From positions 1-64,000 of the forward strand of contig PUQB01000771.1 of assembly GCA_003024785.1 (NCBI GenBank): a stretch of DNA of 64,000 bases, in the 5' to 3' direction. The position numbers and the translations under genes are program-made. The notes under the pieces were generated by a model. It ran no database searches. It saw nothing but the letters and a program-made list of their open reading frames with translations, and had not been told where the DNA came from. This DNA comes from Selaginella tamariscina. Taxonomy: Eukaryota; Streptophyta; Lycopodiopsida; Selaginellales; Selaginellaceae. Below are positions 1 through 64,000 of the stretch, in pieces (the stretch's first letter is position 1; the number at the start of each line of letters is the position of its first letter).

Positions 1-780
1 GCCGCCTATGCATGCCTTGCGCGGAATCGCGGGATTTATCCCGCCGCCATTGGCCTGTTGAAGGGCCTAGGCGGCGGGATTAATCCCGCCGATTCCGCAC
101 AGGCATTGGCGTCCGGCGGGATTAATCCCGCCGCCTAGGCCCGAGTGAAGGGCCTAGGCGGCGAGATTAATCCGCGTGTACCATGCCTGCGCGGAATCGG
201 GCGGGATTAATCCCGCCGCCAAAGGCCTGCCTGAAGGGCCTAGGCGGGGGATTAATCCCGCCGATTCGCATAGGGCATTGGCGTCCGGCGGGATTAATCC
301 CCCCTAGGCCTGAGTGAAGGGCCTGGCGCGGATTAATCCGCGCACGCATTGGCGAATCGGCGGGATTTCCCGCCGCAAGGCCTGAAGGCCTGGGGCGGGA
401 TTAATCCCGAGCCTTCAATGCCTGTTGGAGGAATGAATCCCGCCACCCTTCCTTTTTTCTCCATTGGTGAGTCGGACCAATCCCAAACGTTTCTGTCTGA
501 GACGTAGAAGGTTTACAACATACCAATGGAGGACTGGGAAGGGTGGCGAAATTCATTTAACCATCCCTTACATGGTGGGCGAGATTAATCCCGCCCCTTT
601 CTGGAGTCACTGAAGGGGTGTGCCAAATAAATCCTGCCCAGTTCTCTCTGAGACCGAGAAGGGTGGCAAGATTAATTCCGCACTCCCGTTCAAGGCCTCC
701 AGAAAGGTGGCGAGATTAATCCCGCCCACTCTTTCAGGAGGCATTGAAGGGGTGGCGAGATTAATCCCGGCACCTTCCAT
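1..780. repeat. Left terminal palindromic array
   Basis: The stretch is packed with the perfect 18-bp palindrome GGCGGGATTAATCCCGCC and near copies, roughly ten of them, set in a higher-order unit of about 165 bp; for example, the segment around CATTGGCGTCCGGCGGG recurs near 106 and 268. GCCTAGGC and GATTCCGC are further shared motifs. Towards the inside the palindromes degrade to GGCGAGATTAATCCCGCC and are spaced by AAGGGGTGG-type spacers. The same array appears in reverse complement at 63430-64000, with matching order of unique landmarks such as CCAATCCCAAACGTTTCTG. It is therefore the outer end of an inverted-arm element. The window edge cuts it, so its true outer limit is not visible. Confidence 0.9.
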
Positions 781-801
781 GTGAATATATATGTGTATTA
801 G

Positions 802-810
802 TATATATAA
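802..810 (+). promoter_or_regulatory. TATA-like box upstream of the ParB-methyltransferase gene
   Basis: TATATATAA lies between the terminal array and the first coding exon. The same bases occur at the equivalent place of the right arm on the minus strand. Its position suggests the promoter of the long gene, but no start site can be shown from sequence. Confidence 0.3.
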
Positions 811-883
811 GTTGCATATCTCATTTTATTTACTTTTATCATCTTATCATAATATTTCGAGTAAAAGCTAGGAATCTATGTAA

Positions 884-970
884 AACTGTCCAGAGCTCAC
901 ATTTGTGGTGGTTCTAAAACGAAATGTTATCTTTCTTTTGCACTAGCACAAATGTGAGCTTTGGACAGTT
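884..970 (+). repeat. Hairpin with 24-bp arms in the 5' leader (left arm)
   Basis: The arms at 884-907 (starting AACTGTCC) and 947-970 (ending GGACAGTT) pair over 24 bp with one mismatch around a 39-nt loop. The right arm carries the same hairpin at 63246-63332. It sits between the array and the first exon and may be a folded leader, a small-RNA precursor or a small internal element end. Confidence 0.8.
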
Positions 971-1112
971 AATTCCGTCCACTTCTCTCTGTGTATTATT
1001 TTTGTATATTCGGGTTTATACAAGTGTGTGTGCGTTTTTATATGATTTGTATTCATAGTGTATTATTTTGCAGAAGGACGATTTAATTAAACAAGGAGAT
1101 CGAGTCATTAGT

Positions 1113-4100
1113 ATGGAGTCGTCGTCAAATTCTGGGTAAGAATTAAAATAAAATCTGTTATACTCGGATATGTTTGAACTAATCATTTTTGTATTCAGAT
1201 GTGGAATTGAGGTGACATTAAGACGAGAGCAGGAGAAGAGATGGGCAGGGGGATTCTGGAATCAACTTGGCCATATTTCAAACTAAACGGGAAGCGCATT
1301 GGAACAACCATGGTTGCTGTCAAACTAACCTCTGTCACATCGCATGGACAAGCAAAACAATGGAAAGTGGGTGTGCTAGTCAAGCATCCGAAAGCATGCT
1401 GAACCCAGATTGAACGATGCTCGACACATATGCCTTGTTCCATCCAATGTCACGTTCTCGGATCCAGAGGTCGCCAGTTACAACATTAATTTCGGGTGGT
1501 TTTGTCGACTTGTGGATAATGACGTTCACGTGTTCACTAATGATGTTGACCTGGAGTTCTTCTTCAACTCAACGAAAGCCCATCTATGGAGGGGATCCAA
1601 CTGGATGTCTACTTCGAAGATCTTCAGACTCATCGAGTAGGTGTATTCAGCAGAGATTGCTTCACAATACAGAAAATCACAAGTGGAGCAATCGTCCCTC
1701 TTCACATTGAAGAAGAACACAGCGACATCATAAGGAGATTGAGAGGGTGGCTTGGTCTCAGGTTCTTTACAGATCACGTTCAATTTGCTTAGAAATTTCG
1801 GGAGCTGGAAGAGTGTGCCGAGAACATTAGAACAGCATCAATCGGGGATCACACATGTTGATTCGGATCGTAGAAGAAAATCATCATCGTTTTGTCAGCT
1901 GCACCTGTGGCATCCATGCTGCAATAAGCCACAAGGAAATGATGTTGGATGATAGATTTACGAGTGTAGGGTTAAGTATTGCAGCGTCAACCCAAACTTC
2001 AATTACAGGCCACTCAACCAGGAACGTGTAGCTGAGCTCATGGAGAAGATGAAGGACGACAATTCTTACACCGTTCCACATAATGCTGTTTTGTGCGCAT
2101 ACTACGAGAAACAAAGGCGCTGACAAAGTGTGGATCACAACACCAGAACAAATGAGGAAGGTTCAGACGGAGAATAAAAATCATCAAGTACTACATCATT
2201 AGTGGCCAGCACACAATAACGGCAGCCCAACGACTTCTCGACGAACACAACAAAGGAACGATGGCAACAAAACTTTCCGAGCATACCCGTGAGAAGCTGA
2301 CGAAAAGATCGGCGTTTTTAGCAAAGCCGAATCTCACAATCGAGCAGTACCATAAGTTATCGGCGGAATGGGACGCTGCAGACACCAACCACTACAACAG
2401 CAAAATATGGGAGAAGTTCAAACACACGCGAGCCGTGTGGGAATCTCTTCAGCGACCACAAAGAGCTACCGCAGGAATACACAATCTGCGGACTACCGGG
2501 TAAGCAAATTGTTTGGGCGGGATTTATCTCGCCGGTATATTAATCTCTTTTTTTCAGAGAGTTGAAGAAATTGTAGCAGTTGATTTTGCCCAGGTGGGCG
2601 GGAAGGAAACATCCTTTTTGATGATGTTGATTTCTTGTCCCGAGGATAGGATCTTTGCCAAATGGTTGGGGATTATGGAATCCTTTGCAAAAGGAACACT
2701 GAAGAAGAAGCAGACAAGTGAAGGGAGCCCTCAGAAAGTCTGCAAAGAAACCCAGTAAGACGCCGAAGGCTAAGTCTGTTCAATCTATAAAGGATGTAGA
2801 CAACGATTTCAAGCTCACATGGTTGAAGCCTTTAAATGGAACAACGATGGAGGAGATGGAAGTCTTGGCTGATTTGGTGATTGATGGCAAATTACAAATT
2901 AACAACAGCAGCCCACCTCTCCTTTTCATCTCAAGGCAATGGAGTTGAAGACGGTCAGGCACTTCAAGGAGTGGTTGGGAATACACTGCCACAAACTGGG
3001 TTGGACCTCGGCTTCAACATACGAAGAGGTCAGCAAATATTTGCATGTGACAAATGATGATATGCTTGTCGAATGGGTGAATCAATCGGAAGATCTGGGC
3101 AAGAATCTATTGCACGCCAACGCCAAAAGGAGAACATTGGATGACGCCTTCTCTTATGGCAGTCCTTCAGCAGCGGAGAACCGAGTTGAACCTTATAAAG
3201 GAGGATGCTACGAATCACGACAAGCCCTACAGATGTTTGTTGTTGGATTCGGAGACTTTATGGGGTACCATCACTGCTTGTAGGAAACCGTTTCAATTGT
3301 TCGTGATGGATCGGCGGGTGTCAAAAAATCCTTCGACAGACAGGACATAGAGGATTTGGTGGAGAAACTTAGCCGTGCAAGCATGTACAAAGAAGGTATT
3401 TATTATTGAATTCATACTTGCACTCTTGACTGATATCTACGTTTTCAGGTATTTATTTCTTGATTCTTGCTCATGTCACCGATACCTTTGCCTTCGCCTT
3501 TGCCAAGAGGAATAAATCGTTGGACAGGATTTTATATGAATGATGCTGATCCGAAGTGCATTGATTCGGTTGTTCACTTGGTTGTTAGGAATGCGCCAAA
3601 CAATTTCAAACTTCCAAATGACTGGCCAGGCATCTGTTTGCACTCCAACGGCCCTGAACCTCCATCCGATACACCGATAGGTGAGAGTGACGTATTCGGC
3701 AATGTACGTTATCCAAACATTACAAGTCAAGCGGCACGGAGCATCGTCAACTTGATCAGGGTCCTCACAGTGATGCGTGGGTTTTTGACTACTGCACTAG
3801 GGGGTCCGTCTTGAAGGAGTGTTACCTTCGGCATACATGTGTGTTTGCCGTTGAAAAGGATAAGACCATGGTTGAGGACCTGAACAAGTGGATAGATAGG
3901 TTCTCAACTGATACCCAACGAATCCATAAAGGAGTATTTGAGAAAGTTCCCTCCCGATAAGTGCGATAGCTCTGAAGACGAATCTGGTTCAATGTCGGAG
4001 TCTGAGGACGAACTTCAATCAGATATTAGACCGGAAGTTATCTCGAGGAGTACAGAACATTCACACTCCATTACCCATGGAAACATCAATAGAAGATAGA

Positions 4101-4188
4101 AGATCTTGAACCATCTCACAAGCGGCTTAGACCTTCTTCGCCTCACTCAGAAGGTAATAGCGAAGAAGAATTGTTAATGAGTTCTTAG
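1113..4188 (+). pseudogene. ParB-like / methyltransferase-like fusion gene, left-arm copy
   Basis: This is the left-arm copy of the long element gene described in full at 60003-63105. The exons judged from GT-AG borders shared with the other arms are 1113-1135, 1199-2499, 2558-3395 and 3449-4188. The start ATG at 1113 opens exon 1 (MESSSNSG) and the stop is TAG at 4186. The ParB-like part lies around 1960-2270 and the methyltransferase-like part around 3150-3900. The C-terminal tail is acidic and Ser-rich. Several frame disruptions not shared with the right arm (for example near 1400, 2110 and 3520) mean this copy is no longer one continuous reading frame. One frame change near 1790 is shared with the right arm. 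An AATAAA follows at 4258. The copy looks like a recently decayed duplicate. Confidence 0.7.
2516..2533 (+). promoter_or_regulatory. Terminal-array palindrome inside an intron (left arm)
   Basis: The 18-mer GGCGGGATTTATCTCGCC, two bases off the terminal palindrome, lies inside the 58-nt intron 2500-2557 of the ParB-like gene. The identical 18-mer is in the same intron of the right arm. It may be a binding site or a trace of how the intron arose. Confidence 0.7.
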
Positions 4189-4296
4189 AGTGACGAATAG
4201 TTGTAAATGAGTGTAACATAAGGCATTTTTGTATATTTCGTTTATATTTGTACAGAAAATAAATTCTCAAGGATTAATGAAGCTTTTAGTTCAAAC

Positions 4297-5433
4297 ATGG
4301 GTCACACATTAACAAGGTAAATAATATACCTTGATAATTTTAAGGTCAGCTAATTATCATTTTGCAGATGTAATGAAACAATTGAGAACATGGATTTTCA
4401 GCATTGCATGAGGTAAGAGAGGGGTTTGGCGACAATTTCTTGTGCCACATGTCAGAATGACAGAGTTCATGCAGGAAATGGATAATAATGCAGCTCAAAA
4501 CATCGTTACCATGGGGGCCACTTCAGTTTTTTCATCATCATTTTTATTGGCTTCAGTTCCGAAATCAATTTCTTCAGCGCATGCAATATCTGAATCTTGT
4601 AAGGATGATGTACAATTAAATGATGAAGGGATAGGCAACGAGATAGTGGCAACGGATAAATGTGAAAGGGAGCAAACAAGTGATTTGCAAAGTATTCAAG
4701 AGGCAACGCTATCCATGTTACTCATGGCCATATTGTGTTGTTGGATGTCAATGGTGTTCTGCTTCATCGACAAAGGCCCGAGGATAGGAAAAAAGAAATC
4801 AAACAAGGAGATTTCATTCCTTGTCATGGTAAATTTCGATATGATATATTATTTTTCGTCCAGGGTTGGATCGTCTCTTTCAAAAGCTTAAGGAGATGGG
4901 TGCGCTTGTGGGGATTTGGTCATGCATGCAGATTCATAACTTAACACCGCTGTTGAATTTGCTTAAGAAACATTGTAGTGTTGCAGAAGAGGTGATTCGT
5001 AAAGATTGGAACGAATATGTTATAAACCTCTCGAATTTCACAATATAAGAAAGGAAAGCAAGCCATACTTCTTCAAGAATGAAAGAATAATTGGGACTCA
5101 TGGGGAGATCAGTCGCTTAAGGATAATGAAGAACGCACAGATGTTAGTGTAGACGACTCTCCTCAGAAGGCTATGCTAAAAACATTGCTTGTATTCATCC
5201 AATCACTTTCGATCCATATTCTGATACTGATATTATGGATGAGCTAGTGAATTACTTGGATACGTGCTCAGAAAGAAGAATCTCGAAAATTTTGTGAGCA
5301 GTATCCACCGTATCAAACATTTCCTGAAGCTTTTCTTTTCGTGATTTTGAATTTTATAAAATGAAGGATAGCAACCGGGCACTTTATAATATTATTCTTA
5401 AGGAACGTCATTCTTTAGACGAGCCTTTATGCA
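4297..5433 (+). pseudogene. FCP1/SCP1-type HAD phosphatase gene, left arm, 3' end displaced
   Basis: Exons begin at 4297-4316 (ATG GGT CAC), 4368-4412 and 4475 onward, each with GT-AG borders kept in the other copies. The coding part shows the HAD motif I LLDVNGVLLHR, the following FIPCHGKFRYD segment and the GALVGIWSCMQIHN strand. The reading frame is disturbed more than once. Homology to the other copies stops sharply at 5433, in the codons after DEPLC. The missing 3' end is found at 17593-18059 in reverse orientation, and the two pieces abut with no loss. That fits an inversion of about 12.6 kb rather than a deletion. See 58558-59891 for the protein description. Confidence 0.7.
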
Positions 5434-5682
5434 TGATTTATAATGATAGTGTTGTTGCTTTCTTCCCCAATAAGACAACCCAATGTCAAAGAATTGGTTT
5501 AGCCTCTAATTATGCTATAAATTACTTGAATAACTTCTTGTGATCTACTAACACCAATTATAGTATGGACTATTGGGTGTCAAAAGGCTCTCTACTACAT
5601 GAAAATTCAAGTCTTAGTTTAATTTGTCTTAGTAACCAAATTGGCATTAACAAATCTAATGGATATTTGAAAAACACTATCA

Positions 5683-6215
5683 TAACCTTTTCCTCTCCTC
5701 TTAAGCCAACTAGGCAAAGGGCCAATTGGTGTTTATGAGAGGGCCCCAAGTCATGATAACCCGGGTTTGCTTGAGTCTTTTGCCCACATATTCTATAATC
5801 TTTATTCAAATAGTCAACCCACCATGTTAAAATTATGACACTCTTCACCCATTTGAGAAAGTGGATGCCTTCATCCACAAACTCAAGGGTTGCTACTATG
5901 CCTTCCTCCAGAAGGCACAGCTTAGAGGCGTTTCTACTTATGCATAGCTCGCACCTAGCTTAGAGGTGATCCACACATTGTGCGATCGCATATCTATAAT
6001 CGTATCACATGTCAATCAGGCCAAAGGTGATCTCATATATGCATGGCTGTACACATGTGATCGAGGGGTTTAGTTAGGCAAGAACAAGTGTGCCAACCTT
6101 AGTGGCCTAAGCTTTACTCACAAGTTCACCTCTGATGTAAATCGAACTTGGGACCGCTCTGATACCAATTGGCCCTTTGCCTAGTTGGCTTAAGGGGAGA
6201 GGAAAGGTTGTGACA
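5683..6215 (-). mobile_element. Relic LTR-end with tRNA-iMet primer-site motif, flanked by a 50-bp inverted repeat
   Basis: On the minus strand TGGTATCAGAGC, the classic primer-binding motif complementary to plant initiator tRNA-Met, follows directly after a sequence ending in GGGCCAAT near 6175. A second copy of the preceding 50 bases (AAGCCAACTAGGCAAAGGG core) lies at 5683-5735 in the opposite orientation. This is an old, broken LTR-retroelement fragment; no coding part is recognisable. Confidence 0.45.
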
Positions 6216-7139
6216 TTTGGGTGATGACTCTGGAAGGTCACTTGTTGACTCTTCAAGTTAAAACCTCTGACAAACACGAACCTTGTGCAAATGATAATGG
6301 ACTTATTATATCCTTCCCTAGATTGTAACGCACAAGGAGTTCACATTTGAGATGTGTATGTAGTATTTGTGCATTGAAAGGGTTTCTTTTATTATTAAAT
6401 TCTATATGTGTAGGTGTAAAAGTTTTTAGGTTAGGTTAACCAAGGCATGGGAAGGATTTTTTTCTTGTGAATACAATAGGTGAGTAGTTTTATTAAATGA
6501 ATAAGGATGTATATGTAATGTTATAAGATGGAGAGAGTGATGACTCAATGTTAATTCATATGAGGGTGTAGATTGCATTGCATGAGCACAATGTTGCTCA
6601 AAGCTGCAATTTGCTCAAGATTTGGGATATGCAATTTTTCTAGAATGTCCAATCGATCTCTCTCCCTTTTCTTTCTTCCTTCCCACGCTGGAGTCAAAAT
6701 CTACTAGTAAATCTCTGTATTTAATTCATGTGGGCAAATGCATGTTATAATTGTAGAATATAACATATACACATGATAGATAATGAGTATTTCATTGACA
6801 TTTTATAAGTGTGAAAGACGGTTTTATGTGTGAAGGCAAATAAGAAGCAATGCGTGGACAATCTCAAGTATATAAAAATTATCATAATACTTACTGCGTA
6901 CTCACATTAATCATGGTTTGTTCGCCGGCCGCTATAAATTTTGACATATTTATTGTTAAATTAAAAATATGTACTTTTAATTTATTTTTCTTATATATGA
7001 ATATATACAATTAATGTGATCTATTGGAATATGGTTGCAATCTTTTAAACCATTATTAATATTTTATTAATAAATATGAAACTATGGAAAGAGTCAAATT
7101 AATGAATATATAATACATATAAACATGCAGCATTATATA

Positions 7140-7141
<2 letters not shown>

Positions 7142-7196
<55 letters not shown>
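7142..7196. repeat. TA/TG dinucleotide microsatellite
   Basis: An uninterrupted TA run passes into a TG run. Simple sequence only. Confidence 0.95.
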
Positions 7197-9009
7197 TGAT
7201 GTACATGTTATCAAATATTTGTATATGCATCTTAACATTTTACTTTGGTTTCATAATGATATGGTATTTAATATATTAAACTTTGTTTTATCTAATATGA
7301 AAGTGCTTTATCATTTTCAATATTAACTTGTTTTACTTATGAAATCTATGTATTTCCTATTGATAAAAGAGGGTCAATGTGGTTCACGAAGAGGTAACAC
7401 ATTGCCATGTATGCGTCTCTGTCATGAAGAGTAACTGCATAATAACTCTCATATAAACAAGATTTTGAGAGCCTTCTTAGATTGGTACAAGTGTGTGTGT
7501 GTTCGGTGTGCATGTGTACGTATGGATCTATTTGAATAAGTATAGAACATAACATAGTATTTATCAAAGTTCACACACACACACACAATATGAATTGTTA
7601 TTAATCATTATTAAATGTAGGCACTCAATAAACCCCAAGGAAATATGCGAGTTTTTTGGATTCATATTTTCAATTTTCGCTTGCAAAGATGTATGTAGCA
7701 AAGTACAAACAACATTCACAAATTAGAGTGGCCAAGAGTGTTGGATTGCCTATCGGCAATGTTTTTGGTTACAAGTACATATGTGTCCTTGTATATGTGT
7801 GCATGCATGTGTGTGTGAGAGAGAGACACACAATTCTTATATAATGTACACACACAAACACATATGTAACATATATACATCTTGTTTGACTTGCTTAGGC
7901 AAGCAAAGGCTAAAGCTGTAAGAAATAGAGTCACTGGAGTTTGTGGAGAATGTTCCAGATGTTGTGCATGCTCCAATAGCACTAGATTGATCATAAGAGG
8001 CATTTAAGAAGCTTAAGTAGGTTAGTAAGAAGCATTAATAAGCGATTAATTCAAGACAAACTAGAAAAGATGGTCACAAAATAACAAGGTATTAACATGT
8101 GTGTTAATAAATTTTATTTATTTTATGTATTTCAGATTTAAACAAAAAGAAAAATGTGTGTAAAAAAAGTAGGTAACCATGGTGAGTATATATACATTTT
8201 GCACTTGTTTAATTTAATAAATTTTATGATACTAAGGCATTATAAGTAATTAAAATGGGTATGTAATAGTCCCAATAATTATTTAATTAACATTTTTTAA
8301 TATTAAAAAATATTCTCTAGAATAATATATATTCAAGGAAAGAATATTCTTTAAAATGTATGTTTAAAGACAAAATATTCTTTAGAACATTTATTTTTAT
8401 AATTGACTCTTTAATAGAAGAAGACTTACATGCCATTAGGAAGGTGTTTGACATACACATATGCATTTCATTATTAACTCTTTAAGCTTGAAAAAGATTA
8501 TATGGGCCTAATATAAAAGTTATTAAAGAGCATGAGAGGTACATTATATAATTTTTATGTTGTTATTAAAATATTAATATTTAATTATAATTATGAATAT
8601 TAAATATACTATATTTTGTAATTGTTTTAAACTTCAAAATATATGCATTTTTTTTACAGTTTTGTTTTCTGTGACTTTATCAACACTTCTTAACATCCAC
8701 TCATATCGAATGGATTTAACATTTATAAAGCATGCTGGGTCTTTTTAATTGGGAGACCATGTTTTCCTTAGGTATCTATTGTACCTTTTGCTCTCTTTCT
8801 CATGTTGTTTTTTTTTACGGTTTGAACCATGCAATCTTTATCATATTGTTTTTTTTTTTTTTTTTTTTTTAATGATTTCAGGTGTGTCGATAATTTAACC
8901 CATCCAAATAAATTATTTATATGACACATCTAAAGTAATGAGTACGATCATTAATTTTTGAAAATCTTTGTAACAATCAAAGTATGATTTAGATTTTTAG
9001 TACTTTGTC

Positions 9010-11180
9010 CAATAAAGTGTAGGGTTTGTGTCATCTGCATTCATTAATGTGGTTTCAATCTCCTCCCACCACCTTGTTTTAGGCCAAAAAGAGTTTTGTA
9101 ATTGTGACAACAGGCCCTTTTAACTCTTGAACAACAGTCTCTCAATATTCGACCACATGCTTATATAGTATTAAGTAACCAATCGCCTTATCGAAATTCT
9201 TTGGCATTGATGTTTGAACCATGTCACATACTTTTTGATGCCATTAATAATAAGCTTTTGTTCCTTGAATTGTGCACTCAATGGAATATGGTTTGGTTGT
9301 CATTCTAAGAGAAGTGGCTTTTCATACTATCCACCTTTGAAGAGCATTAAGCCCTTTTTGAGTAACCATTCCTATTATGATGGTCATAACTTGTATTACA
9401 TAATAGGTATACCATCTCTTGTGGAGAAGAAGAACTATAGTGGCACAAGATGATCAGTTAAAGAATTGCTCCCTTCTTTGATATACTTCTTAAGAAACTT
9501 TTTGAAGTCTGGCACCTTAATCATAAGCAAAGCACAATTTTTTTTTAAAATGCAATTTTCAAAAAGATCCATCATATGTGGTAAGGTAAGTGCACTTGTT
9601 CGTTTTGTAGAGTTGGAGACCTTGCTGAAAAATGCATCAATATTCTCACGAGTGTGACCAATCATAAGGAAACTGAGCATGATTGTCTTAAACACACATT
9701 TGGCAACAAACATTAACAAGTATGCTAGTACGTATTTAGAAAATAAAAGTAAGTATGAACTTAAAAAACCCTTAACTGAAATGATTTACCTATTTTTGTT
9801 CTTGCTTGCACAATTGTCCATTTATAAAAACAAATGATGAGGAAACTTATTTGATGTTAACAACACTTGTACCTTATCTGAGCCAGATCTCTCTATTGAA
9901 CTAGAACATGGCCATCTATTTTTTGTGCATGATGTTGACAGTGCTTCTCACATTCCCAAGTAGCCTCAAGTGCAAACGTGTTCATGAGAGCATTGTGTAA
10001 AGGTTGAAAGTGTTGTTTCTTCACTTTGAGATCACCCATAGGACTTGTTTGTGAGTGGGCTTCAAGGTTTTTAAAACACATGGCTAACGACCCAATAGTG
10101 AAATTGGAGTCGCTAGATGAGTGTGGAAGTGAAAAGTGTCTATATGATTCACAATCGTGTCCATGTGTTTATCAATGAAACCGGAAGTTTCATGACATTT
10201 CCAAAACACTTTAATGTTACAACTAGTTTTGGAATGCTAATCTTTGAATGATCCATCTTGTTGTGAATCAAGCACATGTATCTAATGGGTATGACACAAA
10301 AAGTATGCGGTGTGCATAGTACTAAGATTGGCAAGTTTGTTGTGCAATCATGTGGGCCTCCATCTTCTTTTGAATGACAGTGATCTCCACCAAGGTTTTT
10401 GCACAAGCCTCTGTAACCTTCAGTGATATACAAGTGTCACACTTGGAAAAGCTAGAATGTTTTGCAATCTCTACATCCTTAAATTGAGTATTCCATATGT
10501 TGTTGAAGGTATCGGTGCAAATTGTTTGGAGCCCCATCAAATTGAGGCACTTGTTTACATGTTCACACAACTTTAATGAAGTGTATATTGAAGGCAAAAC
10601 CTTGAGATTTTTCCTGACCCTGCATTTGTGATATAGCATTTATGAGGCATCCTATCTACATTTGCCTCCACAAACTTCTTTAGTATCTCTATGGCTGCCA
10701 TAATGTGAGAGAAGGTTTTGACCAAGTGAGTGTTCCCATGTGCTGAGGTGCATACTCCATTCAACCACTCGTCCCTTCGATGGTATAACATGGTCTTTAG
10801 TATCCCGTATAACTTTGATAACTTGTGTCCAAGGCCATTCTATCAATACACCCAATTAGTGCAGCATATATAAACTCATGCCTTTGCTTGTGAGTGAGCT
10901 TACAAAAGACATGTCTACATTGGGTTTTTATTCCAATTTGCCATTTGACAACACTTCTTCTTACAACAATCAATTGTGGAGACGCTGGCAATGCTTGCCA
11001 AAGATGTGGGATCCATCTTGACCCTCTTGTCAGAACTTGTTGGAGTCAATTTGCAGCACATGAATCTCCTTTTTCTTATTATAGGACTAATGCAAGGAAC
11101 CTCTTCAAACATGGTTGCCTTCCAGGTTGTTACTATTGTAATTCAACTTTGGATATGTTGAACCATCTGGCTGTTTTAGT
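9010..11180 (-). pseudogene. DUF7869-type transposase-like gene relic
   Basis: Read on the minus strand, separate short frames give the signature segments of a plant and protist transposon protein family, in the expected order. First is a Cys cluster DCCKKKCC near 10980. Then comes FNNIWNTQFKDVEIAKHSSF followed by SKCDTC near 10470-10540, then MCLIHNKMDHSK near 10260, then FLMIGHTRENIDAFFSKVSN near 9620-9680, and a C-terminal SFWPKTRWWEE near 9080. I recognise the GHT-x-E-x-ID pattern as that of the DUF7869 class of RNase H-like, transposon-associated proteins; the family name is from memory. The frame is broken many times, so this is a dead copy. It lies within the segment proposed as inverted (5434-18059), so its original orientation relative to the element may have been plus. 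It is the only transposase-like gene seen that might have moved a DNA element here. Confidence 0.6.
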
Positions 11181-11650
11181 TTAGATGTTTGCCACCTCAC
11201 AAGAAATCTAGGATGTAATGTGCCATTTGGTGAAACCTCTGTCACAACTCTACACCCACAAAGTATGCCCTAGTGTCTTTTATAATATAGCTTTCATTGG
11301 ATTGACAATTGAGATGATGCCCCTTTCAACCTCGGTCTCATGGAGAAAGAATCATGTAAGCCATCATCTTGTGAACTTGTATTAATTTTTGTTTGTGACT
11401 ATGCATTTTTTATATCAGCCTTGACTTCATTCACATTCCACAATATAGAAGAACCCTTTTCAAATTCCATTTCAGGAACCTCAACATGCTTGTAAATGGT
11501 GTTCACATAAATGTACACATAAGACCCTTGGGCAATATTATAACATGATGCATTATCATCTCAAACTTTTGGTTCTAGTGCCAATTATTTCATTGTTCCA
11601 GAGAAGATATACTTTATCTCCAATATTAAACATATTGACCTGCACATAAA
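11181..11650. other. Interval without a supported gene
   Basis: It may hold decayed N-terminal sequence of the transposase-like relic on the minus strand, but no motif can be read with confidence. Confidence 0.4.
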
Positions 11651-11659
11651 TATTTGTGT

Positions 11660-12480
11660 TATTTATAATATCTACTTATGCAATATGTAATAAAAATATG
11701 AATCAAGGGTGCTTAATTTATTATGCATGTGCAATGACATATAATTATATATAGAGATAAATTCCCATGCTTGATTAAGATAAATGGTGGTGGGATTAAC
11801 CATGCCAATGCTTCCCCGCCTCTTAAAATGGTGAGCAGGATAAATCCTGCCTACAACTCTCTGAAATTAATTCTGCTACAAGTTCCCCATCTCAAAGAGT
11901 TATGGATGGGATTAATTATGTCGACCATTCTAGGAGGCGGGGAAGCATTAGCTGGATTAATTGCCACCCCTTCCCCGTCTCAAAGAGTTGTGGCAGGATT
12001 AAACACGCCCACCATTCTAGAAGGTGGGGAAGGGGTGGCAAGATTAATCCTTTGAAACCATCAAGAACTCTCTGAGATTTTGATTAACAGAGAATTTTAA
12101 GTAAAGGGGATGTATAAATCCCTAATGGATTCCTAAACCTTAGAAGTAGTAATATAATTTGTTTACATAAACCCTAAATTTCAATTTGAGAGAGAGTGTA
12201 AGAAAGTGAGTTTTTATTAATTTTAAATTTGTTTATAATACTTAATTGTAAACAGCATAGGGGTGTCATGTTTTTTGTAAATGATAGCACTTAATTTAGT
12301 GTCGCTTCTGATGCAAACACTATCCAAGAAGGAGAAGACCTGAAGAAAGAAAATGATACAAATGAAAAACCTTTGTGAGAAATACAAATTTGGATTAAAT
12401 GAAAAATTAAAAGCATTTTTAAATTTACATGTCAAACTGACAATACTTATTTTAAATTTCTGACATTTTAATATGATAAA
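11660..12480. repeat. Direct duplication, copy 1
   Basis: Starting at GAATCAAGGGTGCTTAATTT and running through the AAAGGGGATG and AAACAGCATAGGGG segments, this matches 12800-13345 in the same order and orientation. It differs mainly by holding the extra array-like block at 11777-12061. Confidence 0.7.
11777..12061. repeat. Degenerate block of the terminal palindromic array
   Basis: GGTGGGATTAACCATGCC, GGATAAATCCTGCC and GGGGTGGCAAGATTAATCC units spaced by TTCCCCGTCTCAAAGAGTT repeat the inner style of the arrays at the window ends. The block is absent from the paired duplicate at 12895, so it was inserted into or lost from one copy. Confidence 0.65.
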
Positions 12481-12504
12481 GAAATTTAAGATGAGTTATT
12501 TAAT

Positions 12505-12610
12505 GCATTTAACATTAACAATTAATTCATTGTCATGGATTTCATAGTTGATCTCCGTAGTCATGAACTTGCACGAGTGAAACGCTACAAAGTGTAGATC
12601 ATCAAAAGTC
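12505..12610 (-). mobile_element. Short Ty3-type RNase H fragment
   Basis: The minus strand reads [20 protein letters not shown], a close match to the RNase H segment of the Ty3 elements further right. It is only about 100 bp: an old broken fragment with no LTR visible. Confidence 0.6.
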
Positions 12611-12799
12611 ATTGGAGCCAATGCATGCACAATCCCTACAAGGTCTTGACGAAGTGCTATCCATGAAATCAAGAAGGAAATATTCCATGAACATCTCTTT
12701 TGGGGACAACACATAAAGGGATTCAAGTTGTATAATTATATAAAATTTGAGTAATTATTCTACATTTGTTTATCTATTTATGCACAATGGAATATCTAT

Positions 12800-13345
12800 T
12801 TATGCAAGATGCAATAAAATTTGAATCAAGAGTGCTTAATTTATATGCATGTGCAATGACATATAATTATGTATAGGGATAGATTCTCATGCTTGATTTG
12901 AGAACTCTCTGAGATCTTGACTGAGAATTCTAAGTAAAGGGGATGTGTGAATGGATAAATCCTTAACGAATTTTAGTGCAATCCTAATGAATTCCTAAAT
13001 CTTAGAAGTAGTATGCATTTAGAGAGAATATAAATTTGTTTATGTAAATCTTAAATTTTGATTTTAAGAATGCGTCTTTACAAGTAGTTTTAAATTTGCC
13101 TTATAATACTTATTTGTAAACAGCATAGGGGAGTAAAGAGAAGATCTGAAGAAAGAAAATGATACAAATGAAGAAACCCTTATGAGAAATACAAATTTGA
13201 ATTTAAATGGGAAATTGAAAGCATTTTTTAAATTTACATGTCAGATTGACAATATTTATGTCAGATTGATAATATTTATGTTAGAATTTCCAATTTTTGA
13301 CATTTTAATATAATAAAGAAATTTAAGATGAGTTAACACAAGTGA
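12800..13345. repeat. Direct duplication, copy 2
   Basis: This matches 11660-12480 in order (GAATCAAGAGTGCTTAATTT, then AAGTAAAGGGGATG, then AAACAGCATAGGGG) but lacks the array-like block. Confidence 0.7.
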
Positions 13346-13439
13346 CTAACTCTTTGATAATATTGTACACAATTCCAATGTAAATTCAAGTCATTATTCT
13401 ACATTTGTTTATAATGGAATTATTTTCTTATTATTCTAA

Positions 13440-14340
13440 GAATATTCTACTATTAAACCTTATTATGAATTATATTATAACTATATATAACTATATAATA
13501 GATAATATGATATATATCTGAGCTATTATATATCTATTATATAGTTATATATAGTTATAATATATAGTTATATATAGTTATAAATCCATGCACATTTGTA
13601 CAAATATTTAATATATATATACTCTAGACCCTAAACATATAGTGTGTGTGTATATATATACACTGAGCTATATCATATTATATGTGTGTATATATACACT
13701 GAGCTATATATAACTATATAATAGATATGTATCATTTAAATATGTTCATAGTGTGTATATATATCTATTTATATAAATATATATATGTGCATGCAAATGC
13801 ATATATAATACAAATACAAGACCCTAAGCAAATGCATATATAATACAAATACAAGACCCTAAGCAAATGTATATATACTCTAGACCCTAAACTATATAGT
13901 GTACAAATGTATACATATTTAATATATATATACTCTAGACCCTAAACATATAGTGTGTGTGTATATATATACACTGAGCTATATCATATTATATGTGTGT
14001 ATATATATACACTGAGCTATATAACTATATAATAGATATGTATCATTTAAATATGTTCATAGTGTGTATATATATACTCTATTTATATAAATATATATAT
14101 GCACATAGTATATATAAATATAATATATGCACATTTATATATATATATATTTATAATCCATGCACATTTGTACAAAAATATTTAATATATATTACTCTAG
14201 ACCCTAAACATATAGTGTGTGTGTATATATATACACTGAGCTATATCATATTATATGTGTGTATATATATACACTGAGCTATATATAACTATATAATAGA
14301 TATGTATCATTTAAATATGTTCATAGTGTGTATATTATTT
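13440..14340. repeat. AT-rich tandem satellite with an inverted outlier
   Basis: A unit of roughly 180 bp (TCCATGCACATTTGTACAAA ... CTCTAGACCCTAAACATA ... CACTGAGCTATAT ... GATATGTATCATTTAAATA) recurs at about 13585, 13900 and 14157. A 37-bp direct duplication lies at 13793-13863. Part of the unit recurs in reverse complement at 14696-14766. Confidence 0.85.
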
Positions 14341-15361
14341 TTATTTCACTTTATTTCAATGTTTCTTTTACACACATATGTAGACACAATAAAATTTACA
14401 TATACATACACACACATATGAACACAAGAGCATTACACATAACACACACAAAACACATGTCCATGAGTGTGCCACAATATAAATAATGTTTAGGGTCTAG
14501 CATCTAGCTTTGTGTTTAGGGTTTAGGGTTTAAACCCCAAACCAAGCATTTATTATGGGCTAGGGTGTATCGGGGCTTACATACACACACAAAACATTTA
14601 TAGACTTTCACATGCAAACAACACACGCATTAAAAACATCCGATTGTGTGGGCTTAGTGTTTAGGGTTTAAACTCTAAAACAAGCTCAGTGTTATACATA
14701 CACACACACTATATGTTTAGGGTCTAGAGTATATATATTAAATATTTGTACAAATGTGCATGGATTTAATTTTTATGTTTTAAAGATTATACATTATAAA
14801 TTATATTATGTGCTACAATTGCATTATCATATGTTTTAATATCATTTTGTCATTTAAACAATTTTAATGTATGGGCAAATTATAATTTGTATTTTTAAAA
14901 ATAATTTATAAATCACTAAAATGATTTGCGCTATTAATAGCTACTTGACTAAAAAAAATTCTTTATTCGTGTTTTCTTATGCATTTTTATATGAATAATA
15001 AACTTTTTATATAGATATTAAAATTTAATAATAAAATACTGGTTGGGTTTAAACCCTAAACCAGGGTTTAAGCATGATTTATTGATGATGCATATATATA
15101 CACTAGCAGGTGTAGGGCTTTGTGTATAGGGTTAAGGGCTACAGTAAAGGATTTAAATCATAAATCAAACAATTAATAATATGTGATAATCATCATATGT
15201 CTAGTGTTGATAGTGTTCACACATTTTTAATATCGATTTACATAATATTGACATACTGCGCATCTGGCATATCGAGATAGATGATTAATTGGGGATGATC
15301 ATCATTGGGCCATCAGACCCAGCTCAAGGGCTTTGTTGCTTCTTTCTCAAAAGCATCATGT
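14341..15361. other. AT-rich interval with telomere-like TTTAGGG units
   Basis: No gene is seen. Two adjacent TTTAGGG units at about 14513-14530 and scattered single ones occur, too few for a telomere or an interstitial array. Confidence 0.5.
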
Positions 15362-15720
15362 TAAACCCATGTATGATCCATATGTATTGTGTGTATGTGA
15401 CACATTCACACATGTATGTATATATGTATGTATGTATACATGTGTGTGTATGTATATGTGTACTAATGTATGTAATGTGTGTCAAATTAATCTTTGAACA
15501 CTCTCTCTCTCTCTCACCCACACACACACATGCTAAACCCATGCATGATCTATAATATGTATTGTGTGTACGTGACACATTCACATATGTATTATGTATA
15601 TATATCTATGTGTATATGTGTGTGTATGTATGTATTGTGTGTATATGATAGCTTAAAACTCTCACATACACACATATGTCAAACCCATGCATGATCCATA
15701 TTTTTTTTTTGTATGTGATA
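15362..15720. repeat. CA/TG-rich minisatellite
   Basis: A unit of about 150-175 bp starting AAACCCATGYATGATC, with GTGACACATTCACA inside and CT/CA runs at its end, is present twice plus a third partial copy from about 15680. Confidence 0.8.
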
Positions 15721-15729
15721 CACTATCAG

Positions 15730-17372
15730 AGTTTTAACCAAAAGGTAACACATAGTTACCAAGTGGCTATTTGGCATCATCACCTTGTGTGAGCAACATT
15801 AAGTCTTTTTAAGACAATCCTAAGAGTCTGACTCAATTGCCTAAATAGGCATGAGACTTAATGTTGCCCAAACCCAAACCTCATAAGACAACCTGAGTAA
15901 ACTTTAAATTAGGACTCTACCCCAGGAGATCTAGACATGCTCATGCCCTAACCCCACCAAGGAGATGTGTCCCACACATACCCCCATGACGAGGCTAAGG
16001 CATTATCACTTATCCTTGAGGAATTACTCTTATTCGAGAGTACAACCCCTACAGGGTGACAAGGAGTACCCTAAACCACGACTAATCCCTAAGGGTTTGA
16101 ATGGCCAAGTCATACCTTAAACCTAGGGCTAGTACTTAATAAAGACACAAGTGTGCATCGTAGGCGGACATGAGTGTTCTGCTGCTCTAAGGCTAGGTTT
16201 GGATAACCTAAATACATAACCTTACGAATGTCTCACAAAAGGGCTCCTACTAATGAGATTAGGTTGTTCAACCCTTAAATAAGGAGAACACCACATAACC
16301 AAGTGTGTCAAAAGCATACCTAGTTATGAGACCTAGCCTCCCTTGAGCTGATACCCAAGGCTTAGCACCATGGTATGAGTACAAGTATGCCTATTTACTA
16401 GAGTATCCAACCCCTTGGCGACAAACCCATGACACAACCTCAAAGAGTGTGCCTCGAGTGTTGTACCATGTGTCATCTAGCCTAGTGTCATATCTATTTT
16501 TCATGATGTGGGCTATCATGCCATAACCCCTTAGATTCAAGAGTTACACTTAGTGCCATGAACATGGCTCCAAATGCCAACTCTAGAACCCTTTCTGCAA
16601 ACCCTCAGGAACTTGGTAAAGGAAACCATGTCAACTAAGATTCCATACCCAAGGTTGGATAAGGACACGAATGTGCCTTGCATAGATGTGAGTGCTACTT
16701 TAATTTGACATGAAGGAGGAAGTTGGAAATAAGCCTCAACCTATGCCCCTTGGAACGTGCATTTCGACAAGACCTCCAGGCATGGATTCGTCAACGTTAA
16801 GGGTAGGCTACCCCAAAGGTGGAACGTACTCTTATTAAGGCGGCACAATAGAGGGTTATGCCTTAACGACACAAGCTAAAACTTGCATCGGTAAAAGAGT
16901 AACAAGCTTAGTCATGAACCTAGGAACCCTCACTACATGCACTATTTTATATGTGATAGAGCCTGTTTTGTAAAGTGGGTTGGCATAGAATCTCATTTCC
17001 AATGGGAATATACTTGGTGAGTTAACTTAATGACCCATAAATCCCTAAACCCTAACCTGAGGGGTTTGAGGTGTGGGGCCCTAGGGTTAGGTCAACCTTA
17101 GGGGTGTTTCTACCCATATTTAACATGTCAAACTCATCAAAACTAATGAGAAACCTAACCGAGACACAAAAAACTAGGGTAACAGTTTTTTAAATGAAAG
17201 TATTAGCTTCGCCTAGAGTTTCTTATAAATACTTAATGACACATGGCCGGACCATCACTAAATACCCAAGTGCACTAAGTAGGCCTATTTCTTCTACACC
17301 TAGGGTTTATCAATATAGTTCGATAGGTAATAACAATCAACGTCCAAAGTAAAGAGCAGTCATAAGAAAAAA
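15730..17372. repeat. 1.6-kb direct repeat, copy 1
   Basis: It begins GAGTTTTAACC and ends near AGCAGTCATAAGAAAAA. It pairs with 18948-20512 in the same orientation along the whole length, at an identity I judge by eye to be near 80%. No reading frame of note is kept in either copy. It could be an old LTR pair or a non-autonomous repeat. Confidence 0.75.
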
Positions 17373-17592
17373 TCAACCAAAATTAACATATCACTCTATG
17401 CGAAGTTAGCCTAAAATTCACATAATTTTCATTATCCCCTTTACATTACGCAAAACCAAGTACTTTAAAACCGTCGTTCATTGAGTCATAAACTGAATCA
17501 CCGAAGGCACCACTTGTGACATGAAGTCACTTGGAAATCTTTTGCACATTTACAAAGTCTGTCACCGAATACAAACAACATAATGGTTAAAT

Positions 17593-18059
17593 GCACATTG
17601 TAACTAAAGTGGGCATGATACGTGAAAATGGGAATATAAAATAAATTACTAATTAATACTTAAGTTTTAATTATTAATTAATCATTTAATTAATATGTAT
17701 TAAGCCTTAAATATTAATTAATTAATTAATTAATCCTTCAATAACCTTACTTAGTAAGGAATATTCCTAAAATATCTTAGAATATTCATATTATTTTAAA
17801 AATAGTTTACAATAATTAAGAAATATCAAACATAATTACAAATGAAATCATTTCCTTATCAACATGTTAATTTATTTATAAATACTTTCTTCCTAACCAT
17901 ACAGAGAAATCTCCTCATTTTGTCTAAATCATCACTCTCCGAATTAATCGAATCATTTTGGTCAATATCTTGATGTTGTTGCCACCACCTTACACTCTCA
18001 CGAATGCAATTGGAAGTTGCCATCCTTGTTAATATATAAGATGTAATAAGACCAGGTCT
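17593..18059 (-). pseudogene. Displaced 3' end of the left-arm HAD phosphatase gene
   Basis: The minus strand from 18059 reads RPGLITSYILTRMATSNCIR and WWQQHQDIDQND, ending KKVFINKLTC and a stop near 17868. Then come the AT-rich tail and the inner boundary TGCACATTGTAACTAAAG at 17593. This is exactly the portion missing after 5433 of the left arm. A frame continuing upstream of 18059 looks fused to unrelated sequence and is probably fortuitous. Confidence 0.75.
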
Positions 18060-18947
18060 AGTATATGACTCTATATTAATAACCACTAATTTTGTACTCT
18101 TTAATAGGAATGTAAATTCTTCATGTTGGTTGAGCCAAAAAGTGACTAATTTGTGTGGTCCACCATATGCGCGTTGCTCGCCCCATACCAAAGATTCTTT
18201 GCATATTTCCATTGCAGATCCTTGATGCCAAGGATCGAGACTCAAGAACAATTTCACACACTAAATGGCAGTTTAGTTATGTCTCATGAAGTGCTCAACA
18301 CCAAGGGAATGTTAATGATATGTTTAGGATACTTTACTTCCATGTTTATGAAAAGTTGTTTTGAATGAGGTGAAAGGACATGTTGAAATGGAATATCACG
18401 GATTGATGGTTGATGTTTTGATCATTGATGTTTTAGAATGATGTTTGGAAACACACTTGAAAAATCTTCTAAATAAAGCCGTCATGAAAGTGCATTGTAA
18501 GCATGCGTTAACACGAGGTAGATACATTAGATTACAAAAAAAATACACCTTTATTTATTTTGCTTAGAGAACAACATCTAGTTGTTGGTTTGTTAATTGT
18601 GTTCTTCACATAACTTCTTCACTTAATGTATTGCAAACTACTTTTATTCTTTCTTCTTGTGTGAAATCTCTTCCTCAATTCCGAAGATTGAAGAGCAGTG
18701 TTTTCACTTGCTTTCACTCTTCTTTCTTCTTTCTAGGGGACTTCTTGGTTTCACGAATTTTCTTTGTTTTTAGGGTCCTTGTGGTGTATAGACTTCCTCT
18801 TTGGTGCATGTTTGTCTGAATGTTTTGGTTCTGCCTCTTAGTCACTATCATCTTTCTCATTATCATTTTCATCCTCTTCATCCTCAAAATTTAAGCCAGT
18901 AGTAGAACTTTCGGTTGGCTTTACTTTGGTTCAACAGTTTTTGTCAA
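18060..18947. other. Interval without a supported gene; one strong palindrome
   Basis: Contains the palindrome GATCCTTGATGCCAAGGATC at 18217-18236, of the second palindrome family. No domain is recognised in the short frames. Confidence 0.5.
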
Positions 18948-20512
18948 AGTTTTAACCCAGAGGGCTAACACTTGGCAACACATGGCTGTCAAGTAGCTAT
19001 TCGGCATCAATACCTTGTGTGAACAACGCCAAGTCTTCCAAGACAACCCCTAGAGCCTGACTCAGATACCCAAATAGGCACAAGACTTAGAGTCTTGCCC
19101 TAAAAGACCTAAACAGACTCATGTCCCAACTCCATTAAGGAAACATGCCTTGCACATACCCCCATGACAGAGCCAAGACATCATGACTTAACCCTTAAGG
19201 AATCACCGAGTACAACCCCTTTTTGGTGATAAAGAGTGCTCTGAACCACGACTAACCCCTAAGGGTTTGAGTGTTCAAGTCATACCTTAGTCCTAGGGTT
19301 AGTACTTAGTGAAGACACGAGTGTGCATCATAGGCGAACACGAATGTTTTGCTAGCCAAATTCCCCAAGGTTAAGTTTGGATAATCTTAAGTACACAAGT
19401 GCCTCACGAAAGGGCTATTACTAATGAACTTAGGTTGTTCAATCCCTGGATCTTAAGGAGAACACCCCCTAGTCAAGTGTGCCAATATCACACCTAGTTA
19501 CAAGACCTAACCTCCCTTGAGCTAATGCCCAAGGCTTAACACCTGATTTAGAGTATCCAACCCCTTAGCATTAACCCCATCAAACAATCCCAAAAGGTGT
19601 ACCTTAGGTGTTGTATTGCATGCCATCTGGCATAATGTCACATCTTCATATGACATTGCTTCCCAAATGTCATAGCCCCTTAGATTCAAGAATTGCATCA
19701 GGTGCCATGAATGTGGCTCCAATGCCGACTCTAGAACCCCTCTACAATCCCTTAGGAGCTCAAGAAGGAAAACCTATCAACCAAGATCCACGCTCATAGT
19801 TAAATAAGGACACAAATGTGTCTTGCTTAGCTATGAGCATTACTCTTATGATGTGAAGAAGGCTGGAGACAGGCCTCAACTGTTAATCCTTAGAACATGC
19901 AGTCCGATAAGACCTCACAGGCATGGTGGATTCACCAATGTTAAGGGTAGGTAACCCTATTGTTTAGAAGTTAAGGCAGTACAACAGAGGGTTGTGTCTT
20001 GATGACACAAGCTAGAGCTTGCAATAACGAACTCTATCATGAACACAGGAACTCTCCTACATATACCTTACCTTATTTATGTGATGGAGCCCCCCCCAGT
20101 CTTCTTATATGTGTAAGTGGGTTGGCACAAAATGCCAACCCCTTAGTTAATGAGATGAGCTTACCTTAAACCTAACTCCTACCCCAGGGAGAAGGGATTT
20201 AGGGTGTGGGTTAGGGAAACCCTAGGTTAGGTCAACCTTAGGGGTGTTTCTAACCTTACTTAACATGCGAACTCATATGCACTAACCAAAAAACTTGAAT
20301 GGGACGTCAAAATCAAGGGAGAATTTTTGAAAAGGTAAGTTCTAGCTTGGCCTAGAGTTTTTTATAAATACCTAATGATACCTAGCTGGACCATCATGAA
20401 ATACCCAAGTGCATTAAGCAGACCTATTTTCTACTACATCTAGGGTCCATCAACATAGTATAGTAGGTAACAATAGTCAACGTTTAAAGTAAAGGGAGTC
20501 ATAGTAAAAACT
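18948..20512. repeat. 1.6-kb direct repeat, copy 2
   Basis: Same order and orientation as 15730-17372. Its right end runs into the methyltransferase-like gene piece on the minus strand, which is not present next to copy 1. Confidence 0.75.
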
Positions 20513-21412
20513 ATGACAGTTTTCTTAGAATGCAATGGCTTGAGCAGGTTTGTTAGTACCATATCTCTCACATGTGAGTAAATTACCTGGTCCACCTCCA
20601 CTCCAAAAACCTTCCTCCCCATTACAGCTCCCATTGAAAACATTTTCCTAGTACCCATGAACAAGTCTAGGATGTAATCATTAGGTAAAGAGCCATGTAT
20701 ATCAATTTCCACTTATTAGCCATTTTCATCTCTTGCTTTTTATATTTGATGTTCTCAATGAGTGTGTTTGTCTGTACATCCAATGGGTTGGAAATACATT
20801 ATGATCTCCCCTTCGTACCATCATGACTAAACGCAAATCAATGCACTACATAGACATATGAGTCTAAAGTGAGACAATGTTAAATATAGAATTGATTAAC
20901 AACCCAAGTAAAAAGGTTTACAAGTACATTATAAAAGATCTTGATACCAAGGATCTTCTATAATGTACTTGTGCCTAGGACAATGCCTTTTAAATCTTAG
21001 CTTCCGGGGATTGGTTAACTATGTCTTCGATGCCAAGGGATTTTCTACATACATATTCCTCATTGTTGAGGACATTGAATGAAGATCCTTGGTGCCAAGG
21101 AATTTATGTTGCTCTCCTATGTGTTGAGGACTTTGATTAATTTTTTAACAACTCACCTTAATATCAATGTTGTATCCCCAACCATGGTTATTTGAGTTTG
21201 CCAGAGCAATCTCCTAGATTGTGATGAAGTTCTTTGGATGCATATTTTGAATTATTTCGCATGGTCCGATCGACACTATGAAACCCTACATGTGTAAAAT
21301 TTCCTCACAACCGGTGAGGAATGACCTATGCAATGAGTATAGGTGTGTGACTCTGTTCAAATTCGAGAAAGGTCAGTTGGGAAGTCTTCAAGTACGAGGT
21401 CATATCCCTTGC
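20440..21412 (-). pseudogene. DNA methyltransferase-like gene piece (second family)
   Basis: The minus strand gives DYILDLFMGTRKMFSMG, followed by GRKVFGVEVD and HVRDMVLTNLLKP, near 20540-20680. This is the S-adenosylmethionine-binding motif I (D-LF-G-G and acidic end of strand 2) in the style of beta-class N4/N6 amino-methyltransferases. Upstream on the same strand, KGYDLVLEDFPTDL at about 21370-21410 sits where the catalytic DPPY-like motif IV of that class belongs, but in altered form. The stretch between is broken. The order, motif IV before motif I, matches the beta class and the gene at 60003-63105. It may be the C-terminal half of the ParB-like gene piece at 25907-27520, which now lies in the opposite orientation. 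Confidence 0.5.
20921..21101. repeat. Palindrome cluster, second family
   Basis: A 51-bp inverted repeat at 20921-20971 has CAAGTACATTATA and its complement as outer arms and a GATCTTGATACCAAGGATC core. Related cores lie at 21024-21041 and 21084-21101 (GATCCTTGGTGCCAAGGA). Confidence 0.7.
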
Positions 21413-21492
21413 CTTGCAATGATGATGTTTGTTCAATGCTAATTTGTGGGAATTGTACAATCTTCTCAACTCCTTCCTTCAACTTAGGCACA

Positions 21493-23756
21493 TCATGGGG
21501 TGTATTTGGTGTTGTAAAGCTTAGAGATAAGAGGTAGAAGATAATGATTACGAATGGTAATCTTAATCAACTTGCAATAGTTGACCACCAATAAGAGAGA
21601 ACAATCTTTTTTCTTGATGGAAGAAGATATGGACACTAGTTGAAGACTTAGAATGATTAATGAAACTGATAGCCAAGTTGTTGTTGGTGTATTCCCACAA
21701 AGCTTCAAGCTCAAGTGGAGAAAGATTGTATATCGAACCTTCAATAGTATTAATTGAATAGTCATATGGACAATGTTCAGAAAGACGGCTGGCTTGGACC
21801 TTGTTAATTTACGGATGTTAAATACATCCGTAAACTTGTGGTATACAAATGACAAGGAACTAGAAGCAGATGTCGTTGGAGTCGAAGTCAAAATCAAAAT
21901 TAGAGTTGATGTCATTGGAGACGTAAGATGTTGCTAGGCAGAATCTTGGTCAGAATCGGAGATGAAGACGAAGTTGGAATCAGTGTCGGAGTTAGAGTTG
22001 GAGTCAAAGTTAGAGCCAAAGACGGAGATGTAGAAGTATTACTAGGAACAGAAATCAAAATTGCAGAGGTATTACCATGAGCCAAAGTTGGCGAGATATG
22101 GTCAAGAGTCAGAAACAAAACAGAAGCTAGAGTAGAAACAACTAGTATGAGTTGTCTAATCAATCTGCAAATTGAGGGTCTCAAACTAAGGAAGGGAATT
22201 GAAATGACATTGAAGAAGACCAAGCATAAGATATTACAATAATATCATTGGATATCATTGGTCTTCCATCAGCAATCGTTAACTTGATCGGATCAAAATG
22301 TAGACAAAGCTTCATATTATGTTGCTGGATGAAGAGGTAGTTAATCAAGTTGTCAGTTGCACCACTGTCAAGTAAAGCTACTACATTAACATGAATACTA
22401 TCAGATGTCAAAATAGTAATTAGACAAAGAAAGGGCTTGTTGGTGTTCATTGTTGGAATCACATGTAAAACTACCGTCAAAGAAAAGATATTTGGAACAG
22501 ACTTGCAGTGGTTCAATCAGAGTGCTCCTATTCAGATTGGACCTCCTTATTTCCTAACTAACCATCCACCACCTTAGCTTGAATTTGCTGTTGATTTGGG
22601 CACCTAACAAAATTGTTGTCTATTTGTAACATAGTATAAACACAAGTTTTTTTGAAGACGTCATTGTCGTTTGGCTTGTGTCAGTGGCCCTTGTGCTCAA
22701 AGAGTATCCACTTGCTTTAATTCACCGTTAGAAGATAGAGTGGCCGGCTCTTGCACTATTGGAGTTGGAGTACGAAATACTTATCAAGAACATTTCTCTT
22801 TACATTGCTCAAAAAGTCGATTGTTACAATGAACTATTTGAGCAATAACTTTACCCAGGGAATTTGGGGTTTTGAGAGTGAGTAGGAGATCTTTAACATC
22901 GTCACGACGACCTTCTCTGAATTGATCACGGAGGGCAGTGTCATCCCAATTAATGTCGCATGAAAGTAATTGGAAGTCAAAAGCATATTCAAATGTTCCA
23001 CAAGAACCTTGTTGTAATCGTCAAAGCTCGATTACCACCATGCGCTCATGGTCAAATTGTCTAAGGTAGCTTCAAAGGCTTGGAAAAACATATTCTATGA
23101 GTTCAAGAGTGGTGAGTCCTTCTCACGTAAAGGTGCAAACCATTTTAAAGCTGCACTAGTGAGGAGTGTGCCTACAAGACCCACTTGTGTTATAATCATA
23201 GGGTAGTGGTGTGGGTGTAACCGAAATACCAACTAAACTTAATTCATGAAACCCAAAATTATGACCTTGAATTGGTAAGCTGACTTTTGATTTTGAAACC
23301 CGTGATGGGGATGATTGTTGCTGTAGATCATGTTGCAACCATTAATGCTCAAGTTGTGGTTACTAAAACTATTGCATAAAGAGTTCTACATTGATAAAAA
23401 AAAATATTGAGGAAATTGAAAACTCAAAACCAAGGAATGAAGAAGTATTCTAGTTCAAATTGTTAAGAACTAAGTTGAAAAGACAGAAAATAAGCTAGAT
23501 TACAAAGATCGGAACAAGACAAAAGGCTTAGCTCCTAAACTATCATTAAATTAGAATGCTTAACCCTGATCACGTCCACACTTATATATTATAAGGGAAG
23601 CCAAATTTGGACTTAGACTATCTTTGTCTTGGAACCTTGATATGGACTTTGGCTAAGTTTAGTGATCCTTATTTATATTCGTATCCATATTTTGGACTTG
23701 GCTAATTTTAATGACCCTTATTTGTATCCATGTGACATAGTCAGATTGTCACATGC
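21493..23756 (-). mobile_element. Ty3-type retrotransposon relic, 5' part
   Basis: An LTR lies at 23461-23756 on the minus strand (TGTGACA ... TTCTTAACA). Below it come gag-like sequence (about 23340-22600), an aspartic protease segment with LLDSGATDNLI (about 22400) and the start of reverse transcriptase (YHKFTDVF, TIRNHYLLPLI). The copy is old and heavily broken. The remaining pol part and the other LTR lie at 27640-30539 on the opposite strand, so the element has been split by rearrangement. Confidence 0.75.
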
Positions 23757-24159
23757 AACATCCATTATAATAAAACTTGCAAAAGCTCTGGGAGTGAGTG
23801 CATGTTCTTCTACCTTCTTCGTTAATGCTTCCCTAGCAATGCCAATACACTGTAGAAACAAGGTGTTTGTGGGTACCAATATGAATAACTAAACAAGACA
23901 TTGTAATGTTTATAGAGACCATAGTATATTTTGTGGCATCGTAGGCACTCCAGCATTCAAATTGTGAAGCATAGTATGTGTAACAAAGCTTCCCTTTCTT
24001 CAAAGTATCGGACCCACTCTCAACCTCAACTACAAAGTATACCTCTAGAACTATTCGCTCTATCATTGATTGTGATTGTAGAATGAACATGTTCGGTTCA
24101 CACACGCTAGATGTCCTCCACAACGACTTAATTGAACAACACTGGTGAAATCCTTCCAC
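23757..24159 (-). pseudogene. Transposon-protein-like fragment, function unclear
   Basis: The minus strand reads SGSDTLKKGKLCYTYYASQF and later HIGTHKHLVS, a His/Cys-bearing pattern that reminds me of N-terminal regions of DUF7869-type transposon proteins. The LTR of the Ty3 relic sits directly after it (from 23756), which looks like an insertion into this gene; sequence that could continue it begins at 30540. The assignment is weak. Confidence 0.3.
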
Positions 24160-25607
24160 TATGATTCATTGCTCCTTGTCTAGACGCAATCATCATCTTT
24201 GCACCTCATGCCATTAGCTATTTCTGACCCTACACATAATAAAGGTGGAAGTTCAAACACAACATTCCCATTGTAGGTAGAAGGGACTTCTTTGCATGAA
24301 CATCTTTGATAAATGCTAAGTAATCTGCCTTGCTATTTTATTATTCTCCAACAAATGGTTATATAGTGAATGTTTGTTGTATGGACTTGTGACTTCATGC
24401 TTAATGCTTCTTGAAGACAAAGCATTTTACAAAAACATGTGCCAAAATGGAATATGCAATGCTCACCTTCAATAATTTAGGTATTTGATGGTTATTTCAC
24501 CTAATGTGGTATCCATGTCAATGACTTTATTTTATCTAACAAAGAACACACACCCAATGATGGATTTAAAATGTATACTTTGGACTCAATAGGAATTACC
24601 CTTGCAAGATCATCATTCACATGCTGCATTACATGTAATGTGTTGTGTTAGGAATGGTGAAATTTGCTTGCAAACAAATCTATGAAAATGAAGAAGAATT
24701 CACTTAACATGATCATATTGCCAAAACGAACTCTTATTGAAAATACTTATATGAACCATAACAAATGCAATGATAAGTAAATACAAAAGGACTATTACCT
24801 ATACAGAATTTTCCAAAATATCACCCTTTCATTAAAATGGTGTCAAATCTATCATTTTTCTTAGATACATTATCAAGAAAGAATTATGTTTATTGCAAAT
24901 ATTAAATAATTGCAACTAATTAGTCATAGATTATTGTTTCATGTCAGAGCTTAATATATCTGTTATTTTAATAGTTAAAGACAAGACACCAAGTGCTTAC
25001 ATAATCATGACATCATCGACCACATGTGTCAGCATGCAATCTGACATGTGTTCATGAATGTAAGCTTCATTTTTTTTAGGGTTTTTTAGATCTAGGTTTT
25101 TTTTAGGGCTGGCCAAGGTTTGAAGCTTCTTCACTAACTCCTTTTTCATGTAATCATTCTCCTTCTGCTTCATGGCAATTTACTCCTTCCTTAAGGGACA
25201 CTTCTTATTCTTCACACACACTTCTTCATGTCGCACCCCTTATTTATGGCTATCGCACTTCTTGTCTTCTTCTCTTATTTATTCACAATTTGTCTCTTAT
25301 TCCTTCTACATGTTTCTTCACAAATTTTGTTCATTTGTTTACTCATTCTCTCCAAGAGGGATTATGTGGAAAATCAACCTTTGTGTACATACACATATAT
25401 GATTTTTTAATGACTGAATATCAAGGTATAGCATCTATACCTATAGTTTCTTTCTTTTGCATAGTGTATTATAAATATATAATGTATCTCTACAATGAAT
25501 TTGACACACACATACATGAACATATAACTCCATGTTCTTTCTTGTTTACAAAATTGTCTTTAGTCATGTTAAATGCTGGCTATTACACACACACATGTTT
25601 AGACAAT
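24160..25607. other. Interval without a supported gene
   Basis: Short frames only, with no motif recognised. AT-rich with CA runs towards 25500. Confidence 0.5.
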
Positions 25608-25831
25608 CCTGGCGCAGAGGTTCTCATAGGGCAACCTCGGTGCTAAGGCTGGAGTTGGGAAACCTTTGGTATTGGCAAACCTCAGTGCCGAGGTTTGTAA
25701 TTTTTTAGATGTTGCCAATAGCAAACTCCACTTTGTTTATTTCGCCTATCCTTGGTCCCGTGGTTTGTGGTTTCCAAGGTGTTAAAAGTGTTATTCTAAA
25801 GTGCACTTGCATTAAATCCTCGGCATTGAGG
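25608..25831. repeat. Palindrome cluster CCTYGGYRCYRAGG upstream of a ParB-like gene piece
   Basis: Near-palindromic 14-mers occur at 25608-25620, 25635-25648, 25680-25693, 25750-25763 and 25818-25831 (for example CCTCGGTGCTAAGG and CCTCAGTGCCGAGG). They lie just before the gene piece at 25907, as the GC palindromes lie before the gene in the terminal arms. Confidence 0.7.
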
Positions 25832-26557
25832 TTTTTAACTTATAATCCTATTCTTAACTTGTAATCTTAAGTTGGCATATGAAATAACAAATTTTTGTAG
25901 GAAAAAATGGTGAAAAGGTGTGCTCAACTAGCAACACAACTTGCTGCACCACATCCACCCGTTCCACATGATGAAGAAGTTTCCAGAGGAAGCTCAATTG
26001 TTTGGATTTTGAGAGGACCCCACTATCCAATTTGTTTGATGGTTTGGAAAGAAAGGGTGGATAAAACTTGCCATGGATTCCACTCATATTGTTCAAGTCG
26101 AATGAGCAAGTGTATGCATTAGTTAGGAATATGAATGATCTCATGAATTCATTCAGACAAAATGGGTACATTAGCACGGCTCAAGCTTTTGTTGTGATTA
26201 TTAGAAAAGAACTAGTGTTGGTAAGTACCAAACTTGGTCGTCCTTGCATAAAGAACTTTCGAAGTATGGGATGGTAATCATTGCTTGTAATGGTTACAAA
26301 TCATTAAAAATGAGGAGCCATACTACTCCGACAAAACGTTCCATGTGTCCGTGAAATGTCACTTGTTAGAGATAACAGATGCATTACATATAGTCCTGCT
26401 AATATAGGCCCTAATCTAGGCTAATCTACGAAAACTTCAAGTACTACCTCAAGTTCATCTCCTTGGAGGATAAAAAAATAATTGATGAAGAACAACAAAA
26501 GTCACTTGAACAATTTGGTAACTCCCAAAAGAAGCTCATATGTTCATACTATTTAGG

Positions 26558-26660
26558 GTAAGTTGTATAGATGTTTTCACTTATTGACCTATGAAAGCCT
26601 CGACGCTGAGGATTTCTTCAACTTAGTACTTATAGTAGTGTTAATGTTTTTTCATTGTAG
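26558..26660 (+). other. Intron with a second-family palindrome inside
   Basis: GTAAGT at 26558 and a T-rich tract ending TTGTAG at 26660 mark a 103-nt intron. CCTCGACGCTGAGG sits at 26596-26609 within it, parallel to the palindrome in the intron of the arm gene. Confidence 0.5.
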
Positions 26661-26716
26661 CCTAAATATCAAAAGGATGAAAAGAATAGGATTGATTCAT
26701 TGGTGTCCAAGGGCAC

Positions 26717-26916
26717 GGTGACACCAACAAATATTCAAAAGGCAAAGGCAAACGCAAGGAACAATTGAATAATGATAATGGGCAAATACTTCTTCATCAT
26801 TGATGAAGATGTGAATGCACCAACAAACATTCAAAAGGCAAAGGTGGATGCGAGGAACAATTGGATAATGACAATGAGCAAATACTTCTTCATCATTGAT
26901 GATGATGTGAATGGTG
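26717..26916 (+). repeat. Tandem duplication of about 100 bp in coding relic
   Basis: Two adjacent copies, each with ATTCAAAAGGCAAAGG and ACTTCTTCATCATTGATGA, encode the repeated peptide KYFFIID-DVN. Confidence 0.8.
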
Positions 26917-27639
26917 TTGAGTTTATTGATAAGATAACTTGTTTCGAATGGACCAGAAAGGCACAAATTCAAGATGAAAATCATAAACATGCTATTAATT
27001 GAAGCAGTTTGCAAACTTTAAGAATAATGTCATTTTGAGGGTCAACAATGATTTCAAATAGTGGCTAATGGTGAGGTGGATGAACTAGAAAGTAAAGAGA
27101 ATATGCATAGAAAGACTTGATGACATAGCTAAGGACCAAATCAACGTTGTGGGACTATGCACGGAAATGGAGAATTTCCTAAAAGAGATAAGGAAAAAGG
27201 CACACATGGATGATTGGTATTCATACATATCAAAGGTCTTCATTATTCCTAAAAAAATAAAGACAAGCCTTTTTAACTACCACATCAAGTAATGTAGGGT
27301 AAACCTGACATTTTTGAAACTTACAACTAATTGGATCAAGAAGCACATGGACAAACAAGTAGAGAATTTTACTTTCAACTCAAAACTGTACTTAAAGTTT
27401 CCCCTCAAAATCACAAATGAAGAAATTGAAGATGTGCCTTTGTACTTAAAGCTATGCTATGTGCTGAATGATGAGTTACAGTTTTATAATGAAGTCAGCT
27501 TGCTTAAAGGTCAATGAGCAAGGTCAAGAAATAGGAAGTTGTTAATTAGTGAATCAAGTAATAGAGGTGGAACAGGAAAGTGCAAAGAAAAAAATGAGGA
27601 AAATCTATGTAGAGGATGAGTTGTACAATTATTCTATTA

Positions 27640-30539
27640 TGTTGGTCGAAAAGAAGCTAGAAATTGTATAGGTATTGTGCTGCAAAATTTTATCCTTGGA
27701 CAAAGATTCTTGAGCGTCTTTATGAGGCCCGTTACTTTTATTATAAAGATTGACCTCCATAGTACCTACAATCTGCTCCCTATTCGCTCTAATGACAAAT
27801 GAAAGACAGCTTTCCATACACACTATAGGCATTTTGAGTACATAGTAATGCCTTTTGGGTTAACCAATTCCCCTACGATCTTTTAATATATGCCAATGAT
27901 ATTTTCTTGACTAGTTTATGATTATCTACTTGGATGACATCCTTAGTTTTTTAAAGATGAATAAGGAACATCAACAACGTGTCCATCAGGTTCTGGAAAG
28001 ACTTCGACAACATGGTCTCTACACCAAGTTGAAAAAGTGTTAGTTTTATCATGAACATGTTGAGTTTTTTGGATACGTGGTGTCATGCATTGGAATCTTC
28101 ATAGACCTGACCAAGGTGTGCATAGTTCTTGAGTGAGAAATGCTGAAGTCAACTTGAGAAGTCCAATGTTTCCTCAGCTTTGCTAATTTCTACTAGCACT
28201 TCATTAAACTTCGCTAAAATTGTACTTTCATTGAATCAACTCACCAAGAAGGAAGTTCTATTTAAGTGATTCATGGAGGCTGAGAGTGTGTTTATTACGC
28301 TCAAGTTTTCTTTTACCTTAGTTTTGATAGCGATCTAGACCCCATAGCATTCCAATTGCATAAGTCACGGCTGTGGAGATCAATTATGAGATTATGATAA
28401 AGAACTTTTAGTTATCATGGATTGCTTCCAAGAGTGACAAAGGTTTCTTGAAGGGTCCTCGCACAAGGTAATTGTCTTCACTGATTATCAAAACTTGGTT
28501 TACTTCTCTTATGCTCAAGTTCTGAATCAACGTCAAGCTCGTTGAACCCATTAGATCCTCTCTCAATTCAACTTCGAGATCAAGTATCGAGGCACTCTAC
28601 AAGTTCAATTCGACACGCTTTTACAATGAACATATTTGGCACCACATGCTGGTGACATCGAGTTTGACTAACAGAAGCAAGTAGTACTTGATCTTGAACA
28701 TGTCCAAGCACTCACTTTCATGTTGCACCCTTCGACTTCGACCTTTTTAACACTATCCACTTTGAACTTGTCTTCGATTTGCTAACTTATGATATCTTAA
28801 GTCACCTCGCAAGTAACAATCACAACCCAACTATGATCTGTTTCAATTCACCAATAGTTTACTTCTCTGTAACGACTTGGTTTATGTTCCACCTAGTGAT
28901 GCTTGATATCAAGTGCTACAGTCTCATCATGACACTCTGCTTACTGATCACTTTGAGTTACGAAAACAATGAAACTGATCAGTCATAACTATTGGTGGCC
29001 CCAATTACGTCAATCGGTGAAAAAGTTTATTCGTACATGTGACATCTATGCTTGCTCTAAAATTCCTTGTTATCGTCTCCTCTAGCCGCTTCCAACTCCA
29101 ATAATGCCTCGGTCTTGCATCTCAATGAACTTTGTGACTGATTTGCCACTGACTCAAGGATTTGATGCCTTTTTGTCATTGTGGACCATTTTGCTAAGAT
29201 GGCTCACTTTTTGCCATGTATGAAGACTTTCTTCAATGAAGAGAGTTGATTTAGTTATGAAGGATGTTTTTTGGCTATATGGACTCTCTGACAACATTGT
29301 CATCAATCATGGTCCGCAATTTATTATCAAGTTTTGGCAACGACTTCTCGAGCTACTCAAGATCAAGAGGCCGTTATCTTTGAGTTACCATTTAGACTTT
29401 GATGGTCAGTCAAAATGCACTATCCAGACCCTTGAACAATATTTATAGTGCTTCATCAACTACCAACAAAATGCTTGGTTACCACTACTATCCTTAGTTG
29501 AGTTCTCCTACAACAACTCCAAGCATGCATTAACTAGTATGTCACCCTTTTATGCCTTGACATGTCAACATCCACGATGGAGTTTTGATACACTGGAGAG
29601 TTCGCTAAATCTATCTGTCAAAGATCAACTTAATTGTCTCTAGTCTATCCATGCTATGCTTCATCCAATATCTTATGAAGGCACAAGAACATTATACATC
29701 TGTTGATCGGTATCAAAGGGTAGTTCGATTTATTAGGTTGGTGAATATGTATGGCTTCTTCGATGTAACATCAAGACTACGTGGCCTTGTGAGAAGTTTG
29801 ATTATCAACGCCTTGATCCATTTCCATTGGCATCCTGTATCAACAATGTGGCCTATCGGTTGGAGCTTCCTTCTTCAATGCACATTCATTCGATATTCTA
29901 TGTTTCTCTTCTTAAGCCATATCATATGAACACGCTCCATGGTTGAACTTCATCACCTTTAGCTCTTAGGAATATGAAATTAATAAAATCTTGGACTCCA
30001 AGTTCCTTCGCTGCCAACTCTATTACTTCATCGACTAGGTTGACTACCCTCCAAGTGAACGTTTGCATCGAATTTGCAACACACTCGAGATGCATTTAAC
30101 GAGTTTCATCGCATGTATCCAAATAAGCTTGGCTCTCGAAAGAGGGGAGTGGTGTGACATGACTATGTTATATGGATACGGATAAGGGTCATTAAAGTTA
30201 ATCAAGTCTAGGATACAAATATAGATATGGATAAGGGTCATTAAAGTTAATCAAGTCTAGGATACAAATATAGATATGGATAAGAATCACTAAAGTTAGC
30301 CAAGTCTAAGATACGAATACAAATATGGATAAGGGTCACTAAACTTAGCTAAAGTCTAGATCAGGGTTTCAAAACAAAGATAGTCCAAGTCCAAATTTGG
30401 CTTCCCTTATAGTATATAAGTGTGGACGTGATCAAGGTTAAACATTCCAATTCAATGCCAATTTAAGAGCTAAGCCTTTTATTTATTCCAATCTCTATAA
30501 TCTAGCTTGTTTCATGTCTTCTCAGCTTGGTTCCTAACA
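27640..30539 (+). mobile_element. Ty3-type retrotransposon relic, 3' part with LTR
   Basis: Reverse transcriptase ([21 protein letters not shown], near 27800-27960), RNase H, integrase (INHGPQFIIKFWQRLLE near 29300) and a C-terminal domain are followed by an LTR at 30153-30539 that starts TGTGACATGACTATG. This LTR is longer than the one at 23461-23756 because an internal segment of about 50 bp is repeated. A 5-bp flank, TTACA after this LTR against TTGCA beside the other, could be a worn target duplication. The copy is old, with many breaks. Confidence 0.75.
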
Positions 30540-31547
30540 TTACATCGGACATCATATTTGCCCGCTTGATGAAAGATAGTGTATCCAGAGCCACCAAATT
30601 AACATGTGTTGAACTGAAAGATATTCTGAAATAACTTATCCCACTGACAAACAATTGTAGGTAATTAAGCATATATAATCCTTTGTTGAGATTTTGGATT
30701 TCTACCTCCTACCCTTGATGCTTGAGGTTTCCTTCATGACTTTGTTTTGTTGTTCCTATATTAAATGTATGGTGTTTGTCTCCTTTGTTCTACATTTCAC
30801 AACCGACAACCTTAGCATCGAGGTTGTGAACTTTTACAACCTCGGCGCTAAGGTTGACAACCAATTAAACCTTGGCACCGAGGGTTGCATTTACATTCTC
30901 ATCATCATTTATTTTGTCTCTAAAAGTACTTTCTACAAGATAAGAAATGTTGTTTACAACACAGAAAAAGGGGCAACTAATGTGACAAAATGGTTTGTTG
31001 TATTTAAGAAAATGTTTGCAATGGCCTTTCTTAGAATCATTCATCATTCTTGGCTAAAGTTCTCTAGAAGTTCCACATATCTTCAAGATGTCTTCATGAA
31101 GTGAAAACTCAAGTGTCCATCTCATAAATAGATTGTGGCTAGGTGGAGATCTTTGGGATGCCTACCTTTGTTTTGGTCACACTCAAAGAGTCTATGACTA
31201 GAGTATAATAGACATCTTTGTCTATGATTATAAGTAAATGTTGCACATTTGTTTGAGTTTTTTGACATAAGACTTGTTGGATAACATAACATTAATATTG
31301 ACTATGGCAATATGTGAAATGAAAATGGAGGATGTTGAAGAACACGAACTTTGCTGGGGAAAATTAGTTGACCTTGTAGTTTGATCTAGTTTTAGAAAAC
31401 CTCAAATCAAGGGATTCATGGGAGATGAGGCTACGGCAAGCTAGATTGCCGTGAGAAATGTGTTTGGTAATATTGTACTCTTTGAGCGTGGTTACTCTTT
31501 TCATTTTAATATGAGCCTTTGATAACACAAGGAGAAGTATATTCATA
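30540..31547. other. Interval with second-family palindromes, no supported gene
   Basis: CCTTAGCATCGAGG (30810-30823), CCTCGGCGCTAAGG (30840-30853) and CCTTGGCACCGAGG (30870-30883) form a tight cluster. A 136-codon plus-strand frame over 30694-31104 shows no domain I recognise. Confidence 0.5.
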
Positions 31548-31810
31548 TGCACATTGTAACTAAAGTGGGCATGATACGTGAAAATGGGAATATAAAATAA
31601 ATTACTAATTAATACTTAAGTTTTAATTATTAATTAATCATTTAATTAATATGTAATTAAGCTTAAATATTAATTAATTAATTCCTTCAATAACCTTACT
31701 TAGTAAGGAATATTCCTAAAATATCTTAGAATATTCATATTATTCTAAAAATAATTTACAATAATTAAGAAATATATCAAACATAATTACAAATGAAATC
31801 ATTTCCTTAT
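31548..31810 (-). repeat. Inner boundary and AT-rich tail, centre-left arm
   Basis: It begins with TGCACATTGTAACTAAAG and continues through the TTAATTAATT-rich tail shared by all four arms. The flank left of 31548 is unrelated to that of the other arms. Confidence 0.8.
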
Positions 31811-33157
31811 CAACATGTTAATTTATTTATAAATACTTTCTTCCTAACTATACAGAGAAATTTCTTATTTTGTCTAAATCATCACTCTCTGGATTAATCG
31901 AATCATTTTGGTCAATATTTTGATGTTGTTGCCACCACCTTACACTCTCACGAATGCAATTGGAAGTTGCCATCCTTATTAATATATAAGATAATAAGAC
32001 CAGGTCTGCATAAAGGCTCATTTAAAGAATAACATTCCTTAAGAATAATATTATAAAGCGCCCGGTTGCTATCTTTATTTTATAAAACTCAAAATCACGA
32101 TAAAGAAAAGCTTTAGAAATGTTTGATACGGTGGATACTGCTCACAAAAGTTTTTGAGATTCTTCTTTCTGAGACACGTATCCAAGTAATTCACTAGCTC
32201 ATTCATAATATCAGTATCAGAATATGGATCAAAAGTGATTAGATGAATACAAGCAATGTTTTGGTTGAGCATAACCTTCTGAGGAGAGTCATTTACCACT
32301 AAGATATGTGCATTCTTCATTATCCTTAAGTGATTGATCTTCCCATGAAGCCCAATTAATCTTTCATTCTTGAAAAAATATGCTTGCTTTCCTTTCTTAT
32401 ATTGTGAAATTCGAGAGGTTTATAACACATTCGCTGGTTAAAAATCCAATCTTTACGAATCACCTTTTTTACAACACTACAATGTTTCTTAAGCAAATTC
32501 AACAGCGGTATTAAGTTGTGAATCTGCATACATGACCAAATCCCCACAAGCGCACCCATCTCCTTAAGCTTTTAAAAGAGACGATCCAACCCTGGACGAA
32601 AAATAATATTATATCGAAATTTACCATGACAAGGAATGAAATCTCCTTGTTTGATTTCTTTTTTCCTATCCTCGGGCCTTTGTCGATGAAGCAGAACACC
32701 ATTGACATCCAACAACACAATATGGCCATGAGTAACATGGATAGCGTTGCCTCTTGAATACTTTGCAAATCACTTGTTTGCTCCCTTTCACATTTATCTG
32801 TTGACACTATTTCGTTGCCTATCCCTTTATCATTTAATTGTACATCATCCTTACAAGATTCAGATATTGCAAGCGCTAAAGAAATTGTTTTCGGAATTAA
32901 AGCCAATAGAAATGATGATGAAAAAACTGAAGTGGTCCCCATGGTAACGATGTTTTGAGCTGCATTATTATCCATTTCCTACATGAACTCTGTCATTCTG
33001 ACATGTGGCACAAGAAATTTTTGCCAAACCCCTCTCTTACCTCATGGCATTGCTGAAAATCCATGTTCTCAACTGTTTCATTACATTTGCAAAATGATAG
33101 TTAGCTGACCTTATAATTATCAAGGTATATTATTTACCTTGTTAATGTGTGACCCAT
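31811..33157 (-). pseudogene. HAD phosphatase gene, centre-left copy
   Basis: Read on the minus strand from the ATG at 33157, it has the same exon pattern as the other copies. Motif I LLDVNGVLLHR is interrupted by a local frame change, and the ILVVNDSPQK segment replaces the usual VVDDSPQK, so a conserved Asp of the motif is lost here. This copy also lacks bases relative to the right arm near 32000 and 32550. It is probably inactive. Confidence 0.75.
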
Positions 33158-33265
33158 GTTTGAACTAAAAGCTTCATTAATCCTTGAGAATTTATTTTCT
33201 GTACAAATATAAATAAAATATACAAAAATGCCTTATGTTACACTCATTTATAATTATTCGTCACT

Positions 33266-33435
33266 CTAAGAACTCATTAACAATTCTTCTTCGCTATTAC
33301 CTTCTGAGTGAGGCGAGAAGGTTTAGGCCGCTTGTGAGATGGTTCAAGATCTTCCATATCTTTTGTTGATGTTTCCATGGGTAATGGAGTGTGTGAATGT
33401 TCTGTACTCCTCGAGATAAATTTCGGTCTAATATC
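33266..33435 (-). pseudogene. ParB-methyltransferase gene, centre-left arm, 3' remnant
   Basis: Only the C-terminal tail remains (ISRSTEHSHTPLPMETS, SHKRPKPS region). The rest was lost where the retrotransposon block begins at 33436. Confidence 0.8.
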
Positions 33436-33640
33436 TGTCAAGCCACGATCCAGGAACCAGGAGGAGAACAGGATTCCAAGGACATGAAGGCTTGACTCAA
33501 GAGCTGGACTGAAAGCAGGACAGGAACAGGAACAGGACGGATCCAGGAGCAAGACAGGATCAGGATAGGATCCGGGAGCAAGACAGGAAGGCGCAGGACA
33601 GGATCCAGGAACAAGACGAGCAGGACGGGATCCAGGAGCA
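33436..33640 (-). mobile_element. Ty3 chromovirus LTR fragment, minus strand
   Basis: It starts TGTCAAGCCACGATCC, the reverse complement of the end of the plus-strand LTRs in this block. Partial. With 52870-54510 it may be the remains of one minus-strand copy that surrounds the plus-strand run. Confidence 0.8.
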
Positions 33641-34187
33641 TGAGTCACAACCCGATACAGGATACAGGATGTAGGATACAGGATTCCGGATATAGGATAC
33701 AGGATGCAGATTTCGGATACAGGATACAGGTTACAGGATATGCAGGATATTCCTACAGGATATACCTATAGGATATTCTTATAGGATATGCCTATAGGAT
33801 ATGCTACAGGATATGCCTAGAGGATAAGGGACACTATTCTTAGCTCATGACTAGATTAGACTCATGACTAGATTAACTTGGAGTTGTGAGCATAAAAGCT
33901 CCGACCTAATTGTTGTACAATCAGTTATTATCAACACCAGTCTTTCTACGATCATTCTTGTTCTTGTCTCGTCTTACTCCTTTGCCTCCTGCTCTTGTCT
34001 CGCTCCTGGATCCTGTCCTGTTCCTATCCGTCCTAGATCCAGTCTTGTTCCTGTCCTACTCCTGGATCCTGTCTGCTCTGTCTTGTTCCTGAGTTCCTAG
34101 TTCCTGTCTTGTTCCTATCCTGCTCCTGAGTCAAGCTTCCTACTCTTGGAATCCTACTCTTCCTGTTTCCTGGATCGTGGCTTGACA
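33641..34187 (+). mobile_element. Ty3 chromovirus LTR 1
   Basis: It runs from CACAACCCGATACAGG to CGTGGCTTGACA and is the most diverged LTR of the plus-strand run. The TATA-like GCATAAAAGCTCC is kept. Confidence 0.85.
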
Positions 34188-37100
34188 GTTTGATAATAAC
34201 TGATTCATAGCTTTTCGTTTCCAGCTACCTTTTTTTCTTAATTCTTTTCCTTCGTTTTTCTCCTTTCTTTCTTTCATAAGATCATGGCTGATTTTGAGCA
34301 CTTTCAACGCGAGCACCAAATGTTCTTCATGAGCTGGCCACTTTGCGCCAAGTGGTCACCGATCTGCAAGGTTCCACCCATGCGGCACATGCAGCTGCTG
34401 ATGCATCCTCCAAGGCTGCTGCGCAGGCTCTCTCTCAGGCATCGGTGGTTCCTCTCATCGAACTTTTCTCGGAGCCGAAGATCAGCATGCCAGAGAAGTT
34501 CAGTGGCAACGTGCCGATTTCCAAGGTTTCCTGAATCAGATCCGACTCTTGATCCGCATGCAACCACGCGCTACTCGACGATGCACAAAAGGTGGCCTTT
34601 TGGCATCCTTACTAAGTGGATCTCCACGCCTGGGTTGCCCCCTTGCTGGAGCGTGACGACCCATTGATGGAAGACTTTGAAGGTTTCGTGGCTGCCTTTG
34701 AAGCCTGTTTTGGAGATCCTGATAAGTACCGTTCTGCATGCACAAGTTACGGAGCTCACACAAGGATCCAAACCAGCTTCAGTTTATGCATCCGAATTTC
34801 AGCAATTGTGCACAACATTCCATGGGACGAGACTGCGTTGATCGAACACTTCGTTTTGGGCTGAGGGATGATGAAGGACCTTCTCCTTACATTACCGGAT
34901 GCTCAAACATTAGCGGAGATCATGCAACAGCCGTTCGCTACGACAACCGTTTGTTCGAGCGCCGTCAGGAAAAATCCGTCAGCAGTTCCTGCCAACGAAT
35001 CCTGTAGTCGTAGCACATGTTCCTACGACACCTTCTGGAGCAGTTCCTATGGAGGTTAACAAATCCAAGCGTGGCCCACTTTCAACTGCTGAGAAGCAAC
35101 GTCGTCAGTGAGAACCTGTGCTTGTATTGTGGTGCAGCAGGACACAAGGTGGCGGATGTCCTAAAAGCCAGAACGTTCAAGACGCGTGAAGTCGAAGCTG
35201 AAGTTCAGTCGGAAAACTCCAATGTCCACTTCGTCTAGGAGCCGCGAAGTTGGACGTAGGTGCAGGCTCCATTGGTGCTGCTCATACCATCCATCATTCA
35301 AGTTTCCTGTACACATTCATCTTAATAATCGAGAGCTCATGGAGTTTGCCTTGTTAGACACTGGTGCAAATGCATGTTCATGGATGACACTTTTGCACTC
35401 AACATGGCATTTCGGTGGTGAAGTTGAAGCGTGCAGTTCCTGTAGAGGTGGCCGATGGGCGTTGATTGCTTCTGGCGCAGTTACCCATGCTACAACCTCT
35501 CTCCTGCAATATGGTGCACATTCAACTGTTCAATTTCCTTCAACTTGATCAAGACTCGGTCGACTCCCATCATTTTGGGCATGCCATGGTTCGTTGTTGC
35601 AAATCCGCAGATCGACTGGAGGTCTAGGACGCTCACGTTTTCCTCTCCAGTAGCTAGGATCAATCCTGTACCTTCCTGCGTGCAGGATACATCCTTAGTA
35701 TCTGAGGCAGTACAAGCTACAGGATTGACCGTGCCTGTTCCTGTACCAGTGTTGAAGACTCCTCCTCGACAGGATTCACCTCATGTCAGTTCCTCAGCAC
35801 ATCCGCAGGCTCTCTCCACTCCTGTAAGTTTGCGGTGTCCTGTACAGGGTTCTTCCAATCCTGTATCAGTGTCGAAGGTTCCTCCTCAACAGGATCCACC
35901 TCCTGTTGATTCGTCAGCACATCGCAGGCTCTCCTCTCTGTGCAACCACGGACTCCTGTACAGGATTCTTCCAATCCTGTACACTTCAACACCACACAGG
36001 TTTTTTCCAATCCTGCTCTTTCTTTACCTGTTCTGTTCCACCCCCAAGATCCTTCCTCTTTTTCAGTCACAGCTCCCTCCTTCTCCTCTCCGAGTTCTTA
36101 CCACTACCATGCATGAACTTGCCACTGATCCTGCTCCTTCCACCTTTTTGCCTTTCAAGTAACTCCTACGTCCTCTTCTACCTTTCCTGTGTCCGACTCT
36201 CCTGTTTTTCAATCTCCTTCTCCTCTCTTTCCTTCTCCTCCTTCTTCCCTACCATCCAAGTACACCCTTTAAGGACGTTTTTGACAAGCACAAGGCTGCA
36301 GTTCTTCCTGTTCACAGGTCCTACGACTGTCCTATTGATCTTGCGGAAGGAAAGACTCCACCATCGGACCGATTTACATTGTCACCCACAGAGTTGGAGG
36401 TTCTTCGTCAGTACATCGAGGACAACTTGGCATCCGGCTTCATTCGTCACTCAAAGTCCCCTGCAGGAGCGCCTATCTTCTTTGTCAAGAAGAAGGATGG
36501 GAGTTTACGTTTGGTTGTGGACTACAGGGGTTTGAATCAAGTCACCATTCGGAATCGGTACCCGTTGCCATTGATCCCGGAACTTCTCGATCGGCTGCGA
36601 GGAGCAAAGGTGTTCACGAAGATCGACTTACGAGGGGCCTACAACCTTGTACGGATTCGTCCCGGCGATGAGTGGAAGACTGCCTTTCGTACAAGGTATG
36701 GACATTTTGAGTACACGGTAATGCCTTTCGGCCTTACCAATGCCCCAGCCGTGTTCCAACATATGGTGAACGACATCTTTTGACTTCTTGGACCAGTTTG
36801 TGGTGATCTACCTCGACGACATTTTGATTTTCTCCAAGGACCAGGCGGCACATGACAAGCATGTACGACTAGTTTAGAGCGGCTTCGCGAGCATGGCCTG
36901 TACGCGAAGTTGGAGAAGTGTTTTTTCGATAGGGATTCGGTGGAGTTCTTGGGCTACATCGTCTCTCCTGCTGGCGTTTCCATGGACATGCACAAGGTGA
37001 AGACCATCGTGGAGTGGGAGAGGCCCAAGTCGTACGAGATGTACAATGTTTCCTTGGCTTTGCAAACTTCTACAGGCGGTTCATACAGGACTTCTCCAAG

Positions 37101-39195
37101 CGTGTACTTCCACTCACGAACTCACCAAGCGCACAGGTTTTCTCTTGGTCCGACAAGGCGGAACATGCACAACACTCAAGGACGTTTCACGACAGCTCCG
37201 ATTTTAGCACATCCTGACCTTCTCATCCTTTCTTCATTGAAGCAGATGCCTCGGATTTTGCAGTAGGATCCGTCTATCGCAAGTTGGAGAGGACAAGTTG
37301 CTTCATCCTGTAGCTTTTCACTCTCTAAGTTCCTGTCGGCGGAGATCAATACGAGATTCATGACAAGGAACTCAAGGCCATTGTGGATTCGTTTGAGGAG
37401 TGGCGGCATTTCCTGAAGGTGCTGCACATCCTGTACAAGTTCTTACGGATCACAAGAACCTGGAGTACTTTCAAACGGCTCGGTTCTCAGTCGGCGACAG
37501 GCTAGGTGGGCGAGTTCCTATCACGTTTTGACTTCGTCATCGTCTACAGGCCCGGTTTTCGGAATGGCAAGGCGGACGCATTGTCTAGGCGCTCTTACCT
37601 TGCACCAAGCCCGGGCGATCCTGCATTTGACGTCAAAGGCAAGTGTTGTTGGGTCCTGATCGATTTCCGGCTTGCGGCACTGCAGGTTCATCAGGCTCCA
37701 GCAAATTCAACACTCCTACAGGACGTCCGTTCGCAGTTGGCTACAGACGACTTGGCAAAGAATGTGTTCTCACACATTCATCCTGACGTTGCAAGTTCCT
37801 CTTCCTCCAGTTCCCGTCCAGACTACAACCTGTTCACCATACAGGATGGACTCCTGTACCGGGAAGGTCTCCTGTACGTTCCTGTTGGTTTTCAGGACTC
37901 GTGTGGTACAGGATTGTCATGATACCCCGGCTACAGGACATTTTGGTGTGGCCAAGACAGTGGAGTTGGTGACTCGCAACTATTGGTGGCCTGGGTTGCG
38001 AGGTTTTGTGGAGAGGTTTGTACGGAGTTGTGACACTTGTAGCAGGTCGAAGATGCCTCATCATGCACCCTCTGGTCTTCTTCGTCCTCTTCCGTTTTCT
38101 GCTCCTTGGAGATCCATTTCTATGGATTTCCTCACAGATCTTCCTCCTTCTCGTGGATTCGATGCAGTTCTTGTGGTGGTTGACCGTTTCACCAAGCAGG
38201 CTCATTTCCTACCCTGCAACAAGACAGCTACAGGTCAGACAACTGCCGAGTTGGTGATCCGTGAGGTGTTCCGACATCATGGTCTTCCTGAGAGCATTGT
38301 TTCCGATCGAGGTCCACAATTCATGTCCAAGTTTTGGCGAGAGCTTCTTCGGAGTCTACAGGTTAAAGCGGATCTTTCTTCAGGATATCACCCACAAACC
38401 GATGGGCAGTCCGAACGCACAATTCAGACCTTAGAACAGTATCTTCGTTGCTTCATCAGTTACCAGCAGGACAACTGGTTGGACCTTCTTCCAATGGCGG
38501 AGTTTGCCTACAACAACTCCGTTCACGCATCTACAGGACAGACACCTTTCTTTGCTCTTACAGGCCACCATCCACGTTTTGACTTTGCTCCTCCCGCTTC
38601 TCCTTCTTCCGCTCCTGCAGTACAGGATCGTCTTCAGCATCTTCGGCAGGTACAGGATGATCTCCAGGTTCACTTCAGCAGGCACAGGAACGATACAAGC
38701 ATCATGCTGATGCTCATCAGCCGGCACCTGCATACAAGATTGGTGATCTCGTGTGGCTTCTTCGTCGACACATTCGCACCAACAGGCCTTCTTCTAAGTT
38801 GGATTTTCAACGATTGGGCCCTTATAGGATCGTGGCGGAGGTAAATCCTGTAGCTTTCCGACTCGAGTTACCATCCACGAAACTTCCCGTGTTTCACACC
38901 TCTTTGTTGGAGCCGTATCATCCTTCTTCTCTTCCCGGTCGTGTTTCTTCTCCTCCCCCTCCTGTGGTCATTGACACTGAACCTGAGTACGAAGTTGCAG
39001 CCATCCTTGACTCTCGTCTTCATCGTCACCAACTCCAATACTTGGTGGATTGGAAAGGGTACCTGCCTACTGATCGCACTTGGGAACTGCATCCAACTTA
39101 CTCCATGCTTCTTCCAAGGTTGCTGCCTTCCATCGGCATTATCCTGCTAAACCAGGTCCCAAGACTCGTGGAACTCGTCTTTAGGGAGGAGGTGC
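34188..39195 (+). mobile_element. Ty3 chromovirus internal region 1 (gag-pol)
   Basis: Gag spans roughly 34284-35238, with a CCHC zinc knuckle near its end. Pol spans about 35240-39183, with protease (LLDTGANA), reverse transcriptase, RNase H, integrase with its HHCC and DDE parts (SDRGPQFMSKFWRELL) and a chromodomain ([16 protein letters not shown]). It is broken in many places and is the oldest-looking of the three internal regions. Confidence 0.9.
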
Positions 39196-39855
39196 TGTCA
39201 CGACCCGATACAGAATACAGGTTCCGGATACAGGACATGGGTTGCAGGACTTTCCTACAGGATTCCGGATACAGGAATGGGTTGCAGGACTTTCCTACAG
39301 GATTCCGGATACAGGATGGTTGCAGGATTTCCTACAGGATATTCCTACCAGGATTCCGGACACAGGATTCGGTTGCAGGATATTCCTACAGGATATGCCA
39401 CAGGATATGCCTAGAGGATAAGGGACATGTGGACTCATCTTAGCCTCTGCATGCATGCAATCACTTTTGCATGCATGCAACCACTTTTGCATCATGCCTA
39501 GATTAGCTCTTGGAGTTGTGAGCATAAAAGCTCCGACCTAATTGTTGTACAATCAGTTACTATCAACACCAGTCTTACTACGATCAATCTTGTCTTGTCT
39601 TGTTCTTGTCTTGTTTCCTGTCTCCTCCTCCTGCTGTTCCTGTCCTGCTCCTGGATCCTGTCCTGCCTGTCTTGTTCCTGGATCATCCTGTGCTTTCCTG
39701 TCTTGCTCCCGGATCCTATCCTGATCCTGTCTTGCTCCTAGATCCGTCCTGTTCCTATTCCTAGTTCCTGTCCTGCTCTCGGTCCTGTTCCTGAGTCAAG
39801 CCTTCATGTCCTTGGAATCCTGTTCTCTTCCTGGTTCCTGGATCGTGGCTTGACA
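39196..39855 (+). mobile_element. Ty3 chromovirus LTR 2
   Basis: TGTCACGACCCGATACAG ... CGTGGCTTGACA, about 660 bp, with CATGCATG motifs upstream of the TATA-like GCATAAAAG and a CCTGTC-rich downstream part. It is shared as the 3' LTR of region 1 and the 5' LTR of region 2. Confidence 0.9.
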
Positions 39856-42800
39856 GTTTGATAGTAACTGCTTCATAGTTCTCCGTTTTCCAGCTACCTT
39901 TTTCTTGATTCTTTTCCTTCATTTTCCTCCTTTTTCTTTCCTAGATCATGGCTGATTTTGAGCGCTTTCAACGCGAGCACCAAATGTACTTCATGAGCTG
40001 GCCACTTTGCGCCAAGTGGTCACCGACCTGCAAGGTTCCACCACTGCGGCACATGCAGCTGCTGATGCATCCTCCAAGGCTGCTGCGCAGGCTCTCTCCC
40101 AGGCATCGGTGGTTCCCTCTTCATCAAACTTTTCTTCGGAGCCGAAGGTTAGCATGCCAGAGAAGTTCAGTGGTAATCGTGCCGATTTCCAAGGTTTCCT
40201 GAATCAGATCCGGCTCTTGATCCGTATGCAACCACGGCGCTACTCGACTGATGCTCAAAAGGTGGGTCTTTTGGCATCCTTACTAAGTGGATCTCCACGG
40301 GCTTGGGTTGCCCCCTTGCTGGAGCGTGACGATCCATTGATGGAAGACTTTGAAGGTTTCGTGGCTGCCTTTGAAGCCTGTTTTGGAGATCCTGATAAGT
40401 ACCGTTCTGCATGCACGAAGTTACGGAAGCTCACTCAAGGATCCCGACCAGCTTCCGTCTATGCATCCGAATTTCAGCAACTTTGCACGAACATTCCATG
40501 GGACGAGACTGCATTGATCGAACACTTCCGTTTTGGGTTGAGGGACGACGTGAAGGACCTTCTCCTTACGTTACCGGATGCCCAAACATTAGCGGAGATC
40601 ATGCAACAAGCTGTTCGTTGCGACAACCGTTTGTTCGAGCGTCGTCAGGAAAGATCCCGTCAGCAGTTCCTGCAAACCAATCCTGCAGCTGTGGTACATG
40701 TTCCTGCACCACCTTCTGGAGTAGTTCCTATGGAGGTTGAGAAATCCAAGCGTGGCTCTCTTTCCGCTGCTGAGAAGCAACGTCGTCGCAGTGAGAACCT
40801 GTGCTTGTATTGTGGTGGAGCAGGACACAAGGTGGCAGATTGTCCTATTAAAGCCAGGAACTTCAAGACGCGTGAAGTTGAAGCTGAAGTTCAGTCGGAA
40901 AACTCCAATGTCCACTTCGTCTAGGAGCCGCGAAGTTGGACGTAGGTGCAGGCTCCATTGGTGCTGCTCATACCATCCCGTCACTTAAGTTTCCTGTACA
41001 CATTCATCTTAATAATCGAGAGCTCATGGAGTTTGCCTTGTTAGACACTGGTGCAAATGCATGCTTCATGGATGACACGTTTGCAACTCAACATGGCATT
41101 TCGGTGGTGAAGTTGAAGCGTGCAGTTCCTGTAGAGGTGGCCGATGGGCGTCTAATTGCTTCTGGTGCAGTTACCCATGCTACCGAACCTCTCTCCTGCA
41201 GGTATGGCACATTCAACTGTTCAATTTCCTTCAACTTGATCAAGACTCGGTCGACTCCCATCATTTTGGGCATGCCATGGTTCGTTGTTGCAAATCCGCA
41301 GATCGACTGGAGGTCTAGGACGCTCACGTTTTCCTCTCCAACAGCTAGGATCAATCCTGTACCTTCCTGCGTGCAGGATACATCCTTAGTATCTGAGGCA
41401 GTACAAGCTACAGGATTGACCGTGCCTGTTCCTGTACCAGTGTTGAAGACTCCTCCTCGACAGGATTCACCTCATCAGTTCCTCAGCACATCCGCAGGCT
41501 CTCCCACTCCTGTAAGTTTGCGGTGTCCTGTACAGGGTTCTTCCAATCCTGTATCAGTGTCGAAGGTTCCTCCTCAACAGGATCCACCTCCTGTTGATTC
41601 GTCAGCACATTCGCAGGCTTTTCCACTCTTGCGCAACCACGGACTCCTGTACAGGATTCTTCCAATCCTGTACACTCATCAACACCACACAGGTTTTTTC
41701 CAATCCTGCTTCTTTCTGTTACCCTGCTTCTGTTCCATCCCCCAAGATCCTTCCTCTTTTTCAGTCACAGCTCCCTCCTTCTCCTCTCCGAGTTCTTACC
41801 ACTACCATGCATGAACTCGCCACTGATCCTGCTCCCTTCCACCTTTTTGCCTTTCAAGTAACTCCTACGTCCTCTTCTACCTTTCCTGTATCCGACTCCC
41901 CTGTTTTTCTCCTTCTCCTTCTCCTTCTCCTCCTTCTTCCCTACCATCCAAGTACCACGACTTTAAGGACGTTTTTGACAAGCACAAGGCTGCAGTTCTT
42001 CCTGTTCACAGGTCCTACGACTGTCCTATTGATCTTGCGGAAGGAAAGACTCCACCATTCGGACCGATTTATGCATTGTCACCCACAGAGTTGGAGGTTC
42101 TTCGTCAGTACATCGAGGACAACTTGGCATCCGGCTTCATTCGTCACTCAAAGTCCCCTGCAGGAGCTCCTATCTTCTTTGTCAAGAAGAAGGATGGGAG
42201 TTTACGTTTGGTTGTGGACTACAGGGGTTTGAATCAAGTCACCATTCGGAATCGGTACCCGTTGCCATTGATCCCGGAACTTCTCGATCGGCTGCGAGGA
42301 GCAAAGGTGTTCACGAAGATCGACTTACGAGGAGCCTACAACCTTGTACGGATTCGTCCCGGCGATGAGTGGAAGACTGCCTTTCGTACAAGGTATGGAC
42401 ATTTTGAGTACACGGTAATGCCTTTCGGCCTTACCAATGCCCCAGCTGTTCCAACACATGGTGAACGACATTTTCCGTGACTTCTTGGACCAGTTTGTGG
42501 TGATCTACCTCGACGACATCTTGATTTTCTCCAAGGACCAGGCGGCACATGACAAGCATGTACGACTAGTTTTAGAGCGGCTTCGCGAGCATGGCCTGTA
42601 CGCGAAGTTGGAGAAGTGTTTTTTCGATAGGGATTCGGTGGAGTTCTTGGGCTACATCGTCTCTCCTGCTGGCGTTTCCATGGACATGCACAAGGTGAAG
42701 ACCATCGTGGAGTGGGAGAGGCCCAAGTCGGTACGAGATGTACAATGTTTCCTTGGCTTTGCAAACTTCTACAGGCGGTTCATACAGGACTTCTCCAAGC

Positions 42801-44916
42801 GTGTACTTCCACTCACAGAACTCACCAAGCGCACAGGACTTTTCTCTTGGTCCGACAAGGCGGAACACGCGTTCACAACACTCAAGGACGTTTTCACGAC
42901 AGCTCCGATTTTAGCACATCCTGACCCTTCTCATCCTTTCTTCATTGAAGCAGATGCCTCGGATTTTGCAGTAGGATCCGTGCTATCGCAAGTTGGAGAG
43001 GACAAGTTGCTTCATCCTGTAGCTTTTCACTCTCGTAAGTTCCTGTCGGCGGAGATCAACTACGAGATTCATGACAAGGAACTCAAGGCCATTGTGGATT
43101 CGTTTGAGGAGTGGCGGCATTTCCTGGAAGGTGCTGCACATCCTGTACAAGTTCTTACGGATCACAAGAACCTGGAGTACTTTCAAACGGCTCGGGTCCT
43201 CAGTCGGCGACAGGCTAGGTGGGCAGAGTTCCTATCACGTTTTGACTTCGTCATCGTCTACAGGCCCGGCTTTCGGAATGGCAAGGCGGACGCATTGTCT
43301 AGGCGCTCTTACCTTGCACCAAGCCCGGGCGATCCTGCATTTGACGTCAAAGGCAAGTGTTGTTGGGTCCTGATCGTTTCCGGCTTGCGGCACTGCAGGT
43401 TCATCAGGCTCCAGCAAATTCAACACTCCTACAGGACGTCCGTTCGCAGTTGGCTACAGACGACTTGGCAAAGAATGTGTTCTCACACATTCATCCTGAC
43501 GTTGCAAGTTCCTCTTCCTCCAGTTCCCGTCCAGACTACAACCTGTTCACCATACAGGATGGACTCCTGTACCGGGAAGGTCTCCTGTACGTTCCTGTTG
43601 GTATTTCCAGGACTCGTGTACAGGATTGTCATGATACCCCGGCTACAGGACATTTTGGTGTGGCCAAGACAGTGGAGTTGGTGACTCGCAACTATTGGTG
43701 GCCTGGGTTGCGAGGTTTTGTGGAGAGGTTTGTACGGAGTTGTGACACTTGTAGCAGGTCGAAGATGCCTCATCATGCACCCTCTGGTCTTCTTCGTCCT
43801 CTTCCTGTTCCGTCTGCTCCTTGGAGATCCATTTCTATGGATTTCCTCACAGATCTTCCTCCTTCTCGTGGATTTGATGCAGTTCTTGTGGTGTTGACCG
43901 TTTCACCAAGCAGGCTCATTTCCTACCCTGCAACAAGACAGCTACAGGTCAGACAACTGCCGAGTTGGTGATCCGCGAGGTGTTCCGACATCATGGTCTT
44001 CCTGAGAGCATTGTTTCCGATCGAGGTCCACAATTCATGTCCAAGTTTTGGCGAGAGCTTCTTCGGAGTCTACAGGTCAAAGCGGATCTTTCTTCAGGAT
44101 ATCACCCACAAACCGATGGGCAGTCCGAACGCACAATTCAGACCTTAGAACAGTATCTTCGTTGCTTCATCAGTTACCAGCAGGACAACTGGTTGGACCT
44201 CCTTCCAATGGCGGAGTTTGCCTACAACAACTCCATCCACGCATCTACAGGACAGACACCTTCTTTGCTCTTACAGGCCACCATCCACGTTTTGACTTTG
44301 CTCCTCCCGCTTCTCCTTCTTCCGCTCCTGCAGTACAGGATCGTCTTCAGCATCTTCGGCAGGTACAGGATGATCTCCAGGTTCATCTTCAACAGGCACA
44401 GGAACGATACAAGCATCATGCTGATGCTCACCGTCAGCCGGCACCTGCATACAAGATTGGTGATCTCGTGTGGCTTCTTCGTCGACACATTCGCACCAAC
44501 AGGCCTTCTTCTAAGTTGGATTTTCAACGATTGGGCCCTTATAGGATCGTGGCGGAGGTAAATCCTGTAGCTTTCCGACTCGAGTTACCATCCACGGTGA
44601 AACTTCATCCTGTGTTTCACACCTCTTTGTTGGAGCCGTATCATCCTTCTTCTCTTCCCGGTCGTGTTTCTTCTCCTCCCCCCCTGTGGTCATTGACACG
44701 GAACCTGAGTACGAAGTCAGCCATCCTTGACTCTCGTCTTCATCGTCACCAACTCCAATACTTGGTGGATTGGAAAGGGTACCTGCCTACTGATCGCACT
44801 TGGGAACCTGCATCCAACTTACTCCATGCTTCTTCCAAGGTTGCTGCCTTCCATCGGCATTATCCTGCTAAACCAGGTCCCAAGACTCGTGGAACTCGTC
44901 TTTAGGGAGGAGGTGC
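39856..44916 (+). mobile_element. Ty3 chromovirus internal region 2 (gag-pol)
   Basis: Gag is at 39948-40924, about 325 codons by comparison with region 3, with the zinc knuckle CLYCGGAGHKVADCP. Pol is at about 40936-44905, with protease, reverse transcriptase, RNase H, integrase and chromodomain in order. Gag and pol lie in different frames, as is common in the family. Pol is broken in several places. Confidence 0.9.
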
Positions 44917-45564
44917 TGTCACGACCCGATACAGAATACAGGATTCCGGATACAGGACATGGGTTGCAGGACTTTCCTACAGGATTCCGGATACAGGATA
45001 TGGGTTGCAGGATTTTCCTACAGGATATTCCTACCAGGATTCCGGACACAGGATTCGGTTGCAGGATATTCCTACAGGATATGCCACAGGATATGCCTAG
45101 AGGATAAGGGACATGTGGACTCATCTTAGCCTCTGCATGCATGCAATCACTTTTGCATGCATGCAACCACTTTTGCATGCATGCCTAGATTAGCTCTTGG
45201 AGTTGTGAGCATAAAAGCTCCGACCTAATTGTTGTACAATCAGTTACTATCAACACCAGTCTTACTACGATCAATCTTGTCTTGTCTTGTTCTGTCTTGT
45301 TTCCTGTCCTGTCCTGTCCTGTCCTGCTCCTGGATCCTGTCCTGTCCTGTCTGCTCCGGATCCTCCTGTCTTTCCTGTCTTGCTCCGGATCCTATCCTGT
45401 GCTTTCCTGTCTTGCTCCCGGATCCTATCCTGATCCTGTCTTGCTCCTAGATCCGTCCTGTTCCTATTCCTAGTTCCTGTCCTGCTCTCGGTCCTGTTCC
45501 TGAGTCAAGCCTTCATGTCCTTGGAATCCTGTTCTCTTCCTGGTTCCTGGATCGTGGCTTGACA
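44917..45564 (+). mobile_element. Ty3 chromovirus LTR 3
   Basis: Full LTR with both TG and CA ends. It is followed directly by integrase-coding sequence rather than the usual leader. Confidence 0.9.
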
Positions 45565-46322
45565 GCTTCATCAGTTACCAGCAGGACAACTGGTTGGACC
45601 TCCTTCCAATGGCGGAGTTTGCCTACAACAACTCCATCCATGCATCTACAGGACAAACACCTTTCTTTGCTCTTACAGGCCACCATCCACGTTTTGACTT
45701 TGCTCCTCCCGCTTCTCCTTCTTCCGCTCCTGCAGTACAGGATCGTCTTCAGCATCTTCGGCATGTACAAGATGATCTCCAGGTTCATCTTCAACAGGCA
45801 CAGGAACGATACAAGCATCAGCTGATGCTCACATCAGCCGGCACCTGCATACAAGATTGGTGATCTCGTGTGGCTTCTTCGTCGACACATTCGCACCAAC
45901 AGGCCTTCTTCTAAGTTGGATTTTCAACGATTGGGCCCTTATAGGATCATGGCGGAGGTAATCCTGTAGCTTTCCGACTCGAGTTACCATCCACGGTGAA
46001 ACTTCATCCTGTGTTTCACACCTCTTTGTTGGAGCCGTATCATCCTTCTTCTCTTCCCGGTCGTGTTCTTCTCCTCCCCCTCCTGTGGTCATTGACACTG
46101 AACCTGAGTACGAAGTCGCAGCCATCCTTGACTCTCGTCTTCATCGTCACCAACTCCAATACTTGGTGGATTCGAAAGGGTACCTGCCTACTGATCGCAC
46201 TTGCCCGGGAACCTGCATCCAACTTACTCCATGCTTCTTCTAAGGTTGCTGCCTTCCCATCGGCATTATCCTGCTAAACCAGGTCCCAAGACTCGTGGAA
46301 CTCGTCTTTAGGGAGGAGGTGC
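45565..46322 (+). mobile_element. Ty3 chromovirus partial internal region
   Basis: Only the end of integrase and the chromodomain are present, between two LTRs. Broken, and explained by recombination within the run or by an assembly collapse. Confidence 0.85.
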
Positions 46323-47082
46323 TGTCACGACCCGATACACAAATACAGGATTCCGGATACAGGACATGGGTTGCAGGACTTTCCTACAGGATTCCGGATA
46401 CAGGACATGGGTTGCAGGATTTNACCCGATACAGAATACAGGATTCCGGATACAGGACATGGGTTGCATGACTTTCTACAGGATTCCGGATACAGGATAT
46501 GGGTTGTAGGATTTTCCTACAGGATACTCCTACCAGGATTCCGGACACAGGATTCGGTTGCAGGATATTCCTACAGGATATGCCTAGAGGATAAGGGACA
46601 TGTGGACTCATCTTAGCCTCTGCATGCATGCAATCACTTTTGCATGCATGCAACCACTTTTGCATCCTGCAACCACTTTTGCATCCATGCAACCATTTTG
46701 CATGCATGCCTAGATTAGCTCTGGAGTTGTGAGCATAAAAGCTCCGACCTAATTGTTGTACAATCAGTTACTATCAACACCAGTCTTACTACGATCAATC
46801 TTGTCTTGTCTTGTTTCCTGTCCTGTTCCTGTTCTCGCTCCTATTTCCTGTCCTGTTCCTGGATCCTGTCCTGCTCCGGGATCCTGTCCTGTTCCTGTTT
46901 TGCTCCCGGATCCTATCCTGTGCTTTCCTGTCTTGCTCCCGGATCCTATCCTAATCCTGTCCTCCTAGATCCGTCCTGTTCCTATTCCTAGTTCCTGTCC
47001 TGCTCTCAGTCCTGTTCCTGAGTCAAGCCTTCATGTCCTTGGATTCCTGCTCTCTTCCTGTTTCCTGGATCGTGGCTTGACA
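46323..47082 (+). mobile_element. Ty3 chromovirus LTR 4 (contains an undetermined base)
   Basis: It is longer than the other LTRs because the GATACAGGATTCCGG-type repeat near its 5' end is expanded. The base at 46423 is N, right where the LTR start motif ACCCGATACAG recurs, so a join or collapse is possible here. Confidence 0.85.
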
Positions 47083-50000
47083 GTTTGATAGTAACTGCTT
47101 CATAGTTCTCCATTTTCCAGCTACCTTTTTCTTGATTCCTTTCCTTCATTTTCCTCCTTTTTTTCTTTCCTAGATCATGGCTGATTTTGAGCATTTTCAA
47201 CACGAGCACCAAATGCTACTTCATGAGCTGGCCACTTTGCGCCAAGTGGTCACCGACCTGCAAGGTTCCACCACTGCGGCACATGCAGCTGCTGATGCAT
47301 CCTCCAAGGCTGTTGCGCAGGCTCTCTCCCAGGCATCGGTGGTTTCCTCTTCATCAAACTTTTCTTCGGAGCCGAAGGTTAGCATGCCAGAGAAGTTCAG
47401 TGGTAATCGTGTCGATTTCCAAGGTTTCCTGAATCAGATCCGACTCTTGATCCGTATGCAACCACGGCGCTACTCGACTGATGCTCAAAAGGTGGGTCTT
47501 TTGGCATCCTTACTAAGTGGATCTCCACGGGCTTGGGTTGCCCCCTTGCTGGAGCGTGACGATCCACTGATGGAAGACTTTGAAGGTTTCGTGGCTGCCT
47601 TTGAAGCCTGTTTTGGAGATCCTGATAAGTACCATTCTGCATGCACGAAGTTACAGAAGCTCACTCAAGGATCCCGACCAGCTTCCGTCTATGCATCCGA
47701 ATTTCAGCAACTTTGCACGAACATTCCATGGGACGAGACTGCATTGATCGAACACTTCCGTTTTGGGTTGAGGGACGACGTGAAGGACCTTCTCCTTACG
47801 TTACCGGATGCCCAAACATTAGCGGAGATCATGCAACAAGCTGTTCGTTGCGACAACCGTTTGTTCGAGCGTCGTCAGGAAAGATCCCGTCAACAGTTCC
47901 TACAAACCAATCCTACAGCTGTGGTACATGTTCCTGCACCACCTTCTGGAGTAGTTCCTATGGAGGTTGAGAAATCCAAGCGTGGCTCTCTTTCCGCTGC
48001 CGAGAAGCAACGTCCTCGCAGTGAGAACCTGTGCTTGTATTGTGGTGGAGCAGGACACAAGGTGGCAGATTGTCCTATTAAAGCCAGGAACTTCAAGACG
48101 CATGAAGTCGAAGCCGAAGTTCAGTCGGAAAACTCCAATGTCCACTTCGTCTAGGAGCCGCGAAGTTGGACGTAGGTGCAGGCTCCATTGGTGCTGCTCA
48201 TACCATCCCGTCACTTAAGTTTCATGTACACATTCATCTTAATAATCGAGAGCTCATGGAGTTTGCCTTGTTAGACACTGGTGCAAATGCATGCTTCATG
48301 GATGACATGTTTGCAACTCAACATGGCATTTCGGTGGTGAAGTTGAAGCGTGCAGTTCCTGTAGAGGTGGCCGATGGCGTCTAATTGCTTCCGGTGCAGT
48401 TACCCATGCTACCGAACCTCTCTCCTGCAGGTATGGCACATTCAACTATTCAATTTCCTTCAACTTGATCAAGACTCGGTCGACTCCCATCATTTTGGGC
48501 ATGCCATGGTTCGTTGTTGCAAATCCGTAGATCGACTGGAGGTCTAGGACACTCACGTTTTCCTCTCCAACTTCTAGGATCAATCCTGTACCTTCCTGCG
48601 TGCAGGATACATCCTTAGTATCTGAGGCAGTACAAGCTACAGGATTGACCGTACCTGTTCCTGTACCAGTGTTGAAGACTCCTCCTCGACAGGATTCACC
48701 TCATGGCAGTTCCTCAGCACATCCGCAGGCTCTCCCCATTCCTGTAAGTTTGCGGTGTCCTGTACAGGGTTCTTCCAATCCTGTATCAGTGTGAAGGTTC
48801 CTCCTCAACAGGATCCACCTCCTATTGATTCGTCAGCACATTCGCAGGCTTCTTCCACTCTTGCGCAACCACGGACTCCTGTACAGGATTCTTCCAATCC
48901 TGTACACTCACGGTGTCCTGTACAGGATTCTTCCAATCCTGTACACTCATCAACAACCACACATGTTTTTTCCAATCCTGCTTCTTTCTGTTACCCTGCC
49001 TCTGTTCCATCCCCCAAGATCCTTCCTCTTTTTCAGTCACAGCTCCCTCCTTCTCCTCTCCGAGTTCTTACCACTACCATGCATGAACTCGCCACTGATC
49101 CTGCCCCCTTCCACCTTTTTGCTTTTCAAGTAACTCCTACGTCCTCTCCTACCTTTCCTGTATCCGACTCCCCTGTTTTTTCTCCTTCTCCTTCTCCTTC
49201 TCCTCCTTCTTCCCTACCATCCAAGTACCACGACTTTAAGGACGTTTTTGACAAGCACAAGGCTGCAGTTCTTCCTGTTCACAGGTCCTACGACTGTCCT
49301 ATTGATCTTGCGGAAGGAAAGACTCCACCATTCGGACCGATCTATGCATTGTCACCCACAGAGTTGGAGGTTCTTCGTCAATACATCGAGGACAACTTAG
49401 GATTCGGCTTCATTCGTCACTCAAAGTCCCCTGCAGGAGCTCCTATCTTCTTTGTCAAGAAGAAGGATGGGAGTTTACGTTTGGTGGTGGACTACAGGGG
49501 TTTGAATCAAGTCACCATTCGGAATCGGTATCCGTTGCCATTGATCCCGGAACTTCTCGATCGGCTGCGAGGGGCAAAGGTGTTCACGAAGATCGACTTA
49601 CGAGGAGCCTACAACCTTGTACGGATTCGTCCCGGCGATGAGTGGAAGACTGCCTTTCGTACAAGGTATGGACATTTTGAGTACACGGTAATGCCTTTCG
49701 GCCTTACCAATGCCCCAGCTGTATTCCAACACATGGTGAACGACATTTTCCGTGACTTCTTGGACCAGTTTGTGGTGATCTACCTCGACGACATCTTGAT
49801 TTTCTCCAAGGACCAGGCGGCACATGACAAGCATGTACGACTAGTTTTAGAGCGGCTTCGCGAGCATGGCCTGTACGCGAAGTTGGAGAAGTGTTTTTTC
49901 GATAGGGATTCGGTGGAGTTCTTGGGCTACATCGTCTCTCCTGCTGGCGTTTCCATGGACATGCAAAAGGTGAAGACCATCGTGGAGTGGGAGAGGCCCA

Positions 50001-52196
50001 AGTCGGTTACGAGATGTACAATGTTTCCTTGGCTTTGCAAACTTCTATAGGCGGTTCATACAGGACTTCTCCAAGCGTGTACTTCCACTCACAGAACTCA
50101 CCAAGCGCACAGGACTTTTCTCTTGGTCCGACAAGGCGGAACACGCGTTCACAACACTCAAGGACGTTTTCACGACAGCTCCGATTTTAGCACATCCTGA
50201 CCCTTCTCATCCTTTCTTCATTGAAGCAGATGCCTCGGATTTTGCATAGGATCCCCTATCGCAAGTTGGAGAGGACAAGTTGCTTCATCCTGTAGCCTTT
50301 CACTCTCGTAAGTTCCTGTCGGCGGAGATCAACTACGAGATTCATGACAAGGAACTCAAGGCCATTGTGGATTCGTTTGAGGAATGGCGGCATTTCTGGA
50401 AGGTGCTGCACATCCTGTACAAGTTCTTACGGATCACAAGAACCTGGAGTACTTTCAAACGGCTCGGGTCCTCAGTCGGCGACAGGCTAGGTGGGCAGAG
50501 TTCCTATCACGTTTTGACTTCGTCATCGTCTACAGGCCCGGCTTTCGGAATGGCAAGGCGGACGCATTGTCTAGGCGCTCTTACCTTGCACCAAGCCCGG
50601 GCGATCCTGCATTTGACGGTCAAAGGCAAGTGTTGTTGGGTCCTGATCGTTTCCGGCTTGCGGCACTGCAGGTTCATCAGGCTCCAGCAAATTCAACACT
50701 CCTACAGGACGTTCGTTCGCAGTTGCCTACAGACGACTTGGGAAAGAATGTGTTCTCACACATTCATCCTGACGTTGCAAGTTCCTCTTCCTCCAGTTCC
50801 CGTCCAGACTACAACCTATTCACCATACAGGATGGACTCCTGTACCGGGAAGGTCTCCTGTACGTTCCTGTTGGTATTTCTAGGACTCGTGTGGTACAGG
50901 ATTGTCATGATACCCCGGCTACAGGACATTTTGGTGTGGCCAAGACAGTGGAATTGGTGACTCGCAACTATTGGTGGCCTGGGTTGCGAGGTTTTGTGGA
51001 GAGGTTTGTACGGAGTTGTGACACTTGTAGCAGGTCGAAGATGCCTCATCATGCACCCTCTGGTCTTCTTCGTCCTCTTCCTGTTCCGTCTGCTCCTTGG
51101 AGATCCATTTCTATGGATTTCCTCACAGATCTTCCTCCTTCCGTGGATTTGATGCAGTTCTTGTGGTGGTTGACCGTTTCACCAAGCAGGCTCATTTCCT
51201 ACCCTGCAACAAGACAGCTACAGGTCAGACAACTGCCGAGTTGGTGATCCGCGAGGTGTTCCGACATCATGGTCTTCCTGAGAGCATTGTTTCCGATCGA
51301 GGTCCACAATTCATGTCCAAGTTTTGGCGAGAGCTTCTTCGGAGTCTACAGGTCAAAGCGGATCTTTCTTCAGGATATCACCCACAAACCGATGGGCAGT
51401 CCGAACGCACAATTCAGACCTTAGAACAGTATCTTCGTTGCTTCATCAGTTACCAGCAGGACAACTGGTTGGACCTCCTTCCAATGGCAGAGTTTGCCTA
51501 CAACAACTCCATCCACGCATCTACAGGACAGACACCTTTCTTTGCTCTTACAGGCCACCATCCACGTTTTGACTTTGCTCCTACCGCTTCTCCTTCTTCC
51601 GCTCCTGCAGTACAGGATCGTCTTCAGCATCTTCGGCAGGTACAGGATGATCTCCAGGTTCATCTTCAACAGGCACAGGAACGATACAAGCATCATGCTG
51701 ATGCTCACCGACAGCCGGCACCTGCATACAAGATTGGTGATCTCGTGTGGCTTCTTCGTCGACACATTCGCACCAACAGGCCTTCTTCTAAGTTGGATTT
51801 TCAACGATTGGGCCCTTATAGGATCGTGGCGGAGGTAAATCCTGTAGCTTTCCGACTCGAGTTACCATCCACGGTGAAACTTCATCCTGTGTTTCACACC
51901 TCTTTGTTGGAGCCGTATCATCCTTCTTCTCTTCCTGGTCGTGTTTCTTCTCCTCCCCCTCCTGTGGTCATTGACACGGAACCTGAGTACGAAGTCGCAG
52001 CCATCCTTGACTCTCGTCTTCATCGTCACCAACTCCAATACTTGGTGGATTGGAAAGGGTACCTGCCTACTGATCGCACTTGGGAACCTGCATCCAACTT
52101 ACTCCATGCTTCTTCCAAGGTTGCTGCCTTCCATCGGCATTATCCTGCTAAACCAGGTCCCAAGACTCGTGGAACTCGTCTTTAGGGAGGAGGTGC
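47083..52196 (+). mobile_element. Ty3 chromovirus internal region 3 (gag-pol), best preserved
   Basis: Gag is a continuous 325-codon frame at 47177-48154. Pol spans about 48166-52185 and carries protease, reverse transcriptase ([11 protein letters not shown]), RNase H, integrase and chromodomain. It looks nearly whole, with only a handful of breaks, and is probably the youngest of the three. Confidence 0.9.
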
Positions 52197-52869
52197 TGTC
52201 ACGACCCGATACAGAATACAGGATTCCGGATACAGGACATGGGTTGCAGGACTTTCCTACAGGATTCCGGATACAGGATATGGGTTGCAGGATTTTCCTA
52301 CAGGATTCCGGATACAGGATATGGGTTGCAGGATTTTCCTACAGGATACTCCTACCAGGATTCCGGACACAGGATTCGGTTGCAGGATATTCCTACAGGA
52401 TATGCCTAGAGGATAAGGGACATGTGGACTCATCTTAGCCTCTGCATGCATGCAATCACTTTTGCATGCATGCAACCACTTTTGCATGCATGCCTAGATT
52501 AGCTCTTGGAGTTGTGAGCATAAAAGCTCCGACCTAATTGTTGTACAATCAGTTACTATCAACACCAGTCTTACTACGATCAATCTTGTCTTGTCTTGTT
52601 TCCTGTCCTGTTCCTGTCTCGCTCCTATTTCCTGTCCTGTTCCTGGATCCTGTCCTGCTCCGGGATCCTGTCCTGTTCCTGTTTTGCTCCCGGATCCTAT
52701 CCTGTGCTTTCCTGTCTTGCTCCCGGATCCTATCCTAATCCTGTCCTACTCCTAGATCCGTCCTGTTCCTATTCCTGGTTCCTGTCCTGCTCTCGGTCCT
52801 GTTCCTGAGTCAAGCCTTCATGTCCTTGGAATCCTGCTCTCTTCCTGTTTCCTGGATCGTGGCTTGACA
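52197..52869 (+). mobile_element. Ty3 chromovirus LTR 5
   Basis: Complete TG...CA LTR ending the plus-strand run. The CATGCATGC repeats are at 52443-52495 and the TATA-like GCATAAAAGC at 52518-52527. Confidence 0.9.
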
Positions 52870-54007
52870 GAGTGATGGAATGGTATGAGTAGCACCAATG
52901 GAGCCTGCACCTACGTCCAACTTCGTGGCTCCTAGACGAAGTGGACATTGAAGTTTTCCGGCTGAACTTCAGCTTCGGCTTCACGCGCCTTGAACTTCCT
53001 GGCTTTATTAGGACATTCCGCCACCTTGTGTCCTGCTGCACCACAATACAAGCATAGGTTCTCACCCCGTCGACGTTGTTTCTCAGCTGTTGAAAGTGGG
53101 CCACGCTTGGAATTGTTAACCTCCATAGGAACTGCTCCAGAAGGTGTCGCAGGAACATGTGCTACGGCTACAGGGTTGGCTGGCAGGAACTGCTGAGAAA
53201 TTTTCCTGACGGCGCTCGAACAAACGGTTGTCGCAGCGAACGGCCTGTTGCATGATCTCCGCTAACGTTTGGGCATCCGGTAACGTAAGGAGAAGGTCCT
53301 TCATGTCGTCCTTCAGCCCAAAACGGAAATGTTCGATCAATGCAGTCTTGTCCCATGGAATGTTCATGCACAATTGCTGGAATTCGGATGCATAAACGGA
53401 AGCTGGTCTGGATCCTTGTGTGAGCCTCCGTAACTTTGTGCATGCAGAACGGTACTTATCAGGATCTCCAAAGCAGGCTTCAAAGGCAGCCCGAAACCTT
53501 CAAAGTCTTCCATCAATGGGTCGTCATGCTCCAGCAAGGGAGCAACCCAAGCTCGTGGAGATCCACTTAGTAAGGATGCCAAAAGGCCAACCTTTTGTGC
53601 ATCCGTCGAGTAGCGGCGTGGTTGCATGCGGATCAAGAGCCGGATCTGATTCAGGAAACCTTGGAAATCGGCACGGTTGCCACTGAACTTCTCTGGCATG
53701 CTGATCTTCGGCTCCGGAGAAAAGTTCGATGAAGAAGGAACCACCGATGCCTAAGAGAGAGCCTGCACAGCAGCCTTGGAGGATGCATCAGCAGCTGCAT
53801 GTGCCGCATGGGTGGAGCCTTGTAGATCGGTGACCACTTGGCGCAAAGTGGCCAGCTCATGAAGCAACATTTGGTGCTCGCGTTGAAAGTGCTCAAAATC
53901 AGCCATGATCGTATGAAAGAAAGAAAGGAGAAAAACGAAGGAAAAGAATCAAGGAAAAAAAAAGGTAGCTGGGAAACGAAGAGCTATGAAAGCAGTTACA
54001 ATCAAAC
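52870..54007 (-). mobile_element. Ty3 chromovirus gag fragment, minus strand
   Basis: Gag begins at 53906 (MADFEHFQREHQM) and runs to about 52932 with the zinc knuckle CLYCGAAGHKVAECP. No pol follows, as the plus-strand LTR 5 abuts it. Broken; more diverged from regions 2 and 3 than they are from each other. Confidence 0.85.
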
Positions 54008-54510
54008 TGTCAAGCCACGATCCAGGAACCATGAAGCAAGTAGGATTCCGAGAACAGGAAGGCTTGACTCAGGAACAGGACCGAGAGCAGGACAGGAACT
54101 AGGAACAGGAACAGGACGGATCCAAGAACAAGACAGGATCCGGGAGCAAAACAGGAGTAGGAGGCAAAGAGTAAGACAAGAACAAGACAAGAACAAGGAA
54201 CAAGAATAATCGTAGAATGACTGGTGTTGATTGTAACTGATTGTACAACAATTAGGTCGGAGCTTTTATGCTCACAACTCCAAGCTAATCTGGTCATGAG
54301 CCTAATCTAGTCACTAGCCAAAATTGGTCATCCTTATCCTATAGGAATATCCTGTAGGAATATCCTGCGGGAATATCCTGTGAGAATATCCTGCGGGAAT
54401 ATCCTGTGGCATATCCTGTGGGAATATCCTGCGGGCCGAAATCCTGTATCGCATATCCTGTAGGCTGAATCCTGTATGTCGTATCCTGTATCCTGTATCG
54501 GGTCGTGACA
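54008..54510 (-). mobile_element. Ty3 chromovirus LTR, minus strand
   Basis: TGTCAAGCCACGATCC ... GGGTCGTGACA, about 500 bp, forming the right border of the retrotransposon block. The ParB-methyltransferase gene resumes at 54511. Confidence 0.85.
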
Positions 54511-55509
54511 GGAGGATGCTACGAATCACGACAAGCCCTACAGATGTTTGTTGTTGGATTCGGAGACTTTATGGGGTACCATCACTGCTTGTAGGAAATC
54601 GTTTCAATTGTTCGTGATGGATCGGCGGGTGTCAAAAAATCCTTCGACAGACAAGACACTAGAGGATTTGGTGGAGAAACTTAGTCGTGCAAGTATGTAC
54701 AAAGAAGGTATTCATTATTGAATTCATACTTGCACTCTTGATTGATATCTACGTTTTCAGGTATTTATTTCTTGATTCTTGCTCATGTCACCGATACCTT
54801 TGCCTTCTCCTTTGCCAAGAGGAATAAACATCATTGGACAGGATTTTATATGAATGATGCTGATCCGAAGTGCATTGATTCGGTTATTCACTTGGTTGTT
54901 AGGAATGTGCCAAACAGTTTCAAACTTCCAAATGACTGGCCAGGCATCTGTTTGCACTCCAACGGCCCTGAACCTCCATCCGATACACCGATAGCTGAGA
55001 GTGACGTATTCGGCAATGTACGTTATCCAAACATCACAAGTTAAGCGGCACGGAGCATCGTCAACTTGATCAGGGGTCCTCATAGTGATGCATGGGTTTT
55101 TGACTACTGCACTAAGGGGTCCGTCTTGAAGGAGTGTTACCTTCGGCATACATGTGTATTTGCTGTTGAAAAGGATAAGATCATGGTTAAGGACCTGAAC
55201 AAGTGGATAGATAGGTTCCCAACTGACTACCCCAACGAATCTATAAAGGAGTATTTGAGAAAGTTCCCTCCCGATAAGTGTGATAGCTCTAAAGACGAAT
55301 CTGGTTCAATGTCGGAGTCTGAGGACGAACTTTAATCAGATATTAGACCGGAAGTTATCTCAAGGAGTACAGAACATTCACACACTCCATTACCCATGGA
55401 AACATCAATAGAAGATACAGAAGATCATGAACCATCTCACAAGCGGCTTAGACCTTCTTCGCCTCACTCAAAAGGTAATAGCGAAGAAGAATTGTTAATG
55501 AGTTCTTAG
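54511..55509 (+). pseudogene. ParB-methyltransferase gene, centre-right arm, 3' half
   Basis: It starts inside exon 3 at GGAGGATGCTACGAATCACG, keeps the GTATTC...TTTTCAG intron (about 54708-54760) and runs through the motif I-like region (DAWVFDYCTKGSVLKECYLR) to the stop at 55507. The exon 4 part is close to intact. The ParB half is lost to the retrotransposon block. Confidence 0.8.
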
Positions 55510-55617
55510 AGTGACGAATAGTTGTAAATGAGTGTAACATAAGGCATTTTTGTATATTTCGTTTATATTTGTACAGAAAATAAATTCTCAAGGATTAATG
55601 AAGCTTTTAGTTCAAAC

Positions 55618-56961
55618 ATGGGTCACACATTAACAAGGTAAATAATATACCTTGATAATTTTAAGGTCAGCTAATTATCATTTTGCAGATGTAATGAAAC
55701 AATTGAGAACATGGATTTTCAGCATTGGCATGAGGTAAGAGAGGGGTTTGGCGACAATTTCTTGTGCCACATGTCAGAATGACAAAGTTCATGCAGGAAA
55801 TGGATAATAATGCAGCTCAAAACATCGTTACCATTGGGGCCACTTCAGTTTTTTCATCATCATTTTTATTGGCTTCAATTCCGAAATTAATTTCTTCAGC
55901 GCATGCAATATTTGAATCTTGTAAGGATGATGTACAATTAAATGATGAAGGGATAGGCAATGAGATAGTGTCAACGGATAAATGTGAAAGGGAGCAAACA
56001 AGTGATTTACAAAGTATTCAAGAGGCAACGCTATCCCATGTTACTCATGGCTATATTGTGTTGTTGGATGTCAATGGTGTTCTGCTTCATCGACAAAGGC
56101 CCGAGGATAGGAAAAAAGAAATCAAACAAGGAGATTTCATTCCTTGTCATGGTAAATTTCGATATAATATTATTTTTCGTCCAGGGTTGGATCGTCTCTT
56201 TCAAAAGCTTAAGGAGATGGGTGCGCTTGTGGGATTTGGTCATGCATGCAGATTCATAACTTAACACGCTGTTGAATTTGCTTAAGAAACATTGTAGTGT
56301 TGCAGAAGAGGTGATTCGTAAAGATTGGATTTTTGACCAGCGAATATGTTATAAACCTCTCGAATTTCACAATATAAGAAAGGAAAGCAAGCCATACTTC
56401 TTCAAGAATGAAAGATTAATTGGGCTTCATGAAGAGATCAGTCGCTTAAGGATAATGAAGAATGCACATATCTTAGTAGTAGACGACTCTCCTCAGAAGG
56501 CTATGCTCAACCAAAACATTGCTTGTATTCATCTAATCACTTTCGATCCATATTCTGATACTGATATTATGGATGAGCTAGTGAATTACTTGGATACGTG
56601 CCTCAGAAAGAAGAATCTCAAAAATTTTTCTGAACAGTATCCACCGTATCAAACATTTCTTGAAGCTTTTCTTTTTCGTGATTTTGAATTTTATAAAATA
56701 AAGGATAGCAACCAGGCGCTTTATAATATTATTCTTAATTCTTTAGATGAGCCTTTATGCAGACCTGGTCTTATTACATCTTATGTATTAACAAGGATGG
56801 CAACTCCCAATTGCATTCGTGAGAGTGTTAGGTGGTGGCAACAACATCAAAATATTGACCAAAATGATTTGATTAATCTGGAGAGTGATGATTTAAACAA
56901 AATGAGGAGATTTCTCTGTATGGTTAGGAAGAAAGTATTTATAAATAAATTAACATGTTGA
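55618..56961 (+). pseudogene. HAD phosphatase gene, centre-right copy
   Basis: The exon pattern and start ATG (55618) are as in the other arms. Motif I reads GYIVLLDVNGVLLHRQRPED and motif III ILVVDDSPQKAMLNQN. One local frame change near 56230-56270, where bases are missing relative to the left arm, separates the two halves. Otherwise this is the best-kept 3' half, ending KKVFINKLTC. A few codons are missing after NIIL compared with the right arm. Confidence 0.75.
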
Positions 56962-57231
56962 TAAGAAATGATTTCATTTGTAATTATGTTTGATAGTATT
57001 TCTTCATTATTGTAAACTATTTTTAGAATAATATGAATATTCTAAGATAGTTTAGGAATATTCCTTACTAAGTAAGGTTATTGAAGGATTAATTATATAA
57101 TTAATTAATATTTAAGGCTTAATTACATATTAATTAAATGATTAATTAATAATTAAAACTTAAGTATTAATTATTAATTTATTTTATATTCCCATTTTCA
57201 CGTATCATGCCCACTTTAGTTACAACGTGCA
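56962..57231 (+). repeat. AT-rich tail and inner boundary, centre-right arm
   Basis: It ends with the reverse complement of TGCACGTTGTAACTAAAG at about 57214-57231. The sequence beyond is not shared with other arms. Confidence 0.8.
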
Positions 57232-58270
57232 TGTAACTTGTATCCATTGAATCGTGTAGTATCCATCTAAGCACATCTCACATATAGAGTATAAGCACAC
57301 ATGCACACATAATATTAAAATGTCATAGATATAGAAAGAAAGATAGTAAATCATATTAATGGATCAAATAAAAACAAAAAACTTTTTGCTATGTTTTTTA
57401 AGTTTTAATACTTAAAAACCATATTAAATTTCACTTCACAATATCAATGTTGTATATGGTGTCAAATAGTCATTTCCAAATGGACCTAAAGCATATTATT
57501 GTATTAAAAAGAAAACTTACAATTAGCTTGTTGAAAATGAGTTTTGACATCCAAAATAGGATCATTATGCTCAACATTGCTAATGCAAACAAAAACTTAT
57601 GAAATCATTTCCATATCATTTTGGAGAAGAAAAAATTGTAACATTAAATATATTCATTTTGTTCATTTTCATATAATTAAATCATTTTTAAAATTGGGAT
57701 AACTTCGCCTAGAAGTCCTTAAAAATTTGCATGAGCAGGTTGATGATTGTTAGAATTCCTTACATTGATGATCTATTAATTAATTATAATTTTCAAAACA
57801 CATTCTATTGAGTAATTATTATAATTAATGAGATATATAATCATGTCTTCAAACCTACTTTACATGATGTGAAACTAGCATGAATAATGTCAAACCTTCT
57901 CCCATCTTTTTTGTCTTATAGATATCTTATAGGTCACTAAAAGACACTAAAATGTTAAGAGTACTATTTCAAAAAAATTATATTATGTGGCAATACAATT
58001 GGGATGTGTTTGTTGTGTATGGATTTATTTAAATGCATCAAAATAACAATAATTACAAGAGAAAACGTACAACAATGCCTTGAAAATCCACACATTATGA
58101 TAAAAAAAACTTGAATAGGCTCTACACGTCGGGAGATGCAACAGCTCCTATCATAACCATAATCTCATCAATGACTTGTTCAGTTTTAAACCCCTTCTTC
58201 CTCGTCATGACAACTATGTCTATAACAAAAAAATCCGTTAAGGATAATAAACCTTGATTATCTAGCTTAA
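57232..58270. other. One-kilobase interior of element B, no gene seen
   Basis: AT-rich and unique in this window, lying between two oppositely oriented inner boundaries. No frame of interest. Confidence 0.6.
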
Positions 58271-58557
58271 TGCACGTTGTAACTAAAGTGGGCATGATAC
58301 GTGAAAATGGGAATATAAAATAAATTACTAATTAATACTTAAGTTTTTAATTATTAATTAATCATTTAATTAATATGTAATTAAGCCTTAAATATTAATT
58401 AATTAATTAATTAATCCTTCAATAACCTTACTTAGTAGGAATATTCCTAAAATATCTTAGAATATTTATATTATTCTAAAAATAGTTTACAATAATGAAG
58501 AAATACTATCAAACATAATTACAAATGAAATCATTTTCTTATCAACATATTAATTTT
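58271..58557 (-). repeat. Inner boundary and AT-rich tail, right arm
   Basis: It begins TGCACGTTGTAACTAAAG, then a TTAATTAATT-rich tail, and serves as the 3' flank of the phosphatase gene. Confidence 0.8.
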
Positions 58558-59891
58558 TTATAAATACTTTCTTTCTATCATACAAAGAAATCTCCTCATT
58601 TTGTCTAAATCATCACTCTCCGGATTAATCAAATCATTTTGGTCAATATCTTGATGTTGTTGCCACCACTTAACACTCTCACGAATGCAATTGGGAGTTG
58701 CCATCCTTGTTAATACATAAGATGTGATAAGAGAAGGTCTGCATAAAGGCTCATCTAAAAACTGACGTTCCTTAAGAATAATATTATAAAGCGCCCGGTT
58801 GCTATCCTTCATTTTATAAAATTCAATATCACGAGAAAGAAAAGCTTCAGGAAATGTATGATACGGTGGATACTGTTCACAAAAATTTTTGAGATTCTTC
58901 TTTCTGAGGCACGTATCCAAGTAGTTCACTAGCTCATCCATGATATCGGTATCAGAATATGGATCGAAAGTGATTGGATGAATACAAGCAATGTTTTGGT
59001 TGAGCATAGCCTTCTGAGGAGAGTCGTCTACTACTAAGATATGTGCATTCTTCGTTATCCTTAAGCGACTGATCTCCCCATGAGTCCCAATTATTCTTTC
59101 ATTCTTGAAGAAGTATGGCTTGCTTTCCTTTCTTATATTGTGAAATTCGAGAGGTTTATGACACATTCGCTGGTCAAAAATCCAATCTTTACGAATCACC
59201 TCTTCTGCAACACTACAATGTTTCTTAAGTAAATCAACAGCGGTGTTAAGTTATGAATCTGCATGCATGACCAAATCCCCACAAGCGCACCCATCTCCTT
59301 AAGCTTTTGAAAGAGACGATCCAACCCTGGACGAAAAATAATATCATATCGAAATTTACCATGACAAGGAATGAAATCTCCTTGTTTGATTTCTGTTTTT
59401 CTATCCTCGGGCCTTTGTCGATGAAGCAGAACACCATTGACATCCAACAACACAATATGGCCATGAGTAACATGAGATAGCGTTGCCTCTTGAATACTTT
59501 GCAAATCACTTGTTTGCTCCCTTTCACATTTATCCGTTGCCACTATTCGTTGCCTATCCCTTCATCATTTAATTGTACATCATCCTTACAAGATTCAGAT
59601 ATTGCATGCGCTGAAGAAATTGATTTCGGAACTGAAGCCAATAAAAATGATGATGAAAAACTGAAGTGGCCCCCATGGTAACGATGTTTTGAGCTGCATT
59701 ATTATCCATTTCCTGCATGAACTCTGTCATTCTGACATGTGGCACAAGAAATTGTCGCCAAACCCCTCTCTTACCTCATGGCAATGCTGAAAATCCATGT
59801 TCTCAATTATTTCATTACATCTGCAAAATGATAATTAGCTGACCTTAAAATTATCAAGGTATATTATTTACCTTGTTAATGTGTGACCCAT
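58558..59891 (-). CDS. FCP1/SCP1-type HAD phosphatase-like protein, right arm
   Basis: Three exons are supported by GT-AG borders kept in all arms: 59872-59891, 59775-59820 and 58558-59712, about 406 codons in all. The first ~100 residues are Ser/Asp-rich. A HAD domain of the NLI-interacting-factor type follows. Motif I is IVLLDVNGVLLHR (nucleophile Asp, with the second Asp replaced by Asn, as I recall from plant relatives with DLNG), then FRPGLDRLFQKLKEMGALVG and IWSC, and motif III ILVVDDSPQKAML. The C-terminal part has KWWQQHQDIDQNDLI. Known members of the family remove phosphate from Ser/Thr-rich tails such as that of RNA polymerase II; the Asp-to-Asn change makes activity uncertain. One frame change near 59200-59235 splits this copy. 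It lies on the same strand as, and about 110 bp after, the ParB-methyltransferase gene, and in no copy seen is it separate from it. Confidence 0.7.
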
Positions 59892-60002
59892 GTTTGAACT
59901 AAAAGCTTCATTAATCCTTGAGAATTTATTTTCTGTACAAATATAAAAGAAATATACAAAAATGCCTTATGTTACACTCATTTACAACTATTCATCACTC
60001 TA

Positions 60003-63000
60003 TCAATTCATTATCAATTCTTCTTCGCTATTACCTTCTGAATGAGGCGAAGAAGGTCTAAGCCGCTTGTGAGATGGTTCAAGATCTTCTGCATCTTCTA
60101 TTGATGTTTCCATGGGTCCTGGAGTGTGCGAATGTTCTGTACTCCTCGAGATAACTTCCGGTCTAATATCTGATTGATGTTCGTTCTCAGACTCCGAGAT
60201 TGAACCAGATTCACCTTCAGAGCTATCGCACTTATCTGGAGGGAACTTTCTCAAATACGCCTTTATGGATTCGTTGGGGTACTCAGTTGAGACCCAATCT
60301 ATCCACTTGTTCAGGTCCTCAACCATGGTCTTATCCTTCTCAACGGCAAACACACATGTATGCCGAAGGTAACACTCCTTCAAGACGGACCCCCTAGTGC
60401 AGTAGTCAAAAACCCACGCATCACTGTGAGGACCCCTGATCAAGTTGACGATGCTCCGTGCCGCTTGACTTGTAATGTTTGGATAACGTACATTGCCGAA
60501 TACGTCACTCATACCTATCGGTGTATCGGATGGAGGTTCAGGGCCGTTGGAGTGCAAACAGATGCCTGGCCAGTCATTTGGAAGCTTGAAATTGTTTGGC
60601 GCATTCCTAACAACCAAGTGAACAACGTATCAATGCACTTGGGATTAGCATCGTTCATATAAAATCCTGTCCAACGATGTCTATTCTTCTTGGCGAAGGC
60701 GAAGGCAAAAGTATCGGTGACATGAGCAAGAATCAAGAAATAAATACCTGAAAAAGTAGGTATCAGTGAAGAGCGCAAGCATGAATTCAATAATAAATAC
60801 CTTCTATGTATATGCTTGCACGGCTAAGTTTCTCCACCAGATCCTCTAGTGCCCTATCTGTCGAAAGATTTTTTGACACCCGCCGATCCATCACGAACAA
60901 TTGAAACGGTTTCCTACAAGCAGTGATGTTACCCCATAAAGTCTCCGAATCTAACAACAAACATCTGTAGGGCTTGTCGTGATTCGTAGCATCCTCCTTT
61001 ATAAGGTTCAATTCGGTTCTCCGCTGCTGAAGGACTGCCATAAGAGAAGGCGTCATCCCAATGTTCTCCTTTTTGGCGTTGGCGTGCAATAGATTCTTGC
61101 CTAGATCTTCCGATTGGTTCACCCATTCGACAAGCATATCATCGTTCGTCACATGCAAATATTTGCTAACCTCTTCATATGTTGAAGTCGAGGTCCAACC
61201 CAGTTTGTGGCAGTGTATTCCCAACCACTCCTTGAAATGCCTGACCGTCTTCAACTCCATTGCCTTGAGATGAAAAGGAGAGGTTGGGCTGCTGTTATTA
61301 ATTTGTAGTTTGCCATCGATCACCAAATCAGCCAAGACTTCCATCTCCTCCATCGTTGTTCCATTTAAAGGCTTCAACCATGTGAGCTTGAAATCGTTGT
61401 CTACATCCTTTGTAGATTGAACAGACTTAGCCTTCGGCGTCTTACTGGGTTTCTTTGCAGACTTTTCTGAGGGCTCCCCTTCACTTGTCTGCTTCTTCTT
61501 CAGTGTTCCTTTTGAAAAGGATTCCATAATCCCCAACCATTTGGCAAAGATCCTATCTTCGGGGCAAGAAATCAACATCATCAGAAATGATGTTTCCTTC
61601 CCGCCCACCTGGGCAAAATCAACTGCTGCAATTTCTTCAACTCTCTGAGGAAAAAGACAGATTAATATACCGGCGAGATAAATCCCGCCCAAACAATTTG
61701 CTTACCCGGTATTCCGCAGATTGTGTATTCCCTGCGGTAGCTCTTTGTGGTCGCTGAAGAGATTCCCACACGGCTCGCGTGTGTTTAAACTTCTCCCATA
61801 TTTTGCTGTTGTAGTGGTTGGTGTCGGCAGCGTCCCATTCCGCCGATAACTTATGGTACTGCTCGATTGTGAGATTCGGCTTAGCTAAAAACGCCGATCT
61901 TTTTGTCAGCTTCTCACGGGTATGCTCGGAAAGTTTTGTTGCCATCGTTCCTTTGTTGTGTTCATCGAGAAGTCGTTGGGCTGCCGTTATTGTGTGCTGG
62001 CCACTAATGATGTAGTACTTGATAGATCTTTTATTCTCCGTCTGAATCTTCATGAGTTGTTCTGGTGTTGTGATCCAGACTTTGTCAGCACCCTTCCTTC
62101 TTTCATAGTATGGACACAAAACAGCATTATGTGGAACGGTATAAGAATTGTCGTCCTTCATCTTCTCCATGAGCTCAGCTACACGTTCCTGGTTGAGTGG
62201 CCTGTAATTGAAGTTTGGGTTGACGCTGCAATATTTAACCCTACAAGGATAAATCTTATCATCCAACATCATTTCCTTGTGACTTATTGCAGCATGAGAT
62301 GCCACAGGTGCAGCTGACAAAACGATTGATGATTTTCTTTTGCGATCCGAATCAACATGTGTGATCCCCGACTGCAGCTGTTCTAGTGTTCTCGGCACAC
62401 TCTCCAGCTCCCGAAGCTTCCTAAGCAAATTGAACGTGATCTGTAGAGAACCTGAGACCGAGCCACCTTCTCAATCTCCCTTATGATGTCGCTGTGTTCT
62501 TCTTCAATGTGAAGAGGGAAGATTGCTCCACTTGCTGATTTTCTGTATTGTGAAGCAATATCTCCTGACAATACACCTACTCGATGAGTCTGAAGATCTT
62601 CGAAGTAGACATCCAGATGGATCCCCTCCATAGATGGGCTTTCGTTGAGTTGAAGAAGAACTCCAAGGTCAACATCATTAGTGAACACGTGAACGTCATT
62701 ATCCACAAGTCGACAAAACCACCCGAAATTAATGTTGTAACTGACGACCTCTGGATCCGAGAACGTGACATTGGATGGAACAAGGCATATCTGTCGAGCA
62801 TCGTCCAATCTGGGTTCGCAGCCTGCTTTCGGGTGCTTGACTAGCGAATCTACTTTCCATTGTTTTGCTTGTCCATGAGATGTGACAGAGGTTAATTTGA
62901 CAGCAACCATGGTTGCTCCAATGCGCTTCCCATTTATCTTAAAATATGGCCAAGTTGATTCCAGAATCCCCCTGCCCATCTCTTCTCCTGCTCTTGTCTT

Positions 63001-63105
63001 TAATGTCACCTCAATTCCACATCTGAATACAAAAATGATTAGTTCAAGTATCCGAGTATAACAGATTTTTTTTAATTCTTACCCAGAATTTGACGACGAC
63101 TCCAT
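60003..63105 (-). CDS. ParB-like / DNA methyltransferase-like fusion protein, right arm
   Basis: The exons are 63083-63105, 61706-63022, 60801-61644 and 60003-60747, about 976 codons. Residues 1-215 form a conserved N-terminal part I do not recognise. Around 270-355 is a ParB N-terminal fold: PLNQERVAELMEKMKDDNS, then YYIISGQHTITAAQRLL, with GQH-T standing for the usual G-x-H-R box. A Lys-rich linker (EKSAKKPSKTPKAK) near 500 may be a nuclear signal. From about 640 comes a beta-class amino-methyltransferase-like fold: YRCLLLDSETLW at the place of DPPY, and AWVFDYCTRGSVLKE with VFAVEKD at the place of motif I. Both catalytic motifs are altered, so DNA binding without catalysis is likely. The tail (last ~70) is acidic and Ser-rich with SHKRLRPSS. 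The frame changes once near 62430, also in the left arm, and once near 60628, only here. Confidence 0.6.
61672..61689 (-). promoter_or_regulatory. Terminal-array palindrome inside an intron (right arm)
   Basis: On the minus strand GGCGGGATTTATCTCGCC lies within the 61-nt intron 61645-61705 that joins the ParB-like exon to the next exon in phase 0. Confidence 0.7.
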
Positions 63106-63245
63106 ACTAATGACTCGATCTCCTTGTTTGATCAAATCGTCCTTCTGCAAAATAATACACTATAAATATAAATATAAAAAACGCACACACACTTGTATAA
63201 ACCCGAATATACAAAAATAATACACAGAGAGAAGTAGACGTAATT

Positions 63246-63332
63246 AACTGTCCGAAGCTCACATTTGTGTTAGTGCAAAAGAAAGATAACATTTCGTTTT
63301 AGAACCACCACAAATGTGAGCTCTGGACAGTT
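63246..63332 (-). repeat. Hairpin with 24-bp arms in the 5' leader (right arm)
   Basis: The arms at 63246-63269 and 63309-63332 match the left-arm hairpin. The single mismatched pair is kept (A opposite C or A), and the stem is otherwise complete. Confidence 0.8.
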
Positions 63333-63429
63333 TTACATAGATTCCTAGCTTTTACTCGAAATATTATGATAAGATGATAAAAGTAAATAAAATGAGATAT
63401 GCAACTTATATATACTAATACACATATAT

Positions 63430-64000
63430 ATTCACATGGAAGGTGCGGCGGGATTAATCTCGCCACCCCTTCAATGCCTCCTGAAAGAGTGGGCGGGATT
63501 AATCTCGCCACCTTTCTGGAGGCCTTGAACGGGAGTGCGGAATTAATCTTGCCACCCTTCTCGGTCTCAGAGAGAACTGGGCAGGATTTATTTCTCACAC
63601 CCCTTCAGTGACTCCAGAAAGGAGGCGGGATTAATCTCGCCCACCATGTAAGGATGGTTAAATGAATTCCCACCCTTCCCAGTCCTCCATTGGTATGTTG
63701 TAAACCTTCTACGTCTCAGACAGAAACGTTTGGGATTGGTCCACTCACCAATGGAGAAAAAGGAAGGGTGGCGGATTCATTCTCCAACAGGCATTGAAGA
63801 CTCGGCGGGATTAATCCCGCCGCCCAGGGCCTTCACTCGGTCCCTATGCGGCGGGATTAATCCCGCCGGACGCCAATTCCCTGCGCGGAATCGGGCGGGA
63901 TTAATCCCGCCGCCTAGGCACTTCAGGCAGGCCAATGGCGGCGGGATAATCCCGCCCGATTCCGCACAGGGAATTGGCGTCCGGCGGGATTAATCCCGCC
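63430..64000. repeat. Right terminal palindromic array
   Basis: The inverted partner of 1-780. The inner units read GGCGGGATTAATCTCGCC, the outer units the perfect GGCGGGATTAATCCCGCC, with the same landmarks (AGAGAGAACTGGGCAGG, CAGACAGAAACGTTTGGG). It runs off the window edge inside a palindrome, so more units are likely outside. Confidence 0.9.

Follow-up and report, generated by a model that had tools for sequence, protein, structure and literature searches.

Transposons with accessory DNA-binding proteins are already known, and two described systems are among the closest to the locus presented here. In brown, green and red algae, ParB-methyltransferases borne on transposons have been reported, with the suggestion that the algal protein binds the transposon that carries it and marks it, no target sequence being named in the portion of that source consulted (PMC12477816). 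In the other system, VANC21 binds the 9-base motif YAGTATTAY, which, according to the sections of the source used here, is arrayed in non-coding DNA of the element, including the introns of VANC21 and VANB21 (PMC5735166). Phage and bacterial ParB-methylase fusions provide a further point of comparison. Nicking endonuclease activity has been reported for the ParB domain of one such protein, Bce_0392, and DdrB-like ParB domains are described as having a conserved active-site arginine, both statements being taken from parts of a single source (PMC5512222).

Here, we analyse a window of plant DNA, namely the whole stretch of 64 kb available at this locus, and compare it with these systems. Our analysis points to a mobile element that carries a long gene (ORF1) together with a NIF-type HAD gene and that is accompanied by arrays of an 18-bp palindrome.

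Four copies of one sequence in the window

Self-comparison of the window by BLAST identified four long copies of one sequence (Table 1), with pairwise identities of 93-96%. This bears out the first-pass annotation, which had been made from the sequence alone, in its description of four arms with the same gene order. Where visible, the order is palindrome array, ORF1, HAD gene, approximately 290 bp of AT-rich DNA and the terminus, and the introns in the element genes are short and of the GT-AG type. Every copy contains frame breaks or stop codons. Among the singleton changes that distinguish the copies, 108 of 195 are C>T or G>A, a bias that is in line with the decay of methylated DNA, although only 20 of the 108 are located at CG. 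Together with the first-pass annotation, the short introns and this transition bias are the grounds for calling the sequence plant-type.

Table 1. Positions of the element copies and other features in the window
Feature	Position	Strand	Remarks
Copy 1	337-5433	+	From self-BLAST; tail displaced
Displaced tail of copy 1	17591-18059	-	Last part of HAD gene and 3′ terminus; ~470 bp, inverted
Copy 2	31547-33437	-	ORF1 end and HAD gene; 3′ terminus at 31547; truncated 5′ at the Gypsy array
Copy 3	54510-57232	+	Last third of ORF1 to 55503; HAD gene 55779-56961; 3′ terminus at 57232
Copy 4	58270-63889	-	From self-BLAST; visible length at least 5.6 kb
Gypsy LTR retrotransposons	33434-54509	+	Nested, chromodomain-containing; internal regions in three direct copies
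Spacer between copies 3 and 4	57233-58269		1,037 bp; unmatched by BLAST in the rest of the window
ORF1, copy 1	1113-4182	+	Several frame breaks
ORF1, copy 4	60003-63105	-	Best preserved; four exons by reading, two frame changes
HAD gene, copy 1, first part	4457-5433	+	NIF-type; cut at 5433
HAD gene and 3′ terminus, copy 4	58270-59730	-	NIF-type; terminus at 58270
Distal palindrome array, copy 1	28-444	+	P-A-P-B / P-A-P-B′ units, ~87 bp
Promoter-proximal palindrome array, copy 1	578-771	+	Immediately 5′ of a TATA-like stretch (by eye)
Promoter-proximal palindrome array, copy 4	63447-63641	-	Palindrome matches
Distal palindrome array, copy 4	63804-64000	-	Continues past the window end
Older, decayed palindrome array	11789-12054	+	Six sites, spacing 42-45 and 71 bp
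Leader hairpin, copy 1	884-970	+	35-nt arms; presumed 5′ leader of ORF1; z -9.9
Leader hairpin, copy 4	63246-63332	-	z -8.6
Fragment similar to a portion of a DNA N6/N4 methylase	20443-20712	-	Degenerate; separate from ORF1

Copy 1 is broken at 5433. In sequence, its displaced tail resumes, as judged by eye, within 1 bp of the point at which copy 1 stops, and the segment from approximately 5434 to 18059 has therefore probably been inverted. Copies 2 and 3 have Gypsy elements where their 5′ parts would be expected. In this region, gag, RT, RNase H, integrase and chromodomain sequences were all found, on pieces of different units, and minus-strand fragments of the same family lie at both ends of 33434-54509. 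A single simple insertion of this array was considered and rejected, because its two junctions have no matching duplication and because copies 2 and 3 have lost different parts. Searches for tRNA genes (with bacterial settings) and against Rfam gave no match in the window.

A shared 3′ terminus with four different flanks

In the alignment, the 3′ ends of all four copies are near-identical through ...CACGTATCATGCCCACTTTAGTTACAA(C/T)GTGCAT and then pass abruptly into four unrelated flanks, so that the sharp inner boundary noticed in the first reading holds in every copy. Variable columns number three in the last 100 and 14 in the last 150, versus 137 of the 1852 ungapped columns in the four-copy alignment. 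One terminus joined to four different flanks argues for independent insertions of a mobile element, and a mobile element carrying ORF1 and the HAD gene is thus well supported by the sequence. The TGCA(T) at the junction is common to all four copies and could be either element or target sequence. In each of the four copies, it is only the 3′ end that falls inside the window. The 27-letter terminus had no match in viral contigs.

A Helitron was also considered and rejected. The 3′ end of Helitrons is CTRR, and the terminus found here reads ...CAA(C/T)GTGCA(T) in all four copies.

The occurrence of four copies within 64 kb, with no transposase recognised in the window, could alternatively reflect a host gene cluster that was amplified locally by segmental duplication and contains no mobile element. 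Such a process, however, would not be expected to give one common end with four unrelated flanks, and we consider it very improbable.

Single units or paired arms

According to the first-pass annotation, the four arms form two facing pairs, termed elements A and B. Two composite elements of this type, each with a cargo spacer between its arms, would account for the alternating orientation of the copies, and 7 of the 16 informative columns (among 1852 shared columns) fit the corresponding grouping, 1+2/3+4. Alternating orientation easily arises by chance, however, and the other pairing, 1+4/2+3, has 8 of the 16 columns, the remaining one fitting 1+3/2+4. Furthermore, the spacers that separate the facing copies measure 1,037 bp and about 25.6 kb, an approximately 25-fold difference, and appear unrelated, with no mutual BLAST match at E 1e-5. 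No pairing of the copies is supported by these sequence data. The facing pairs, and with them elements A and B, thus come down to geometry, and composite elements with facing arms seem quite improbable to us.

In a different arrangement, the sharp ends would mark the outer limits of an inverted-repeat element, with two arms pointing away from a palindrome array at the centre. One such element would then have copies 2 and 3 as its halves, its centre having been lost to the Gypsy array, and copies 1 and 4 would each be half of a neighbouring element cut by a window end. Copies 2 and 3 do diverge and share the terminus in inverted form, the two outermost copies finish in arrays at the edges of the window, and TGCA, which is palindromic and adjoins all four junctions, could be a 4-bp target duplication. 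On the other hand, inspection by eye revealed no target duplication beyond TGCA in the flanks of copies 2 and 3, and the spacers designated A in the array of copy 1 (described below) hold one orientation throughout, with no mirror centre there. The informative columns, 8 for 1+4/2+3 versus 7 for 1+2/3+4, give no decision. We regard divergent pairs as unlikely, and we prefer single units both to divergent pairs around a central array and to facing pairs.

ORF1 was under purifying selection

In copy 4, ORF1 can be read through as a protein of 977 aa across its predicted exons. In copy 3, it contains two in-frame stops. Over 938 codons, copies 1 and 4 differ by 57.2 synonymous changes and 59.8 nonsynonymous ones, whereas a neutral simulation for this pair, with these changes placed randomly, yielded a mean of 85.2 nonsynonymous changes and a minimum of 68 in 1000 runs. 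The dN/dS ratio is 0.27 between copies 1 and 4 (937 codons), 0.35 between copies 1 and 3 (303 codons) and 0.41 between copies 3 and 4 (310 codons); in the three pairs that include copy 2, which cover 51-53 codons only, it is 1.15, 1.71 or undefined. The deficit of nonsynonymous changes and the low dN/dS values indicate that ORF1 was under purifying selection during most of the divergence of copies 1, 3 and 4. Despite this past selection, ORF1 is now broken in all three of these copies.

Relatives were sought among candidates scored from 5.8 billion proteins, a set that may be poor in plants. None was found for the whole of ORF1 among 7996 scored candidates at E 1e-3, nor for residues 449-910 among 3739 scored candidates at E 1. 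The whole of ORF1 also had no relative in phages (by tblastn) or among solved structures. When individual ORF pieces were used, the piece with the ParB-like part had no relative in viral contigs, solved structures or prokaryote genomes, and the C-terminal piece had none in viral contigs. Comparison of ORF1 with Pfam, NCBIfam and PHROGs gave no family match above chance level.

A possible ParB-like domain in ORF1

Partition-type DNA binding and a methyltransferase-like fold had both been attributed to ORF1 in the first reading. Profiles were built from eight phage loci that encode ParB-type proteins, among them three ParB-methylase fusions by sequence, together with Spo0J. With hhalign, residues 225-448 of ORF1 scored above 20 of 20 shuffles against the ParB profile, with a probability of 19%. 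Residues 265-375 scored above all 40 shuffles in both the local mode (score 27.2, E 4e-4, probability only 35%) and the global mode (score 20.8, E 6e-4, probability only 12%), where the two E-values hold for a single comparison and the stretch had been narrowed after a first look. Two control stretches were each reached by 2 of 20 shuffles. The ORF1 scores exceed those of all shuffles, but the probabilities are only 12-35%; from these profile comparisons, a ParB-like DNA-binding domain, as proposed in the first reading, is possible, with modest support. Single-sequence structure predictions were of low confidence, with a mean pLDDT of 38.3 (ORF1) and 39.7, and count against the explanation that we favour below.

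In the alignment, the ORF1 motif GQHTITAAQRLL is placed against GHTRYKAAKKL, so that ORF1 has Thr where the aligned phage ParB-type proteins have Arg (GHxR); copy 1 carries the same Thr. If the missing Arg is the active-site residue, ORF1 may have lost nuclease or NTPase activity, which is only a suspicion drawn from the alignment.

The methyltransferase-like fold, in contrast to the ParB-like part, was not borne out. No methylase was matched in ORF1 by Pfam up to E=10, and the profile scores were reached by shuffles: 15 of 40 (global) and 29 of 40 (local) for residues 672-880, 2 of 40 (global) and 39 of 40 (local) for residues 820-880, and 18 of 20 for residues 664-930. Apparent colinear methylase motifs, noted by eye, were dropped as evidence, because the profile scores gave no support for them. 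DPPY and FxGxG are the names of methylase motifs, and neither was recognisable in ORF1. A methylase fold, if present in ORF1, would thus have lost its motifs. Elsewhere in the window, the fragment at 20443-20712 matches the Pfam N6_N4_Mtase profile at E=0.0019 and 18.6 bits, below the cut-off of 26.7; in a separate profile comparison, none of 20 shuffles reached its score. A relation of this fragment to ORF1 would be conjectural.

The HAD gene

A composite reading of 397 aa from the HAD gene matches the Pfam NIF domain (PF03031) over nearly its whole length (E=2.6e-12, 47.1 bits, cut-off 21.8), and the FCP1-type HAD domain recognised in the first reading is thereby confirmed, though its motif is altered. 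Against NCBIfam TIGR02251, the score is 16.4 bits only, with a cut-off of 139.15. The catalytic motif of HAD phosphatases is DxDx(T/V). In copies 3 and 4, this position reads DVNG, in which the second Asp has been replaced by Asn, and phosphatase activity is therefore doubtful. The dN/dS values of the HAD gene are 0.44-0.76 over six pairs, a weaker signal of selection than that of ORF1, as judged from the ratios. No relative of the HAD protein was found among 1529 scored candidates at E 1.

Palindrome arrays and their possible binder

The 18-bp palindrome GGCGGGATTAATCCCGCC has 21 matches in the window at ≤3 mismatches, compared with 0 in 100 shuffles. Eleven of the matches are next to copy 1 and seven are next to copy 4; two fall in an intron of ORF1 and one in the older array. 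The two intron sites are in the same ORF1 intron of copies 1 (2516-2533) and 4 (61672-61689), one per copy. Arrays are visible on two of the four copies (28-771 and 63447-64000), because in copies 2 and 3 Gypsy elements take up the position of the 5′ part. Thus, the outward position of the arrays described earlier holds for copies 1 and 4 and is not visible on copies 2 and 3.

By reading, spacer A (~27 bp) of the distal array has a constant orientation and alternates with spacer B (~24 bp), the orientation of which flips. The site at 326 still pairs at nine of nine positions despite six mismatches to the consensus; of the degenerate sites, that at 160 pairs at four of nine and that at 359 at three of nine. 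The decayed array at 11789-12054 contains six sites at ≤6 mismatches, whereas 300 shuffles gave ≤1, and no ORF1 or HAD match was found near it. In viral contigs, the palindrome had one matching stretch.

Between the TATA-like stretch and ORF1, copies 1 and 4 both contain a leader hairpin with 35-nt arms, of -48.9 and -42.4 kcal/mol, respectively, and none of 200 shuffles was as stable. The hairpin is reminiscent of a precursor of small RNAs or of a very small foldback insertion.

By analogy with VANC and VANDAL elements, the palindrome array that recurs in the ORF1 intron is a candidate self-binding site. A serious rival for the array, and one that is compatible with a mobile element, is that the palindromes serve the host as sites for transcription factors or for replication (e.g. 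E2F-like GGCGGGA half sites) and drive the genes, ORF1 not being the binder. As judged by eye, the proximal array stops right before the TATA-like stretch, and the half site GGCGGGA is close to the E2F core; the conserved core ATTAAT, which is not known to be part of the E2F consensus, argues against host sites, and the site within the ORF1 intron fits self-targeting, but neither of these points is decisive. On balance, we regard host sites as somewhat unlikely.

Proposed explanation

We consider it moderately probable that the window contains one mobile-element family in four decayed single-unit copies, in which ORF1 binds its own element, the HAD protein acts at chromatin and the transposase comes from elsewhere. 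According to this proposal, ORF1 would be an accessory protein descended from phage or bacterial ParB-methylase fusions, as reported for the algal transposons, the methylase part of which would have lost its motifs in this lineage. It would bind the palindromes of its own element, via the ParB-like domain or another part, and this binding may keep the element transcribed or unsilenced, or may mark the element or assemble a complex for transposition. Provided that it is active, the HAD protein would target chromatin or RNA polymerase II at the element. A transposase encoded beyond the visible sequence, or one provided by a different copy, would move the unit; that none was recognised in the 64-kb window counts against this explanation.

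A more specific version is a transposon with its own ParB/parS-like pair. In it, a ParB-derived protein with a dead methylase half would use the 18-bp palindrome array, with its promoter and intron sites, as a platform and, jointly with the NIF-type HAD protein, would make up a self-recognising module by which the element stays active in chromatin, perhaps via RNA polymerase II at the promoter. This version is speculative, and we hold it to be rather unlikely. If the ParB origin is true, the loss of the methylase motifs under purifying selection would imply that the retained function is DNA binding rather than methylation. Because the array lies upstream of the candidate gene and a further site lies inside it, a single protein and a single DNA probe would suffice to examine the idea of self-marking.

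Comparison with known systems

The accessory protein of Sola1-1_Ec32 from Ectocarpus has 1104 aa, compared with 977 aa for ORF1, and both are borne by a mobile element. ORF1 is likened to this protein for its possible ParB-like part, a likeness drawn from the published description. Unlike the algal ParB-methyltransferase elements, the element described here has no supported methylase domain and contains a NIF-type HAD gene; its candidate target array is visible, and no transposase was recognised in the window. Since a methylase was not found and the support for a ParB-like domain is modest, we do not classify ORF1 as a ParB-methyltransferase accessory protein. By analogy, it may work like, or descend from, such a protein. 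The phage and bacterial ParB-methylase fusions (L001, L002 and L004 of our phage loci, and Bce_0392) show a weak profile match to the ParB-like part, but ORF1 differs from them in its long N-terminal extension and its middle part.

The first-pass annotation had also stated that no named plant transposon family was known to carry this cargo. We found no plant element with ParB and HAD cargo in the literature searched, which covered few subscription papers, and the statement may hold for plants. For algae, transposons with ParB-methyltransferases are in print (PMC12477816), the one source in the searched literature that was relevant to this cargo.

The layout of the motif resembles that in the Arabidopsis anti-silencing system VANC/VANDAL21, in which, as far as the consulted sections describe it, a short motif is likewise dense in non-coding DNA and its repeat number varies. 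As in VANDAL elements, the arrays found here lie in non-coding DNA; in the ORF1 intron, there is one site per copy and no array. The VANC21 motif, in the same sections, is arrayed in one orientation and is non-palindromic, unlike GGCGGGATTAATCCCGCC, and the likeness between ORF1 and VANC concerns the motif layout. Relative to the transposons with accessory DNA-binding proteins described so far, what is new here is the HAD partner and the 18-bp palindrome array that recurs in the ORF1 intron.

Retroelement remains and other repeats

Gypsy chromodomain elements, the nested LTR retrotransposons that replace the 5' parts of copies 2 and 3 of the mobile-element family, lie in direct order, with their internal regions spaced ~5.6 and 7.2 kb apart, and minus-strand fragments of the same family are present at both ends of the region. 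By visual inspection, the remains of an apparent second, older Gypsy-like element were also recognized; the two pieces of it that were tested against Pfam gave no match. A separate fragment weakly matches reverse-transcriptase RNase H. The window also contains a ~1.5 kb direct repeat and a degenerate fragment that carries a motif of DNA N6/N4 methylases, after which acidic and basic stretches were noted by eye.

Positions of the additional features
Feature	Position	Strand	Value
Leader hairpin, copy 1	884-970		z -9.9
Older palindrome array	11789-12054
RNase H-like fragment	12499-12735	minus	E=0.0015
Array-flanking DNA, second occurrence	12791-13335
Direct repeat	15744-17372; 18974-20510		73-79% identity (three pieces)
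Acidic and basic stretches	~18900-18600
Methylase-like fragment	20443-20712		E=0.0019
Older Gypsy-like remains	21496-23020	minus
Gypsy region	33434-54509
Leader hairpin, copy 4	63246-63332		z -8.6
CCAAT inverted repeats, copy 4	63670-63771		25-nt arms

Palindrome arrays and the presumed ORF1 leader

A decayed, older palindrome array has neither ORF1 (the possible ParB-like gene) nor the HAD phosphatase-like gene nearby, and its flanking DNA occurs a second time without an array. In copy 4, CCAAT-containing inverted repeats separate the two palindrome sub-arrays upstream of ORF1, and the same repeats were seen by eye between those of copy 1. The presumed 5' leader of ORF1 forms a very stable hairpin in both copies, a structure similar to small-RNA precursors or to very small foldback elements.
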